Source: Rhodocyclaceae bacterium
Lineage (GTDB): Bacteria > Pseudomonadota > Gammaproteobacteria > Burkholderiales > Rhodocyclaceae
Reading direction: 5' to 3'
NCBI GenBank assembly: GCA_013791905.1
Contig: VMSX01000030.1
Span: 1 to 64,000 of the forward strand
DNA: 64,000 nucleotides
The notes beneath the pieces are model-generated. The model was not told where the DNA came from, made no database searches, and saw only the letters and a list, made by a program, of their open reading frames with translations. Positions 1-64,000 of the stretch are shown here, one piece after another. The stretch's first letter is position 1; every line of letters starts with the position of its first letter. A program made the translations under genes and the position numbers.

Positions 1-136
1 ACTCCTGCCGAAAAGTCAGGATATGACCATATTTCACTTCCTGTGAACAGCCCCTCGCCATGTCATTGACCGTGAACGATTTATTCGGCAGAAGTTGCAT
101 ATGGCATAACGCTATTTGCTTGATTGAGAACAGACC

Positions 137-910
137 CTAGTATTTCAAAGAAATGATCCACTCGACAATTTGAGAAGCGGCGACCTCAGGCGTATTGCTG
201 TGGTCGCCGCTTACGACCAGGTACTTGTTGCTCTCGTGCTGCGGTACCTTGTTGAAAACGTAGCTCTCACCGCGGCTAAATATTCTGTCCTGTGTTCCGA
301 CGACCCAGAGAAACGGTATCGGCCTGGGTATCGCGGCCGCGCTTTTTGGCATGACTCCCAACCCTTCTGGATCGAAAAACGAGAGGTAGATCTTTGCGGT
401 CGTTTTGATAGTCCTGTCCTGACCCTGGTTGTTGTCTTCAAAAGGGGCTATCTCATCCGCCTTTCCTGCGGCAATCATTTGGCGGGCCCGCGCAACACTG
501 GCGCCAAACTTCTGGAGATCGGGGGTGTGTCCTGGTGCGATCGCCATCACCCCATCCAACTCCCTGCCGGAAGCGGCATAGGCAATGGACGCATTGGCCC
601 CGAAACTGTGGCCGGCAACTATGATGCGCTTCGCCCCTTTCTCGCGGAGAGCATTTGCCGCTGTCTCGATTTGCGAGAGGGCCGCAGGGTAATCGGCATC
701 GTACATGCGCTTTCCGCTCCAAGGCATGGGTGGCGTAATAACCTTGAAGCCTTTGGCCTTTAACACTGTTGCAAGCGCTTGAATCGGAGGGGCTGGCGGC
801 CCCGACCATTTGCCATGCATCAGAACGATGCCGACATCGGTTTCAGCGGAGCTGGCTTCGAAAGACAGCGCTAGAGCTAAGATGATCAGAACTTTGGAAA
901 GGGCAGTCAT
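137..910 (-). CDS. secreted alpha/beta hydrolase
   Basis: Predicted exported serine hydrolase of about 257 residues; substrate unknown. The N-terminus is a hydrophobic signal peptide ending near SSAE (residues about 20-23), so it should act in the periplasm or outside. The nucleophile elbow GHSFG is at residues 100-104 (Ser102), an acid candidate is in GTQDRIF near residue 209, and a His candidate in SGDHSN near 240. The ATG at 910 is preferred over the GTG at 913 because GGAGG then sits 5 nt upstream instead of 2. It stands alone. Family call rests on the triad layout; exact function is not assignable. Confidence 0.8.
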   Translation of the reverse strand: MTALSKVLIILALALSFEASSAETDVGIVLMHGKWSGPPAPPIQALATVLKAKGFKVITPPMPWSGKRMYDADYPAALSQIETAANALREKGAKRIIVAGHSFGANASIAYAASGRELDGVMAIAPGHTPDLQKFGASVARARQMIAAGKADEIAPFEDNNQGQDRTIKTTAKIYLSFFDPEGLGVMPKSAAAIPRPIPFLWVVGTQDRIFSRGESYVFNKVPQHESNKYLVVSGDHSNTPEVAASQIVEWIISLKY

Positions 911-913
911 CAC

Positions 914-1146
914 TTCCTCCCATGGCTAACTAGTTAAAAGGGGCTTGAATATCCTCCGAGGGTGGTGGTTCTAGCGACACGCCTCTGGCACTGACGGCCG
1001 CGGCGAATAGCTGGATGTAGCCTTGAAGAATAGCGGATGGAAATGCCGATGACAATAAAACTTATTCGCATATATCATCTGGAATTGGCGCTGCGAGGTG
1101 GGACTACCTCATAAAAGACACGCCGTACCCCATGCGGGGCATTTCA
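914..1146. other. intergenic stretch, no gene seen
   Basis: No ORF with a plausible start and ribosome site is visible. A small hairpin-prone CCCC-ATGC-GGGG lies near 1127-1140, just before the repeat copy at 1147. Nothing else is supported. Confidence 0.5.
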
Positions 1147-1261
1147 TCCCGCCAGTCCCACGGGGATTTCCTTCGGTTACGCCGTTTTTACTTGATGATC
1201 TGCTCGACGATCCAGCACTTGGTCTGTGCCGCGTCCATGTCGAAGCGGCCGCATTGCATAA
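1147..1261 (-). repeat. partial duplicate of tetR 3' end plus long-form A repeat
   Basis: This stretch matches 2457-2571 almost base for base (about three mismatches seen by eye). The second half, from about 1190, is the last roughly 25 codons of the TetR gene at 2498-3091; the first half is the long-form A repeat (1147-1193). The copy has no start codon and is a gene fragment. The match stops abruptly after CATTGCAT. It looks like a recent partial duplication whose one edge is the repeat. Confidence 0.85.
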
Positions 1262-1332
1262 ATAAATAGGGGTCCTGGCCCTTATAGATTCTTTTAGGTT
1301 AGGCCATCGGTTGCGGATGTGGCCGCCCAAAC

Positions 1333-1358
1333 GACAACCCCGCCGAAGCGGGGTTGTC
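1333..1358 (-). terminator. hairpin terminator of the PEP-CTERM gene
   Basis: Perfect 11-bp stem (1333-1343 with 1348-1358) closed by a CGAA/TTCG tetraloop, lying 18 bases past the stop of the gene ending at 1376. It has only a short T-tract on the minus strand, so termination strength is uncertain. Confidence 0.75.
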
Positions 1359-1375
1359 TACTCAGAAGTTGCCAA

Positions 1376-2107
1376 TTACTGCTTGCGCCTACGCAATGCT
1401 GCCAGCCCGGCGAGGCCGAGACCGAGCAGGGCAAGTGAACCCGGCTCCGGCACATTGAACTCTGTCGTCAGTTTCGCTGTGAGGGCACGCTGGAGGTCCG
1501 CATAGCTGACGGTGCCGAAGTCGGTGCCAGAGCCTGCAACCCAGCTGCAGTCGGCGACAGAGCTACCGATGCCGAGGCAATTGATGGCGTCGATTGGGCT
1601 CGGCGTGAGGCTCGCTGCAACAGTAGCCGGATTCGAACCCATGTTGTTTGCGCCGTCGGTGGTTACATCGATCAGCAGCCTGAGATCGGCGTTCAAGCTG
1701 GTCTCGTAAGCCGTCAGGTAGTTGGCTGAGGCCGTGATGGCGTCGCCGATGGCGGTTGCGTAGGTGCCGATACTGCCTCGGCCGGGGTCGAGACCCAAAA
1801 TCGCGTTCGTCAAGTTGCCAAGAATCGTGATGTTAGTGATCTCCTGCACCGTAAAGAATTGAAACTGGTCGGCGCCGAAGACCATGCCGCCGATGGCGAC
1901 CTGTCCGTACAGCCCGGGGTTGCTGGCGAATACGTTGGTCAGGGCGCTGGAGTAGGCATTGACCTGAGATGTAAAATCTACCGAACTGATACTTCCGGAC
2001 CCATCCATTGTCAAATACAGCGCCGTGGATGGCGCGGCTTGGATACTCCCCACCCCCAACGAGAAGGCTGTGGCGACGAACAAATATTTGAGTTTTGTCT
2101 TGAACAT
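1376..2107 (-). CDS. DUF1194/VWA-like protein with PEP-CTERM sorting signal
   Basis: Exported 243-residue protein. Residues 1-24 are a signal peptide (cut near IQA-A). Residues 35-39 read DGSGS, a DxSxS metal-adhesion motif as in von Willebrand A folds, and the body resembles DUF1194. The C-terminus from residue 219 is a PEP-CTERM signal: VPEP, a hydrophobic helix, then RRRK. Such proteins are processed by exosortase and are tied to exopolysaccharide or surface assembly in Gram-negatives; no exosortase lies in this window. A strong Shine-Dalgarno (TAAGGAGGT) stands 7 nt before the ATG. It is monocistronic with its own terminator. Ligand unknown. Confidence 0.88.
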   Translation of the reverse strand: MFKTKLKYLFVATAFSLGVGSIQAAPSTALYLTMDGSGSISSVDFTSQVNAYSSALTNVFASNPGLYGQVAIGGMVFGADQFQFFTVQEITNITILGNLTNAILGLDPGRGSIGTYATAIGDAITASANYLTAYETSLNADLRLLIDVTTDGANNMGSNPATVAASLTPSPIDAINCLGIGSSVADCSWVAGSGTDFGTVSYADLQRALTAKLTTEFNVPEPGSLALLGLGLAGLAALRRRKQ

Positions 2108-2449
2108 TTTAATACCTCCTTATTTTCTAGCGAGTGGGAACAAGCTAGTTGCTGCCTGCGCTCACCATCAATGGAAGCAAATAAAATGCCAGTACCCATG
2201 ACTAACTTCCTTTCTCATTGAATTAATTGGTTATTTCCGATCGAACGCTTCTTTTGGTCAGCGTGGCTGCGCCTTATCTGCCGCTCGTCTGTAAAAAAAA
2301 CCGACATATCAGCGGCTGGCCTAATCCAAGCTCGAGCCGATAAGCGTCGCGGTGAGTCGCCCCAAGTTTTCTAGATACAACCGAGCCGTAGCGGATGCGG
2401 CATGGCGCGCGCGCGCGTGCCAGAAACATTGGATAATTCATTGCATGCT
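2108..2449. other. intergenic stretch with alternating CG tract
   Basis: Holds the promoter side of the PEP-CTERM gene. It has an AT-rich run, an A8 tract near 2294, and an alternating purine-pyrimidine tract at about 2399-2422 (GCGCGCGCGCGCG core) of the type that can adopt Z-form. A 62-codon minus-strand ORF (2011-2199) with an AAGGAAG site overlaps the neighbour's start and resembles nothing known; I did not call it. Confidence 0.45.
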
Positions 2450-2501
2450 GCCGTCCTCCCGCCAGTCCCACGGGGATTTCCTTCGGTCACGCCGTTTTTA
2501 C
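2450..2501 (-). repeat. long-form A repeat abutting tetR stop
   Basis: Reads GCCGTCC, then CCCGCCAG, an internal 24-nt segment (TCCCACGGGG...GGTCA), then CGCCGTTTTTAC. The outer parts equal the short A repeat found at many other sites; the internal segment is absent there. It touches the TetR stop codon at 2498 and is preceded by CATTGCATGCT, also found just before the long copy at 15204. Confidence 0.8.
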
Positions 2502-3091
2502 TTGATGATCTGCGCGACGATCCAGCGCTTGGTCTGTGCCGCGTCCATGTCGAAGCGGCCGCATTGCATCATGCTGAAGCCGAACACATAGGCATACAGC
2601 AGGGCGCTGCGGGCGGCGGCTTCGGTGGGGGGCAGGCCAAGGGCGAGAAACAGGCGGCGCGTGCAGGCGAGTCGTTCGGCGTCGACCTCTTCGACCACGG
2701 CCAGCCCGGTGGCGTCTTGGCGCGCCCAGAGGCGGATGGTCGCTTCGATGGAAATGCCCTTGCGGTTGCGGGCGGCGGAATAGACCTCAATGGTGTGGCG
2801 CAGCGCGGCCTGTTCGTTGCCCGGCGTCGCGGTCGTCTGTTTGTGGATGTCGCGGATGCGGCTGGCGCGCCAGTCGTCCAGCACGGCGTCGATGAGGTCG
2901 CGGCGGTCCTTGAAGTGCCAGTAGAAGCTGCCCTTGGTGACGCCGAGGTGCTTGGCGAGACCTTCCACCCGTAGGCCGTCGATGCCGTCTTGCGCGACGA
3001 TGTCGAGCGCGCCGGCGATCCAGGCGGCGCGGTCGAGCGCCTCGCGGGCCGGCGGGGCGGCGGTCTGTTTCGCGGCGCCTGATTTGTCCAT
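2498..3091 (-). CDS. TetR/AcrR-family transcriptional regulator
   Basis: Likely regulator of the divergent etfBA genes. The first 60 residues carry the TetR helix-turn-helix (GVTKGSFYWHFKDRRDLI region); the rest is an all-helical ligand domain with no recognisable specificity. I chose the ATG at 3091, giving about 197 residues starting MDKSGAAK. An upstream TTG at 3166 is in frame but would put coding sequence over the palindrome at 3121-3142. The intergenic placement against etfB suggests control of fatty-acid or related electron-transfer genes; the inducer is unknown. A fragment of its 3' end is duplicated at 1190-1261. Confidence 0.82.
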   Translation of the reverse strand: MDKSGAAKQTAAPPAREALDRAAWIAGALDIVAQDGIDGLRVEGLAKHLGVTKGSFYWHFKDRRDLIDAVLDDWRASRIRDIHKQTTATPGNEQAALRHTIEVYSAARNRKGISIEATIRLWARQDATGLAVVEEVDAERLACTRRLFLALGLPPTEAAARSALLYAYVFGFSMMQCGRFDMDAAQTKRWIVAQIIK

Positions 3092-3120
3092 GCGGGGCTG
3101 GGTTTGAAATTTGTCGTGGA

Positions 3121-3142
3121 GTTGGTTAGTATAGCAGCCAAC
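3121..3142. promoter_or_regulatory. candidate TetR operator between tetR and etfB
   Basis: Imperfect 22-bp palindrome with GTTGG and CCAAC ends and a TATA centre; 16 of 22 positions are symmetric. It lies 30-52 bp upstream of the chosen tetR start and 41-63 bp upstream of etfB. On the minus strand TATACT inside it resembles a -10 box. A second small inverted repeat (CATAC-N6-GTATG) follows at 3142-3157. Confidence 0.55.
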
Positions 3143-3183
3143 ATACGCATAAGTATGGTCACGCAAAGTACAAGGAGACCGAT

Positions 3184-3945
3184 GTGAAAGTTCTGGTGCC
3201 GGTGAAGCGGGTGGTGGATTACAACGTCAAGGTCAGGGTGAAAGCCGATCAGAGCGGCGTCGAACTGGCCAACGTCAAGATGGCGATGAATCCCTTTGAC
3301 GAGATCGCCGTGGAAGAGGCGGTGCGGCTCAAGGAAGCCGGCATCGCTACCGAAGTGGTCGCCGTGTCATGCGGCGTGACGGCCTGTCAGGAACAGTTGC
3401 GCACCGCGCTGGCGCTGGGCGCCGACCGGGCGATTCTGGTCGAGACGGATGCGGCGCAGGCCGCGGACTTGCAGTCGCTGGCCGTGGCGAAACTGCTCAA
3501 GGCGGTGTGCGACAAGGAGCAGCCCGGACTGGTGATTCTGGGCAAGCAGGCCATCGACGACGATGCCAACCAGACCGGCCAGATGCTCGCCGCACTGATG
3601 GGCTGGCCGCAGGCGACCTTTGCTTCCAAGGTGGTGATTGCGGATGGCAAAGCCACGGTAACGCGCGAAATCGACGGCGGCCTCGAAACGCTGGCAATCA
3701 AGCTGCCGGCGGTGGTCACCACCGACCTGCGCCTCAACGAGCCGCGCTATGCCACGCTGCCCAACATCATGAAGGCGAAGAAGAAGCCGATGGACGTGCT
3801 GAAGCCCGCCGAACTCGGCGTCGACATCGCGCCGCGCCTGACGACCCTGAAAGTGACCGAGCCGCCGAAGCGCAAGGCCGGCGTGAAGGTTGCCGATGTT
3901 GCCGAACTGGTGGCCAAACTCAAGAACGAAGCAAAGGTGATCTAA
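3184..3945 (+). CDS. etfB: electron transfer flavoprotein beta subunit
   Basis: Small subunit (253 residues) of the FAD/AMP-containing electron-transfer flavoprotein, which takes electrons from acyl-CoA and other dehydrogenases and passes them to ETF:quinone oxidoreductase. It opens with [19 protein letters not shown], and the [16 protein letters not shown] segment is the ETF-beta signature region. Start is GTG at 3184 with AAGGAG 6 nt upstream. It is followed directly by etfA (stop TAA then ATG) and is divergent from a TetR regulator. Length and motifs fit the family throughout. Confidence 0.96.
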
Positions 3946-4887
3946 ATGAGCATTCTTGTCATAGCCGAACACGACCACGCCGCGTTGAAGGCGGCCACCC
4001 TCAACACCGTTGCCGCTGCTGCGAAGCTGGGCGGCGACATTCATGTCCTGGTTGCCGGCGCCAACTGCGCCGCTGCTGCCCAGGCGGCAGCAGCGCTGGC
4101 GGGCGTGGCGCAGGTGAAGCTGGCCGATGCGCCGATTTACGCCGAGCAAACCGCCGAGAACGTCGCCGCGCTGATTGTCGCCAATGCGGAGGGTTACACG
4201 CACATCATTGCGCCGGCGACCACCTTCGGCAAGAACTTGTTGCCGCGCGTCGCCGCGCTGCTCGATGTGGCGCAGATTTCGGAAATCTGCGGCATCGAAG
4301 CGTCCGATACCTCATTTTCAACATTTGTGCGGCCGATCTACGCCGGCAATGCGCTGGCGACCGTCAAGTCGGCCGACAAGGTGAAGGTCATCACCGTGCG
4401 CACGACGGCTTTCGATGCCTGCGCGCAGGGTGGTTCGGCTGCGGTGGAGAGCATTGCCGCCGGCACCGATCTGGGCCTGACGCAACTGGTCGGCCGCGAA
4501 CTCACCAAGTCGGCCCGCCCCGAACTCGGCGCGGCCAAGGTGATTGTCTCGGGCGGCCGCGGGCTGGCCTCGGGCGAGAATTACCACAGTCTGCTCGAAC
4601 CGCTGGCCGACAAGCTGAACGCCGCGCTGGGTGCTTCGCGCGCCGCCGTCGATGCCGGCTTCGTGCCCAACGACTATCAGGTTGGCCAGACCGGCAAGAT
4701 CGTCGCGCCGCAGCTTTACATCGCCATCGGCATTTCCGGCGCCATCCAGCATCTGGCCGGCATGAAAGACAGCAAGGTCATCGTCGCCATCAACAAGGAC
4801 CCGGACGCGCCGATTTTTCAGGTGGCGGATTATGGGCTGGTCGGCGATCTGTTCGCGGTAGTGCCGGAACTCACGGCTGCGCTATAA
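3946..4887 (+). CDS. etfA: electron transfer flavoprotein alpha subunit
   Basis: FAD-binding large subunit (313 residues) of ETF, partner of the gene just upstream. The N-terminal domain is divergent as usual. The C-terminal FAD domain is clear: [20 protein letters not shown], then [19 protein letters not shown] near the end. ATG follows the etfB stop with no gap, and the ribosome site AAGGTGA lies in the end of etfB, so translation is probably coupled. A three-hairpin repeat element begins 3 nt after its stop. Confidence 0.96.
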
Positions 4888-4890
4888 ATT

Positions 4891-4996
4891 AGTGGCCCCC
4901 CACGCTCGCAAACACGCGTGCTCGCTGCCCCCCATGAAATCACCCGAAGCGGTGACGGGGAGGCGTTGCCCTCTTGGGGCGGCCCGGCGAGGGCAA
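4891..4996 (+). repeat. three-hairpin element, copy 1 (sense, SD-embedding)
   Basis: C-rich start just after the etfA stop, a GC-rich middle (GCTCGCAAACACGCGTGC), then the terminal hairpin: arm TTGCCCTC (4966-4973), loop TTGGGGCGGCCCGGC (4974-4988), arm GAGGGCAA (4989-4996). The second arm holds the GAGGG ribosome site and its last base is the A of the next gene's ATG. Confidence 0.8.
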
Positions 4997-5676
4997 TGAA
5001 TTTCCCCGACGGCCTCTTCAGCAATGCCTGGGCCTTCGGGGCGATTCTGCCCTATGCCCTGATATTGCTGTGGGCGGTGCTGAGTGCACCGTGGCGGCGC
5101 TTGCGGGATGGTGGGCAGGTGAATGTCTGGATGGGTGCCATTGTCGTGCTGATGGTGGTCTGGAGCCTCAAGGCCGGGGTGAAGCCGGGCCTTAACCTGC
5201 ACATGCTCGGCGTCACGGCCTTTACGCTGATGTTCGGGCGGCAACTGGCGCTGCTTGGACTGTCGGTGGTGTTGGCGGCCGTGACCTTCAACGCCTCGCT
5301 CAATGGTATCGATGGCTGGCAGCCATTTGCGCTGAACGCACTGGCGCTGGTGGTGTTTCCGGTGTTTCTCACACATGCCATCTTGCGCGGCGTCGAGCGC
5401 TTTCTTCCGGTGCACATCTTTGTCTATATTTTCGTCGCCGCTTTCATCGGCGCGGCCTGCACGGTGGTCGCGACCGGTGCGCTGACGACGTGGCTGCTGT
5501 GGCTTTCCGGCGCCTATGCCGCTGATGTGCTGCTGTATGAGTACCTGCCGTTTTATGCCCTGCTGGGATTTTCAGAAGCCTGGCTCAACGGAGCGGCCAT
5601 CACGCTGATGGTGGTTTATTTCCCGCACTGGGTCGGCAGTTTCGACGACCGGCGCTATCTCTGGCAGAAGAAATAG
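4996..5676 (+). CDS. CbiM-like ECF transporter permease-family protein
   Basis: Integral membrane protein of 226 residues with about six or seven hydrophobic segments. It begins MNFPDGLFSNAWAF and resembles the CbiM/energy-coupling-factor permease family that moves cobalt or nickel ions or vitamins. In the wider family substrate specificity needs an ATPase and a T-component; none is nearby, so this could be a solitary or reassigned member. The ATG at 4996 is preferred over an upstream ATG at 4918, because the extra residues would be translated from the repeat element. The ribosome site lies in the repeat hairpin arm. Confidence 0.7.
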   Translation: MNFPDGLFSNAWAFGAILPYALILLWAVLSAPWRRLRDGGQVNVWMGAIVVLMVVWSLKAGVKPGLNLHMLGVTAFTLMFGRQLALLGLSVVLAAVTFNASLNGIDGWQPFALNALALVVFPVFLTHAILRGVERFLPVHIFVYIFVAAFIGAACTVVATGALTTWLLWLSGAYAADVLLYEYLPFYALLGFSEAWLNGAAITLMVVYFPHWVGSFDDRRYLWQKK

Positions 5677-5728
5677 GGGAAATGTGCCGGCGGCTCAATG
5701 CCACCAGCGACTGGCAGGCGCTCCTGCT

Positions 5729-7936
5729 TTACTTTTCCGGCAAGGTTGGATGCGGTTCCTGGTCGAGGCGCGCGCCTGCCGCACCTTCATTTGCAGCCAC
5801 ATCGATCGAACGGCTGAAGTAACTGTAGCGGTTGCATCCCTGACTCTTCGCCTTGTACATGGCCTGATCGGCGTTCCTGATGAGGGCCTCGGCAATGGTC
5901 GAATCTTCCGGGTACAGGGTGATGCCGATGCTGGCAGACACATGGGCAGGCTCGCCATCCAGCAAGAATGACGAAGACATGCTCTGCAGGATGGCCTGGG
6001 CAATGCGGTCGATACCGCGGGTGTCGTCCAGTTCGGTGAGGATGACGGTGAATTCGTCGCCGCCGAGCCGGGCTACCGTGTCGGATGCGCGCACGCAGCT
6101 TTGCAGGCGTTGCGCCGCCTCGCTGAGCAGCAGGTCGCCCTTGGCGTGTCCGAGCGTGTCATTGACTTCCTTGAAACGATCCAGGTCGACGAACAGCAGC
6201 GCCAGCTGGCGGTCGGTGCGCTGCGCCTTCTTGATTTCCTGTTCCAGACGAGCATGGAACATGCGGCGGTTGGGCAGCCCGGTCAGGGTATCGAAGTTGG
6301 CCTGTTGCCAGATCAGATTTTCAGACTTCTTCTTTTCGGTGATATCCGAGAACAGGGCGACGCGGCGATATGGTTTGCCTTCTGCGTCGAAGGCGGTGTT
6401 GATCACGAGCCACTTGGGATAAATCTCGCCATTCTTGCGCTTGTCCCAGATTTCGCCCTGCCAGTTTCCTGATGCGTTGATCGCGTCCCACATGCCTTGA
6501 AAGAAGGCTTGATCGTGATGCCCCGAATTGAGAATTCTCGGGTTCTTGCCGATGACTTCCTCTTTGGCATAGCCGGTGGTCCGCGTAAAGGCGGGATTGA
6601 TGGCGATAATATTGCCATCGGCATCGGTCACCATCATCGATTCGCTGCTGCTTTCGTACACCATCGAGGCTAGCAGCATTTCTTCCTGGGCGCGTTTTGC
6701 CTCGGTAATGTCGTCGTAGACACCGAGCACGCCAATGACTTGCTGATCCAGGCTGCGCAGTGGAACCTTGGAGGTCCGTAACCAGAGATTTTCACCCTGC
6801 GGCGTGGTTTGCGTTTCTTCGTAGGCTAACTTGTGCTGGCCAGAGGCCATCACCGCAAGGTCGCCGGAACGGTAGTGTGTGGCGTGGTTGCGCCAGGCCA
6901 ACTGAGAGTCCAGCTTGCCAATGACCCCTGCCGTGCCAGCTTCGCCGGCATCCTGGGCAAACAGGGTGTTGCAGCCCAGGTAGCGGGAGTCCCTGTCCTT
7001 CCAGAACATCCGCATGGGGATGGTGTCGATCACCGTTTGCAGCATGTGGTGCGACTCGGCCAATCCTTGCATGGCCTTCCGTCGCTCGTTGTGTCGCCGG
7101 TGATAGGTCAGGGCCACATAGCCGAAAAACAGGCCCAGCAGCGGCAGCGGGTATTTGAGCGCGTCAAAGAGGCCGGGAGCCTTGAATTCGTATTCATTGA
7201 ACCATTTTTCATGCAGGGCCGTGTAGGTGCCGCTGGCCCGGCTCAGCGCCAGGCCTTCGTTCAGCAGGGCCAGCAGTTCGGCGTCGCCCTTTTGAACGGC
7301 GAAGGAGAATTTTTGCGTGGCGCCGGGGGCGATCGGGAGCGCGATGATGGTTAACAGGTTCAACTGCCGCAGGGTCTGCGTGCCCACCAGCTTGCTGACG
7401 AACATGGCATCGTGCCGCCCCGAGGCGAGCAGCCGCAGTCCGTCGGCTGCCGTGGGAACCAGGATCAGCTTGTTGCCCCAGGCCTTGCCGCGCGCGTATT
7501 CATGGGCAATATCCGCCTCGACGACAATGATGGACTTACCCGCCAGGTCATTCTCGCTGCGGATGCCGGTGTGGTCCTTGCGGACAAACAATGCCCCATG
7601 CACCGTGACGTGCGGCACCGAGAAATCGGCGAACTTGCGACGTTCTTCCGATTGCGCGAGGTTGATCAGGATGTCGATTTTGCCTTCCTTGAACTCCTGC
7701 AGAAGCTCATGAAAGGGTTTGACCCGAATGGTGTAGTTCAGCCCCGTTTCACGGGCAACGACTTTCCATAGCTCGACCGTAAAGCCGCCCGCGGTTGCGT
7801 CGGTCAGACCGGTTGCAAAGGGTGGGTAGTCCTGCTCGCTGCCAACAATCAGTCGTTTTGCCGGATTGTGTTCAGCGCAAACAGCCCCGACAACGAGCAA
7901 TGCACATACTGCAATGAGTAAGCGTAGTGGCATCAT
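5729..7936 (-). CDS. periplasmic-binding-domain, double-PAS diguanylate cyclase
   Basis: Membrane sensor (735 residues) expected to make cyclic di-GMP. Order: signal peptide (1-21); an SBP_bac_3-type solute-binding domain (about 30-245, starting [16 protein letters not shown]); one membrane helix (about 255-275); PAS (about 295-410); a second PAS (about 425-540); and a GGDEF domain (about 555-715) with intact GGDEF preceded by RASD, an inhibitory-site RxxD five residues before it. Ligand is probably an amino acid or small acid, by family only. A Fur-box-like site lies 65-85 bp upstream. No partner gene is adjacent. Confidence 0.9.
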
Positions 7937-8000
7937 CGAAGATTGGCTGTGTCAATTCATCCGGTCGGGCACTCTGCTGAAACGAACTGTCAAAACCTAA

Positions 8001-8020
8001 AAAGAGAATCACTCTCATTT
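8001..8020. promoter_or_regulatory. Fur-box-like site upstream of the diguanylate cyclase
   Basis: AAAGAGAATCACTCTCATTT; on the minus strand it reads AATGAGAGTGATTCTCTTT, matching about 15 of 19 positions of the classic Fur box by eye. It is 65-85 bp upstream of the ATG at 7936. No other gene starts nearby in either direction. Confidence 0.5.
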
Positions 8021-8222
8021 GCGGCAGCTTAACAGATGTTGGTTAAGGATTTGTGTTGTCCGACAGGGAATAAATGAAATTTTACCGCTACGCTGCAGTA
8101 ATTCAACAGGCGGACTTCTCTGCTTCTCACTGTTTCGGGAGGCAGTCAGATTCCAGTGCGCGGCCGGTACGTCAAGGCGACATTCCCGGCCGAACCGTAA
8201 TGACCGCCTTGGCGGCAGCGGC

Positions 8223-8621
8223 TCAGTCAGTCTTTTCGGGTTGATTGCGCATGAAGTCGGCCAGATCGCTCAGCTTCTTGTCCAGCGTGGCGCGCAATGT
8301 CGTGTCTGCGACTTGTTCGGCCAGCGCCTGGCGCATGCACAGCATCCATTGGTCGCGTTCTGCGATGCCAATGGCGAAGGGCGCGTGGCGTCCGCGCAGG
8401 CGCGGGTGGCCGAATTTCTCGATGTAGAGCTGCGGCCCGCCGAGCCAGCCGGAGAGAAACATGAACAGCTTTTCCTCGGAACTCGACAGCACGCGCGGAT
8501 GCATCTTGCGCACGCCATAGGCTTCGGGCAGCGTGTCCATCAGTTCGTAAAAGCGCTGGACCAGTGTGCGCACGGCGGTTTCGCCACCGAGTTGCTGGTA
8601 GTGGGTTGCGGGTGTGTTCAT
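8223..8621 (-). CDS. group II truncated hemoglobin
   Basis: Small heme protein (132 residues) of the 2-over-2 globin fold, expected to bind O2, NO or related ligands in the cytoplasm. Typical features in order: QQLGGETAVRTLVQRFYELMD, FLSGWLGGPQLYIEKFGHP, then RLRGRHAPFAIGIAERDQWMLCM; the H of GHPRLRGRH is the expected proximal ligand region. The start at 8621 (MNTPATHYQQ) is chosen because the reading frame upstream of it is the antisense-like shadow of the preceding gene. It lies 22 bp after the ABC-F gene on the same strand, so co-transcription is likely. Confidence 0.9.
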   Translation of the reverse strand: MNTPATHYQQLGGETAVRTLVQRFYELMDTLPEAYGVRKMHPRVLSSSEEKLFMFLSGWLGGPQLYIEKFGHPRLRGRHAPFAIGIAERDQWMLCMRQALAEQVADTTLRATLDKKLSDLADFMRNQPEKTD

Positions 8622-8643
8622 GGGGCTATCAAATGATGCCTGA

Positions 8644-10569
8644 TCACCGCGCTTCAAGGGCTTCCCAGCGTTCCAGCAAGCCGTGCAGTTCGGCGTCGAT
8701 GGCGGACAGGCGCGCGGCAATGGTCTGTGCTTCCTGCGGCTGCTGCTGGTAGATCGTGGCGTCTGCGAGGCGGGCGGACAGGGATTTCTGCTCGGCTTCG
8801 AGCGCGGCGATCTTCTCGGGCAGGGCTTCGAGTTCGCGCGCCTCTTTCCAGGAGAGCTTTGTCGCCGCCGGCTTCTCTGCCTGCCGTCCCACCAGCGCCG
8901 ACTTTTGCGCGCTGCTGGTGGCGGCCTGCTGTGCGGCGCGCGCCGTTGCTTTCCGGTCGGCCTGATAGGCGGCCCAGTCGCTGTAGCCGCCGGCATATTC
9001 GCGCCATGTTCCATCGCCCTCGGCGGCTAGCGTCTGGGTGACGATGGCGTCGAGGAAGGCGCGGTCGTGGCTGACGAGGAACACCGTGCCGGCGTAGTCC
9101 TGGATCAGGTCTTCGAGCAGTTCCAGCGTGTCGATGTCAAGGTCGTTGGTCGGTTCGTCGAGCACCAGCACGTTGGCCGGGCGGGCGAACAGGCGCGCCA
9201 GCAGCAGGCGATTGCGCTCGCCGCCGGACAGCGACTTCACGGGCGAGCGCGCGCGCTGCGGCGCGAACAGGAAATCGCCCAGATAGCCGACGACATGCTT
9301 GCGGGTGCCGCCGATTTCGACGTAATCAGAACCCGGCGAGATGATTTCGGCGAGCGTCGCCTCGGGGTCGAGCTGGGCGCGGAACTGGTCGAAATAGGCG
9401 ACTTCCATCTTGGTGCCGCGCCGCACCGTGCCGCTGTCGGGTTCCAGTTCTCCGAGGATCAGCCGCAGCAAGGTGGTCTTGCCGGCACCGTTGGGGCCGA
9501 TCACGCCGATCTTGTCGCCGCGCTGGATGCGGCAGGAAAAATCGCGCACGACGTGTCTCATTTCGCTACCTGTGCCGAAGGACTTGTTGACCTTCTTCAA
9601 CTCGGCGACCAGCTTGCCGCTCTTGTCGCCGCTATCGAGCTGCAACTTGACCTGACCCAGCCGATCGCGGCGGGCGATGCGCTCGGTGCGCAACTGGTCC
9701 AGACGCTGCACGCGGAACACGGCGCGGGTGCGGCGCGCTTCGACACCCTGGCGAATCCAGACTTCCTCTTCTTTCAGCAGCTTGTCGAAGCGCGCATTCT
9801 CCTTCGCCTCGTCGGCGAGTTCGGCCGTCTTGCGATCCTGGTAGGCGGCAAAGTTGCCGGGATAGCTGGTCAGCATGCCGCGATCCAGTTCGATGATGCG
9901 CGTTGCCAGCCGGTCGAGAAAACGCCGGTCGTGGGTGATGAACAACAGCGTGATGCCGGTTTCGAGCAAGTAATCTTCAAGCCACTCGATGGTGGCGATG
10001 TCGAGGTGGTTGGTCGGTTCGTCGAGCAGCAGCACCTCGGGGGCGACCGCCAGTGCCTGCGCCAGCGCGAGGCGCTTCTTTTGTCCGCCCGACAGCGTGC
10101 CGACCAGCGCGTCGGCATCGAGGTCAAAGCGCGTAATCACCTGTTCGGCGCGCGCCTCGTAAGCCCACACGCCCAGCGTTTCCATGTCGTGCTGCAAGTG
10201 CTGCAAGCGTTCCAGCAGCACCTCATGGTCGGCATCCGCCTCTGTCAATTGGTGCGCCACATCGTGATAGTCGGCCAGCAGGCGCGCCGTCTCGCCCATG
10301 CCGGCGACGACGGCCTGAAAGACCGTGAGCGCGGGATCGCAGGGCGGTTCCTGTGGAACATAGCCGAGCTTGAGGGCGGGCTGGGTCCACACGATGCCGT
10401 CATCCAGATGAGCACGTCCGGCCAGCGCCGCCAGCAGCGAGGACTTGCCGGTGCCGTTGCGACCGATCAGCGCGACGCGTTCGCCGGGATCAAGCTGAAA
10501 CTGGGCGGCGTCGAGCAGGGGAACGTGGCCGTAAGCGAGACAGCCGTTATCGAGTTTTATGAGGGGCAT
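8644..10569 (-). CDS. uup: ABC-F ATPase, Uup type
   Basis: Soluble ATPase (641 residues) with two ABC domains and no membrane segment. First domain: GRNGTGKSS, LSGGQKKRLALAQ, LLLDEPTNHLD. Second: GPNGAGKTT, LSGGERNRLLLAR, VLVLDEPTNDLD. The C-terminal 90 residues form a charged coiled coil (EARELEALPEKIAALEAEQKSL) as in Uup, which binds branched DNA or the ribosome and affects precise excision of transposons. A short A repeat is read in frame at about residues 554-563 (KSALVGRQ), in the linker before the coiled coil. Upstream are higBA, downstream a globin. Confidence 0.92.
   Translation of the reverse strand: MPLIKLDNGCLAYGHVPLLDAAQFQLDPGERVALIGRNGTGKSSLLAALAGRAHLDDGIVWTQPALKLGYVPQEPPCDPALTVFQAVVAGMGETARLLADYHDVAHQLTEADADHEVLLERLQHLQHDMETLGVWAYEARAEQVITRFDLDADALVGTLSGGQKKRLALAQALAVAPEVLLLDEPTNHLDIATIEWLEDYLLETGITLLFITHDRRFLDRLATRIIELDRGMLTSYPGNFAAYQDRKTAELADEAKENARFDKLLKEEEVWIRQGVEARRTRAVFRVQRLDQLRTERIARRDRLGQVKLQLDSGDKSGKLVAELKKVNKSFGTGSEMRHVVRDFSCRIQRGDKIGVIGPNGAGKTTLLRLILGELEPDSGTVRRGTKMEVAYFDQFRAQLDPEATLAEIISPGSDYVEIGGTRKHVVGYLGDFLFAPQRARSPVKSLSGGERNRLLLARLFARPANVLVLDEPTNDLDIDTLELLEDLIQDYAGTVFLVSHDRAFLDAIVTQTLAAEGDGTWREYAGGYSDWAAYQADRKATARAAQQAATSSAQKSALVGRQAEKPAATKLSWKEARELEALPEKIAALEAEQKSLSARLADATIYQQQPQEAQTIAARLSAIDAELHGLLERWEALEAR
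8883..8908 (-). repeat. short A repeat inside uup
   Basis: GCCGTCCCACCAGCGCCGAC then TTTTGC on the plus strand. The gene reads the complement in the frame K-S-A-L-V-G-R, in the low-complexity linker before the coiled coil. Confidence 0.85.
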
Positions 10570-10596
10570 GGCGGCATTCTATCGGCGGAACCGCCG

Positions 10597-10617
10597 CCGT
10601 CCCGCCAGCGCCGACTA
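10597..10617 (-). repeat. short A repeat at the higA stop
   Basis: GCCGTCCCGCCAGCGCCGAC then T, ending at the base before the higA stop codon (10618-10620). It occupies most of the 48-bp gap to uup. Confidence 0.85.
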
Positions 10618-10929
10618 TTACGCGACGGTTTGTTCCATGCGCTGAATCCTTGCCAGCGCATCATTGGCAATCCGCTCGGCGACGCGCAGGTCGAAATCGG
10701 CCTGCAAGCCCATCCAGAACTCCGCGCTGGTGCCGAAGTATCGTGCCAGCCGCAGGGCCGTGTCGGCCGTAACGCTGCGCCGCTCGCGGGCGATGTCATT
10801 GATGCGCGGAGCCGGCACGCTGAGGGCAATCGCCAGTGCGTTGGCCGAAAGATGCAGCGGCAGGAGAAATTCCTCGCGCAGAATCTCGCCCGGATGAATC
10901 GGGCGCATGCCGTTACGAATTTCGCTCAT
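10618..10929 (-). CDS. higA: HigA-family antitoxin (first copy)
   Basis: Helix-turn-helix antitoxin (103 residues) opening MRPIHPGEILREEFLLPLHL from residue 8, the usual start of HigA proteins; the HTH spans SANALAIALSVPAPRINDIARERR. Expected to neutralise HigB and repress their shared promoter at 11228-11261. It lies 10 bp after the toxin gene, in the toxin-first order typical of higBA. Only about 65% alike by eye with the second HigA at 33151, so probably acquired separately. Confidence 0.92.
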   Translation of the reverse strand: MSEIRNGMRPIHPGEILREEFLLPLHLSANALAIALSVPAPRINDIARERRSVTADTALRLARYFGTSAEFWMGLQADFDLRVAERIANDALARIQRMEQTVA

Positions 10930-10939
10930 TTCATTCTCC

Positions 10940-11221
10940 TCAGTGGTAATCCACTATCTCCACGTCGAACACCTGTCCGTCTTCCCAGGCGAAGCACACG
11001 CGCCACTGGTCGTTGATGCGCACGCTCCATTGGCCCTTGCGGTCGCCCTTCAGTGCTTCCAGCCGGTTCTGCGGCGGAATGCGCAGGTCGTCCAGCCGTG
11101 TGGCCCGATGCACCATCAACAGCTTGCGTTCCGCCACCACCCGAAAGGAAAGCCAGCGGCGGTGGCAACGCTCCCCGGCAAACAGCGCTGCGGTGTCCTT
11201 GCATTTGAACGACCGGATCAT
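10940..11221 (-). CDS. higB: HigB/RelE-superfamily toxin (first copy)
   Basis: Ribosome-dependent mRNA interferase toxin by family (93 residues). It begins MIRSFKCKDTAALF and ends WRVCFAWEDGQVFDVEIVDYH, the conserved HigB C-terminus. Cognate HigA follows. The predicted -10 box ends only 7 bp before the ATG at 11221, so its transcript would be leaderless or nearly so. It sits between a restriction/modification gene and higA. Confidence 0.92.
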   Translation of the reverse strand: MIRSFKCKDTAALFAGERCHRRWLSFRVVAERKLLMVHRATRLDDLRIPPQNRLEALKGDRKGQWSVRINDQWRVCFAWEDGQVFDVEIVDYH

Positions 11222-11227
11222 GCTTGC

Positions 11228-11261
11228 AGTATATAACGGACAACGTTAAACGCCAAACGTT
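11228..11261 (-). promoter_or_regulatory. higBA promoter and candidate operator
   Basis: On the minus strand TTGGCG (11251-11256) and TATACT (11228-11233) are separated by exactly 17 bp, a near-consensus sigma-70 promoter. Two AACGTT palindromes (11242-11247, 11256-11261), inside a repeated ACGTTAAA unit, overlap the -35 and spacer, as expected for HigA autorepression. The transcript start would fall at or next to the ATG. Confidence 0.65.
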
Positions 11262-11264
11262 AAA

Positions 11265-14644
<3,380 letters not shown>

Positions 14645-14648
<4 letters not shown>

Positions 14649-14935
14649 TTATCGAAGCGTTGCGGCCATTTCCTCGAGGTGTGGAACACCCGGAGGATTT
14701 CGACGTTTTGCTCGCGCACGCGATAGGGCAGGATGTAGGGAAAGCGCGTGACGACGAGTTCACGGGTACCGGGGACGCGGCCCGGCCGTCCCATCTGCGG
14801 ATGCTGGGTCAGCATTTCCGCGCTGGCCAGCAAATGCCTTACAAAGTCTGCGGCACTTTGTGGACTGTCCTGCGCAATATAGGCGGCTTCAGCGTCGAGG
14901 TTTTGCAACGCCCGACGCAGCCACCTAAGCTGCAT
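14645..14935 (-). CDS. parE: ParE/RelE-superfamily toxin
   Basis: Toxin of 96 residues beginning MQLRWLRRALQNLDAEAAYIA and ending ILRVFHTSRKWP, the ParE pattern; family members inhibit gyrase or the ribosome. Its ATG overlaps the end of parD by 11 bp, and its stop overlaps the ATG of the restriction/modification gene (ATGA). The three form one translationally coupled unit: antitoxin, toxin, R-M. Confidence 0.9.
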
Positions 14936-15161
14936 ACTTGGCCTTTACCGCCGCGACTTCTGCATCTGTGGCGAAATCGCCCATGTCGGCCTCGCTCAAT
15001 GCCTGGCTGATTTCGCCGATCTGCCAGGCTTCGAGATCAAGATACTGGCGAATCGCTTCTCCCGCGAGCCACGACTTGGATCGATGGGTAACGTTGGCCA
15101 GTTTGTCGAGTTGCTGCTTGACTTCAACCGGGACGCGAAATGTAAGGACGGCGGTATCCAT
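14925..15161 (-). CDS. parD: CopG/ParD-type ribbon-helix-helix antitoxin
   Basis: Antitoxin (78 residues from the ATG at 15161). The N-terminus AVLTFRVPVEVKQQLDKLA is the RHH DNA-binding fold; the acidic C-terminal half (EADMGDFATDAEVAAVKAKY) should bind ParE. An in-frame ATG at 15188 is less likely since a TGTATACA -10-like box lies between the two starts. It should repress its own promoter and so also set expression of the downstream R-M gene. Confidence 0.88.
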   Translation of the reverse strand: MDTAVLTFRVPVEVKQQLDKLANVTHRSKSWLAGEAIRQYLDLEAWQIGEISQALSEADMGDFATDAEVAAVKAKYAA

Positions 15162-15203
15162 GATGAGTTCCGATGTGGTTGTATACATTGCATGCTAACA
15201 CAT

Positions 15204-15252
15204 GCCGTCCCGCCAGTTCCACGGGATTTCCTTCGGTCACGCCGACTTTTGC
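15204..15252 (-). repeat. long-form A repeat between parD and cbpM
   Basis: GCCGTCCCGCCAG, an internal segment TTCCACGGGATTTCC-TTCGGTCA, then CGCCGACTTTTGC. Outer parts match the short A repeat exactly; the internal segment matches the copies at 1147 and 2450. Confidence 0.85.
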
Positions 15253-15265
15253 TAGCGGGCTGGGA

Positions 15266-15565
15266 TCAGCCGCGCTGCAACTGCTCGCGCAGTTCGTCCA
15301 TTTCCTCCAGCAGGTCGGCGACCAGTGCGGCGAGTTCGGGTACCGCGTCGAAATCGCGTTCCAGTTCGCGCATGCGGCGGGCGCGCAGCAGGGCAGGGCC
15401 GGAAAAGCGCCACACGCCGGCGACGCTTTCGGCATGGGGGAACAGGCCTTCGTCGAGGTGGCGCAGCAGCCAGGCGGGTTCCACGGTGCAGGCGGCGGCG
15501 ACCTGTTCCAGGGTCAGCCAGGTTTCTTCCATCAGGCTGCCGATCAGGATGTCTTCGTCTCGCAT
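15266..15565 (-). CDS. cbpM: chaperone-modulator protein CbpM
   Basis: MerR-like HTH protein (99 residues) that binds the J-domain of CbpA and inhibits it. Visible: LTLEQVAAACTVEPAWLLRHLDEGLFP in the N-terminal half, and a helical C-terminus (ALVADLLEEMDELREQL). It lies 3 bp after cbpA on the same strand, the standard cbpA-cbpM pair. No DNA-binding role is required in the known family. Confidence 0.93.
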   Translation of the reverse strand: MRDEDILIGSLMEETWLTLEQVAAACTVEPAWLLRHLDEGLFPHAESVAGVWRFSGPALLRARRMRELERDFDAVPELAALVADLLEEMDELREQLQRG

Positions 15566-15568
15566 GGC

Positions 15569-16522
15569 TCAGTCCTTTCCGCGCGGGTTGAAGGCGAGTT
15601 CTTTCGCCATGGTTTCGTATAGTTCCCGCGCCCGCGGTGTGTCGGCAGGGGGCAACACGACCTGGATGTCGAGCAGCAGGTCGCCGGTCGGTTTGCCGGG
15701 AATGCCTTTGCCGCGCGCGCGCAGTTGGCTGCCGCTCTGCGCGTTTTCGGGGATGCGCACCTTGATCTGGCTGGTGGGCAGATCGACCGTGACGACCGCG
15801 CCGAGCGCCGCTTCCCAGGGGGTCACCGGCAGGGTGAGATGGATGTCGCGGCCGTCGGCGCGCATGCGCGGATGTGGCTTGAAATGGACTTCGAGCAGCA
15901 GGTCGCCGGCGGGGGCGCCGCCCATGCCCGGTGAGCCCTGGCCGGCCAGCCGCAGCACCTGTCCGGCGCTGACGCCCTGGGGAATTTTTACGTTCAGGGT
16001 ACGGGTGTCGACGGTCACGCGACCCTGCGCGTCGAGCCGGGGGACGCGCAGGCTGATCTGTCGCGTCGCGCCGGTGAAGGCGTCTTCCAGGTCGAGCAGC
16101 ACCTTGGCATGGTGGTCTTCGCCCTGGGCGCGAGAATGGCCGCCCTGTGGGCGAAAGCCACCGGCGCCTCCCATGCCACCGCCGCGGCCGAACATTTCGG
16201 CGAAGAAATCCGAGAAGTTTGCCGCCTCGTGTGGGGAGAAGCCACGACCGGAAAATTCGAAGCCCGCGTCCCAGTCGGGCGGGGGACGGAATTCCTGACC
16301 AGGCTGGTAGTTGCGGCCAAGCTGGTCGTAGGCGGCGCGCTTCTCCGGGTCGGAGAGCACGGCATTGGCCTCGTTGATTTCTTTCATGCGCGCTTCGGCG
16401 TCCGCTTCCTTGGAAACGTCCGGGTGGTACTTGCGCGCCTGCTTGCGAAAGGCCTTGCGGATTTCATCCGCGGTGGCGTCGCGGGCCACGCCCAGCGTCT
16501 GGTAGTAGTCCTTGAATTCCAT
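15569..16522 (-). CDS. cbpA: DnaJ-family co-chaperone CbpA
   Basis: Type II J-protein (317 residues) stimulating DnaK ATPase; also nucleoid associated in known relatives. J-domain at residues 1-70 with HPD at 33-35; G/F-rich region with GRGGGMGGAGG near 112-122; two C-terminal substrate-binding barrels (LDLEDAFTGATRQI onward). No zinc-finger domain, as expected for CbpA. The ATG at 16522 is chosen over 16528 because GAGGGG is then 8 nt away instead of 2. cbpM follows. A palindrome upstream may be an operator. Confidence 0.93.
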   Translation of the reverse strand: MEFKDYYQTLGVARDATADEIRKAFRKQARKYHPDVSKEADAEARMKEINEANAVLSDPEKRAAYDQLGRNYQPGQEFRPPPDWDAGFEFSGRGFSPHEAANFSDFFAEMFGRGGGMGGAGGFRPQGGHSRAQGEDHHAKVLLDLEDAFTGATRQISLRVPRLDAQGRVTVDTRTLNVKIPQGVSAGQVLRLAGQGSPGMGGAPAGDLLLEVHFKPHPRMRADGRDIHLTLPVTPWEAALGAVVTVDLPTSQIKVRIPENAQSGSQLRARGKGIPGKPTGDLLLDIQVVLPPADTPRARELYETMAKELAFNPRGKD

Positions 16523-16567
16523 GCGCATTTCCCCTCACTGCATCAGGTGACGGCGCCCGCAACCCAA

Positions 16568-16591
16568 CATCATGAGCTAGTCATCATGATG
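16568..16591. promoter_or_regulatory. palindrome upstream of cbpA
   Basis: CATCATGA (16568-16575) and TCATGATG (16584-16591) separated by 8 bp, 46-69 bp before the cbpA start. Not the CIRCE element; the binding protein is unknown. Confidence 0.4.
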
Positions 16592-16689
16592 CATCGTAGC
16601 CTATTTCCTCACGATTTATAGGCGGAGTTGAATCGCCTGCAACGCGAGATGCAGCAGGCTTTCGATGTCCAGCTTGTTCAGTTGCCTGG

Positions 16690-16709
16690 ATTCCGGCCTG
16701 CGCCGGAAT
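16690..16709. repeat. dRS3-like 20-bp palindrome
   Basis: ATTCCGGCCTGCGCCGGAAT, matching the layout of Neisseria dRS3 repeats (ATTCC-N10-GGAAT type). It forms a hairpin just after the nitroreductase stop at 16719 and could act as its terminator. Confidence 0.6.
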
Positions 16710-16718
16710 GACACACAG

Positions 16719-17303
16719 TCAGACGATCTTGCACACCTCGGCAAAGTCCGGGCGCGGGCTGCGCGGAAACAGCTTGCTGGCGTCGCCGTAGCCGAGGCTG
16801 CAGATGAAGTTGGCCTCGGTGTTTGTACCGGCGAAGAACTCGGCATTCACTTGGGCACCATCGAAGCCGGACATCGGCCCGCAGTCGAGGCCCAGCCCGC
16901 GTGCGGCGAGCATCAAGTAGGCGCCCTGCAGGCTGCTGTTGCGAAAGGCGGTGGAACGGATCAGTTCGGCATTGCCGGTGAACCAGGATTTTGCGTCGGT
17001 ATGCGGGAAGAATTTCGGCAGCCAGTCGGGAAAGTCGAGGTCCATGCCGAGGATGGCGGTGACCGGCGCGGCCAACACCTTGGCGCGGTTGCCTTCCATC
17101 AGGGCGGGGACGAGGCGCGCTTTCGCTTCCGCCGACTTGACGAAGACGACGCGCAGCGGCCAGCAGTTGGCGCTGGTCGGGCCCCATTTCATCAGGTCGT
17201 GGATTTCGGTGAGCAGGGCATCGGGGACGGGCTTGTCCTGCCATTCATTGTGGCTGCGGGCGTTGCGAAAGAGTTGGTCGAATGCGGCGGTGTCGAGTTT
17301 CAT
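16719..17303 (-). CDS. nitroreductase-family protein, RutE/HadB-like
   Basis: FMN-dependent oxidoreductase (194 residues). The N-terminus [21 protein letters not shown] and [20 protein letters not shown] match the RutE (malonic semialdehyde reductase) branch of nitroreductases; later [21 protein letters not shown]-like sequence is the flavin region. No other rut gene is adjacent, so the physiological substrate is open. It follows the hydrolase gene by 53 bp on the same strand. Confidence 0.85.
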
Positions 17304-17356
17304 GACGTTTCCTTTGTGTGGGAGCGCGGATTAGGTTGCGCCGGTTGGACCTGATT

Positions 17357-18280
17357 TCAAGTCGGTACGGCAGGGGCCAGCGCCTGTGCGATGGCCTGGT
17401 TCACTGCTAGCGGCGCTTCGGCCATCATGGCATGGCCGACGGCGGGGAGTTCGACGAGGCGTGCGTCTGGCAACTGTTCAAGCAAGCGGCGCGATGCTTT
17501 GACCGAGGTCATGCGGTCACTTTTGCCGGCGATCAGGGTTACCGGGCAGGCGAGCAACGCGATGGCTGCCGGACCGTTTTCGTAGGCATTGCAGGCGGCG
17601 AGATCGTTGTAGAGCACGCCGGGTTTCTGGCGTTCCATGATGCGCAGGTTGATGCCCGGCAGCCACTGGCCGAGGCTGCCATAGGCACCACGCCAGCCGC
17701 GCGGCGAATGCGCCCACTGGTTGATGAGGGCCATGGCGGCGGCTTCGTTCTTCTGCGCGGTTTCGAGCAGCGCGGGGGCGACCGGCATCGGCAGGGCCGT
17801 GCCGATCAGGACCAGGTGGTGGATCAACTCCGGTGCGCGCGCTGCCGCTTCAAGCGCGATAAGCGAGCCCATGCTGTGGCCGATGAGGGTAACGCCTGCG
17901 CCGGCCCGTCCCAAGAAGGTGCGGCCAAAGGATGGAGCGGGCGCAGCCCGCGAACCACCGTCACCCCCTTCCTCGGGAAGGGGGATGGGGGGATGGGGGT
18001 CTGATTGTGCCGTCCCGCCAGCGCCGACTTTTACCAGCAGCGCCAGCAGCCAGTCAGCCAGTGCCTCGATGCTGGCCAGTGGTGTGCCGCCGCTCTGGCC
18101 ATGGCCGGGCAGGTTGACCGCCAGAATGGAATAACCGCGGCCAGCGAAATGGCGGATCTGCTGCATCCAGACGAAATGGTCGTGCTGGGCGCCATGAATG
18201 AACACCAGGCAGGGCAGTGCGGGGTCGAACTCCTGACCGGTTACGGCATAAGCCGGCTGACCGTCAAGCTCGACGAACAT
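17357..18280 (-). CDS. alpha/beta hydrolase carrying a repeat-derived insert
   Basis: Cytoplasmic alpha/beta hydrolase (307 residues). Oxyanion-hole loop FIHGAQHD at 27-34, nucleophile elbow GHSMG at 134-138 (Ser136), acid in AGKSDRMTS near 247, His in VGHAMMAEAP near 278. Residues about 84-128 (KVGAGGTAQSDPHPPIPLPE onward) are translated from a short A repeat fused to a three-hairpin element, replacing the usually short strand before the elbow. The frame stays open. The start overlaps the YdcH stop by one base (TGATG), last gene of the lipid operon. Whether the insert disturbs activity is unknown. Confidence 0.85.
   Translation of the reverse strand: MFVELDGQPAYAVTGQEFDPALPCLVFIHGAQHDHFVWMQQIRHFAGRGYSILAVNLPGHGQSGGTPLASIEALADWLLALLVKVGAGGTAQSDPHPPIPLPEEGGDGGSRAAPAPSFGRTFLGRAGAGVTLIGHSMGSLIALEAAARAPELIHHLVLIGTALPMPVAPALLETAQKNEAAAMALINQWAHSPRGWRGAYGSLGQWLPGINLRIMERQKPGVLYNDLAACNAYENGPAAIALLACPVTLIAGKSDRMTSVKASRRLLEQLPDARLVELPAVGHAMMAEAPLAVNQAIAQALAPAVPT
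17900..18003 (-). repeat. three-hairpin element, copy 2 (inside the hydrolase gene)
   Basis: Same body as the copy at 26940 (GGAGCGGGCGCAGCCCGCGAAC, split here as GGAGCGGGCGCAGC and CCGCGAAC). Loop on the minus strand is TTGGGACGGGCCGGC (17900-17914). This is the only copy whose arms no longer pair well (about 5 of 9). It is co-oriented with the gene and read in frame. Confidence 0.8.
18009..18034 (-). repeat. short A repeat inside the hydrolase gene
   Basis: GCCGTCCCGCCAGCGCCGAC then TTTTAC, read as V-K-V-G-A-G-G-T-A. It abuts the three-hairpin element on its downstream side, making one composite insertion. Confidence 0.88.
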
Positions 18281-18489
18281 CAGGCGATCAGGTCGGGGCC
18301 GAGCAGACGCTGGACGGCAGAGAGGCGATCCTTGAGTTGCAGCTTGCGTTTCTTGAGGCGCCGCATCAACAGTTCGTCGTGCGGCGGGGTGCTTTCCAGC
18401 CTTTCGATGGTTTCGTCAAGGTCGTGGTGCTCGATCTTGAGATCGGTCAGCAAGGCTTTCAGTGCGGCGGGGTCGTCAGGTAGGGTCAT
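18280..18489 (-). CDS. YdcH-family (DUF465) small protein
   Basis: Predicted 69-residue helical hairpin protein: LKIEHHDLDETIERLE, then LLMRRLKKRKLQLKDRLSAV, the DUF465 signature. Role unknown in the family. It sits 43 bp after the acyl-ligase fusion gene and overlaps the next hydrolase gene by one base, so it is inside the operon. Confidence 0.85.
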   Translation of the reverse strand: MTLPDDPAALKALLTDLKIEHHDLDETIERLESTPPHDELLMRRLKKRKLQLKDRLSAVQRLLGPDLIA

Positions 18490-18531
18490 GGAGGTAAATA
18501 TTATGCTTCGCTGCCGGGCTTGGCAATCCTC

Positions 18532-21423
18532 TCATTGAATCTTGTGGTCTGCCGCATCGGGTTCGCCCAGTTGCACAATGATCTGGTCGCGTGCCGCGTT
18601 GCGCAACTGCAGCGCAGCTTGCCAATTGTCACGATTGTCCTGCTTGTCCTGCGCGGTCAGCGGTGCGCCGACCAGTGCCTGCAGGCTGCTGTGATGCGGT
18701 CGCAGGGAATCGCCGGGCAGCAGGGCGCGGGTGCCGGTCAGCGTGATCGGCACCACCGCTGCACCGGTGTTGGCGGCGATGAGGAAGGCGCCCATGCGAA
18801 ACGGCAGCAAGCCCGGCTCGCTGCGGAAGGTGCCTTCGGGGAAGAAGATCAGCGACTCGCCGTTGCGCACCCGCGCCTCCACCGTGCGGGTGTCCTCGAC
18901 GCCGCGCGCGCCGTCGAAGCGTTCGACGAAAGCACAGCCGAGCCGGCGCAGGGGGATGGCGGCGAAGGGGTTTTTCAGCAACTCCTGTTTGCCGACATAG
19001 GCGAAGCGGGGCGGCAACACGGCGGTGAGGATCAGTCCATCCAGATAGCTGGCGTGGTTGGCTACGATGAGCAGGGGCTTGTTGCCGGCAAGATGCTGAA
19101 CGCCGTCGACTCTGGGGCTCAGTCCGGTCAGCGTCAGGGCCAGACGCGCGCAGGTTTTGGCGATGTGTCGGCGCAGCGTCAGCGTCGGGGCGAGGGCGAT
19201 CAAAATCCAGGCAATTGGAACGAGGGTGGCGAATACCGCCCAGGCCCAGAGGCTCCACAAGCGGCTCGCGGCCCGGCCAAAGGTGCGCCCGATTTGCGCT
19301 TTGACGCCGACCCAGGCCAGCCGCAGCATTTGCTGCCAGGGCGCGCGCTGGGTGCTGCTGTCGCTCAGTTCGCCACGTTCGTAAAGTTCTCGGCAGGCGG
19401 CGCGGCGAATTTTGCCGCTGGAGGTTTTCAGCACGCTGCGTGGCGGCGCCAGCACGATGTCGTCGGCCGGCAGGCCGATCAGGTCGACCGCGAGCCGGTT
19501 GATTTCCGTCTGTATGCGTTCCCGTGCCGTGCTGTCCCTTTCGATTGTTTCGGCCAGCACTATCAGCCGTTCGCTGCCGGTGCGCGGGTCGGTCGCGGGG
19601 AACACCGCCACGCCGCCACGCCGCACGCCATCGACATGGGAGGCGGCTTCTTCGAGTTCCTGCGGATAGATGTTGTGCCCGCCGCGAATGATGATGTCCT
19701 TTTCGCGGCCAGTCAGATACAACTCGCCGGCAGCGAGATAGCCGAGGTCGCCGGTGTTCAGCCAGTCGCCATCAATCAGCTTCTTTGTTGCATCCGGGTT
19801 GCGGTAATAGCCGCTGGTGGCGGATGGGCCGCGAAACTGCACGCGTCCTTGCGTGCGCTCGGGCTGTTCGCGGCCGTTGGCATCGACGATGCGCAGTTCA
19901 TGGTCGGGCAACACGCGGCCGCAGGTGACAATGCGTTGCGTGTTAGTTGCATCGCCATGCACCGGCCGGGCGATGCCTTCGGCCGACAGGCTGTGGCGAT
20001 CCACGCAGTCGATCAGCGGACCGCGTCCGAGCGGCGGGAATGCCAGGCCGACCGAGGACTCCGCCAACCCATATACCGGAGTCATGGCTGTTGGGTTGAA
20101 GCCATATTGGGCGCAACGCGCGGCGAAGCGCGTGAGGGTTTCCGGGCTGACCGGTTCGGCGCCGTTGTAGGCAAGCCGCCAGCAGGACAGGTCCAGCCCC
20201 GCGAGATCGCGTTCGTCGAGCTTGTTGGCGCACATCTCGTAGGCGAAGTTGGGCGCCGCCGAAACGGTGGCGCGATGGCGGTGGATGGTGGCGAGCCAGC
20301 GCTGCGGCCGGGCAAGAAAGGCCAGCGGCGACATCAGCACGAGTTGGAAGCCGAGGGTCAGGCTGCCCAGGCAGGCGCCGATCAGGCCCATGTCATGGTA
20401 GAGCGGCAGCCAGGAAACGAAGATGTCTTCGGCGGTGACCCCTGAAGCCAGCTCCATGGCGCGCAGGTTGGCAAGCAGGTTGGCATGGGTCAGCACCACG
20501 CCCTTGGGGTTGCCGGTGCTGCCGGAGGTGTATTGCAGGAAGGCGATGTCATCTGCCTTCAACTGCGGCAAGGGGAAAATAGGGGTCAGACCCCGATTTT
20601 GAGATTCATTAAATTGGGGTCTGACCCCTATTTCTTTGCCTATTTCTTTGGACAGGTCCGCCGGGGTTGCCACCAGCCGCAGCGTGGCGCATTGTGCGGA
20701 GAGCAGATGGCCGAGCAGTTTGGCGCGCGGGTCGGTGACGAGCACGGCAGCCTCGGCATTGGCGACGATGCCGGCGATGCGGCGCATGTGGTCTTCGAGT
20801 TGCGAGGGACGCGCCGGCGGATACAGCGGCACGGGCACGCAGCCAGAGTACAGCGCGCCGTAGAAGGCGGCGAAAAACTCGCGCCCGGTGGGCAGCATGA
20901 TGGCGATGCGATCACCCGGTTGCACACCCTTTTCGAGCAGGCCGGCCGCCAGTGAGTGCGCCTCTGCCTGCAGCGTGCGATAGCTGATGTCGGCGCTGTG
21001 TTCTTCCTCGCCATACAGAGTGATATGTACCCGATCGCCATGCCGGTCGACATGCCAGTCGAGCATTTCGGTCAGGGTGGCGATGGTTTCCGGCGGATGT
21101 TCGACGGGAGTAAAAGTCGGCGCTGGCAGGACGGCGTCAGGGGCAGATTTATCAGCATGGGTCGTGCTGCCCATCTGCTGCAACAGGTCACGCGGCGTTT
21201 CGGCTTCGGCGAACGCCGCCTCGGCCAATTTCACGCCCAGATCTCGTTCGATGCGGGCGAGCAGCTCTACGCGCGCCAGGCTGTCGAGGCCGAAATCGCG
21301 CTCCAGCGCATGGTCGAGCCCCAGGCTTGCCAGTTGTCGCGCCCCAGGACGCATCTCCTGGGAAAGCGTGCGAACGATGTCGAGCAGTCGTGCGGCGTCG
21401 GTCGGTGTAGCTGGATCGCTCAT
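18532..21423 (-). CDS. ACP / acyl-AMP ligase / PlsC acyltransferase fusion
   Basis: Three-domain protein (963 residues). Residues about 10-85: acyl carrier domain with DFGLDSLARVEL (Ser is the phosphopantetheine site). About 120-680: AMP-forming acyl ligase with YTSGSTGNPKGV, VYGLAES, TGDLGYL and the Lys region SSGKIRR. About 770-940: PlsC acyltransferase with NHASYLDG (HX4D) and FFPEGTFRSE. It could activate a fatty acid, hold it on its own carrier and transfer it to a lysolipid, like Aas with reversed order. Two repeats are read in frame: a short A copy near residue 98 and a REPIN-like element near 264-282. Start overlaps the MFS stop (ATGA). Confidence 0.9.
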   Translation of the reverse strand: MSDPATPTDAARLLDIVRTLSQEMRPGARQLASLGLDHALERDFGLDSLARVELLARIERDLGVKLAEAAFAEAETPRDLLQQMGSTTHADKSAPDAVLPAPTFTPVEHPPETIATLTEMLDWHVDRHGDRVHITLYGEEEHSADISYRTLQAEAHSLAAGLLEKGVQPGDRIAIMLPTGREFFAAFYGALYSGCVPVPLYPPARPSQLEDHMRRIAGIVANAEAAVLVTDPRAKLLGHLLSAQCATLRLVATPADLSKEIGKEIGVRPQFNESQNRGLTPIFPLPQLKADDIAFLQYTSGSTGNPKGVVLTHANLLANLRAMELASGVTAEDIFVSWLPLYHDMGLIGACLGSLTLGFQLVLMSPLAFLARPQRWLATIHRHRATVSAAPNFAYEMCANKLDERDLAGLDLSCWRLAYNGAEPVSPETLTRFAARCAQYGFNPTAMTPVYGLAESSVGLAFPPLGRGPLIDCVDRHSLSAEGIARPVHGDATNTQRIVTCGRVLPDHELRIVDANGREQPERTQGRVQFRGPSATSGYYRNPDATKKLIDGDWLNTGDLGYLAAGELYLTGREKDIIIRGGHNIYPQELEEAASHVDGVRRGGVAVFPATDPRTGSERLIVLAETIERDSTARERIQTEINRLAVDLIGLPADDIVLAPPRSVLKTSSGKIRRAACRELYERGELSDSSTQRAPWQQMLRLAWVGVKAQIGRTFGRAASRLWSLWAWAVFATLVPIAWILIALAPTLTLRRHIAKTCARLALTLTGLSPRVDGVQHLAGNKPLLIVANHASYLDGLILTAVLPPRFAYVGKQELLKNPFAAIPLRRLGCAFVERFDGARGVEDTRTVEARVRNGESLIFFPEGTFRSEPGLLPFRMGAFLIAANTGAAVVPITLTGTRALLPGDSLRPHHSSLQALVGAPLTAQDKQDNRDNWQAALQLRNAARDQIIVQLGEPDAADHKIQ
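20578..20633. repeat. REPIN-like element inside the acyl-ligase gene
   Basis: Arms of 23 nt (20578-20600, 20611-20633; AAATAGGGGTCAGACCCC core) with one mismatch, around a 10-nt centre. Each arm is itself built on GGGGTCAGACCCC. In frame, encoding R-P-Q-F-N-E-S-Q-N-R-G-L-T-P-I between the two halves of the ligase N-terminal domain. Confidence 0.88.
21110..21136 (+). repeat. short A repeat inside the acyl-ligase gene
   Basis: GTAAAAGTCGGCGCTGGCAG then GACGGCG; the gene reads the complement as D-A-V-L-P-A-P-T-F-T, in the linker between carrier and ligase domains. Confidence 0.85.
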
Positions 21424-22790
21424 GGCCGCGATGCTACCGCGTCAAGCCGCGCCGCGCGCAGCGCCGCGCGGCGACCCCGCAGCACATTTACGCCGAAGAG
21501 CAGTAACAGTCCGACAACGAAATAACTGCCGGTCAGCAGCAGGGCGCTGCGGTGATCGCCGCCGCTCACCCAGGTGGCGATGCCGTAGGTCATTGGCCCG
21601 GCAATGGAAGAGAGCTTGACCGACAAGCCCCAGAAGCCATAGAACTCCGCCAGCCGGGACGGCGGCGCCAGCAGGCCGACCAGTGCGCGCCCGGCGGATT
21701 GTGATGCGCCCAGGCACAGGCCGGCGAGATTCGCCGCCACCCAGAACAGTGTTGGGCCTTCTGCGAGGAGCGGCGCTGCCCAGAGGAGCAGGATGGTGGC
21801 GATCCAGCCGATCAGCGTCAGCGCAATGGTGCGCACATGGCCGATGCGATCCTGCACATGGCCGAACAGGAATGCGCCGACGGCCGCCGTTATGTTGACG
21901 GCAAAAATCAGCAGCAAGGTCTCGCGCGTGCTGAAGCCCATCGCCTGGCTGGCATAGATGGCGGCCAGGGTGATGACGGCCTGGATGCCAGCCTGATAAA
22001 ACAGGCTGCACAGCAGGAAGCGCGCGAGATCCCTGAATTGCCGCAGGTGGAGCAGGGTTTGCCGCACTTCCCGCCAGGCCGCCTGCAGTGGTAGCGAAAT
22101 AGGGGACAGACCCCGATTTTGAGATTCATAAAATTGGGATCTGTCCCCCATTTCTTTGTGTGGCACGCCGCGCTCGCGCAGCAGCAGAAAGGTCGGCAGG
22201 CTGGCCAGCGCGAAGATTCCGGCGGTGATCAGCATCGTCACCGGCACGTATTCGCTGGCGCTGTGGCCGTGTGCCTCTGCCCAGGTGACATAGACCAGGC
22301 AAAGGCCGAGGGTGAACAATCCGCCGAGATAGCCGAGGCTCCAGCCCCAGCCCGACACCCGGCCGAGGGCGCGAGTCTTGGCGAGCTCCGGCAGGAATGC
22401 CGCAATCAGGTTTTCGCCGCTGCCGAAAAAGAAGTTTGAGGCGATGACGCAGAGGATCGCGAGCCACAGCAGCTCCGGCTGGGCAAACCAGAGCAGGGCG
22501 GTAAACAGGACGCAGCCTACTGTGGTGATGGCCAGCAGCTTTTTCCTGGCCGCGTGCTGGTCGGCATAGGCGCCGACCAACGGGGCGCTCAGCACGATCA
22601 GCGCATACGAGACAGACAGTGCAGTGGTCCAGGCGAAGGTGGCCCACGGTGCATTGCCGGCGACCACCGCGACGAAGTAGGCGTTGAACAGTGCGGTGAT
22701 GATGACGGTGGTGTAGCCGGAATTGGCGAAGTCGTACATCGCCCAGGCCCACAGTTCGCGGGGCCTGACACCGTCCTGCAAGGCATCCAT
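21420..22790 (-). CDS. UMF1/Atg22-like MFS transporter
   Basis: About 456 residues, 12 membrane helices, opening with ELWAWAMYDFANSGYTTVIITALF, the UMF1 family start. By position next to the ACP-ligase-acyltransferase gene it may flip or import a lysolipid, as LplT does for Aas; that is inference. I chose the ATG at 22790, overlapping the ceramidase stop as TGATG; an ATG at 22796 is the alternative, and residues further upstream are antisense-like. A REPIN-like element is read in frame in the central cytoplasmic loop after ERGVPHKE. Confidence 0.87.
   Translation of the reverse strand: MDALQDGVRPRELWAWAMYDFANSGYTTVIITALFNAYFVAVVAGNAPWATFAWTTALSVSYALIVLSAPLVGAYADQHAARKKLLAITTVGCVLFTALLWFAQPELLWLAILCVIASNFFFGSGENLIAAFLPELAKTRALGRVSGWGWSLGYLGGLFTLGLCLVYVTWAEAHGHSASEYVPVTMLITAGIFALASLPTFLLLRERGVPHKEMGDRSQFYESQNRGLSPISLPLQAAWREVRQTLLHLRQFRDLARFLLCSLFYQAGIQAVITLAAIYASQAMGFSTRETLLLIFAVNITAAVGAFLFGHVQDRIGHVRTIALTLIGWIATILLLWAAPLLAEGPTLFWVAANLAGLCLGASQSAGRALVGLLAPPSRLAEFYGFWGLSVKLSSIAGPMTYGIATWVSGGDHRSALLLTGSYFVVGLLLLFGVNVLRGRRAALRAARLDAVASRP
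22097..22153. repeat. REPIN-like element inside the MFS gene
   Basis: Second copy of the element at 20578, slightly diverged (AAATAGGGGACAGACCCC and GGGATCTGTCCCCCATTT). Same strand and same reading frame, encoding D-R-S-Q-F-Y-E-S-Q-N-R-G-L-S-P-I in a loop. Confidence 0.87.
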
Positions 22791-23554
22791 CACCATGGCC
22801 GCCGTTGCTGCAGGTAGCGCATCACCCCGTACGCCGCCAGCGCGGCGACGACATGCTTCAGCGTGTGGCCGCTGACGAACCCGCCGGTCAGGGCAAATAC
22901 CTGACGGTCGGTGTAATCGAACAGCAAGGCCAGCAGATACAGCCCGATGACCAGAAGAATATGCCAGCCCTTGCTGTAACGCGGCGGATACAGCCACAGC
23001 AGCAGCGGGATGAGCAGGATCGGCACGACCTGCACCAGGGCGTAGAAGCGCAGATCACCCGCGCCCTGTGTTTCGCTCCAGTACCACCAGCCGATCCCGC
23101 CCAGTGCCGCGACGAGCAGCAAAGGCAGCATGAGGAACGCGGTAGCGAGGCTGATCCGTTCGGCCAGGATTGCCGCGAACCAGGCCATGAAGGCCACGGC
23201 AATCGCCGCCCGATCCCAGGCCAGCCCGGCATGGTCCGGGGCGAGGTGGTAATAGCCCGAGGCGAAGCCGATGAGGACGACCGCCGCGAAGAACAGTTTG
23301 TAGAAGATGGCCTCATGCTGGTTGATGAAGGCGCGCCGTGCCGTTCCGCCACGGAGGAACAGCAAACCAATCACGCCGGCCAGGATGAACAGGCCGTTGG
23401 AGACGGTGTCGAGGCAGTTGGACAGGATGAAGCAGGCGCGCTGGTCGGCGAAATCGTGGTACTGCAAGGGTTGGGCGACGGGGGGCAGCGCCAGGGCCAG
23501 TCCAAGCAGAAGCGCCGCCAGCAGCCAGGGCGCAAGTGTGCGCAAGGTGCTCAT
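22790..23554 (-). CDS. ceramidase-superfamily (CREST) membrane protein
   Basis: About 254 residues with seven predicted helices. Signature groups: YHDFADQRACFILSNCLDTVSN, SGYYHLAPDHAGLAWDR, and SGHTLKHVVAA near the end, carrying the Asp/His set that binds Zn in alkaline ceramidase and adipoQ-receptor relatives. It should hydrolyse an amide or ester bond in a membrane lipid; the substrate is unproven. Start at 23554 overlaps the upstream stop (ATGA). Confidence 0.87.
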   Translation of the reverse strand: MSTLRTLAPWLLAALLLGLALALPPVAQPLQYHDFADQRACFILSNCLDTVSNGLFILAGVIGLLFLRGGTARRAFINQHEAIFYKLFFAAVVLIGFASGYYHLAPDHAGLAWDRAAIAVAFMAWFAAILAERISLATAFLMLPLLLVAALGGIGWWYWSETQGAGDLRFYALVQVVPILLIPLLLWLYPPRYSKGWHILLVIGLYLLALLFDYTDRQVFALTGGFVSGHTLKHVVAALAAYGVMRYLQQRRPW

Positions 23555-24714
23555 GGCGCTGTAGGGGCTGGCTGTCGTTCCGCCAGCAGCATATCGATCA
23601 CCCGCCACAGTTTCCACATATCTGGAAGGTCTTCGCTCCAGAACCGCCAGGAGAACAGGGTGGAAAACTTCAGATCGACATGGCCGAGCACGCGATTGAT
23701 GAGAAATACCTCTGTCAGGCCCTGTGGCGCGGCGGCGGCCAGCGCCAGGCTTTCCGGGTAGGGAATGAGATTGTCGTTCTTGCCGTGCACCAAAATGAGT
23801 CTGGCCTGCAGGGATTTCAGATCGTAGCGGGCGAGATTCAGTCGTTCCATATCGGCACGCATGGCAGCCGGCAGATCTGCCAGCAGTTCGGCAAAGCGCG
23901 CGGGATCGGTGTTGGCGGCCAGAGCGTAGGCGGCCTGGGCGCCACGACTCAATGCGGCGGCGAGCGGATTCAGATCGGCGGCGGGGTCAGTCATGCGCAA
24001 CGCTACCATCCGGTCGAAGATGCCGCGATCACTGTTGTCCTCCAGATAGGGCAGGCTGGCGTAGAGCAACACCATCTTGCCGGTGTCGTCCGGGGTCATG
24101 CGCTGCCATTGACCGTCATGCTCGAACCATCCAGTAGTGAAGAAGCGCATTGCGCGCGGCAGGTCATGATAGCCGCCGACGCCGATGATGTAGCGCACCT
24201 GTGCGCGGATGTCGGGCTCCAGCGCGGCGAGCACCGCCGGGCCGACGGCATAGCTGAAGGCGAACATGCCGGCGCGCCCTGCGGGAGCCAGTTCCGGGCG
24301 GCTGCTCAGATAAATGAAGGCATCGGAGATTTCGCGGGAGTCTGCCGGGCGGATGTGCAGCGCGCGAAAGCCGCGCAGGTCCGGCGCCAGCACCGCGAAG
24401 CCGGCGCGCGCCAGGGTGGTGGCGAAGCTCACCAGGCGCGGATCGTCATTGCCCAGCGGCACCGCGCCGGGTATGGCGACGATGGCGGCGCGGATGTTTT
24501 TCGGCACATATAAGTCGCCGCGCCGTTCCCGCCCATCCACCGTATAGGTGATGGATTGCCGCACTGGCGCAGCGGTGGTTTCCTTGAGCCGTGATGCGCC
24601 CTGATCGGCGGCGATGTCCTGCAACACCAGCGCGGCCTCGTAGTGCCGCACCGGCGCGCAAGCTGTCAGCAAAACCAGCAACAGCAGAAAGGGAAACGTC
24701 AGCGGCCGCAGCAT
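23551..24714 (-). CDS. alpha/beta hydrolase lipoprotein
   Basis: 387 residues. The N-terminus has a lipobox, LLTAC at residues 15-19, so the mature protein would be lipid-anchored at Cys19. Hydrolase landmarks: a GxSxx-like AFSYAVG (nucleophile Ser), HGKNDNLIPY (acid), and VLGHVDLKF (His). It lacks the classic GxSxG, so catalysis is likely but unproven. It heads the ceramidase-MFS-ligase block, 17 bp after the beta-CASP nuclease gene. Substrate possibly lipid, from context. Confidence 0.78.
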   Translation of the reverse strand: MLRPLTFPFLLLLVLLTACAPVRHYEAALVLQDIAADQGASRLKETTAAPVRQSITYTVDGRERRGDLYVPKNIRAAIVAIPGAVPLGNDDPRLVSFATTLARAGFAVLAPDLRGFRALHIRPADSREISDAFIYLSSRPELAPAGRAGMFAFSYAVGPAVLAALEPDIRAQVRYIIGVGGYHDLPRAMRFFTTGWFEHDGQWQRMTPDDTGKMVLLYASLPYLEDNSDRGIFDRMVALRMTDPAADLNPLAAALSRGAQAAYALAANTDPARFAELLADLPAAMRADMERLNLARYDLKSLQARLILVHGKNDNLIPYPESLALAAAAPQGLTEVFLINRVLGHVDLKFSTLFSWRFWSEDLPDMWKLWRVIDMLLAERQPAPTAP

Positions 24715-24731
24715 GCCGATGGGCTGCGGGT

Positions 24732-26147
24732 TCAGGACAGGGTGACGCTTTGTCCGGCCTGCGGCGCTTCTACCTGCCAGCCAAGCTTCTCCTTGATCAG
24801 GGCGGTAAAGCCAAGCGCGGTATCTTCTTCGCCATGGACCACAAAGGTGCGCTGCGGCGGCTTGCTGAAGTGGCCCAGCCAGTTCAACAGCGCGGCCTGG
24901 TCAGCGTGGGCGGAGAGGCCGCCCAGTGTGTACAGGTCGGCCCTGACCGGCACTTCCTCGCCCCAGAAGCGCACCCGCTTGGCGCCATCCACCAGCCTGC
25001 GCCCCAGGGTGCCAGCCGCCTGAAAACCGGTGATGAGAATCGTCGACTCGCGGCGCGGCAGATTTTCGCGCAGGTGGTATTTGATGCGCCCGGCATCGCA
25101 CATGCCGCTGGCGGAAATGATTACCGCGCCGCCCTTGATCTTGTTGAGCGCCATCGACTCTTCGACGTCCTCGACAAAGGCCAGCTTGCGGAAATGTTCA
25201 GTGCCGCCATGCTTGCCCATCAGTGCGTGGGTTTCCGGGTCCAGCAGCGCCATGTGTTTGTAAGTGACCTCGGTGGCGGCGGTCGCCATCGGGGAGTCGA
25301 CGTAGACGCTGAGCTTGGGTATCCGCCCCTGCCGGGTCAGTTCGGCCAGCAGGTAGAGCATGTCCTGCGTGCGCCCGACGGCGAAGGCCGGAACGATGAG
25401 GTTGCCGCCCTTCTTCTCGATGGTGTCGTTGACCGCCTGCGTCAGTTCATCCTCGGTGTCCGACATGCTCTTGTGCAGCCGGTTGCCGTAGGTCGATTCC
25501 ACCACCAGCCAGTCGGCATTGGTGATCGGCGTGGGGTCACGCACCAGGGGCCGCGCCGGTTGCCCCAGATCGCCGGAAAACACGATCTTGCGCTGCTGCG
25601 CGCCCTTGCCCACCCAAACTTCTGCGATGGCCGAACCCAGGATATGCCCGGCGTCGCGGAAGCTGCAGCGCACCGCAGTATGCGGGTTAATTTCCGTATC
25701 GTAATCCACGGGATGCAGACGTTTCAGGCAGGTACGCGCCTGCTCGACGGTGTACAGCGGGGCGATTTCATTGCGGGCGTTTTTCGATGGTTTCCGGGTT
25801 TTGAACCGTCGGTAGTTTTCACGCTCCGCCTCCTTTTCCTGAATGTGTCCGGCATCCGGCAGCATCACGCCCAACAGGTCGCAGGTGGCGCGGGTGGCAT
25901 AAATCGGACCCTTGAAGCCGAGGGCGACGAGGCGGGGCAACAGGCCGGAATGGTCGATGTGGGCGTGGGTGAGAATCACGAAATCAATCGATTCCGGGTC
26001 GAAGCCGAAGGCATGGTGGTTCTTGGCGCGCGCTTCGCGCCCGCCCTGAAACATGCCGCAATCCACCAGAAAACGGAATCCGTCAGCTTCAATCAGATAG
26101 CTGGAACCGGTGACTTCGCGTGCTGCGCCGAGAAAGCTGAGATTCAT
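24732..26147 (-). CDS. metallo-beta-lactamase/beta-CASP nuclease
   Basis: 471-residue RNA-processing-type nuclease. MBL core: HAHIDHSG (metal ligands) near residues 61-68, later GHILGS and SGDLG. Beta-CASP region: VPAFAVGRTQD, SASGMCDAGR, and GLSAHADQ near 410. The closest named relatives are CPSF-73/YSH1-like exonucleases of bacteria. It follows slipin by 27 bp. Substrate RNA unknown. Confidence 0.9.
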   Translation of the reverse strand: MNLSFLGAAREVTGSSYLIEADGFRFLVDCGMFQGGREARAKNHHAFGFDPESIDFVILTHAHIDHSGLLPRLVALGFKGPIYATRATCDLLGVMLPDAGHIQEKEAERENYRRFKTRKPSKNARNEIAPLYTVEQARTCLKRLHPVDYDTEINPHTAVRCSFRDAGHILGSAIAEVWVGKGAQQRKIVFSGDLGQPARPLVRDPTPITNADWLVVESTYGNRLHKSMSDTEDELTQAVNDTIEKKGGNLIVPAFAVGRTQDMLYLLAELTRQGRIPKLSVYVDSPMATAATEVTYKHMALLDPETHALMGKHGGTEHFRKLAFVEDVEESMALNKIKGGAVIISASGMCDAGRIKYHLRENLPRRESTILITGFQAAGTLGRRLVDGAKRVRFWGEEVPVRADLYTLGGLSAHADQAALLNWLGHFSKPPQRTFVVHGEEDTALGFTALIKEKLGWQVEAPQAGQSVTLS

Positions 26148-26174
26148 TGCGTTTGGCTCCTGTAAGGTTGCGTG

Positions 26175-26936
26175 TCAAACATTGCCATCCGGTGCTTTCT
26201 TGCGCAGCAGGTCCAAGAATTCGCCCGGTAACGGGAAAACGATGGTGTTGGTCTTGTCGCCGGCAATGGCGGCAAGTGTTTGCAGATAGCGCAACTGCAT
26301 GGCCTGCGGCTGGCGCGCGAGAATTTCCGCCGCCGCCAGCAGCTTCTCCGAAGCCTGTAGTTCACCCTCGGCGTGGATCACCTTGGCGCGGCGCTCGCGT
26401 TCTGCTTCGGCTTGTTTGGCGATGGCGCGCACCATGGATTCGTCGATGTCCAGGTGCTTGATTTCGACGTTGGAGACCTTGATGCCCCAGGCGTCGGTCT
26501 GGGCGTCCAGGGCCTGCTGGATGTCCACATTGAGGGTCTCGCGCTCGGCCAGCATCTCGTCCAGTTCATGCTTGCCGAGCACCGAACGCAGGGTGGTCTG
26601 GGCGAGCTGGCTGGTGGCGTTGATGTAGTCCTCGACCTGCAGGATCGACTTGGCTGGATCGACGACGCGGAAATACACCACCGCATTCACCTTCACCGAG
26701 ACGTTGTCGCGCGAGATCACGTCCTGGCTGGGCACGTCGAACACCACCGTGCGCAGGTCCACCCGCACCATTTGCTGGATGCCCGGCAGCACGACGATCA
26801 GCCCCGGTCCCTTCACCTTCCAGAAACGGCCGAGCATGAACACGATGCCGCGTTCATATTCGCGCAGGATGCGAAAACTGTACGCCAGCAGCGCCAGAAC
26901 CAGTAACGGTAAAGTAATCCAGCCGAGATCAAACAT
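26175..26936 (-). CDS. slipin (stomatin-like SPFH protein)
   Basis: 253 residues: one N-terminal membrane helix ([17 protein letters not shown]), then an SPFH/band-7 domain ([20 protein letters not shown] to VEDYINATS), and a coiled C-terminus rich in EAERERRAK. Such proteins oligomerise in membrane microdomains and usually pair with NfeD, as here, where nfeD lies just upstream. Start at 26936 with GGAGGAAC; that ribosome site lies in the arm of a repeat hairpin and may be occluded by the CCTCC arm. Confidence 0.93.
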
Positions 26937-26939
26937 GAT

Positions 26940-27047
26940 GTTCCTCCGTAGGGCCGCCCCAAGGAGGAACGGCCAAAACATGGAGCGGGCGCAGCCCGCG
27001 AACAACCGTCACCCCCATCCTTGGGAAGGGGGTTGGGGGGATGGGGG
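26940..27047 (-). repeat. three-hairpin element, copy 3 (nfeD-slipin gap)
   Basis: Fills the gap from the nfeD stop to the slipin ribosome site. Terminal hairpin on the minus strand: GTTCCTCC, loop TTGGGGCGGCCCTAC, GGAGGAAC (arms 26963-26970 and 26940-26947). The second arm is the Shine-Dalgarno 4 nt before ATG. Body nearly identical to the copy at 17900. Confidence 0.88.
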
Positions 27048-28385
27048 TCATGATTTCTCCTTGTTCGTCGAGTTGATCGGTTCCACTTCAAGGGTCAGGC
27101 CGCTTCGCGCCGTGACCCGTACTTTCGATCCGCGCGGCAACGGCACATGACTGCGCACCCGCCATGTTTCGCCATGCACCCTGGCCCAGCCTTCAGCCTC
27201 GATGTCCTCCAGTGCCTCGCCTTCCATCCCCGGCAACTCCTCGCTACCCGTGAGCACCGGACGTTGCCGGGCGCGTAGCGCCATGCCGCCGACCGCGAAA
27301 CTGAACAGGGCGGAAGTGGCCGCCAGCGGCACGATCAATTGCCACGGCACACCATAGCTGGGCAGGTCGGTGTCGATCAGCATCACCGAACCAATGACGA
27401 AGGCGGCGAGGCCGCCCAGCCCCAGCGCGCCGAAGCTGGGCAGGAAAGCCTCGGCCAGCATGAAGGCGATGCCGAGCAGAATGAGCAACAGCCCGACATA
27501 GTTGATGGGCATCATTTGCAGGGCGAACAGGGCGAGCAACAGACAGATGCCGCCGACCACGCCGGGAAACAGCATGCCGGGGTTGGAAAATTCGTAGAAC
27601 AGCCCGTAGATGCCGAGCAGCAGCAGTATGTAGGCGATGCTCGGGTCGCCGATGACGGCCAGCAGGCGATTGCGCCAGTCCGCTTCGACCCGGGTGACCG
27701 TCAGTCCCGCCGTGTCGAGCGTGATCTCGCCGCTTGCCAGTTTCACCTTGCGGCCATGCAGCTGTTTCAGCAGATCCGCCAGATCGACCGCCAGCACATC
27801 CACCACCTTGGCTTTCAAGGCTGCCTCGGCGGACAGGCTGACCGCCTCGCGCACCGCCCGCTCCGCCCAGTCGGCATTGCGCCCACGCAGTTCGGCCAGG
27901 CCGCGGATATAGGCGGATGAATCGTTGATCGCCTTGCTGGCCTTGGCATCGCGCGGCGGCGCGGGTTTGCCTTCTTTCTTGTCGGCCGGCTGGTCCGGGG
28001 CTGCGCTGGGCATCAGTTCCACCGGCGTGGCTGCGCCCAGATTGGTGGCCGGGGCCATCGCGGCGATGTGGCTGGCATACAGGATGTAGGTGCCGGCGCT
28101 GGCCGCACGCGCGCCCTGGGGTGATACGTAGGTGACGACTGGCACGCGGGAGGCGAGAATCGCCTTGATGATGTCGCGCATCGAGCTATCCAGTCCACCC
28201 GGCGTATCCATCTCGATCACCACCAGACTGGCGCGTGCCTCCTCCACCTTGTCGAGGCCGCGCAACAGATAATCGGCACTGGCCGGGCTGATGGCGCCCT
28301 TCACGGTGAGCACGTACGCACCCTCCGCCCACACTGGCAGCGCGTGGAGCAGGGCCAGCAGCAAAAAGACAATCCAGCGTGCCAT
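27048..28385 (-). CDS. nfeD: NfeD protein with ClpP-class serine protease domain
   Basis: 445 residues. Signal peptide 1-20; Clp-type protease domain with EMDTPGGLDSSMRDI, the nucleophile in GARAASAGTY, and a Lys in DAKASKAIND; four or five membrane helices; a soluble NfeD OB-fold at the C-terminus. Relatives cleave stomatin near its C-terminus. Pairs with slipin downstream. Start at 28385 (MARWIVFLLLAL) with GGGGGAT upstream; an earlier in-frame start lacks a signal peptide. The stop TGA begins the repeat element. Confidence 0.92.
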   Translation of the reverse strand: MARWIVFLLLALLHALPVWAEGAYVLTVKGAISPASADYLLRGLDKVEEARASLVVIEMDTPGGLDSSMRDIIKAILASRVPVVTYVSPQGARAASAGTYILYASHIAAMAPATNLGAATPVELMPSAAPDQPADKKEGKPAPPRDAKASKAINDSSAYIRGLAELRGRNADWAERAVREAVSLSAEAALKAKVVDVLAVDLADLLKQLHGRKVKLASGEITLDTAGLTVTRVEADWRNRLLAVIGDPSIAYILLLLGIYGLFYEFSNPGMLFPGVVGGICLLLALFALQMMPINYVGLLLILLGIAFMLAEAFLPSFGALGLGGLAAFVIGSVMLIDTDLPSYGVPWQLIVPLAATSALFSFAVGGMALRARQRPVLTGSEELPGMEGEALEDIEAEGWARVHGETWRVRSHVPLPRGSKVRVTARSGLTLEVEPINSTNKEKS

Positions 28386-28508
28386 GCTTATCCCCCGAAC
28401 CCAAGCTAAGCCGATGACGACCGGCCAAGCTGGCCTTTCAGTAGAGCAGTATGCCAACCACAATCATAGCAGCGGAGGCCAATCTTGGCGGGCGGACGAG
28501 ACTGGGCC

Positions 28509-29597
28509 TTACTGTGAAGCCCGCTGGCGCACCAGCACCACCATCAGCGTCATCGCGGTGAGTGGCAGCACGAAGCCGAGCATCGCCGCGCTGAATGCCG
28601 GCAGCACGGCGTGGCCGGTGGCATCCAGTACCAGGTATGTCGCATAGGCGACATAGAAGGCGATGAACAGGGCACCCTGCCAGCGCGGAATCAGGTGTCC
28701 TCGCGCGAACACCGGCAGGCAGGCGAATGCCGCTGCGATCATCACCGGGATGTCGAAGCGGGTCAGGGCCGGTGCGACTTCGAGCCCGCCCGGCGTGACC
28801 ACGGCGGCGATGCCGGCAATCGCCAGAATATTGAATATGCCGCTGCCGACCACGTTGCCGACCGCGATATCGCGCTCGCCGCGCAGTGCCGCCACGACCG
28901 AGGTGGCCAGTTCTGGCAGCGAGGTGCCGATGGCGACGATAGTGAGGCCGATGATCAATTCGCTCACGCCAAAATGCCGCGCGAACACTACCGCGCCACC
29001 CACCAGCCAATGCGATCCGAGCACCAGCATGGCCAGCCCGGCAACGATCAACGCAATTTGCAGCGGCAGCGCGCCGCTGATCTTGCCAGCGTCATCTCCG
29101 CCAACCCCGAATTCCTGCGCGTACTCATCTTCAATTGCCGCGCTTTCCTGGCGGCTCTGGCGCAGCGCAAACAGGATGTAGCCGACGATGCCAGCAAACA
29201 GCAGGATGCCGTCGAACAGCCCGATGTGGCCGTCCAGCGCCATGAGCAGGAACAGCACCGAAGCTCCGATCAACAGCGGCACGTCGATGCGCACGAGCTG
29301 TTGCGAGACCACCAGCGGCACGATCAGCGCCGAGATGCCGAGGATGAGCAGCACGTTGACGATGTTGCTGCCGACCACATTGCCGACGGCGATGTCGGAC
29401 TGTCCGGCGAGGCCGGCCTGCACGCTCACCGCAAGCTCCGGTGCGCTGGTGCCGAAGGCGACCACCGTGAGTCCGATTACCAGCGGCGAGATGCCAAGGC
29501 GGGATGCCAGGCGTGCGGCGCCGCGCACCAAAAACTCGGCGCCGGCGACCAGCAGCACCAGACCGAGGACGAACAGGGCGATAACAGTCAAATCCAT
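28509..29597 (-). CDS. calcium/sodium antiporter, CaCA family
   Basis: 362 residues, about 10-11 helices in two homologous halves. The two alpha-repeats are AFGTSAPELAVS (residues about 48-59) and AIGTSLPELATS (about 230-241), with GNVVGSNIVN and GNVVGSGIFN. YrbG-like. A NhaR-type regulator is divergent nearby, suggesting salt-linked expression; that link is inference. Confidence 0.92.
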   Translation of the reverse strand: MDLTVIALFVLGLVLLVAGAEFLVRGAARLASRLGISPLVIGLTVVAFGTSAPELAVSVQAGLAGQSDIAVGNVVGSNIVNVLLILGISALIVPLVVSQQLVRIDVPLLIGASVLFLLMALDGHIGLFDGILLFAGIVGYILFALRQSRQESAAIEDEYAQEFGVGGDDAGKISGALPLQIALIVAGLAMLVLGSHWLVGGAVVFARHFGVSELIIGLTIVAIGTSLPELATSVVAALRGERDIAVGNVVGSGIFNILAIAGIAAVVTPGGLEVAPALTRFDIPVMIAAAFACLPVFARGHLIPRWQGALFIAFYVAYATYLVLDATGHAVLPAFSAAMLGFVLPLTAMTLMVVLVRQRASQ

Positions 29598-29622
29598 GAA
29601 TGTGTTTTTCTTGGTGGGGAAA

Positions 29623-30309
29623 TCATTGATTGAGGACGTCGGTGAAACTCAGTCCGGCGAGTGCGCGAATCGAGCGCACCAAGTAATACAGTACCGCCAT
29701 CATCAGCACCGTCGCCGGCAGCGCGATCATCGGGTAGCTGAGCAGCGTCAGGCGGCCGAGCTCCTCGTTGAAGGCCGGCGTGCCAGACGGGCTGGTAACG
29801 ATCCAGACGGCGAGGATGTAGTTCATTACCGATGAAAAGAAAAATGAACAGGCCAGCATCCAGGTGGCGATTCTCAGGCGGGATTCGAAGGCGGCAGTGT
29901 TGCCGCGTTCTTCCAGGCTCGTCTGGATCAGTTCGACCTTCATCAATGCCGGTGTGTACAGCAGCACCCGCACCAGCGGATAGGGCGTGTAGGCGGAGAT
30001 GGCGACTGCAATGCCGATGAGGCCGGGAATGGCCGCTTCCTTGACGGCTAGCCATTGCGTATCCAATTGCAGCAGGCCGATGCCGCCGGTCAGGATGACG
30101 TTGATCATGCCCAGCGCGGCAAACACGTTGATCTTGCGCCGCCGCATCAGGTCCCGCGTGCCCCAGAACAGCGGAAAAGCCAGCGCCAGCAACAGCGCCT
30201 TGGCCGGCCCTAGATCCTCCGGATCGCTCAGATTCATCAGGATCAGCGAGGGGATGACCAGGTTGATCAGCAGTTCGATCAGCGGGTTGGGCTTGGTGTT
30301 GTCGATCAT
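29623..30309 (-). CDS. VC0807-family inner membrane protein
   Basis: 228 residues with six hydrophobic stretches; opens MIDNTKPNPLIELLINLVIP, resembling the uncharacterised VC0807 family. It lies 25 bp before the antiporter gene on the same strand and shares the divergent promoter region with nhaR. No catalytic motif is visible. Function unknown. Confidence 0.7.
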   Translation of the reverse strand: MIDNTKPNPLIELLINLVIPSLILMNLSDPEDLGPAKALLLALAFPLFWGTRDLMRRRKINVFAALGMINVILTGGIGLLQLDTQWLAVKEAAIPGLIGIAVAISAYTPYPLVRVLLYTPALMKVELIQTSLEERGNTAAFESRLRIATWMLACSFFFSSVMNYILAVWIVTSPSGTPAFNEELGRLTLLSYPMIALPATVLMMAVLYYLVRSIRALAGLSFTDVLNQ

Positions 30310-30369
30310 GTCGGGAATGAGCGCTGCGTTTCGATTCGTTTTGTCGGGGCGGGCGGTATGCTGACGCAG

Positions 30370-30397
30370 GTATATTCATCTGTCAAATCGAATATAC
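30370..30397. promoter_or_regulatory. candidate NhaR (LysR-type) operator
   Basis: Perfect 8-bp arms GTATATTC and GAATATAC with a 12-bp spacer, midway between the divergent VC0807-family gene and nhaR. LysR-type regulators usually bind T-N11-A palindromes of this size. Confidence 0.6.
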
Positions 30398-30479
30398 TTT
30401 CATGATACAGCGGAAAAAACGATGAGTTTGTCTGTGGCAACACGCAACGGGATCCGCTTCATTTCGCCTGATCGACATC

Positions 30480-31388
30480 ATGGCCACACTCAACTTCAAG
30501 CATTTGCGCTATTTCTGGATGGTTGCCAAGACCGGCAGCATTGCTCGCGCCGCCGAGCAGATCCACCTTGCGCCGCAGTCCATCAGCGGGCAATTGAGCG
30601 AGTTCGAGGCGACGCTGGGCGTTGATCTGTTCCGGCGCGCCGGCCGTAACCTTGAATTGACCGACGCCGGGCGGCGCATCCTGAGCTATGCCGAGGAAAT
30701 CTTCACGATTGGTGACGAATTGCTCGAAGTGCTGCGCGACCAGACGCTAGTAAAGACCTTGCCGTTCCGTGTCGGCATTGCCGATTCCGTCTCGAAGTCG
30801 GTGGCCTACCGGCTCGTCGAGCCAGCCCTCAAGCTCGGGGAACCGGTGCGGCTGATTTGCCGCGAGGGACGTCTGGCATCGCTGCTGGCGGAACTGGCGG
30901 TGCATCGACTCGACATGATCATCGCCGACCGGCCCATGCCCACCCATCTGAACGTTCGTGGCTTCAGCCACCTGCTCGGCGAGAGCGGGCTCACCGTGTT
31001 CGGTGCTCCCAGCCTGATGAAAAAGGTGCCCGGCAGCTTTCCCGCCATGCTCAACAATGCCCCGTTCCTGCTGCCGGGCGAAGATGCCATCATTCGACCG
31101 AAGCTGCTCCAGTGGCTGGAAGCCAATGCCTTACGGCCCCGCATCGTCGGCGAGTTCGACGACAGCGCCTTGATGAAATCGTTCGGCCAGGCGGGGGCCG
31201 GGCTGTTCGTCGCGCCGACCGCCATTGCGGATATTGTTTGCGAGCAATACCAGGTCATGGCGCTCGGCCGCATCGATACAGTAGTTGAGCAACTCTATGC
31301 CATCACCACCGAGCGTCGCTTGACACATCCGGCCATCGTGGCGATCAGCAAGGCGGCGCGGCTGGATGTGTTTGGCGGAGAGAGTTAG
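30480..31388 (+). CDS. nhaR: LysR-family activator NhaR
   Basis: 302 residues. N-terminal HTH (FKHLRYFWMVAKTGSIARAAEQIHLAPQSISGQL, residues 6-39; split here for length) is typical of NhaR, the Na+-responsive activator of the NhaA antiporter. The rest is a two-lobed periplasmic-binding fold. No nhaA is in the window; the neighbouring CaCA antiporter and VC0807-family gene are candidates. Weak ribosome site (GATCGACATC before ATG). Confidence 0.9.
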   Translation: MATLNFKHLRYFWMVAKTGSIARAAEQIHLAPQSISGQLSEFEATLGVDLFRRAGRNLELTDAGRRILSYAEEIFTIGDELLEVLRDQTLVKTLPFRVGIADSVSKSVAYRLVEPALKLGEPVRLICREGRLASLLAELAVHRLDMIIADRPMPTHLNVRGFSHLLGESGLTVFGAPSLMKKVPGSFPAMLNNAPFLLPGEDAIIRPKLLQWLEANALRPRIVGEFDDSALMKSFGQAGAGLFVAPTAIADIVCEQYQVMALGRIDTVVEQLYAITTERRLTHPAIVAISKAARLDVFGGES

Positions 31389-31426
31389 CCCCGCCCTTCT
31401 TGCAAATTGCATGGCGTGCATGTGGG

Positions 31427-31452
31427 TATTACAATGAACATCCATGTAATAC
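31427..31452. promoter_or_regulatory. candidate vapBC operator
   Basis: Perfect 7-bp arms GTATTAC and GTAATAC with a 12-bp spacer, 16-41 bp before the vapB ATG, next to its AAAAGGAG ribosome site. Expected VapBC autoregulation site. Confidence 0.6.
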
Positions 31453-31467
31453 AAAAGGAGTCATCCC

Positions 31468-31707
31468 ATGTCGACGACGCTTACCAGCAAGGGTCAGGTC
31501 ACCATCCCCAAGCAGATTCGCGATGCGCTGAACCTGGCGCCGGGTTGTTCCGTTGATTTTGCCGTCAATCGCGAGGGGGATGTCGTCATTCACAAGGTCG
31601 GCGCCAGGCCGAGCCGCAAGCCCGATCGCTTCGAATCTGCCCGTGGCAAGGCCGACGTCAAATGGCGCACCGACGAGCTGATGGCACTGCTGCGCGGCGA
31701 GGACTGA
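31468..31707 (+). CDS. vapB: AbrB/MazE-fold antitoxin VapB
   Basis: 79 residues. N-terminal swapped-hairpin fold LTSKGQVTIPKQIRDALNL; acidic C-terminal tail (KWRTDELMALLRGED) to bind VapC. Ribosome site AAAAGGAG 7 nt from ATG. Followed by vapC with one base between stop and start. Confidence 0.93.
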   Translation: MSTTLTSKGQVTIPKQIRDALNLAPGCSVDFAVNREGDVVIHKVGARPSRKPDRFESARGKADVKWRTDELMALLRGED

Positions 31708-31708
31708 G

Positions 31709-32125
31709 GTGTCATCCGTGTTGCTGGTCGACACCAATGTGCTGGTCGACGTTCTGGAGAACGATCCGGAATGGGCGGACTGGTCGATTGGCCAATTGCG
31801 CGCCCAGTCGAAGATTCACCGGCTGGCGATCAACCCGATCATCTATGCCGAGCTGTCGTTGACGTTCTCGACCGTCGAGGCGCTGGACAACACCATCGAA
31901 GACCTGGGTCTGGCCCTGATCGAAGTGCCGCGCCCGGCATTGTTCCTCGCCGGCAAAGCCTTCGTGCGTTACCGCCGCCAGGGCGGCATCAAGAACAACG
32001 TGCTTGCCGACTTCTTCATCGGTGCGCACGCGGCCGTGTCGCGACTCCCGCTGCTGACCCGTGATACGCGCCGCTACACCACCTATTTCGCAGAGGTCCA
32101 ACTTGTGGTGCCGGAACAGGCATAG
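31709..32125 (+). CDS. vapC: PIN-domain toxin VapC
   Basis: 138-residue Mg-dependent RNase toxin. PIN acidic residues: VDTNVLVD at 7-14, AELSLTF near 47, NNVLADFFIGAHA near 95, and a final Asp in LLTRDTRRY near 117. Start GTG at 31709, one base after the vapB stop. Target RNA unknown. Confidence 0.92.
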   Translation: MSSVLLVDTNVLVDVLENDPEWADWSIGQLRAQSKIHRLAINPIIYAELSLTFSTVEALDNTIEDLGLALIEVPRPALFLAGKAFVRYRRQGGIKNNVLADFFIGAHAAVSRLPLLTRDTRRYTTYFAEVQLVVPEQA

Positions 32126-32185
32126 GGGCATTGAGTGCAAAACAAAGCTCAGGTCAGCTCAGGCTCGCTTAATTCCCGCTTCACC

Positions 32186-32206
32186 AAAAAGTCGGCGTTG
32201 GCGGGT
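32186..32206 (+). repeat. short A repeat after vapC
   Basis: AAAAAGTCGGCGTTGGCGGG, diverged by one base in the core and lacking the GACGGC end. Intergenic between vapC and the FAA remnant. Confidence 0.7.
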
Positions 32207-32233
32207 TATCTCCGATCAGGGCCACAGTGATTT

Positions 32234-33081
32234 TCAGACCTTGCGCACCGGATTCACCAGGCTGCCAAAACCGCCGATGCGGCTTTCGGCGCTGTCGCCG
32301 TTTTCGATCACCACGGCGCCCGGCGTGCCGCTGCTGATGATGTCGCCAGGGTAGAGCGTGGCGACGTGGGAATGGAAGGCCACCAGGTAGTCAGGCGGAA
32401 AGGTCATGTTGGCTACCGTGTTCTCGCGGTGCAGCTTGCCGTTCTTCCAGGTGGCGACCTTGAGGGCGGCCACGTCGGCCACTTCGTCGGGGGTGATCAG
32501 TTCGGGCCCGAACGAGAAGAAGGTGTCGAAGTTCTTCGAGCGGGTAAGGAAACGCGGGTTCTTTTCGGGGATGTCCTCGGCCGTCATGTCGATGACAAGG
32601 CAGTAGCCGGCGATGTAGGTCAGCGCATCGGCCTTGTCGATGCGGTGACAGGTGCGGCCGATGATGACGCCGAGTTCGCCCTCGGCAGTAACGCGCTGCG
32701 ACTGCGGCGGCAGCTCGATGGGGTCGCCCGGCCGATGATGGTGTTGTCGCACTTCATGAACGAGGCCGGCTCGGTGGGGAGCGCCGCTTTGAGATCGGCA
32801 GCGTGGTCCTGGTAGTTAAGCCCGATGCCCCAGATCTTGCGCGGGTGGCGGTAGAGCGGGGCGTAGCGCACGGCCTCGGGTGGCAGGGCGCCGCTGACGG
32901 CAGCGGTAGTTAGCGCATCGTCCTGCAACTTCGCGCTCAGGCCGTTGGTGATCAGCGCGAACAGGTCGAGCGGCCAGTTGCAGCCGAGGTGGGCGTTGAT
33001 GGCGCGTACCGGCACCAGGCCGGCGGGTGTGACTACGGCGGCTTCCTCGCCGTGTGCGGTGTAGAGGGTGGAAAGGCGCAT
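32234..33081 (-). pseudogene. fumarylacetoacetate hydrolase-family gene, frameshifted
   Basis: Two overlapping reading frames add up to one FAA-hydrolase-type protein. The first (from ATG 33081) runs MRLSTLYTAHGEE to KIWGIGLNYQDHAADLKA and KCDNTIIG; the second continues PGDPIELPPQSQ, GELGVIIG and NGDSAES to the end. The shift is one missing base in the GC run at about 32725-32733: GGCCGGGC where GGCCCGGGC would keep frame. Members hydrolyse or isomerise acylpyruvate-like compounds. It could be a recent pseudogene or a sequencing error; I cannot tell which. Confidence 0.78.
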
Positions 33082-33150
33082 GGTGTGGGTTCGTGGAGTA
33101 ACGAAGCCGGAAGCCTAGCAGAAGTGCAGCACGGGAATACGGTGCTATTT

Positions 33151-33450
33151 TTACGCCGCCAATTTCAACGGGCGAATCTTCGCGACTTCGTGCTTGAGTG
33201 ACTTTTCTGCTTGCCAGAGATCGTAATTGGCTTGCATGTGAAGCCATGTTTCCGGGCTGGTGCCGAGCGCAGTTGCGAGGCGCACCGCCATGTCAGCGCT
33301 GATGCCAGCTTTCTTGTTGAGTACGCGGGAAAGCATCACCCGGGTGACGCCGAGGCGTTCGGCAAAACCGGTCACGGTGATGTCTGTGTCTGTGAATACC
33401 CCATCCCGGAGAACTTCGCCCGGGTGCGGAGGGTTATGCATTCTCGTCAT
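33151..33450 (-). CDS. higA: HigA-family antitoxin (second copy)
   Basis: 99 residues with HNPPHPGEVLRDGVF and the HTH TGFAERLGVTRVMLSRVLNKKAGIS. Partner of the toxin gene 11 bp upstream. Distinct from the first HigA at 10618. Likely represses the palindrome at 33754. Confidence 0.93.
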   Translation of the reverse strand: MTRMHNPPHPGEVLRDGVFTDTDITVTGFAERLGVTRVMLSRVLNKKAGISADMAVRLATALGTSPETWLHMQANYDLWQAEKSLKHEVAKIRPLKLAA

Positions 33451-33461
33451 TGTTCGTTACC

Positions 33462-33740
33462 TCAATGGTAGTCCTGATAGTCGACCAGGATGGCGTCGCC
33501 ATCTTCAAAGGCAAAGGTCAGGCGCCAGTTGCCATTGACCCATACCGTCCAGTGTCCTGCGAGCTTGCCTGTCAGAGGGTGTAACTTCCAGCCGGGCAGG
33601 CCCATGTCGGCTGGTTGCTTCGCTGTATCAAGCATACCCAGTTGCAGCCTGAGTTTATTGGCATGCGCCGGCTGTATGCCGGCTTTGCTGCCGTGCCGAA
33701 AGAACTGTTCAAGACCTTTGTGCTGGAATGACTTGATCAT
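33462..33740 (-). CDS. higB: HigB/RelE-family toxin (second copy)
   Basis: 92 residues: MIKSFQHKGLEQFFRHGSKAG, then GNWRLTFAFEDGDAILVDYQ near the end, the classic HigB/killer-protein layout. mRNA interferase by family. Followed by higA. The 16-bp operator-like palindrome lies 14 bp before its start. Confidence 0.93.
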   Translation of the reverse strand: MIKSFQHKGLEQFFRHGSKAGIQPAHANKLRLQLGMLDTAKQPADMGLPGWKLHPLTGKLAGHWTVWVNGNWRLTFAFEDGDAILVDYQDYH

Positions 33741-33753
33741 TGGCAGACTGTAT

Positions 33754-33769
33754 ATTGTAAATTTACAAT
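33754..33769. promoter_or_regulatory. perfect 16-bp palindrome, candidate HigA operator
   Basis: ATTGTAAATTTACAAT, fully symmetric, in the only AT-rich patch here, directly before the second higB. Expected autoregulation site. Confidence 0.65.
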
Positions 33770-33801
33770 TGTCAATGAATCCGGGTAATGAAGTCCGATA
33801 A

Positions 33802-35640
33802 TCAGTTTTGAGACATCGCGATCAGTTCCAGCAGCGCCGCGCCATAGCGGGCGGCCTTGGCCGCGCCGATGCCGGGAACGTCGAGCAGGTCCTCCGGGCT
33901 GGCCGGCTGGCGGCTGGCGAGTTCGTGCAGGGTTTTGTCGTGCAGGATGACATAGGCGGGGACGCCTTGCGCTTTGGCTTCTGCGGCGCGCCAGGTGCGC
34001 AGGTCCTCGACAATGCCCGGGTGACTGTTGGCAGGTGCTTCGGTTGAACTTTTGCGCCGTCTCACCAGCGCCGACTTTCCACCGTGCCTGGCGATCTGGC
34101 GGCGCAGCTGCAGCACGCTTTCTCCCTTCAGCACGGGGCGCGCCGCCGCGGTGAGCTTGAGGGCGCCGTAGGCTTCTGCATCGGCGTGCAGCAGCCCACC
34201 GGCCAGCAACTGGCGGAAGACCGAACGCCAGCCGGCCTCGTCGGTATCGGCGCCAACGCCGAAGGTGGGCAGGTCAGTGTGGCCAAGCTGTTGCATGCGT
34301 GGGGTGTTCTTGCCGCGCAACAGGTCGATCAGGTGACCAGCGCCGAAACGCTGGCCGGTACGCAGGATGGCGGACATGGCTTTTTGCGCGGCCATGGTGC
34401 CGTCCCACAGTTCCGGCGGTTCGAGGCAGGTGTCGCAGTTGCCGCAGCGCTCGTCCCGGGTTTCGGCAAAATAGGCCAGCAGGCGCGTGCGCCGGCATTC
34501 GGCGGTTTCGCACCAGGCCAGCAGGGCGTCGAGCTTGCCCCGTTCGATGCGTTTCTGCTCTTCGCCGGCTTCCGATTCGTCGATGCGCAGGCGATGGATC
34601 ATCACGTCGTTGAGGCCGTAGGTCATCCAGGCTTCGGCCGGTTCGCCGTCGCGGCCGGCACGGCCGGTTTCCTGATAGTAGGCTTCAAGGCTCTTCGGCA
34701 GGTCGAGATGGACGACGAAGCGCACGTCGGGCTTGTCGATGCCCATGCCGAAGGCAATGGTGGCGACGATGACGATGGCGTCCTCGCGCACAAAGCGCTG
34801 CTGATGCCGGGTGCGCGTGGTCGTGTCGAGGCCGGCATGGTAGGGCAACGCGTTGATGCCCTGGGTTGCCAGCCATGCGGCGGTTTCATCTACCTTCTTG
34901 CGCGACAGGCAGTAAACGATGCCGGCTTCGTTGGGGTGCGTGGCGAGGAAATCGAGCAACTGGCGCCGGGGGTTGCTGCGTTCGACGACTATGTAGCGGA
35001 TGTTCGGTCGGTCGAAACTGGAGATGAAGATGCGGGCGTTGTCGAGGCCGAGGCGCAGGAGGATTTCGCGGCGCGTCAGGGCGTCGGCGGTGGCGGTTAG
35101 CGCGATGCGCGGCACGGTGGGATAGCGCTCGTGCAGGACGGAAAGCTGGATGTATTCGGGGCGGAAGTCGTGGCCCCACTGCGAGACGCAATGCGCTTCG
35201 TCGATGGCGAACAGGACGAGGTTGCCGGCGGCGTTCAGGCGGTCGAGCAGGGCGAGAAAACGTTCGGTCAGCAGGCGTTCCGGCGCGACGTAGATCAGGT
35301 CGAGCGTGCCCGCCAGCAGTTGCCTTTCGGTCTCGCTGGCCGTCGCGTAATCGAGGGATGAATTCAGGAATGCGGCGCGCACGCCCGCCTGGCGCAGGGC
35401 ATCGACCTGATCCTGCATCAGTGCGATGAGCGGCGAGACTACCACGCCGACGCCCGGTCGCAGCAAGGGGGGGATCTGATAGCACAGCGACTTGCCGCCG
35501 CCGGTGGGCATCAGCACCAGCGCGTCACCGCCGCTGCTCAGGTGGTCGATGATTTCGGCCTGCGGCCCGCGAAAGGCCGGGTAGCCAAAAACCTGGCGCA
35601 GCGTGTCTAGTGCGGTGGGTGCAGTGCCGTCAAGTGTCAT
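33802..35640 (-). CDS. recQ: ATP-dependent DNA helicase RecQ
   Basis: 612 residues from the ATG at 35640. Helicase: TGGGKS (Walker A), [11 protein letters not shown] (DEAH), ALTATAD, and [10 protein letters not shown] (motif VI). Zinc site: CETAEC...CGNCDTC. Winged helix, then a C-terminal HRDC domain ([32 protein letters not shown]). A short A repeat ([13 protein letters not shown]) sits in the linker to HRDC. A TTG at 35652 would extend it by four residues. A three-hairpin element occupies its 5' leader, ending 10 nt before ATG. Confidence 0.95.
34055..34080 (-). repeat. short A repeat inside recQ
   Basis: GCCGTCTCACCAGCGCCGAC then TTTCC; read as [10 protein letters not shown] in the linker before the HRDC domain, the same frame as in uup. 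Confidence 0.85.
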
Positions 35641-35648
35641 GCGCCGCT

Positions 35649-37466
35649 TCAAGAAACACGCCGGGCCGTCCCAAGTGTTTCTTGGCCCCCTGGGGGGAGA
35701 ACCGAGCGTAGCGAGGTTTGCGGGGGGAGCTCATGACTCCGATATACCTTTCCGTAGGCTTCAATCAGGCGCTGATGCATGGCGCAGCCGAGCAGCGCCT
35801 GGCCGGGTGCGGCAATGGCGAAAAACCGCTGCTCGCCATCGAGCAGGGCTTCCGCCTGCTCGACCACGGCGGCGCCATACAACTGGCGCAGCGTCAGGTC
35901 GCAGGCGGCGGCGCGTTCCGCGTCGTCCAAACGGATCAGGGTATCGACGCAGCGATAGATGCGGCGGCGGTCGGCATTGATTTGCTCGTAGTGCAGGATC
36001 CAGTCGAGCCCTTCACGGATGCTCGATTCGTCACCGCAGGCCAGCGCCAATAGGGTTTTCAGTTCGCCGACGCGCAGGTCTTCCCAGAGCGTGCCGGCAT
36101 CGGCCGCCAGACCGATGAGTGCGCTGACCAGCCGTTGGTCGTCGATGCCGCTGTCGTTGAGGGCATCAATCAGGTCGGCGCAGGCGTCGTCGTCCAGTTC
36201 GGGCAGGCTCAGGATCGCCGCGCGCAGGCGATTGCCCGCGCTACTGTTTTCCCATTCGAGATCATCGACCGGATAGACCTCTGACATGCCCGGCACGATG
36301 ATCCGACAAGCATAGACACCAAGCTGTTCGAAATCGGCGATGTGGATGTCGTGCCCCATGGCATGGATGCTCTCGACCAGCCAGTTGAGGTCGTGGCCGG
36401 TGGCCGCATCCGCCGTGCTGAAGTTCCAGTCGCTGAACGCGAAGTCAGGAGTGTCGCCAAGGAAATTCCAGTGGATGATGCCGCTTGAATCGACGAAGTG
36501 GATTTCGAGATTGGGTGCGCTGGCCACTTCTTCCAGATCGAAACCCGGCTCGGGGAAACCGCCCAGGGCCTCAAGCGCGCGGCCCTGCAGCAGTTCGGTC
36601 AGCGCGCGTTCGAGGGCGACATCGAAGCGCGGATGGGCGCCGAAGCTGGCATAACAGCCCTGGTCGGATGGATTGAGCAGGGTGACGTTGAGTACCGGGA
36701 ATTCGCCGCCCAGCGAGGCATCCTTGACCAGGATGCCAAAGCCGGCGGCTTCGAGTGCCGCGATGCCGGCGGCAATGCGGGGGTAACGGGCAATGACCTG
36801 GTCAGGCACGTCCGGCAGGCACAGGCCTTCGGCGATGACGCGGAACTTGACGTGGCGCTCGAATATTTCCGATAGCGCCTGGGTGCGTGCCTCGGCTGGC
36901 GTGTTGCCGGCTGACATGCCGTTGCTGACATACAGGTTGCCGATGATGTTGACGGGAAACCAGATGGTGGCGTCGTCGCGCTGGCGCACATAGGGCAGGG
37001 CGCAGATGCCGCGTTCAGCATTGCCGGAATTCAGGTCAACCAGTGTTGCGGCGTCGATGCTGCGTTCCGGGTTGTAGAAGTCCTGCAACTCGGGCGACAG
37101 CAGACCGGCGGGCCAACTCCCGTCATCCGGCAGCGCAAACCACTGTTCGCCGGGGTAGTGCACGAAGTCGCGCTGGGCGATTTCCTCGCCCAGATAGTAG
37201 TGCGTCCAGAAATAGTTGCAGGCGAGGCGCTCGAAGAATTCACCGAGCGCGCTGGCCAGCGCCGCCAGCTTCGTAGCGCCCTTGCCGTTGGTGAACAGCA
37301 GTGGACAGTCGCGGTCGCGCACATGCACCGACCAGATGCCATCGACGGGATTTAGCCAGGAGCGTTCCTCGATGTGAAAGCCGAGCTGCGCCAGGCGGTG
37401 CTGCATGGTGGCAATCGAGGTTTCGAGCGAGGCATCCTTGCCCGTGATGAATGTTTCGTGGTGCAT
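35649..37466 (-). CDS. ycaO: YcaO-domain protein (RimO accessory factor type)
   Basis: 605 residues, close in layout to E. coli YcaO, which uses ATP to activate backbone amides and assists RimO in S12 methylthiolation. N-terminal half holds the YcaO fold ([36 protein letters not shown]). The helical C-terminal half is as in E. coli. The last roughly 28 residues ([17 protein letters not shown] onward) are translated from the repeat element, so the original stop was probably lost. Start at 37466 ([15 protein letters not shown]). Confidence 0.88.
35650..35735 (-). repeat. three-hairpin element, copy 4 (ycaO-recQ)
   Basis: Minus strand: CCCCCCGCAAACC, CGCTACGCTCGG, a CCCCCC/GGGGG stem, then hairpin CAAGAAACAC, loop TTGGGACGGCCCGGC, GTGTTTCTTG (10-bp arms: 35650-35659, 35675-35684). 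It overlaps the ycaO 3' end and forms the recQ leader. Confidence 0.85.
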
Positions 37467-37536
37467 GGTTATCTGCCCGTTGCAGTGGAGAGAATGGCGG
37501 GGCGCGGATTATATAGAGGCTTGCCGCGCGACAGCC

Positions 37537-38634
37537 TCAGCCGAGCCAGCGGCGGCGCCAGAAGATCGCGCCCAGTGTGGCCGCCACGCCGACCATCAGG
37601 CCGATAGCAAAGAGAAAGCCGGCTGGATTGTCGAGCAGCGGCATCCTGTGGAAGTTCATGCCGAAGATGCCGGAGATCAGTGTCGCCGGCATAAAGATGA
37701 TGGCCACGACGGTGAGTGCGCGGACTTCCTGATTGACGCGGTTGCTGATGGAAGACAGGTAGATGTCGAGCATGCCGGCAATCAGGTCGCGGATCGCTTC
37801 GAGCGATTCGATCAGATGCACCGTGTGGTCGTAGATGTCGCGCAGGTAAAGCTGGGTTTCGGCGGTGAAGAAGCGGCTGTCGTTGCGCAGCAGGGTGTTG
37901 ATGACCTCGCGCAGTGGCCAGATGGCGCGGCGCAGTGTCAGCGTTTCGCGCTTGAGCTGGTGCAGGGTGTGCAGCAGGGCTGCGTCGGGTTGGGCGATCA
38001 GCCCTTCTTCAAGTTCTTCGCTGCGCTCGCCGATTTGCTCCAGCACGACGAAGTAGCGGTCGACTAGGGTGTCGAGCAGGGCATACGCAAGATAGTCGAC
38101 ACCGAGCTGGCGGATGCGCCCCTTGTCCTGGCGCAACCACTCGCGCACCGGATCAAAGCTGCCGGTCGGCCGTTCCTGGAAGGTCAGCACGAAGTCTTTG
38201 GCGATGACGAAGCTGACCTGTTCCGAGGTCGTGCTCAGGGTTGCCGCGTCGTAATTGAAAAAGCGCGCGACGAGGAACAGGTAATCGCCGTAGTCCTCGA
38301 TCTTCGGCCGCTGGTCGGTGTTGAGAATGTCTTCGAGCACCAGCGGGTGCAGATTGAAGCGCCGCCCGATCTCACGCATTACCTCCGGTTCATGCAGGCC
38401 ATACACATTGAGCCAGAGCTTGGGTCCGGTTGGCTGGCAAGCCTGGCAAGCGGTGAGGCTGTCGAAACGAGTTTCTGTCAGTCCTTCCGCGCCATATTCG
38501 ATTAGGCCGATCGCCGCATGGGGGATCTTGCGCTCACCCAGATGCACCAGCGTGCCGGCCGGCAGGCCGGTTTTGCCGGAACGCTTGGGGCGTGACACTT
38601 TTCGAATGTTTTTGGGTGGGGTTCGGTTGGCCAC
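37537..38634 (-). CDS. corA: CorA-family Mg2+/Co2+ channel
   Basis: About 365 residues. N-terminal cytoplasmic domain, then long helices, two C-terminal membrane helices and GMNFHRMP (the signature is GMN). ALTVVAIIFMPATLISGIFGMNF is the pore entry. The N-terminus is Lys/Arg rich. Start is uncertain: GTG at 38634 gives ANRTPPKNIRKV; an ATG at 38703 adds 23 residues and would overlap the divergent promoter. No ribosome site is good for either. Confidence 0.88.
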   Translation of the reverse strand: MANRTPPKNIRKVSRPKRSGKTGLPAGTLVHLGERKIPHAAIGLIEYGAEGLTETRFDSLTACQACQPTGPKLWLNVYGLHEPEVMREIGRRFNLHPLVLEDILNTDQRPKIEDYGDYLFLVARFFNYDAATLSTTSEQVSFVIAKDFVLTFQERPTGSFDPVREWLRQDKGRIRQLGVDYLAYALLDTLVDRYFVVLEQIGERSEELEEGLIAQPDAALLHTLHQLKRETLTLRRAIWPLREVINTLLRNDSRFFTAETQLYLRDIYDHTVHLIESLEAIRDLIAGMLDIYLSSISNRVNQEVRALTVVAIIFMPATLISGIFGMNFHRMPLLDNPAGFLFAIGLMVGVAATLGAIFWRRRWLG

Positions 38635-38737
38635 AGCAGTGATTGTCGGCTGACGCAGTATTTCAAGTTGATTTGCATTGAATCTAGCACAGGTCGTACC
38701 CATGTATCTGGTTCAAAACACCATTCAGGAAAAATCC

Positions 38738-39172
38738 ATGAGCGATCAAGCCATTGAAGCAAAAAACGAACTTGAGAAGAAACTGCTGGCCGCGATAAAC
38801 GGGGAACTGGACAGCGATGCCTTCATGCAGGAGTTGATGACCCAGCAAATCTTCATTCCTATCAAGGATGACAAGGAAAGCGGCATCCAGGGGTTCCAGC
38901 TCACTACCAAGGCGACGCCGCTGGTGATTGAGGATGAAGAAGGAAAGACTATTCTGGTGCTGTTCACCAGCCCGGACCGCGCCAAGGAATTCATTGCCGA
39001 TCTGCCTGGTTACAGCGGCGGTCTGCTGGCCGACTTCGCCTGGATTGTCGAGCGTATGGAGCCGGGTTTTTCCATCGCCGTGAATCCGGGTCTTGAACTC
39101 GGCATGGATATCGAGCCGGAAAATGTTGCCCGCATGCTGGAAATCCTGGCGGCGCGGGCGAAAAAGAATTGA
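38738..39172 (+). CDS. SseB-like N-terminal-domain protein
   Basis: 144 residues. The SseB-type alpha/beta domain is visible from LLAAINGELDSDAFMQELM to EDEEGKTILVLFTSPDRA and FIADLPGYSGGLL. Function unsettled in the family. Start ATG at 38738 with AGGAAAAA; an ATG 60 bp upstream lies in the shared promoter region. A three-hairpin element starts 6 nt after its stop. Confidence 0.82.
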   Translation: MSDQAIEAKNELEKKLLAAINGELDSDAFMQELMTQQIFIPIKDDKESGIQGFQLTTKATPLVIEDEEGKTILVLFTSPDRAKEFIADLPGYSGGLLADFAWIVERMEPGFSIAVNPGLELGMDIEPENVARMLEILAARAKKN

Positions 39173-39177
39173 TATGT

Positions 39178-39324
39178 CCCACCCCCTCCCAGCCTCCCCC
39201 TCGCGGGGGAGGTGACTGTTGACTCGCTGCGCTCGTTTGTTACGGGCGACTCCGTCTTAGCTATTGTGTGGATTGCGGCTTGCGCCGCGTACCGTCTCGC
39301 CTTGGGGCGGCCCGGCGGCGAGAC
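39178..39324 (+). repeat. three-hairpin element, copy 5 (after sseB-like gene)
   Basis: Stem CTCCCCC/GGGGGAG, then TCGCTGCGCTCG, then TGCGGCTTGCGCCGC, then hairpin GTCTCGCC (39294-39301), loop TTGGGGCGGCCCGGC (39302-39316), GGCGAGAC (39317-39324). Plus orientation, as is the gene before it. Confidence 0.88.
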
Positions 39325-39341
39325 TGCTGAGGAGGTGGTTT

Positions 39342-39367
39342 TAAAAGTCGGCGCTGGTGGGACGGCG
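39342..39367 (+). repeat. short A repeat upstream of rhlE
   Basis: TAAAAGTCGGCGCTGGTGGG then ACGGCG. It starts 18 nt past the three-hairpin element, so the two families sit side by side here as at 18003. Confidence 0.85.
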
Positions 39368-39530
39368 CCAATATCGCGGGGTGGTGTTACACTCCGCCCC
39401 GCGTTGTCTGCCACAGTCTGTCTGCCGCGCATCGCGTTTGGTTGTTCCTTCCGCGTTTTACCCCCATTTGTCTCTGCCTAGACTGGTTCGTGCTCTGCAC
39501 GCGAGGCCGATTCTGTTCTAGGAGTTCCCC

Positions 39531-40838
<1,308 letters not shown>

Positions 40839-40858
40839 TCTAAATCTCCGCAATTGAA

Positions 40859-41003
40859 GCCTTGCCGCCGGGCCGCCCCAAGGCAAGGCGGCACGCGGCG
40901 CCAGCCGCAATCCGCACCACGGCCAACAACAACGCTCCCCGTAATAGACGAGCGTAGCGAGCAACCGTCACCTCCCCTTGAGGGGAGGCTGGGAGAGGAG
41001 GGC
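40859..41003 (-). repeat. three-hairpin element, copy 6 (rraA-rhlE)
   Basis: Minus strand: CCTCCCC/GGGGAGG stem, GCTCGCTACGCTCG, GCGGCTGGCGCCGC, then hairpin GCCTTGCC, loop TTGGGGCGGCCCGGC, GGCAAGGC (arms 40882-40889 and 40859-40866). Between convergent rhlE and rraA, in rraA orientation. Confidence 0.88.
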
Positions 41004-41486
41004 TACTGAGCTGACGAGGACGCCGTCTTCGTCAGCGTATAGCCATTCGCCCGGACGGAAGGTGACGCCGCCGAAGGTCACCGCAACGTCACTTTCCCCC
41101 TGGCCTTTCTTGGCCGTTTTCTGCGGATGGGTGTCCAGCGCGAGGACGCCGATGTCCATGGTGGCAAGCATCCGCGAATCGCGGATGCAGCCATTGACAA
41201 CGATGCCGCCCCAGCCGTTTTTCAGCGCCAGCGCGGCCAGCTGATCGCCGACCAGGGCACGGCGCAGGCTGCCGCCGCCGTCGATCACCAGTACGCGGCC
41301 GTTGCCCGGGCCTTCCAGCGCCTGGCGGACCAGGCCGTTGTCCTCGAACAGCTTGAGCGTGGCAATCGGGCCATTAAAGGCTTCACGTTCGCCGTAACTT
41401 CCGAACATCGATTCGACTACGCGCAATTGACCATCATTCAGCAGGTCTTCGTGCGCGTCGCAAAGGTCGGCTGTCGATAGTGCCAT
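40968..41486 (-). CDS. rraA: RraA-family protein
   Basis: 172 residues (from ATG 41486, [16 protein letters not shown]). Family: regulator of RNase E or HMG/oxaloacetate aldolase. [15 protein letters not shown] and [15 protein letters not shown] are the conserved site. The final ten residues ([10 protein letters not shown]) are read from the repeat element, so the natural stop was displaced. Last gene of clpS-clpA-rraA. Residues before 41486 lack homology. Confidence 0.88.
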
Positions 41487-41496
41487 GCGCGAGTCC

Positions 41497-43773
41497 TTAA
41501 AGCGGGTGATCGGCCGGTGTGGCGGGGGATTTCTCCTCGAAGCCGAGCATGACCTTGCCGCTGTCGTCATCCAGGTCGATGGTCACCTTGCCACCTTGCG
41601 CGAGACGTCCGAACAGCAGTTCGTCGGCCAGGGCAGAGCGGATGGTGTCCTGGATCAGCCGTGCCATCGGGCGCGCACCCATCAGCGGGTCGAAACCCTT
41701 TTCGGCCAGCCAGGCGCGCAGGTGATCGGTGAAGATCGCCTCAACCTTCTTCTCGTGCAACTGGCCTTCGAGCTGCATAAGGAACTTGTCGACCACGCGC
41801 AGAATGATCTCGTTATCGAGCGCCTTGAAGGAAATGATGGCATCGAGGCGGTTGCGGAACTCGGGAGAGAACGTGCGCTTGATGTCGGCCATCTCGTCGC
41901 CGGCCTGCTTGTTGGACGTGAAGCCGATGCTGGTCTTTTGCAGCGCCTCGGCGCCGGCGTTGGTGGTCATGACGATAACGACATTGCGGAAATCGGCCTT
42001 GCGACCGTTGTTGTCGGTCAGCGTGCCGTGGTCCATCACCTGCAACAGGATGTTGAAGACATCCGGGTGGGCCTTCTCGATCTCGTCGAGCAGCAGCACG
42101 GCATGGGGTTTCTTGGTGACGGCCTCGGTCAGTAGTCCGCCCTGGTCAAAGCCGACATAGCCCGGCGGCGCACCGATCAGGCGGCTGACGGCATGGCGTT
42201 CCATGTATTCCGACATGTCGAAGCGGATCAGTTCGATGCCCATGCAGTAGGCGAGTTGCCGCGCGACCTCGGTCTTGCCGACGCCGGTCGGGCCGGAAAA
42301 CAGGAAGCTGCCGATCGGCTTGACGGGGCTGCCGAGGCCGGAGCGCGACATCTTGATCGCCCGGGCCAGTGCGTCGATGGCCGGGTCCTGGCCGAACACT
42401 ACGCTCTTCAGGTCGCGGTCGAGATTTTTCAGCGCCGAGCGGTCGTCGGCCGAGACATGCTGCGGCGGAATGCGGGCGATTTTGGCGACGATCTCCTCGA
42501 TCTCGAGCTTGCCGATGACTTTCTTCTGCTTCGACTTGGGCAGGATGCGCTGCGCGGCGCCGGCCTCGTCGATGACGTCAATGGCCTTGTCCGGCAGGTG
42601 ACGGTCGGTGATGTATTTGGCGGAAAGCTCGGCGGCGTTGGTGATGGCGGCGGCCGAGTACTTGATGCCGTGATGCTCTTCGAAGCGCGTCTTGAGGCCG
42701 CGCAGGATCGACACCGTTTCATCGACACTCGGTTCCTCAACGTCGATTTTCTGGAAGCGGCGCGACAGGGCATGGTCTTTCTCGAACACGCCGCGAAACT
42801 CGTTGTAGGTCGTGGCGCCGATGCACTTCACCGTGCCGGAGGAGAGCGCCGGCTTCAACAGATTCGACGCGTCGAGCGTGCCGCCCGAAGCCGCGCCGGC
42901 GCCGATCAGGGTATGAATCTCGTCGATGAAGAGAATGGCGTGTGGGTCGTCGATCAATTGCTTGAGCACCGCCTTGAGGCGTTGCTCGAAATCGCCGCGA
43001 TATTTGGTGCCGGCCAGCAGCGCGCCCATATCCAGCGCATACACGGTGGCGCCGGAGAGGATTTCCGGCACGCGGTTCGCGGCGATGCGCAAGGCCAGGC
43101 CTTCGGCGATGGCGGTCTTGCCGACGCCGGCCTCGCCGACCAGCAGCGGGTTGTTTTTGCGGCGGCGGCAGAGGGTCTGTATGACGCGCTCGAGTTCTTT
43201 TTCGCGGCCGATCAACGGATCGATCTTGCCGGTGAGCGCCAACTGGTTGAGGTTTTGTGTGAAATTGTCGAGTGCGCTGCTTTGCTGCTGTGCCTCGGCT
43301 TCGGGTTCGGGTGTCTCTTCGCTCTTGCCGCCGGGCTGGGGTGCCTTGGTGATGCCGTGGGAGATGAAGTTAACCACGTCAAGGCGCGAGACCCCCTGTT
43401 TTTGGAGGAAGTAGACGGCATGCGAGTCTTTCTCGCCGAAAATGGCCACCAGCACATTAGCGCCATTCACCTCTTTTTTGCCCGAAGACTGCACATGCAG
43501 GATGGCGCGCTGGATCACGCGCTGGAAGCCCAGTGTCGGCTGGGTATCGATCTCGCTGTCGCCGGCCACGGTGGGGGTGTGCTGGTCGATGAAGCCTGCC
43601 ACCTCGCGGCGCAAGCTTTCGATGTCGGCGGCACAGGCGCGCAGCACTTCGGCTGCGGAAGGATTGTCGAGCAGCGCCAGCAATAGATGCTCGACCGTGA
43701 TGAATTCATGCCGCTTCTGTCGCGCTTCGACAAAGGCCATGTGCAGACTGACTTCAAGTTCCTGGGCGATCAT
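41497..43773 (-). CDS. clpA: ATP-dependent Clp protease ATPase ClpA
   Basis: 758 residues. N-domain (1-140, binds ClpS); AAA-1 with GEAGVGKTA and [15 protein letters not shown]-2 with GPTGVGKTE and [12 protein letters not shown]; the IGF tripeptide in KTSIGFTSN is the ClpP-docking loop. Unfolds N-degron substrates for ClpP. clpS is 29 bp upstream, rraA 10 bp downstream. Confidence 0.97.
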
Positions 43774-43802
43774 CGCGATACCTCTTCAAAGTACTGCTTG
43801 TT

Positions 43803-44123
43803 TCAATTCTCTTCCATGACACAGGCCAGCGGATGCTGGTGGCGCTTGGCGAAATCGTTCACCTGCTCAACCTTGGTAACGGCCAGGTCACGCGGAAATA
43901 CACCGCACACCCCACGGCCATCACGATGTACCTTCAACATCACTACAGTTGCCTGCTCACGGCGCATCCGAAAAAACTTTTCCAGGACGACGATGACAAA
44001 ATCCATCGGCGTGTAATCGTCATTCAGCAGCATCACTTTGTAGAGCGGCGGCGGCTTGATGCGTTGTCGATCCGGCTCAAGGGCGACACCTTCGTCGGGG
44101 AGCGTTTGCTTGCGAGTTGCCAT
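43803..44123 (-). CDS. clpS: ClpS adaptor
   Basis: 106 residues. Substrate pocket: [20 protein letters not shown], then [18 protein letters not shown]. Recognises N-end-rule residues and delivers them to ClpA. First gene of its operon; a long AT-richer gap (44124-44538) separates it from the divergent cold-shock gene. Confidence 0.97.
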
Positions 44124-44538
44124 GCGTTAATTCTAATGCGAATCAAACACCAATCAACAACGCCACCATCATGGGAAAAGCGGGCAAAAATCCAAGTTCC
44201 GCGCAGTCTAACTTTCGGGTTAGGTCCGAATTGATGTGGTTCCTTGCCTGACTTCGGCCGAGTAATTGACAATGTTGTTGCGCAACATCGAAAAGCGTTG
44301 ACGTCGGCAATAAATTTGCGTAAAAGGCGAACGTGTTTGGTTCAAGCTCCACCTCAGCTCAGTGTTGTTAGTTGTACCGAGTGAACATGCAGTATGTATC
44401 AGTCTTCTGATTCACCGCTTAGGTTCCCTCCGCTGTTGAGAACTTGTAACGCAAACATGTCGCCAGTAATGCGGCATTCCACCGAAAGGTGGTGAGCAAT
44501 GCGGCTGGTTATGTGTCACGTTTTATGAAAGAGGTTTT
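44124..44538. other. clpS / cold-shock divergent region with long leader
   Basis: Contains promoters for both genes, a small hairpin ATGTTG-ttgcg-CAACAT (44272-44288), the csp promoter (44298-44326), and a roughly 205-nt leader with a stem-loop CCACC-GAAA-GGTGG (44479-44492) framed by GCATT and AATGC. No ORF supported. Confidence 0.6.
44298..44326 (+). promoter_or_regulatory. cold-shock gene promoter
   Basis: TTGACG, 17-bp spacer, TAAAAG. Transcription from about 44333 gives a leader of about 205 nt, close to the long structured leaders of cspA-type genes. Confidence 0.5.
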
Positions 44539-44742
44539 ATGGCAACGGGTACCGTCAAGTGGTTCAATGATTCCAAGGGTTTTGGTTTTATCACGCCGGA
44601 CGATGGCAGCGAGGACTTGTTCGCGCACTTCTCCGCAATCAACATGCCGGGCTTCAAGACCCTGAAAGAGGGCGAGAAAGTCAGCTTCGAAGTCGTGCAG
44701 GGCCCCAAGGGCAAGCAGGCTTCAAACATCCAGAAGGCCTGA
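44539..44742 (+). CDS. cold-shock protein, CspA family
   Basis: 67-residue OB-fold RNA chaperone: [15 protein letters not shown] (RNP1) and DLFAHFSAI (RNP2). Ribosome site AAAGAGG 5 nt upstream. Long leader; own terminator downstream. Which csp paralog it is cannot be told. Confidence 0.96.
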
Positions 44743-44744
44743 TC

Positions 44745-44770
44745 GCCGTCTGGCCAGCGCCGACTTTTAG
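44745..44770 (-). repeat. short A repeat after the cold-shock gene
   Basis: GCCGTCTGGCCAGCGCCGAC then TTTTAG, starting two bases after the stop, before the terminator. Confidence 0.85.
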
Positions 44771-44830
44771 TTACGGCATAACCTAAAGGTTACCCTTCAC
44801 TGAAACTTCGTTTTGTCGGCGCTGAAAGTG

Positions 44831-44857
44831 AAAGCCCGCCATTGGCGGGCTTTTTTT
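44831..44857 (+). terminator. Rho-independent terminator of the cold-shock gene
   Basis: AAAGCCCGCC-ATT-GGCGGGCTTT stem followed by a T tract (TTTTTTT). Confidence 0.92.
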
Positions 44858-44881
44858 ATTGCAGGTGCTACTGTTTTTGTA

Positions 44882-45028
44882 GCCTTGCCGCCGGGCCGCC
44901 CCAAGGCAAGGCGGCACGCGGCGCCAGCCGCAACCCGCTCACAAGCCTGAACGAGGCACCCCGTAACAGACGAGCGCAGCGAGCCACAGTCACCTCCCCC
45001 GCGAGGGGGAGGCTGGGAGGAGGCGGGC
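44882..45028 (-). repeat. three-hairpin element, copy 7 (after icd)
   Basis: Minus strand, 7 nt after the icd stop: CCTCCCCC/GGGGGAGG, GCTCGCTGCGCTCG, GCGGCTGGCGCCGC, hairpin GCCTTGCC, loop TTGGGGCGGCCCGGC, GGCAAGGC (arms 44905-44912 and 44882-44889). Same arms as copy 6. Confidence 0.88.
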
Positions 45029-45034
45029 CAACAG

Positions 45035-46279
<1,245 letters not shown>

Positions 46280-46468
46280 AGCCTGCTCCAGAATAGATTG
46301 GAAGGGGCGCGCGCTTGTGGCGCGTGTTTTGTTGCTTTGCCGGCCTGCTATCAGTGCGGGCCAAACCCATCCATTATCCCCGAAAACCGGGCTCCCGGCC
46401 GAATCATCGCTTACATCGAATGTTAGAATCGAGCCAATGCTGAATTACTGTAAAAATATAGGAATATC

Positions 46469-48265
46469 ATGGTGATATCGGTAAATTTAGAGATGGGAGC
46501 CGACACCTCCGCAAGCGCCAGAGCACTGTTGATCGCCAAAACCCTGATCGAGGGTTTCAACAAGCATTACCGACGCTTCCGCGAAAGTTCGGCAGGCGCG
46601 AAGACGCGCTTCGAGCAGGGCGACTGGCTGGGCGTTCAGCAGGCGGTCAGGGAACGCATCCAGTTTTACGATGATCGTGTCGTCGAGACCGCCGAGCGCC
46701 TGCATCGCGAATTCAATGCCGAGACGGTCGATGATGTCATCTGGCAGCAGGCCAAGCTTTATTACATCGGTTTGCTGACCAACCACAGCCAGCCGGAACT
46801 TGCCGAAACCTTTTTCAATTCGGTGTTCTGCAAAATCCTGCACCGTACCTATTTTCACAACGATTTCATCTTTGTGCGGCCGGCCATTTCGACCGAGTAC
46901 ATCGAGTCCGATCCGCCCTGTTATCGTTGTTATTACCCCAACGAGACAGGCTTCCGCGAATCCCTCAAGCGCATATTTCTCGATTTCGACTGGCAACGCG
47001 AATTTGCCGATCTCGATCGCGACATCGAACATCTGCGCTGCGCGGTCAATGCGCATCTTGGCGAAATGCCGCGCCGCGAGGTGAATTTCCAGATTCAGGT
47101 GCTCTCTGCCGCCTTTTACCGTAACAAGGGGGCCTACGTCATCGGCAAGGCGGTGAATGGCTCGATTGAGTATCCGTTTGCGGTGCCGGTGCTGCACGAT
47201 GCCGCAGGCAAACTGACCCTCGACTGCATCCTGCTCGATCCGGGTTTGATCGGCGTGCTGTTTTCGTTGTCGCGGGCCTATTTCATGGTCGATATGGCGG
47301 TGCCCGCCAACACCATCCAGTTTCTGCGTTCCATCATGCCGCACAAGCCGCGTGCCGAACTGTATTCAATGCTGGGCTTGGGGAAACAGGGCAAGACGGC
47401 TTTCTATCGCGGCCTGATTTCCCATCTGCACCATTCCGCCGACCAGTTCATTGTCGCGCCGGGCATCCGCGGTCTGGTGATGCTGGTGTTCACCCTGCCG
47501 TCCTATCCCTACGTCTTCAAGGTGATCAAGGATGTGTTCGGTGCGAGCAAGGAAGTCGATCACGCGACGGTGAAACGAAAATATCAATTGGTGAAACAGG
47601 TCGACCGGGTTGGCCGGATGGCCGACACGCTGGAATACTCGCACGTTGCCCTGCCGCGGAACCGCTTTGCCCCGGGCCTGCTGGAGGAGTTGTACCAGCA
47701 GGTGCCGTCTTTGCTCGAAGAAGACGGCGACGATCTGGTCATCAAGCACCTTTACATCGAACGCCGCATGGAGCCACTCAACCTTTACCTCGAACGCACC
47801 GAAAAGGCCGGGCGCGACGACCTGCTTGAACAGGTCGTCATCGAATATGGCAACGCCATCCGCGAACTGGCCATTGCCAACATTTTTCCCGGCGACATGC
47901 TGTGGAAGAACTTTGGCGTCACCCGTTACGGACGCATCGTGTTTTACGATTACGACGAAATCGAATACATGACCGACTGCAACTTCCGCCGCATTCCGCC
48001 GGCTCCCAATGAGGAAGCTGAAATGTCGGGCGAGCCCTGGTATTCAGTGGGCAGGAATGACATTTTCCCCGAGGAATTTGCCTTTTTCCTGCTGACCTCG
48101 CCGAAAGTTCGTGCTGCTTTCATGCGCCACCATGCCGACCTGCTCAATGCCGGGTTCTGGCAGGCGGCGCAAGAAGAGATCCGGCGTGGCGTCATCTGCG
48201 ACTTCTTTCCGTATCCAGAGGCATTGCGCTTTTGCAATCGTTATGGTGGAGGCTGCAAAAAATGA
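46469..48265 (+). CDS. aceK: isocitrate dehydrogenase kinase/phosphatase
   Basis: 598 residues, the family's usual size. It phosphorylates and inactivates Icd to steer carbon to the glyoxylate shunt. Seen: ATP site around VIVAPGIRGLVMLVFTLPSYPYVFKVI-like text (here IVAPGIRGLVMLVFT) and the catalytic stretch DYDEIEYMTDCNFR. Start ATG 46469 with AGGAATATC; M9 is an alternative. No aceA/aceB here. DUF192 gene overlaps its stop (ATGA). Confidence 0.96.
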   Translation: MVISVNLEMGADTSASARALLIAKTLIEGFNKHYRRFRESSAGAKTRFEQGDWLGVQQAVRERIQFYDDRVVETAERLHREFNAETVDDVIWQQAKLYYIGLLTNHSQPELAETFFNSVFCKILHRTYFHNDFIFVRPAISTEYIESDPPCYRCYYPNETGFRESLKRIFLDFDWQREFADLDRDIEHLRCAVNAHLGEMPRREVNFQIQVLSAAFYRNKGAYVIGKAVNGSIEYPFAVPVLHDAAGKLTLDCILLDPGLIGVLFSLSRAYFMVDMAVPANTIQFLRSIMPHKPRAELYSMLGLGKQGKTAFYRGLISHLHHSADQFIVAPGIRGLVMLVFTLPSYPYVFKVIKDVFGASKEVDHATVKRKYQLVKQVDRVGRMADTLEYSHVALPRNRFAPGLLEELYQQVPSLLEEDGDDLVIKHLYIERRMEPLNLYLERTEKAGRDDLLEQVVIEYGNAIRELAIANIFPGDMLWKNFGVTRYGRIVFYDYDEIEYMTDCNFRRIPPAPNEEAEMSGEPWYSVGRNDIFPEEFAFFLLTSPKVRAAFMRHHADLLNAGFWQAAQEEIRRGVICDFFPYPEALRFCNRYGGGCKK

Positions 48266-48708
48266 AGCAAGGATTTCATTTTCTGGTGACGCTGGGCGCT
48301 TTGCTGTTTGCGGCATTGGCAGCGGCGCAGGGTTTGCCGATCATGGAGTTGCAGGCGGGTTTCCATCGCATCGAAGCCGAAGTGGCAAACACGCCGCAAA
48401 CGCGCAGCCAGGGTCTCATGCAGCGCCGCGCGATGGCGCAACAGCGCGGCATGCTGTTCGTTTTTACCGAAACCGAACGGCACTGCATGTGGATGAAGAA
48501 CACCTTCCTGCCGCTCTCGGTCGCTTTCCTCGATGCTGATGGCCGCATCATCAACGTTGCCGACATGCAGCCGCACAGCGAGGATAACCATTGCGCGGCG
48601 AGACCCGCCCGCTATGCGCTGGAAATGAACGTCGGCTGGTTCGCCCGGCGCGGCCTCAAACCAGGCGATGCCATCGGTGGCATCGAACGTGCCCCGCAGG
48701 CGCGCTAG
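48262..48708 (+). CDS. exported DUF192 protein
   Basis: 148 residues: signal peptide 1-22 (FLVTLGALLFAALAAAQG), then DUF192: QGLMQRRAMAQQRGMLFVF and HCMWMKNTFLPLSVAFLD. Function unknown in the family. ATGA overlap with aceK; GGAGG in the end of aceK. Convergent with the next gene, 16 bp apart, with no terminator between. Confidence 0.9.
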   Translation: MKQGFHFLVTLGALLFAALAAAQGLPIMELQAGFHRIEAEVANTPQTRSQGLMQRRAMAQQRGMLFVFTETERHCMWMKNTFLPLSVAFLDADGRIINVADMQPHSEDNHCAARPARYALEMNVGWFARRGLKPGDAIGGIERAPQAR

Positions 48709-48724
48709 GGAGAAGGCACCACGG

Positions 48725-50950
48725 TCATCGATGCTGGCGGACGTAGGCAACAAAATCAGCCGCCGGCAGGGGCCGCGAATGCAGATAGCCCTGCACCTTG
48801 TCGCAGCCGATGCGCGCCAGATAGTTTTGCTGCTCCATTGTTTCGATGCCCTCGGCGATGGTATCCATGCCCAGGGTTCTGGCCAGACTGACGACGGCGG
48901 CGGCGATGGCGCAGTCGTTGGGGTCCTCCGGGATGTCGCGGATGAAGGAGCGGTCGATCTTGAGATTATCGATCGGCAAGCGCTTAAGGTAGGCGAGCGA
49001 AGAATAGCCGGTACCAAAATCGTCGATGGCGGTGCGGATGCCATGTTCGCGCAACTGGGTGAGCACCCATGAACAGAGATCGATATTGCCCATCAGCACG
49101 TTCTCGGTCAGCTCGATCTGCAAATGGTGACCGGCTACGCCGCTTTCCAGCAGCAGCGCGATGATGCTGTCGGGGAAGTCGGGCTGGGCCATCTGTACGG
49201 CGGAAATATTGACCGAGATGTAGTCGAGATACAAACCTTCTGCCTGCCATGCTTTCATGCGGGCGAGCGCCTCGCGCACCACCCAGTGTCCAAGGGGCAC
49301 GATCAGGCGGGTTTCCTCGGCCACCGGGACGAACAGGTCCGGGGTGCGTGCCCCGGCAGGGGCCTGTGGCCAGCGCAGCAGGGCTTCACAGGCGATCACC
49401 TCGCCGCGCTTGATGTCAACGATGGGCTGGTAGTGCAGTTCGAAGGCGCCGTCGCGCACTGCGGCGCGCAGCGCATTGTCGAGTTCGAACTTGCTATTGG
49501 TGGCAGCCGACAGCTCCGCCGTGTAGCGATAGTGTCCGTCGCGGCCAGATTCCTTGGCGCGGTACATGGCGGCATCGGCGTTCTTGAGCATGCTGACGGC
49601 ATCGGTACCATCATCCGGGTAAAGCGTGATGCCGATGCTGCAACCAATGTGCAATTCAGTGCCGGTGACCGTGAACGGCTGTTTGAAGGCAACGACAATT
49701 TTATCGGCAAGACGGGTCGCTGAATCATGCGTGGCGCCGCTTTCCATCAGCACGACAAATTCATCGCCGCCGAAGCGTGCGACGGTGTCGGCGCGGCGCG
49801 CCAGGCTCTTGAGCCGACGCGAGGCTTCAATCAGCAGCAGGTCGCCGACATGGTGCCCCAGGCTGTCATTGATGTTCTTGAACCGGTCCAGATCGATGAA
49901 TAACAGCGCCAGGGCCAACTTGTCGCGCTGGGCGCGTTCGATGGCATGGTGCAGGCGATCGCTGAACAGCAGACGGTTGGGCAGTGCGGTAAGGACGTCG
50001 TGGTGGGCGAGAAAATCGAGTCGGGTCTGGGCTTCCTTCATTGAGGAGATGTCGGCCATCACGGCGATGCGATGGGTGAGTTGGCCGTCGGCATTGCGCA
50101 CTTCGCTGATGGTCTGCAGCAGTGGTACAACATGGCCATCGCGGGTGCGGTCAAACATTTCGCCTTGCCAATATCCCTGCGCGCGCAGGGTGCGCCATAT
50201 CCCGGCGTAGAACGTGGGTTCGTGCAGGCCGGACTTGAGCTTGCCCGGTTTCTCGCCGATCAGTTCGTCGCGTGCGTAGCCGGTGATGCGCGATACCGCA
50301 TCGTTGATCTCGATGATGCGGTTGTCGGCATCGGTGATCATGATGCCCTCGCCGATATGGCTGAATACTTCTGCATACAATTGCAGATGGCGCTCGATGG
50401 TCTTTTGCTCGCCGATGTCGGTAAACAACATGACCGTCTGGGCATGCTGACCGGCATCGTCACAGATCTTCGAGGCGACCACCTGCACATCCCGGCCATG
50501 GATGCTGGTGGTGTGGCTGGAGCCATCGGCACGGGAGCGGACTTCGCCGAGCGCGGCGGCGCAGGTGCACACCTCCGTGGCGGGATGGCCGAGCACCAAG
50601 TCCCGGTCGCCACCGCCAAAAAACCAGTCGAGGGCGAGCCGGTTGCAGTCCTCGACGTGGTCGTCGAGATCGAGCACGACCACAGCTGCGCCGAGGGTGT
50701 CGAGGATGGTGCGGATCTCGTTCCGGGCAAGGTCGAGTCGCTTGTTAGTGGCATTCAGATGGGCAATGACCTCAGCGAAAGAGTCGGCGATGATGCCGAT
50801 CGGGTCGAGCGCTATCAGTTGTGTATCGTCGAGTTCCTCGGGGCGCAGCGGCAGCGAGCCCATCACCACGAGCAGTTGGTCGATCTTGGCGCGGATGTAG
50901 CGGATCAGTTCGGCGTTGCCGACGGTATCCGCGGTAGGAACTGGCTGCAT
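48725..50950 (-). CDS. PAS-GGDEF-EAL cyclic di-GMP enzyme
   Basis: 741 residues, no signal or membrane helix. Two PAS-like domains (about 70-310), GGDEF (about 315-480) with intact GGDEF and I-site RRAD five residues before, and EAL (about 490-735) with EALLRW and DDFGTGYSS. Both activities could be live. Last gene of a four-gene set with a thiosulfate-type transporter; ATG directly follows the TusA-like stop. Confidence 0.93.
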   Translation of the reverse strand: MQPVPTADTVGNAELIRYIRAKIDQLLVVMGSLPLRPEELDDTQLIALDPIGIIADSFAEVIAHLNATNKRLDLARNEIRTILDTLGAAVVVLDLDDHVEDCNRLALDWFFGGGDRDLVLGHPATEVCTCAAALGEVRSRADGSSHTTSIHGRDVQVVASKICDDAGQHAQTVMLFTDIGEQKTIERHLQLYAEVFSHIGEGIMITDADNRIIEINDAVSRITGYARDELIGEKPGKLKSGLHEPTFYAGIWRTLRAQGYWQGEMFDRTRDGHVVPLLQTISEVRNADGQLTHRIAVMADISSMKEAQTRLDFLAHHDVLTALPNRLLFSDRLHHAIERAQRDKLALALLFIDLDRFKNINDSLGHHVGDLLLIEASRRLKSLARRADTVARFGGDEFVVLMESGATHDSATRLADKIVVAFKQPFTVTGTELHIGCSIGITLYPDDGTDAVSMLKNADAAMYRAKESGRDGHYRYTAELSAATNSKFELDNALRAAVRDGAFELHYQPIVDIKRGEVIACEALLRWPQAPAGARTPDLFVPVAEETRLIVPLGHWVVREALARMKAWQAEGLYLDYISVNISAVQMAQPDFPDSIIALLLESGVAGHHLQIELTENVLMGNIDLCSWVLTQLREHGIRTAIDDFGTGYSSLAYLKRLPIDNLKIDRSFIRDIPEDPNDCAIAAAVVSLARTLGMDTIAEGIETMEQQNYLARIGCDKVQGYLHSRPLPAADFVAYVRQHR

Positions 50951-51193
50951 TCAGGGGCTACCGAAGATGCGGATGCGGTAGGCGCCATCACAACGTTCGA
51001 CCTCGGTGCAAAAGCCCATGCGCTCGGCTGTGGCGGGAATGGTGGCAGTGGCTTGCCGGTCATCCGTTACCACTACGACATCGGCGCTGCCGGCGCGGAT
51101 TGCCGTACTATTGCCGTTGATTTCCCGGAGCGTCAGCAGCAGGCAGGAGGGGCAGACCTGGCCGCGGATGTCGATATCAATAGTGTGCATCAT
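50951..51193 (-). CDS. TusA-like sulfur-carrier protein
   Basis: 80 residues. DIRGQVCPSCLLLTLREIN holds the TusA CPxC/P motif, here CPSC, with a second Cys. TusA proteins carry sulfane sulfur; next to YeeE they match TsuB, which delivers thiosulfate uptake. Two ATGs at the start (51193, 51190); I use the first. Confidence 0.85.
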   Translation of the reverse strand: MMHTIDIDIRGQVCPSCLLLTLREINGNSTAIRAGSADVVVVTDDRQATATIPATAERMGFCTEVERCDGAYRIRIFGSP

Positions 51194-51200
51194 AATGCCG

Positions 51201-52313
51201 TTAGCGTACCACGAAGCGGGTCAATAATTGCGCGCCAACCCAGGTGCCCGGCAGGAGCCCGACGAGGAACAGCAGGCTCTGCATGGCGAGGATCGGTACG
51301 CCGCCCCACAGGTGCCAGACGTTGCAAGACGGCACCATGCGTGACGCCAGGCCCAGCAGCAGGCCACCGATCAGTGCCGACATTATCTGCCGTGGCGGCA
51401 CGCGCCAGTATGGGCGCCATTCGCCCAGCCACAACGCCGAACCCAAGGCGCCCAGGATGATGCCCAGAACCAGCGGATACTGAATGGCGGCGATGGCATC
51501 GAGTTGCGGGCCCGGCCCGCCGCGGATCGCCTGGTCGGCGAAGGGTGGTGTGTAATCAAGGGGTTGCAATGAAAAGTAAGCCAGACTCTGCACATACCCG
51601 GGCGCGAACAGCGACTCGATGCTGGCGCCAATCTTGGCATAGGTGGCCGTGATACCCAGTGGCATGCCGATCAATACATAGGAGATAAAGCCGAGCAGGG
51701 CGAGGATCAGCGCCGCCTGCCAAGGCGCCAGATGACCGGCGGCGAAGGCGCGACGCACCATGCGCCCGGCGCGAAATTGACGGCTGAGCCAGAAACCGCC
51801 CAGCACAACCAACGGCAGCAGCAGCGTGGTGGGTGACAGGTCCAGCCATTGCGGCAGGGTGATGGCGTTTTCCACCAGCACGGTCGACCGGGCAAAGGCG
51901 CTCCACTGTGGATGAATCTCGGCGTAAACCGTTGCACCGACAATCATGCCGATGACTGCCAGCAAGCTGGCGACACTGCCGGCACCGAGCTTGAACAGGC
52001 TGCCGCAGACGCAACCGCCGGCCAGCACCATGCCGATGCCGAAGAGAAAGCCGCCGATGGCATTGGCCAGCGAGGGAGGGCCGAGTAGCGGAAAGGGGTA
52101 AATCGTGATGATGCCGCCGAGTCGCCCCAGTTCGAACAAGGCCATGCTGGCAACGACCAGCAGGATCATCTGGCGCATCAGGAAGAAGTCGCGAAACAGG
52201 AACATGTCGCGAAACGACGCCGTCACGCAGAAGTCTGAGCGATGCATGACGAAGCCACCCACCAGGCCGATGACCAGCGAACTGGCGATGATCAACAGAA
52301 AGGGTTGTTCCAA
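51201..52313 (-). CDS. YeeE/YedE-family thiosulfate transporter
   Basis: 370 residues, about nine helices. Conserved Cys in GGCVCGSLFKLG (near 99) and PSCNVWHLWGG (near 330), both used in sulfur relay of YeeE (TsuA). With the TusA-like gene downstream this forms a TsuA-TsuB-type pair. Substrate thiosulfate is inferred by family. Confidence 0.87.
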   Translation of the reverse strand: MEQPFLLIIASSLVIGLVGGFVMHRSDFCVTASFRDMFLFRDFFLMRQMILLVVASMALFELGRLGGIITIYPFPLLGPPSLANAIGGFLFGIGMVLAGGCVCGSLFKLGAGSVASLLAVIGMIVGATVYAEIHPQWSAFARSTVLVENAITLPQWLDLSPTTLLLPLVVLGGFWLSRQFRAGRMVRRAFAAGHLAPWQAALILALLGFISYVLIGMPLGITATYAKIGASIESLFAPGYVQSLAYFSLQPLDYTPPFADQAIRGGPGPQLDAIAAIQYPLVLGIILGALGSALWLGEWRPYWRVPPRQIMSALIGGLLLGLASRMVPSCNVWHLWGGVPILAMQSLLFLVGLLPGTWVGAQLLTRFVVR

Positions 52314-52345
52314 TTTGCTTGCCGGTACTGTCTGGGTGACAACAG

Positions 52346-52732
52346 CTACGGGCGCGACCCGAAGAGGCGGGCGTGCCGGAACGTGGCCGGAGCGTGGGAA
52401 AACAGTGCCGACCAGACGACGATAATCCAGAACAGCGTCAGGCGCGGTGCACTGTCGAACATCATCCAGCCCACCAGCAGCAATTTGGCCAGCACGCCGA
52501 CACCGGCCACCTCGAGCAGATGACTCGGCTTGCGCCAGATGTCGAGTGCGAACATCGCCACGCCGGTAACCGTCACGGCGGCGGCGAGCCGGCCGACGCC
52601 GCCCAGATGATCCAGCGGGGCTCCGAACAGCGCCGCGCCGAAGGCGATCACCGCAACCAGATGCATGCCGCGCACCAGCACGGAAAGCCAGCGGCGCAGC
52701 AGGTCGGTGCGGGGAATGAGCGGTTTTGGCAT
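52346..52732 (-). CDS. small inner-membrane protein, unknown
   Basis: 128 residues; four helices (LVRGMHLVAVIAFGAALF; LAAAVTVTGVAMFAL; VLAKLLLVGWMMF; FWIIVVWSALF). No family recognised. First gene of the yeeE set, 33 bp before yeeE. Confidence 0.65.
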   Translation of the reverse strand: MPKPLIPRTDLLRRWLSVLVRGMHLVAVIAFGAALFGAPLDHLGGVGRLAAAVTVTGVAMFALDIWRKPSHLLEVAGVGVLAKLLLVGWMMFDSAPRLTLFWIIVVWSALFSHAPATFRHARLFGSRP

Positions 52733-52747
52733 GCGTGGATTATATGC

Positions 52748-52773
52748 GCCGTCCCGCCAGCACCGACTTTGGC
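52748..52773 (-). repeat. short A repeat upstream of the aminotransferase
   Basis: GCCGTCCCGCCAGCACCGAC then TTTGGC; one core base differs. Between divergent genes. Confidence 0.8.
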
Positions 52774-52826
52774 GGTCGGCTATGCTAGTCTCGCGATTTC
52801 CAACAACAATATTCTAGGAGGCCAAG

Positions 52827-53960
52827 GTGCCCGGTCTGCTGTCCAATGTCGATCCTGATGGATTGCTTGAATACTCGGTCGTTTATACCGACCGTTCGCT
52901 GAACCATATGTCCGCCGCTTTTCAGGGCGTGATGCGCGAAATATCCCGCATCCTCAAGGCTGTCTATCACGCCGAGGCGGCGGTGATCGTGCCGGGCGGC
53001 GGCACCTTTGGCATGGAAGCGGTGGCACGTCAGTTTGCCACCGGCCGCAAATGCCTGGTGATCCGCAACGGTTGGTTCAGTTATCGCTGGAGCCAGATTT
53101 TCGAGATGGGCTCGATCCCCGCCGCGACCACGGTGCTGAAGGCGCGGCGGATGGCCGATGCGCCGCAATCTCCCTTCGCCCCGGCCCCGCTCGAAGAGGT
53201 GGTCGCGACGATTCGCGCCGAAAAACCCGACCTGGTGTTCGCACCGCATGTCGAAACCGCCTCCGGCATGCTGCTGCCCGACGCCTATCTGCGCGCCGTG
53301 GCGGATGCGGTGCATGCGGTTGGCGGCATGTTCGTGCTCGACTGCGTGGCGTCCGGTGCGCTGTGGGTGGATATGGCCGATATCGGCGTCGATATCCTGG
53401 TGACCGCACCGCAAAAGGGCTGGAGCGGGCCGCCCTGCGGCGCGCTGGTCTGCCTTGGCGCCGAGGCGCTGAAGCGCATGGAGGCGACGACCAGCACCAG
53501 TTTTGCCGCCGACCTCAAGAAATGGCTGCAGATCATGCAGGCTTACGAAAAGGGCGGCCATGCCTACCACGCCACGCTGCCGACCGATGCGCTCGTGGCC
53601 TTGCGCAAGGTGATGCTGGAAGCCGAAGCTTATGGATTCGAGAAACTGCGTACGGCGCAGAGCGAACTCGGCGCCAAGGTGCGCAAGCTGCTGGCCGCGC
53701 GCGGTTTCAAGAGTGTCGCTGCGCCGGGCTTCGAGGCGCCCGGGGTGGTCGTCTGCTACACCGACGACCCGGAGATCCAGTCAGGCAAAAAATTCGTTGC
53801 CCAAGGCCTGCAAAGCGCCGCCGGGGTGCCCTTGCAATGCGACGAACCGGCCGATTTCCGCAGCTTCCGCGTTGGCCTGTTCGGGCTCGACAAGCTCTAT
53901 GCCGTCGACCGCACGGTGGCGACGCTGGAAAAAGCGCTCGACAAGGTGCTGGCAGGCTGA
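52827..53960 (+). CDS. class V aminotransferase (alanine-glyoxylate type)
   Basis: 377 residues. PLP site: TAPQKGWSGPPCGALV with the Schiff-base Lys; DCVASGALWVDMADIGVD is the Asp region. Substrate unresolved among alanine, serine or glyoxylate. GTG start with TAGGAGG 5 nt away. Strong bidirectional terminator at its 3' end. Confidence 0.88.
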   Translation: MPGLLSNVDPDGLLEYSVVYTDRSLNHMSAAFQGVMREISRILKAVYHAEAAVIVPGGGTFGMEAVARQFATGRKCLVIRNGWFSYRWSQIFEMGSIPAATTVLKARRMADAPQSPFAPAPLEEVVATIRAEKPDLVFAPHVETASGMLLPDAYLRAVADAVHAVGGMFVLDCVASGALWVDMADIGVDILVTAPQKGWSGPPCGALVCLGAEALKRMEATTSTSFAADLKKWLQIMQAYEKGGHAYHATLPTDALVALRKVMLEAEAYGFEKLRTAQSELGAKVRKLLAARGFKSVAAPGFEAPGVVVCYTDDPEIQSGKKFVAQGLQSAAGVPLQCDEPADFRSFRVGLFGLDKLYAVDRTVATLEKALDKVLAG

Positions 53961-53980
53961 GCCGATCAATCCGTCAACGC

Positions 53981-54015
53981 AAAACGGGCACCCTCATGAG
54001 GTGCCCGTTTTTTTT
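53981..54015. terminator. bidirectional terminator
   Basis: AAAACGGGCACC-CTCATGAG-GTGCCCGTTTT with an eight-T tail on the plus strand, between convergent aminotransferase and sodB; four Ts on the minus strand. Confidence 0.92.
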
Positions 54016-54028
54016 CGGCTGAAGAAAA

Positions 54029-54613
54029 TTAACCGAAGTTCTTTGCCACGAAATCCCAGTTGACCAGGTTGCCGAGGAAGGTCTCGACGAACTTGGGACG
54101 CATGTTGCGGTAGTCGATGTAGTAGGCGTGTTCCCAGACATCGACGCACAGCAGCGCCTTGTCGCCGGTGGTCAGCGGGGTGCCGGCGGCGCCCATGTTG
54201 ACGATGTCGACGGAACCGTCGGCCTTCTTCACCAGCCAGGTCCAGCCCGAGCCGAAATTTCCGACGGCGGAGGTCTGGAAGGCCTTCTTGAACTCGTCGA
54301 GCGAGCCCCACTTCTTGTTGATGGCATCGGCCAGCGCGCCGGTGGGTGCACCGCCGCCATTCGGCTTCATGCAGTTCCAGAAAAATGTGTGGTTCCACAC
54401 CTGCGCGGCGTTGTTGTAGATGCCGCCGGCCGGGGCCTTCTTGACGATGGCTTCGAGGTCAAGGGCTTCGTACTCGGTGCCCTTGATCAGGTTGTTGAGG
54501 TTGGTGACATAGGCCTGATGGTGCTTGGCATAGTGGTACTCGAAGGTTTCCTTCGACATGTGCGGTGCAAGGGCGTCCATTGCGTAGGGCAGGGCGGGTA
54601 GTGCATGTTCCAT
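54029..54613 (-). CDS. sodB: iron superoxide dismutase
   Basis: 194 residues. Metal ligands by pattern: [20 protein letters not shown], and [11 protein letters not shown]. Sequence fits the Fe form (FGSGWTWLV; no Mn-type GG tail), though metal use cannot be proven. Start at 54613 ([10 protein letters not shown]) with AGGAGAAC. A palindrome lies between it and xseA. Confidence 0.95.
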
Positions 54614-54642
54614 GTTGTTCTCCTGTTTTTGGGTCAATGATG

Positions 54643-54658
54643 CCCCATAAGTATGGGG
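54643..54658. promoter_or_regulatory. palindrome in sodB leader
   Basis: CCCCATA-AG-TATGGGG, perfect 7-bp arms, 30-45 bp before sodB and 14 bp after the xseA stop. It could be a protein site or an RNA hairpin. Not a Fur box. Confidence 0.4.
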
Positions 54659-54671
54659 ATGGAACCGGGTA

Positions 54672-56051
54672 TTACAAGTTCCCGGTCGATTGCGTTTCAT
54701 CGACATTGGCTACCACGGCGATTGCGGCGCCGACGGCGAATTGCAGGCGTACCTTATCTCCGGCAGCGAGCTGGGCCGCGTCGCGGACGATCCGGCCGGC
54801 ATTGTCATGGGTGATGCTGTAGCCGCGCTGCAGCGTGGCGGTGGGTGATAGTGCCGCCAGTGCGCCGCTGCAGCGGGTCAACCGGTCACGCTGGGCGGCG
54901 GTCAGCGTGATCATGGCCTGTCGTAGCCGGCGCGTCAGCCGGTCGAGATGCTGGTGGGCGGGCTGCAATACGGGACGGGCACGGGCAAGGCGCAACTGCA
55001 GCTTGGCCAGGGCTTCGCGCCGGGCTGTCAGTTGCCCGGCCGTGTGCAGGCGCCGGCCAAGCAGTTCGAGGCGCTGGCGGCTGGCGGCAAGCCGCTGGGC
55101 GGGATGAATGAGGCGCAGCGCAAGGCGGTCGACCGCCTGCATGCGGGCCTCGATTTTCAGTTGCATGGTGTGGCGCAGGCTCTTGGCCAGTTCGGCGAGT
55201 TCCTGGGTGGCGGCGAACCAGCCGGCGCTCGCCAGTTCCGCTGCGGCGGTTGGCGTGGCAGCACGGCGGTCGGCAACGTAATCGGCGATGGTGAGGTCGG
55301 TTTCGTGGCCGATGCCGGCAATTATGGGAATTGCCGGCGGGACGACGCCGGCAGAAGTCGGCGCTGGCGATATGCCGCAATGAGCGGCGATGGCGCGCGC
55401 CACGGCCTCGTCGTTGAAGGCCCAGAGGTCTTCGATGCTGCCGCCGCCGCGCACGATGAGCAGGACGTCGCATTCGTTGCGCGCGGTGGCCCTGGCTAGC
55501 GCGGCGACGATGGCGGCAGGTGCTGCCGCACCTTGCACCAGGGTGGGATAGATGATCAGTTCGACATGCGGCGCGCGGCGCAAAAAGGTGGCGATCACAT
55601 CCTGCAGGGCGGCCGCCTGCGGCGAGGTGACGATGCCGACGCGGCGCGGAAAGCGCGGCAATTCGCGTTTCCTGGCGGCATCGAACAGGCCTTCGCCGGC
55701 GAGCTTTTCGCGCAGGCGCACGAACAGTTCATACAGGCGGCCGACTCCGGCACGCCGCATGGCCTCGACGTTGAGCTGGAAGTCGCCGCGCGCCTCGTAA
55801 AGCGTGACGAGCGCCTGTACCTCGACCTGCTGGCCGTTTTCAAGTTGCCACGGCAGGAGCTGGGCGCGTGAGCGGAACATGACGCAGCGCACCTGCGCCT
55901 GGCTGTCCTTCAGCGAAAAGTACACATGACCGGAAGCCGCGCGCGTCAGGTTGGATATTTCACCGCTCACCCACAGCAACGGGAAGCGCTGCTCCAGCAA
56001 CAGGCGCGCTTGGCGGTTGAGTTCGCTGACGGTGAGGATATCTGCGGGCAT
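54672..56051 (-). CDS. xseA: exodeoxyribonuclease VII large subunit
   Basis: 459 residues. N-terminal OB fold ([17 protein letters not shown]), then the catalytic domain with [28 protein letters not shown], and [27 protein letters not shown] (split in families), and a long coiled C-terminus. The stretch between AIAAHC and [11 protein letters not shown] is 14 residues longer than usual ([14 protein letters not shown]), read from a short A repeat. xseB is not adjacent. Confidence 0.95.
55353..55371 (+). repeat. short A repeat inside xseA
   Basis: AGAAGTCGGCGCTGGCGA with one T-to-C change; a GCCGGC-N8-GCCGGC inverted repeat lies just upstream (55334-55352). Read as S-P-A-P-T-S-A-G. Confidence 0.75.
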
Positions 56052-56114
56052 GGGGTTCTTGATGGTGCGTTACAGCAATAAATTGGTCGACCTATGTCTG
56101 GCGCCGATGTTACC

Positions 56115-56366
56115 TCATCCACAACAGGCCAATTTTTCGGGAAATTGCTGAAACAGCTACCCGGCAAGCCTGATTGCACCGTGTAACCTATTGATAAATA
56201 AATAAAAACATTTTGTACAGTTTTGACACGGAGTAACAAAAGTCCTTTGTGGATGGCCACTTAGCGCGTTCATGCGCAAGAGACTCACAGACTTTTCCAC
56301 AGTTTTTGTGGATAAGACCACTCTGTGGGAAGTCGTATGCTTGCCGCTCCGTTTTGTTGTGGATGA
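56115..56366. other. cluster of DnaA-box-like sequences
   Basis: In 252 bp: TCATCCACA (56115), TGTGGATGG (56248), TTTTCCACA (56293), TGTGGATAA (56307, perfect R1-type), TGTGGGAAG (56324, weak), TGTGGATGA (56358). An AT-rich stretch with GATAAATAAATAAAAAC lies between the first two. Boxes three and four form an inverted pair with a 5-nt gap. The region covers the leaders of xseA and the Sel1 gene. Confidence 0.55.
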
Positions 56367-58366
56367 ATTGCATGCAATTGATTCCCCTTGGGCCACCCGC
56401 CCTGCTCGGTTTGTTTCGCGAGGTACTGGAAAGCAGCCTGGTCGAACGCGGTGTGGCGCAGGGACTGGAACTGCTCGGCCATGCCGACGAATTCTGGCGT
56501 GCCGTGCCGCTTGCCGAGTTGCAGCGCATGGCGCAAGGCGGCAATGCTGCCGCCCAGGCGGAACTGGCTTGGCGCTCAGCCGTCGGCGAGGGATTGCCGA
56601 AGTCGGTGGCCGATGCGGTGAACTGGGCGACGCAAAGCGCGGAGAAGAAATCTCCGGCCGGCGAGGCGGTGCTGGGCTGGTTGCTCTATCACGGCATGGG
56701 TCTGCCGAAGGATTACGCCGAGGCGGCACGCCTGTTCGAGCATGCTGCCGACGCGGCGGACAGTCGCGGCATGGCCTGGTTGGCGCTTTGCCTGTTGCGC
56801 GGCCACGGGGTCAGCGCCGACGTCACGCGCGGCAGCGAACTCCTACACAAGACGGCCGAGCAGGGCAGTCATCTGGCCCAGTACTGGCTGGGGCGGCTGC
56901 TCTATCTGGGGCAATATCTGCCGCGTGATTTTGCGCAGGCTGTCCGCTGGCTGACGCTTGCCAGCGAGCACAATTCTGGCCGCGCGGGCCGCGCCGCCGA
57001 CCTGCTGGCGCGCTGCCATTTCTTTGGTCGTGGCGTGGAAGAAAACCGTAGCGAGGCGGTGCGCCTCTGGCGCGTGGCGGCACTGGATGACGTTGCACCG
57101 GCGATGTTCTCTCTCGGGTTGTGCCTCTATGCCGGCGAAGGCACAGCCGTCAATCACGCCGAAGCGGTGACCTGGTTTCGCGCCGCGGCCAGAAAGCGTG
57201 TCGCCGGGGCGATGTTCCTGCTCGGCCAATGCACCACCTTCGGCTTCGGCGTCACGCCCGACCCGGCGGTCGGTCTGGCCTGGTATCGGCGCGCGGCGGA
57301 GCGGGGCAACCGCGAGGCCGAGTTTGAACTGGCCGAAGCGTATGCCGCCGGCCGCGCCCACCTGGAGCGCGATCTCGAAGAAGCGGTGCGCTGGTGGCGT
57401 GCCGCTGCCCGACAGGGGCATGCGCGAGCCCAACTGAAGCTCGGGCACTGCTATCGCTGGGGCGAGGGCATCGAAGAGAACAAGCGCCTCGCGCTGGCCT
57501 GGTATCGCCGTGCCGCCGATGGTGGAGAAGTTGCCGCCCATGTCTGGCTGGGCGAATGTCATGAGCATGGCGAGGGCGCACTCAAGCTGAGTGCTGATCC
57601 GGCCGTGGCACGACAGCACTATCACGCTGCCGCGGTCGCTGGTGAGCCGCACGGACTGGCCGAACTGGGACGCTGCCAGCTGTATGGCATCGGCGGTCAG
57701 GTTGATGTTGCGCGCGGCGAAGCGGCGTTGAAGCAGGCGGCCGAAGACGGCTGGCAGCCGGCGCTCGACGAACTGGAACGTTACTGGTTTGCCGAGGGCG
57801 AGCGGTATTTCCATGGTCATGGCGCGGTGGCGGATGCCGCGCGGGCGCGGCTGTGCTATCGCAAGGCGGGCGAACTGGGCCACCGGCGCGCGGCCTACAT
57901 GCTGGCCGAGTGTCTGCGCCACGGCTTGGGCGGGGCTGCGGAGCCGACGCAGGCGCTGACCTGGTATCACAGCGCGGCGACGCTGTTCGATGCCAAGCTG
58001 GCGCTGGCCGATCTCTACTATCGCGGCGAAGGTGTGGTGTGCAATTACCGTGAAGCCTTCCGCTGGTTCGAGCAGGCCGTCGCCCAGCATGAAGATGCCT
58101 ATGCGCTTTATAGTCTGGGCTATTGCCTGCTGCATGGGCAGGGCGTGCGCCGCGATGTGCGGCTGGCCTTGCGCCATTTGCGTCGCGCCGCGGTGCTCGG
58201 CGAAGTCAACGCCCAGTACGAACTGGGCCTGGCCTATTACCGCGGGGCCGGGGTTGTCAAAAACCTGCGACTGGCGATGAAATGGCTGCGCATGGCCGCG
58301 AACCATGGACAAGACGAGGCGCGGGCGTTTATTGAGCGCATCGAGCGCGGGCAGCAGTTAAACTGA
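56363..58366 (+). CDS. Sel1-repeat (TPR-like) protein
   Basis: About 667 residues made of some fourteen or fifteen Sel1 units (A...YLLG.LY..G.GV..D...A..WYRRAA pattern), e.g. GWLLYHGMGLPKDYAEAARLFEHAA. Scaffold for protein contacts; partner unknown. No signal peptide from either start at 56363 (MNCMQLIPL) or 56372 (MQLIPLGPP). The start codon overlaps a DnaA-box-like motif. Confidence 0.88.
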   Translation: MNCMQLIPLGPPALLGLFREVLESSLVERGVAQGLELLGHADEFWRAVPLAELQRMAQGGNAAAQAELAWRSAVGEGLPKSVADAVNWATQSAEKKSPAGEAVLGWLLYHGMGLPKDYAEAARLFEHAADAADSRGMAWLALCLLRGHGVSADVTRGSELLHKTAEQGSHLAQYWLGRLLYLGQYLPRDFAQAVRWLTLASEHNSGRAGRAADLLARCHFFGRGVEENRSEAVRLWRVAALDDVAPAMFSLGLCLYAGEGTAVNHAEAVTWFRAAARKRVAGAMFLLGQCTTFGFGVTPDPAVGLAWYRRAAERGNREAEFELAEAYAAGRAHLERDLEEAVRWWRAAARQGHARAQLKLGHCYRWGEGIEENKRLALAWYRRAADGGEVAAHVWLGECHEHGEGALKLSADPAVARQHYHAAAVAGEPHGLAELGRCQLYGIGGQVDVARGEAALKQAAEDGWQPALDELERYWFAEGERYFHGHGAVADAARARLCYRKAGELGHRRAAYMLAECLRHGLGGAAEPTQALTWYHSAATLFDAKLALADLYYRGEGVVCNYREAFRWFEQAVAQHEDAYALYSLGYCLLHGQGVRRDVRLALRHLRRAAVLGEVNAQYELGLAYYRGAGVVKNLRLAMKWLRMAANHGQDEARAFIERIERGQQLN

Positions 58367-58368
58367 AC

Positions 58369-58517
58369 GCCCGCCCCCTCCCATCCTCCCCCTCACGGGA
58401 GGGGTGACTGTTGACTCACTGTGTTCGTTTATTACGGGGAGCCCCCGCTCAAACCTGTGAGCGGAATGCGGCTGGCGCCGCGTGTCGCCTCGCCTTGGGG
58501 CGGCCCGGCGGCGAGGC
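58369..58517 (+). repeat. three-hairpin element, copy 8 (after Sel1 gene)
   Basis: C-rich CCTCCCCCTC/GGGAGGGG, TGCGGCTGGCGCCGC, hairpin GCCTCGCC (58487-58494), loop TTGGGGCGGCCCGGC, GGCGAGGC (58510-58517). Plus orientation. Confidence 0.88.
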
Positions 58518-58546
58518 TGCTGTGGGGAGCGTTAGCGTGAAATACA

Positions 58547-58690
58547 GCGTTTGCGCCGGGCCGCCCAAGCAAACGCGACACGCGGCGCCAGCCGCAATCC
58601 GCGCCGACCTCGAACCATCGCGCCCCGTGATAGCCGAGCGCAGCGAGCCGTCTAGAACACCCCGCGAGGGGGACGAAGGGGGGGCGGGTG
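58547..58690 (-). repeat. three-hairpin element, copy 9 (after sensor kinase)
   Basis: Minus strand: CCCCCTCGCGGGG, GGCTCGCTGCGCTCG, GCGGCTGGCGCCGC, hairpin GCGTTTGC, loop TTGGGCGGCCCGGC (one G short), GCAAACGC (58569-58576, 58547-58554). Confidence 0.88.
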
Positions 58691-58729
58691 TCTTTCCTGA
58701 TCGGGGGCGCAGCCCGTGCATCATGAAAG

Positions 58730-60043
58730 TTAACTACAGCGCAGCCTGATTTGCGCTGAAAGTCCGCCGCCGTCGCGCGGCAACAATTCCAGCCGGCCAT
58801 GCTGTGCGCGCACGATGCGTTCGACGATGGCCAGGCCCAGCCCGGCGCCGCTGGCACCGGTGCGTGCCGTTTCGCCGCGCGTGAAGGGCAGTTTCAGCCG
58901 CTCGATCTCGCCGGAGGCGATGCCCGGGCCGCGATCCTCGATGGCAATGACGATTTCATTGCCAGCCTGCGTCAGCGTGAGGTCGACCGGTTCTGCCGTG
59001 CCGGCATGGCGCAGGGCGTTTTCGATCAGGTTGATGATGGCGCGGCGCAGCGCCTCGGGGCGTGCTGCAGCCAATTTGGAAAAGTCGGCGCTGGCTGGAC
59101 GGCGCACCCTGTCCCCATAGCGGCCGGCGATGTCATTCAGCAGGGCGTCAAGGTCGGTCGGTTCTGCTGGCGTCCCGGCGCTGTCCTGCGGTCGGGCGAA
59201 GTCGAGGAATTGACCGATGGTGCGATCCATCTCCTCGATGTCGGCAGCCATGCCGGCGCGTGCTTCCGGCTCGGCAACGCTGAGTTCGGTTTCCATGCGC
59301 AGTCGCGTCAGGGGCGTGCGCAGGTCGTGCGAAATGCCGGCCAGCAGCAGGCGGCGGTCATCTTCCAACTGCCGGAGGTTCGCGCTCATCTGGTTGAAGG
59401 CAGCAGTGACGGCCGTGATCTCCTGTGGGCCGTGTTCCGGCAGTGGCGGCGGCGTCTCGCCAGCGCCGACTTTGCGGGCGGCGGTTTCCAGTGCCCGCAA
59501 GGGACGGGTGATGAGAAACACGATCAGCCAGGCACCCGCGAGCGACAGCAGCAGCACCGCCGCGCCCCAGCCCAGCCATTGCAGGGGCAGTTTGCGTTCC
59601 AGCCGCTCGCGCGGCAGGGCCAGCCAGAAATCGCCTTCCGTGCCCTCGAAGATGCGAAAGCTGACGAACAGGCCAGGTTCGCCGTTCAGTTCGAAGGCCA
59701 GGCGGGTGTCAGCCCCGAGCCGTTCCTGCAACAGGGTTGCGATGCGGCGCGGCAGCGGCAGCGGCGGCGGCGGGACAATCTGGTCATTGTCGTCAGCGGG
59801 GTAAACATGCAGTCCTTCGCGGTCGGAAAGCTCCGCCAGCAGATGGTGGCGCAGTTCGGGCTGGGCGGCCAGCAGGGCGACACGTGTCAGGTTGGTCATG
59901 CTGACGACTAGTTGCGTCAGTTGGCGGGCGCGCGGCTCCAGTTCGGCTTCTCGAAAGATGGTCAGCCAGGCGGCAACCGCCAGCAACATCAATGTGGCGA
60001 TCAGCAAAAAGGCGCGCCACAGCAGGCTCTTGGGCAAGAACAC
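58730..60043 (-). CDS. EnvZ-like sensor histidine kinase
   Basis: 437 residues from GTG 60043. First helix about 10-30, periplasmic sensor, second helix about 165-185, HAMP (ITRPLRALETAARKVGAGE), DHp with GISHDLRTPLTR (phospho-His), and an ATPase domain with NLIENAL, DRGPGI, and GASGAGLGL. Two short A repeats are in frame: HAMP (ARKVGAGETPP) and DHp-CA (RRPASADFSKL). Follows the ompR-like regulator; start is not certain. Confidence 0.92.
   Translation of the reverse strand: MFLPKSLLWRAFLLIATLMLLAVAAWLTIFREAELEPRARQLTQLVVSMTNLTRVALLAAQPELRHHLLAELSDREGLHVYPADDNDQIVPPPPLPLPRRIATLLQERLGADTRLAFELNGEPGLFVSFRIFEGTEGDFWLALPRERLERKLPLQWLGWGAAVLLLSLAGAWLIVFLITRPLRALETAARKVGAGETPPPLPEHGPQEITAVTAAFNQMSANLRQLEDDRRLLLAGISHDLRTPLTRLRMETELSVAEPEARAGMAADIEEMDRTIGQFLDFARPQDSAGTPAEPTDLDALLNDIAGRYGDRVRRPASADFSKLAAARPEALRRAIINLIENALRHAGTAEPVDLTLTQAGNEIVIAIEDRGPGIASGEIERLKLPFTRGETARTGASGAGLGLAIVERIVRAQHGRLELLPRDGGGLSAQIRLRCS
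59080..59105 (+). repeat. short A repeat inside the sensor kinase (ATPase side)
   Basis: AAAAGTCGGCGCTGGCTGGA then CGGCG; the gene reads the complement as R-R-P-A-S-A-D-F. Confidence 0.85.
59451..59475 (-). repeat. short A repeat inside the sensor kinase (HAMP)
   Basis: GCGTCTCGCCAGCGCCGAC then TTTGC; read as K-V-G-A-G-E-T in a HAMP loop whose length looks normal for the family. Confidence 0.8.
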
Positions 60044-60054
60044 GATGAGGCTGT

Positions 60055-60798
60055 CTAGATTGCGGAGCTGCCGTCCGGCACAAACACATATCCAAAGCCC
60101 CACACCGTCTGGATGTAGCGTGGCTTGGCCGGGTCGTTCTCGACCAGCTTGCGCAGGCGCGAGATCTGCACGTCGATGGCGCGGTCGAAGACGCCGTGTT
60201 CGCGACCGCGCGCCAGTTCCATCAGCTTGTCGCGTGACAGCGGCTGGCGCGGATGCTTGAGCAGCACTTGCAGCAGGCCGAATTCGCCGGTGGTGAGCAG
60301 GGTGACGGCGCCGTCACGCGTCAGTTCGCGGGTGGCCAGATTGATTTCGACCGGGCCGAAGCGCATCACCTCATGCGTGGCGGCGGGTGCGCCGGCGGGG
60401 GGCGGCGTGGCCCGGCGGCGCAGCACGGCATGGATGCGCGCCACCAGTTCACGCGGGTTGAAGGGTTTGGGCAGGTAGTCGTCGGCGCCGAGTTCCAGGC
60501 CGACGATGCGATCGATATCGTCGCCCTTGGCAGTGAGCATAAGAATGGCGATGTCATTGCCGGTCGGGCGGTTGCCACGCAGGCGTCGGCAGATCGACAG
60601 GCCGTCTTCGCCCGGCAGCATCAGGTCAAGCACGATCAGGTCGTAAAGCTCACGCTCCAACAGCCGATCCATGCCGGCGGCATCGGCGGCCGTTTTGACG
60701 GCGAAGCCCTGCTCGGTGAGATAACGTTCGAGCTGGCTGCGCAAGCGCAGGTCGTCATCGACGACGAGAATCTTGTGTTTGCGGGTTTCGGTATTCAT
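60055..60798 (-). CDS. ompR: OmpR-family response regulator
   Basis: 247 residues. Receiver with VVDDDLRLRSQLERYL, phospho-Asp in LIVLDLMLPGEDG (about 55), Lys in PKPFNPREL; winged helix with GREHGVFDRAIDVQISRLRKLVE and a Tyr-rich end (WGFGYVF). Start ATG 60798, ribosome site GGAGG in a repeat hairpin arm. Partner kinase follows. Upstream is a divergent small secreted protein. Confidence 0.94.
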   Translation of the reverse strand: MNTETRKHKILVVDDDLRLRSQLERYLTEQGFAVKTAADAAGMDRLLERELYDLIVLDLMLPGEDGLSICRRLRGNRPTGNDIAILMLTAKGDDIDRIVGLELGADDYLPKPFNPRELVARIHAVLRRRATPPPAGAPAATHEVMRFGPVEINLATRELTRDGAVTLLTTGEFGLLQVLLKHPRQPLSRDKLMELARGREHGVFDRAIDVQISRLRKLVENDPAKPRYIQTVWGFGYVFVPDGSSAI

Positions 60799-60908
60799 GT
60801 CGCCTCCGCAGGGCCGCCCCAAGGAGGCGACGAATCAACAACACGGAAGCCGCTTTGCGGCTGAACACGTGTAACCCCCGCCCTTGGGGCGGGGGTTAGG
60901 GGGTGGGA
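60799..60908 (-). repeat. three-hairpin element, copy 10 (ompR leader)
   Basis: Minus strand: AACCCCCGCCC/GGGCGGGGGTT stem, AGCCGCAAAGCGGCT stem, hairpin GTCGCCTCC, loop TTGGGGCGGCCCTGC, GGAGGCGAC (60823-60831, 60799-60807). The GGAGG arm abuts the ATG. Confidence 0.88.
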
Positions 60909-61039
60909 TACTCTCATGTAATGCAGGATACCGCCATTTTGCGACAGGACGTTGCGGGATGTTGCTGCAGGTCAGGGTCGCAACGGTTTGTTACAAACCC
61001 TGCCGCAGCCTGCCCGCAGGCGCGGCCTACAATGCAGAC

Positions 61040-61345
61040 ATGAAACCGTCTGTGCGTATTTTCCTTCTGCTCGGTCTGTCCGTCTTCGCTCTTGCAGCAG
61101 AGGCGCAGCCCGCGCCGCCACCGCCGCCCGGCTATTCCGGGCAGGGGAAAGGTTACGGACAAGGGCAGCGCGGGCCGATGCGGGATCTGTCCGATGAGCA
61201 GCGCGAAGAACGCCGTCGGGACAACCGCCAGCGCCGCGAGGTCTGGCAGCAGATGAGTCCGGAAGAGCGCCACCAGTTGCGCCGCGACATTCGCGATGCC
61301 GGGCAGGAGTTGTATCCGCGCGGACGCCATCGGCGCAACGACTGA
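61040..61345 (+). CDS. small secreted Arg/Glu-rich protein
   Basis: 101 residues. Signal peptide 1-23 (FLLLGLSVFALAAEAQ), Pro/Gly segment, then a charged helical part (LSDEQREERRRDNRQRREVW, MSPEERHQLRRDIRDAG) like DUF3106 or Spy-type proteins. Divergent from the ompR-like pair, so maybe its target; inference. Confidence 0.65.
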   Translation: MKPSVRIFLLLGLSVFALAAEAQPAPPPPPGYSGQGKGYGQGQRGPMRDLSDEQREERRRDNRQRREVWQQMSPEERHQLRRDIRDAGQELYPRGRHRRND

Positions 61346-61609
61346 GCGGGCCCGCCATTTGCACAAATGCAATTGCCGACAGTCGGTCAGCCGGCACTAG
61401 TCGATACGCTGGCCGGATAAAATATTAGTTTGTGGCGGGCGGTTTGTCCGATGTCGCGCGAAGCTGGCGGCAGCCAGGCCATCGGAAGCAGAAGTATCCA
61501 GAGACGCATGCAGAGTTCCTTTGATTGGGTGAAAAGTTGCGGGCGAGATCCTACCCAGCTCCTTGGACGGCCTGACGAACTGCCGCATAAAATTGCTAGA
61601 CTGCGTGCC

Positions 61610-62302
61610 GTGAAAATCCTCGCTTTTGAAGCCTCCACCCGCCGTCTGTCGGTTGCCCTTTGGTGCGATGGCGCGCTGCTTGAGCGGTCGGCCGATGTGC
61701 CGCATGGCGGTGCCGAGCGGCTGCTGCCCTGGGCCGGCGAACTCCTCGGCGCGGCCGGCATTTCCCTGGCGCAGCTCGACGGCATTGCCTTCGGCGCCGG
61801 ACCGGGTGGTTTTACCGGGCTGCGCCTGGCCTGTGGTGTTGCCCAGGGACTGGCTTTCGGACTTGATTGTCCCGTGGTTCCCGTCGGTACCCTGGCGGCG
61901 CTGGCACTGGCCAGCGGCGACGGAAAAGTGATCGCCTGTCTCGACGCACGCATGAACGAAGTCTATATCGCTGCTTATCTGGTTGACGGGGATCGGGTCG
62001 AGGAAATCATGGCGCCAATAGTCGGCGCTGGCGAGACGGTGACCTTGCCGGAAGGCGCCGGCTGGCGCGGCGCCGGTGACGGATTTTCTGCCTGTGGCCC
62101 GCTACTGACGGCGCGCCTGGGTACGCGCCTGATTGCCGCGGACACCACGGCCAGTCCCACCGCAGCAGCCGTGGCCCGTTTGGCTGCGCCGCTGCTGGCC
62201 AGTGGTCGGGGCGTTGCCGCCGCCGCTGCCATGCCGCTCTACATTCGCGACAAGGTGGCCTTGACCACGGCCGAGCGCAAGGCGCGGGGCGGGCTGAAAT
62301 GA
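61610..62302 (+). CDS. tsaB: tRNA threonylcarbamoyladenosine protein TsaB
   Basis: 230 residues from GTG 61610 (KILAFEASTRRLSVALW), the normal TsaB start. GAGPGGFTGLRLACGVAQGL is the conserved core. Scaffold of the t6A complex with TsaD and TsaE. A short A repeat is in frame as PIVGAGETVTLPEG. rimI starts within its stop (ATGA). Confidence 0.93.
   Translation: MKILAFEASTRRLSVALWCDGALLERSADVPHGGAERLLPWAGELLGAAGISLAQLDGIAFGAGPGGFTGLRLACGVAQGLAFGLDCPVVPVGTLAALALASGDGKVIACLDARMNEVYIAAYLVDGDRVEEIMAPIVGAGETVTLPEGAGWRGAGDGFSACGPLLTARLGTRLIAADTTASPTAAAVARLAAPLLASGRGVAAAAAMPLYIRDKVALTTAERKARGGLK
62017..62039 (+). repeat. short A repeat inside tsaB
   Basis: AATAGTCGGCGCTGGCGAGA then CGG, read as I-V-G-A-G-E-T. 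Confidence 0.75.
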
Positions 62303-62820
62303 CCCCCCCCCGAAGCCGCAGCTTCGCTGCGTCCTCCCCCCAGGGGGCCAAGCAAAACTTGGGGCGGCCCGGCGTTTTGCTTGAGAAATTTGTGTCGATG
62401 GGCGAAGCGGACCTGCCCGCAGTGACCGCTGCCGAGCAACGCATTCATCGATTCCCGTGGACGCTCGGCAACTTTCACGATTCCCTGCTTGCCGGCCATG
62501 AGGCCTGGCTGCAACGTGAAAGCGGCGAATTGCTCGCCTTTGCAGTGATGATGGGCGCGGTGGATGAGTCGCACTTGCTCAATATCAGTGTGGTGCCGGA
62601 ACGGCAACGGAGCGGATTGGGGCGCGCGCTGCTCGAATTTCTCTGCGACCAGGCGCGGCAGGGCGGCATGGTGCGCATGCTGCTGGAGGTGCGCGCTGCA
62701 AATCAGAACGCCATCGCCTTCTATCAGCACTTCGCTTTTGTCGAGATCGGCCGGCGGCGCGGTTACTATCCCGACTCCACGGGCCGGGAAGACGCCATCG
62801 TAATGTCAAAAAAATTATGA
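62299..62820 (+). CDS. rimI: RimI-type ribosomal-protein alanine N-acetyltransferase
   Basis: 173 residues if translated from the ATGA overlap at 62299; 140 if from ATG 62398. GNAT fold: LLNISVVPERQRSGLGRALLEFLCDQAR (acetyl-CoA loop, QRSGLG), FYQHFAFVEIGRRRGYY. Residues 3-29 of the long form are read from the repeat element, so the true protein likely starts near MGEADLPAVT, or the element was inserted after a native start. Confidence 0.9.
   Translation: MTPPRSRSFAASSPQGAKQNLGRPGVLLEKFVSMGEADLPAVTAAEQRIHRFPWTLGNFHDSLLAGHEAWLQRESGELLAFAVMMGAVDESHLLNISVVPERQRSGLGRALLEFLCDQARQGGMVRMLLEVRAANQNAIAFYQHFAFVEIGRRRGYYPDSTGREDAIVMSKKL
62303..62383 (+). repeat. three-hairpin element, copy 11 (tsaB-rimI)
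   Basis: C9 run, AAGCCGCAGCTTCGCTGCG, CCCCCC/GGGGG, hairpin CAAGCAAAAC (62349-62358), loop TTGGGGCGGCCCGGC, GTTTTGCTTG (62374-62383). It begins at the tsaB stop. Confidence 0.88.
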
Positions 62821-63509
62821 ACCGAGATCAAACACTCAAGGAGATGGGCCTCGGGCCGATCTGGAAGCTGCGCCAGCCGCCAAAAAAGAAGCGGGGTGCG
62901 GCAAGTGAAGCGCCCAGCACCGCGCTCGTCGATCCACGCACTGCGGCCATCGCCGCGATGGGCTGGGCAGAATTACAGCAGGCGGTTGCCGACTGTCAGG
63001 CCTGCGAGCTGTGCAAGACCCGCAAGCAGGCGGTGCTGGGGGTCGGTGATCCGGCTGCCGACTGGCTGTTCGTCGGCGAAGGGCCAGGGGCCGAAGAAGA
63101 CGAACGCGGCGAGCCCTTCGTCGGCAAGGCCGGCAAACTGCTCGACAACATGCTGGCGGCCATCGACCTGAAGCGCGGCCAGCAGGTTTACATCGCCAAT
63201 GCCGTCAAGTGCCGGCCGCCCGACAACCGCACGCCGGAGCCGGGCGAGACGGCGGCCTGCTGGCCCTTCCTGGCGCGTCAGATCGAACTGATCCAGCCGA
63301 AACTGATTGTCACGCTGGGCAAGCCTGCCGCGCAAACCCTCCTGCAACAGGAAGTGAAGATCGCCGACGCGCGCGGCCGGGTGCATGATTTCGCCGGCAT
63401 GCCGCTGATCGTCACCTATCACCCGGCCTATCTGCTGCGCAATCTGCCCGACAAGGCGAAGGCCTGGGAAGACCTGTGTTTCATGCGCCAGACCATGCGC
63501 GCGCTTTGA
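62817..63509 (+). CDS. family 4 uracil-DNA glycosylase
   Basis: 230 residues; excises uracil from DNA. Motif GEGPGAEEDERGEPFVGKAG with the water-activating region, VKCRPPDN, and HPAYLLR. Cys in CQACELC, KCRP and AACWPF fit the 4Fe-4S cluster. Basic N-terminal tail (QPPKKKRG). ATGA overlap with rimI. Confidence 0.93.
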   Translation: MNRDQTLKEMGLGPIWKLRQPPKKKRGAASEAPSTALVDPRTAAIAAMGWAELQQAVADCQACELCKTRKQAVLGVGDPAADWLFVGEGPGAEEDERGEPFVGKAGKLLDNMLAAIDLKRGQQVYIANAVKCRPPDNRTPEPGETAACWPFLARQIELIQPKLIVTLGKPAAQTLLQQEVKIADARGRVHDFAGMPLIVTYHPAYLLRNLPDKAKAWEDLCFMRQTMRAL

Positions 63510-63547
63510 CCACACTGCCGAACAGTTCTCTCCGGTAAAATCGCCCC

Positions 63548-64000
63548 ATGTTCCCCATCCCCTTGATGCGCGCCGACCAATCCGCTCTGCTGGTCATCGA
63601 CCTCCAGGAGCGCCTGTTGCCGCACACTCATGACTGGCAGCAAGTGCTTGAACATGTCGACTGGCTGGTGCAGGTGGCGCAGCGGCTGGGCGTGCCGGTG
63701 GCGGCCACCGAACAGTATCCCAAGGGTATCGGCCACACCCATGCGCAGGTTGCCGCCCATCTGCCGGCCGGTGCAACCGGTGAAAAAATCCATTTTTCCT
63801 GCATGCCTGGCAATTGCCTGCCGAAATTGCCAGGCATGGAACGGCAACAGGTGGTGGTGTGCGGCATCGAATCCCATGTCTGCGTGTTGCAGACGGTGCT
63901 GGAACTTGCCGCTGCTGGCAAGCAGGTGTTCGTCGTTGCGGAAGCCGTCGCTTCGCGCGATCCCGCCCACAAGGCGCTGGCGCTGGAACGCATGCGCGCG
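63548..64000 (+). CDS. isochorismatase-family cysteine hydrolase (cut by window end)
   Basis: At least 151 residues; no stop before 64000. ALLVIDLQERLLP (catalytic Asp), GEKIHFSCM (Lys), GIESHVCVLQT (nucleophile Cys). Start at 63548, or M7 at 63566. Substrate unknown (YcaC/nicotinamidase-like superfamily). Confidence 0.9.
   Translation, partial: MFPIPLMRADQSALLVIDLQERLLPHTHDWQQVLEHVDWLVQVAQRLGVPVAATEQYPKGIGHTHAQVAAHLPAGATGEKIHFSCMPGNCLPKLPGMERQQVVVCGIESHVCVLQTVLELAAAGKQVFVVAEAVASRDPAHKALALERMRA

What the first reader, a model, noticed from the sequence alone, without database searches (positions are those of the whole stretch)
4891..62383. Three-hairpin repeat with invariant loop and locus-specific complementary arms
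Eleven copies (4891, 17900, 26940, 35650, 39178, 40859, 44882, 58369, 58547, 60799, 62303) share a C-rich first stem, a GC-rich second stem, and a last hairpin whose loop reads TTGGGGCGGCCCGGC or differs by one to three bases. The arms around that loop are TTGCCCTC, GTTCCTCC, CAAGAAACAC, GTCTCGCC, GCCTTGCC (twice), GCCTCGCC, GCGTTTGC, GTCGCCTCC and CAAGCAAAAC: nine different sequences in ten copies, each perfectly complementary to its own partner. Such covariation means the fold, not the arm sequence, is kept, or that insertion creates an inverted copy of its target flank. I know no named family with this design.
Basis: seen in the sequence. Interest (0 to 1): 0.92.

Follow-up and report, generated by a model that had tools for sequence, protein, structure and literature searches.

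The report
Mobile hairpin repeats with swapping stems
These are copies of a small mobile DNA repeat, probably one named in 2011 but never explained, whose hairpin keeps a nearly unchanging tip while both sides of its stem change together.

Summary
Ten of the eleven listed copies are clear (covariance-model E <= 9.2e-9); 17900 scores only 0.99. The own genome holds 175 exact and 234 up-to-one-mismatch copies of the 15-base core.

Copies picked by the exact core alone pair at stem positions 2-8 far above shuffles; in other species all four Watson-Crick pair types occur at each position. Pairing falls to near background at position 9. The "loop" folds as a helix cap in RNA: UUGGG-GCGG-CCCGG plus a bulged C.

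Empty sites in sister genomes show insertions. In 34 copies tested, neither arm stands exactly at the empty junction in any. So both arms travel with the element and the "inverted copy of the target" idea fails.

One of four body types fits BRE, the Beta-proteobacterial repeat element of Hot et al. 2011 (PMC3110155), in size, G+C, tandem spacing and hosts. The sequences themselves could not be compared.

No Y1/RAYT gene found carries a copy beside it, and some hosts show no Y1. The mobilising enzyme is unknown. Verdict: new variants, with structure and insertion evidence, of a known, unexplained mobile repeat.

The parts
4893..4998 (+). class B copy; terminal hairpin 4964-4998, arms CGTTGCCCTC / GAGGGCAATG
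   Evidence: E 6.6e-13
17892..18005 (-). degenerate class D copy; core with 2 mismatches, arms do not pair
   Evidence: E 0.99
26940..27050 (-). class D copy just 5' of a start codon; hairpin 26940-26970, arms GTTCCTCC / GGAGGAAC; empty in G008 and G010, occupied in G015
35650..35730 (-). class C copy; hairpin 35650-35684, arms CAAGAAACAC / GTGTTTCTTG; empty in G008, G010, G015, G005, G012
39178..39326 (+). class A copy; hairpin 39294-39324, arms GTCTCGCC / GGCGAGAC
40859..41005 (-). class A copy; hairpin 40859-40889, arms GCCTTGCC / GGCAAGGC; empty in G008
44882..45032 (-). class A copy; hairpin 44882-44912; G008 holds a copy at the same place with arms GTCTCGCC (two paired changes)
58369..58517 (+). 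class A copy; hairpin 58487-58517, arms GCCTCGCC / GGCGAGGC
58547..58700 (-). class A copy facing the previous one; hairpin 58547-58576 with a one-base deletion in the core, arms GCGTTTGC / GCAAACGC
60799..60910 (-). class D copy at a start codon; hairpin 60799-60831, arms GTCGCCTCC / GGAGGCGAC; occupied in G015 too, empty in G008, G009, G010 and five more distant genomes; ATGA at both ends
62303..62383 (+). class C copy after a TGA stop; hairpin 62349-62383, arms CAAGCAAAAC / GTTTTGCTTG; empty in the ten relatives aligned

Best explanation
The copies are a non-autonomous mobile repeat that is recognised, and so kept, as a folded strand. SHOWN: (1) a terminal hairpin of fixed geometry: a stem of about 8-10 bp of free sequence, then a nearly unvarying cap. 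(2) The two stem arms change together and both travel with the element. (3) Copies sit in places that are empty in sister genomes, by eye mostly at gene junctions and start or stop codons, and once in frame inside uvrA. (4) Copies lie mostly on the sense strand of the left-hand neighbour. (5) Copies at one place in two genomes can differ by 2-3 paired stem changes. INFERRED: an enzyme or RNA-binding factor made elsewhere in the genome grips the cap by its sequence and the stem only by its shape. Stem changes that break pairing are weeded out among copies that move or serve, while paired changes drift freely and spread between copies by recombination. The sense-strand bias and the conserved U-G wobbles, which would be A-C mismatches on the other strand, point to the transcribed RNA strand as the form recognised. 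Class B is most likely BRE; classes A, C and D are further body types carrying the same 3' hairpin.
For: Covariation in 64 own-genome and 128 other copies chosen by the exact core alone: Watson-Crick at stem positions 2-8 in 55-63 of 64 and 89-102 of 128, shuffle means 23-32 and 33-51. In 42 distinct rows 95.9% of cells pair, 37-49% when slid; covariation score 0.578 against 0.131 shuffled, 0 of 500 shuffles reach it. Cap: among 60 cores within 4 mismatches that have arms of 6 bp or more in 492 kb of the own genome, 50 are exact, 7 have one mismatch, 2 two and 1 four; reversed-core control 0 (stretches chosen for dense cores). U-G wobbles kept in 41 and 40 of 42 rows (the model was built on exact cores). 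Empty sites for 44 of 108 genus copies. Arms absent from empty junctions in 34 of 34. Exact cores 175, 185, 103 and 78 in four genomes of the genus, 0-14 in the other fifteen. Left neighbour sense in 43 of 58 called (p 3.1e-4) in the own genome and 26 of 30 (p 5.9e-5) in Rhodoferax lacus, right neighbour unbiased. Paired-only changes in 3 of 18 orthologous comparisons. Arms differ strongly between Rhodoferax copies with near-identical bodies.
Against: No mobilising enzyme was found. No element with an internal gene was seen, but none was systematically sought. End points and target duplications are not clean: some copies show ATGA/ATGAA, AGGAT or GTGA at both ends, others nothing clear. In 8 of 18 orthologous comparisons the arms show one-sided changes only and in 3 a mixture, so pairing is not always restored; and at 44882 the body differs too, so gene conversion or reinsertion explains the paired changes as well as step-by-step compensation. 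Two of the measures do not beat shuffles (pairs with a change on both sides 8 against 7.0, 31 of 500 shuffles; further pair types 26 against 23.9, 95 of 500). Whole elements fold only modestly better than shuffles (z -1.45 to -2.93). Copies with ungapped arms of 0-4 bp are 8 of 64 and 61 of 128; part of the latter are chance cores in unrelated phyla or stems with an offset. Selection for host function cannot be separated from selection for mobility.
Confidence: 0.6

Rival explanations
1. A regulatory or stabilising RNA of the host: the element works in mRNA 3' ends or as small RNAs and is kept by selection on the host; mobility is incidental.
For: Sense-strand bias relative to the left neighbour; conserved U-G wobbles and bulge; BRE overlaps the transcripts bprJ1 and bprJ2 in B. 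pertussis (paper's own words).
Against: Exact-core number swings from 0 to 185 within one genus, and sites empty in relatives include gene starts and one coding sequence. No gene is known to me to need a copy.
Confidence: 0.22
2. A self-correcting stem: one arm is rewritten from the other by template switching in the hairpin during replication or transposition, so pairing is kept without selection and arms vary at no cost.
For: Perfect pairing across very many different arms among copies with near-identical bodies; arms differing by 2-3 pairs at one locus between genomes.
Against: One-sided changes only in 8 of 18 orthologous comparisons, and a wobble intermediate exists (L266), as ordinary compensation would give. 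No direct evidence of templated rewriting.
Confidence: 0.1
3. Insertion creates an inverted copy of the target flank.
For: A few class B copies with arms GTCGGC sit in or beside native GCCGACTT-like sequence (copies 73 and 95; copy 107).
Against: 0 of 34 copies have either arm exactly at the empty junction; one-mismatch finds are 5 and 3 of 34 against 2.0 and 2.0 expected. The same arms recur at different places of one genome (GTCTCGCC 12, GCCTTGCC 10 of 64 distinct copies).
Confidence: 0.03
4. A REP/REPIN moved by a RAYT (Y1) transposase.
For: A RAYT-like gene is in G000 (NCBIfam NF047646, 64.5 bits, below its cut-off of 80) and Y1 hits are in G008. Hairpin with a bulge.
Against: No GTAG tag within 8 nt of the foot in 63 + 44 + 12 hairpins. 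No copy in the 3.3 kb stretches around nine Y1 loci of other betaproteobacteria. No Y1 match at E 0.001 in 4 of 12 host genomes, one of them with 23 exact cores.
Confidence: 0.08
5. Ordinary intrinsic transcription terminators.
For: GC-rich hairpin, often downstream of genes.
Against: TTTT within 12 nt 3' of the hairpin in only 6 of 63, 6 of 44 and 1 of 12; nearly unvarying cap sequence.
Confidence: 0.03

Closest known systems
BRE, Beta-proteobacterial repeat element (Hot et al. 2011, PMC3110155; section 14 read in full, other passages seen)
   Same: Class B: tandem spacing 75-77 and mean G+C 70.1% in Bordetella genomosp. 4 (BRE in Bordetella: 75-91 bp, mean 69.0%). BRE is said to be mostly intergenic, sometimes overlapping gene ends or inside genes, and in the same host families (Alcaligenaceae, Comamonadaceae, Rhodocyclaceae).
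   Different: Section 14 says nothing of a hairpin, covarying arms, body classes A, C, D or empty sites; 'hairpin' is found 0 times in the main text and 'stem-loop' once, in a passage I did not see. It reports at most 29 copies in a genome and all in chromosomes; I also found plasmid matches. Its sequence (figure, additional file) could not be compared.
GTAG and CGTC REPs / REPINs with RAYTs (PMC3733652 abstract and passages; PMC2817692 passages; PMC6006769 passages; PMC8266576 abstract)
   Same: Small structured repeats in high copy, mostly downstream of genes; E. coli REPs have a bulge.
   Different: No GTAG tag and one CGTC in 119 hairpins; longer element; sequence kept in the cap, not the foot; no adjacent RAYT found.
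Bor-1 stem-loop family of Bordetella (PMC2267715, passages)
   Same: Intergenic, structured, 93-117 nt models in B. pertussis and B. bronchiseptica.
   Different: Sequence not seen; may or may not be the same repeat.
Rolling-circle origins of circoviruses and geminiviruses (recalled, no call)
   Same: Fixed sequence at the tip of a hairpin whose stem varies but pairs.
   Different: No replication protein or nick site known here; an analogy only.

Membership tests
BRE | unit of 75-91 bp in Bordetella (about 90 bp full length) | tested here: met
   class B in Bordetella genomosp. 4: 73-75 nt as I cut it (first G/C to arm end), tandem period 75-77; Rhodoferax lacus 76-82; G000 74-110, mean 90. 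The cut units lie at or just under the published minimum, the period within it. Class A is longer (about 150 nt).
BRE | tandem copies with no or few bases between | tested here: met
   spacings 82-86 (Rhodoferax) and 75-77 (Bordetella)
BRE | G+C 63.7-78.9%, mean 69.0% in Bordetella | tested here: met
   10 class B units in Bordetella genomosp. 4: 64.0-75.3%, mean 70.1%; in Rhodoferax 67.5-84.4%, mean 77.4%, for which no published value was seen
BRE | in Alcaligenaceae, Comamonadaceae and Rhodocyclaceae | tested here: met
   Bordetella, Achromobacter, Rhodoferax, Polaromonas, Variovorax, Acidovorax and Rhodocyclaceae records (one search was capped)
BRE | sequence match to the published alignment | not testable with these tools
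   the alignment is in a figure and in additional file 1; figures are not held and look-ups in supplementary files were capped at 0
BRE | next to lexA in the B. pertussis group (locus 3) | not tested
   counts and places only were taken for the genus of G070
REP / RAYT | GTAG (or CGTC) tag at the foot | tested here: not met
   GTAG 0 of 63, 44 and 12; CGTC 1, 0 and 0
REP / RAYT | RAYT gene flanked by copies | tested here: not met
   no copy in the 3.3 kb stretches around nine Y1 loci; nearest copy about 6 kb from Y1 in G000, 1.35 kb in one of three G008 loci, none in or about 8.8 kb away in the other two
Intrinsic terminator | T run after the hairpin | tested here: not met
   13 of 119 hairpins
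Rfam families | match over the gathering score | tested here: not met
   no match in the window; in six loci the only match is an RNase P RNA, not the repeat

The most novel reading that the evidence does not exclude
A mobile element whose copying machinery rewrites one arm of its end hairpin from the other at each move (hairpin-templated synthesis), so the stem is free to change while a fixed cap is recognised, with several different bodies sharing that 3' end as SINEs share a LINE tail. This would be a new transposition mode with an enzyme still to be found, widespread in Betaproteobacteria.
Probability: 0.12. Interest if true: 0.8.

Novelty: new variant of a known kind. Interest (0 to 1): 0.5.

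Why it matters
It gives a structure, a mode of change and evidence of insertion to a repeat that, as far as my searches show, was named once and left unexplained. The nearly unvarying cap with a bulged C and two U-G pairs, against an almost free stem, predicts a specific binding protein or enzyme that can be fished out. It may also explain some odd in-frame peptides and gene-start extensions in these genomes. If the stem is self-correcting, it would be a new way for a mobile element to evolve.

Tried and rejected
Target-copy model: rejected by empty junctions; the few GTCGGC copies near GCCGACTT remain a loose end.
RAYT: no adjacency, no match in some hosts. Association with copy number in the genus is weak and confounded by incomplete genomes: Y1 matches in G000, G003, G008, G010 and G012, none in G009 and G015 (85% and 83% complete).
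Reverse transcriptase (PF00078): matches in G000, G008, G015 but none in G009 with 78 cores, and matches in G003 and G011 with no exact core.
Intrinsic terminator: no T run.
Rfam: nothing for the repeat.
Phages: no match. Plasmids: 8 records of betaproteobacteria, 32 kb to 3.5 Mb. IMG/VR: exact cores in 120 contigs, capped list, not studied.
Target duplications: looked for by eye; ATGA/ATGAA clear in a few, no rule for all.
Literature: the core is in one unrelated paper; the first-stem strings are in 22 papers, of which the 20 listed look unrelated by title; searches led to BRE (PMC3110155), Bor-1 and REP/RAYT papers. No claim is made beyond those searches of open-licence papers.
Limits of my counts: class labels come from simple patterns and some are wrong (copy 54 is class C sorted as A; copies 88 and 98 are class D sorted as '?'). 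The 44 copies with empty sites are not all independent (tandem or facing pairs; one insertion seen in two genomes). The Rhodoferax body blocks and core were part of the selection pattern.
Full report
OBSERVATION. I read all eleven places. Ten carry a hairpin with perfectly paired arms of 8-10 bp around TTGGGGCGGCCCGGC or a near variant; nine arm sequences differ. The eleventh (17900) is degenerate. A covariance model of the 31-base hairpin finds the ten at E 5.7e-14 to 9.2e-9 and 17900 at 0.99. That model was built from 29 hairpins chosen for paired arms. The whole genome (3.64 Mb) has 175 exact and 234 up-to-one-mismatch cores; the reversed control has none. In stretches of relatives poor in the core the model finds 1 hairpin in 179 kb, against 65 in 428 kb of own-genome stretches picked for dense cores.

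ANATOMY. The shared part is only the 3' hairpin. Upstream bodies fall into four types, sorted by simple patterns. By eye, types A and D look alike in their first part, and B and C are alike in layout (C run, small hairpin, second C run closing on a G run). Folded as RNA, the core is not an open loop: UUGGG pairs with CCCGG over a GCGG tip, and one C is bulged before the variable stem. Folded as DNA or on the other strand, the cap is weaker. Whole elements fold only modestly better than shuffles (z -1.45 to -2.93 for five copies). The two U-G wobbles are kept in 41 and 40 of 42 distinct own-genome rows (model built on exact cores). Among 60 cores within four mismatches that have arms of 6 bp or more, 50 are exact, 7 have one mismatch, 2 two, 0 three and 1 four; the reversed core gives none (stretches chosen for dense cores).

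COVARIATION. Choosing copies by the exact core alone, stem positions 2-8 pair by Watson-Crick in 55-63 of 64 distinct own-genome copies (shuffle means 23-32, maxima 35-43). In other species it is 89-102 of 128 (means 33-51, maxima 48-64). At position 9 pairing falls to 15 of 64 (mean 10.6, maximum 16) and 43 of 128 (mean 33.5, maximum 48). All four Watson-Crick pair types occur at each of positions 2-8 in the 128. There are 94 distinct 8-base arms among the 128. The 128 include chance matches: contigs of Streptomyces, Hymenobacter, Planctomycetes and others hold the 15-mer, and 28 of 119 contigs have no stem of 5 bp or more around the core, some of them true copies with an offset. A second test on 42 distinct rows gives 95.9% of cells paired, 37-49% when slid, and covariation 0.578 against 0.131 shuffled, which 0 of 500 shuffles reach. 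Two further measures there do not stand out: pairs with a change on both sides 8 against 7.0 (31 of 500) and further pair types 26 against 23.9 (95 of 500). That alignment is fitted to the model, so it leans towards the structure; one search does not.

RATE OF CHANGE. In 39 class B copies of Rhodoferax lacus the 5' arm differs by 0.34-0.61 per site in pairwise comparison except the last pair (0.05). The blocks CCCCCACG, CTGCCCCC, the G run and the core differ by 0.00-0.10, but these blocks were part of the pattern used to pick the copies, so their constancy is partly built in. Copies with at most two body differences differ at zero to six of eight arm positions.

MOBILITY. Same-genus genomes (G008 at about 90%, G009, G010, G015 at about 85%) have empty sites for 44 of 108 copies examined, not all independent (raw junctions). 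The 60799 place is occupied in G015 and empty in G008, G009 and G010. By eye most insertion points are at stop or start codons and gene junctions. One copy in G008 lies in frame inside uvrA and reads open through the gene. Short repeats of the target (ATGA, ATGAA, AGGAT, GTGA) flank some copies; for others I could not define the ends. Exact-core number in the genus is 175, 185, 103 and 78 in four genomes and 0-14 in fifteen.

ARMS ARE CARRIED. Of 34 copies with an empty site at 85% or more mean flank identity, none has either arm exactly at the empty junction (0.2 and 0.1 expected by chance; at such identities a native 8-mer should survive exactly in a good share of cases). With one mismatch, 5 have the 3' arm (2.0 expected) and 3 the 5' arm (2.0 expected). 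The same arms recur in many distinct copies (GTCTCGCC 12, GCCTTGCC 10 of 64). Class B copies with GTCGGC are an exception: they sit in or beside native GCCGACTT-like sequence, the end of another repeat.

ORTHOLOGOUS COPIES. Eighteen comparisons between genomes at the same place, over eight stem pairs: 4 identical, 8 with one-sided changes only, 3 with paired changes only (2, 2 and 3 pairs; all class A, one of them 44882) and 3 mixed. At 44882 the body also differs from its middle on, so exchange between copies is as likely as step-by-step compensation.

STRAND. With neighbours called by a simple codon-position G+C rule on 420-base flanks, the left neighbour is sense in 43 of 58 called (62 copies) in the own genome and 26 of 30 called (33 copies) in Rhodoferax lacus. 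The right neighbour is unbiased (27 of 56 and 13 of 30). Copies with arms under 5 bp or near locus ends were dropped. A cruder rule gave the same direction. No T run follows: TTTT in 6 of 63, 6 of 44 and 1 of 12.

ENZYME. Y1 transposases were found in 18 of 41 genomes, the own included, and in 8 of 12 other hosts, 7 over the cut-off. Four hosts have no match, and one of these, Bordetella genomosp. 4 (G070), has 23 exact cores. None of the nine Y1 loci from those hosts carries a copy in its 3.3 kb stretch. The nearest copy is about 6 kb from Y1 in G000 and 1.35 kb in one G008 locus. The G000 protein scores 64.5 bits against the REP_Tyr_transpos model, below its cut-off of 80. Reverse transcriptase is found in 7 of 19 genus genomes and not in G009. 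The mobiliser remains unknown.

KNOWN FAMILY. Hot et al. 2011 (PMC3110155; section 14 read in full, passages) name BRE: 75-91 bp, mean G+C 69.0% in Bordetella, tandem, mostly intergenic, in Bordetella, Polaromonas (29 copies), Delftia, Acidovorax, Rhodoferax and Azoarcus, overlapping the transcripts bprJ1 and bprJ2. They suspect mobility from uneven distribution and variable tandem number. Class B in Bordetella genomosp. 4 has cut units of 73-75 nt, spacings 75-77 and mean G+C 70.1%; in Rhodoferax lacus 76-82 nt, spacings 82-86 and mean G+C 77.4%. I hold class B = BRE at about 0.9. The sequences are only in a figure and an additional file. The section and passages I saw hold no hairpin, no covariation and no classes A, C or D.

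JUDGEMENT. The finding is real and biologically interesting. It is most likely not an unnamed class: it is BRE plus new body variants, with a structural and evolutionary description that I did not find in print in the searches listed. The leading explanation is a structure-recognised, trans-mobilised repeat acting on the sense strand; the enzyme and the exact ends are open.

Noticed in passing
window 8883, 10596, 11791, 14371, 18009, 21113, 34056, 39344, 44745, 52748, 59081, 59451, 62018: A second repeat, GCCGTCCCGCCAGCGCCGACTTT, 13 copies in the window with up to 3 mismatches (0 expected), 88 in 492 kb of the own genome and 46 in 179 kb of relatives poor in the hairpin; it can lie in coding sequence and some class B copies sit at its end.
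   Followed up: partly
L192 loop at 547 (G008): A class B copy in frame inside uvrA, adding about 32 residues without a stop.
   Followed up: yes
L027, L051, L065, L103, L123 (Comamonadaceae and other betaproteobacterial records): Copies whose 3' arm seems to hold a start codon on the other strand, giving what look like N-terminal extensions or short upstream reading frames (by eye).
   Followed up: no
L285, L083, L251: Tandem arrays of class B at 81-85 bp spacing, five cores in a row in the L285 region; the L285 copies shown have the same arms.
   Followed up: no
Rhodoferax lacus copies, first hairpin: A base after CCCCCACG goes with a base before CTG as G/C, C/G or T/T in most copies (by eye): possibly a further contact.
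   Followed up: no
G000:C1:5391-6020: A reverse transcriptase in a 614-aa open frame in the own genome, not studied.
   Followed up: no
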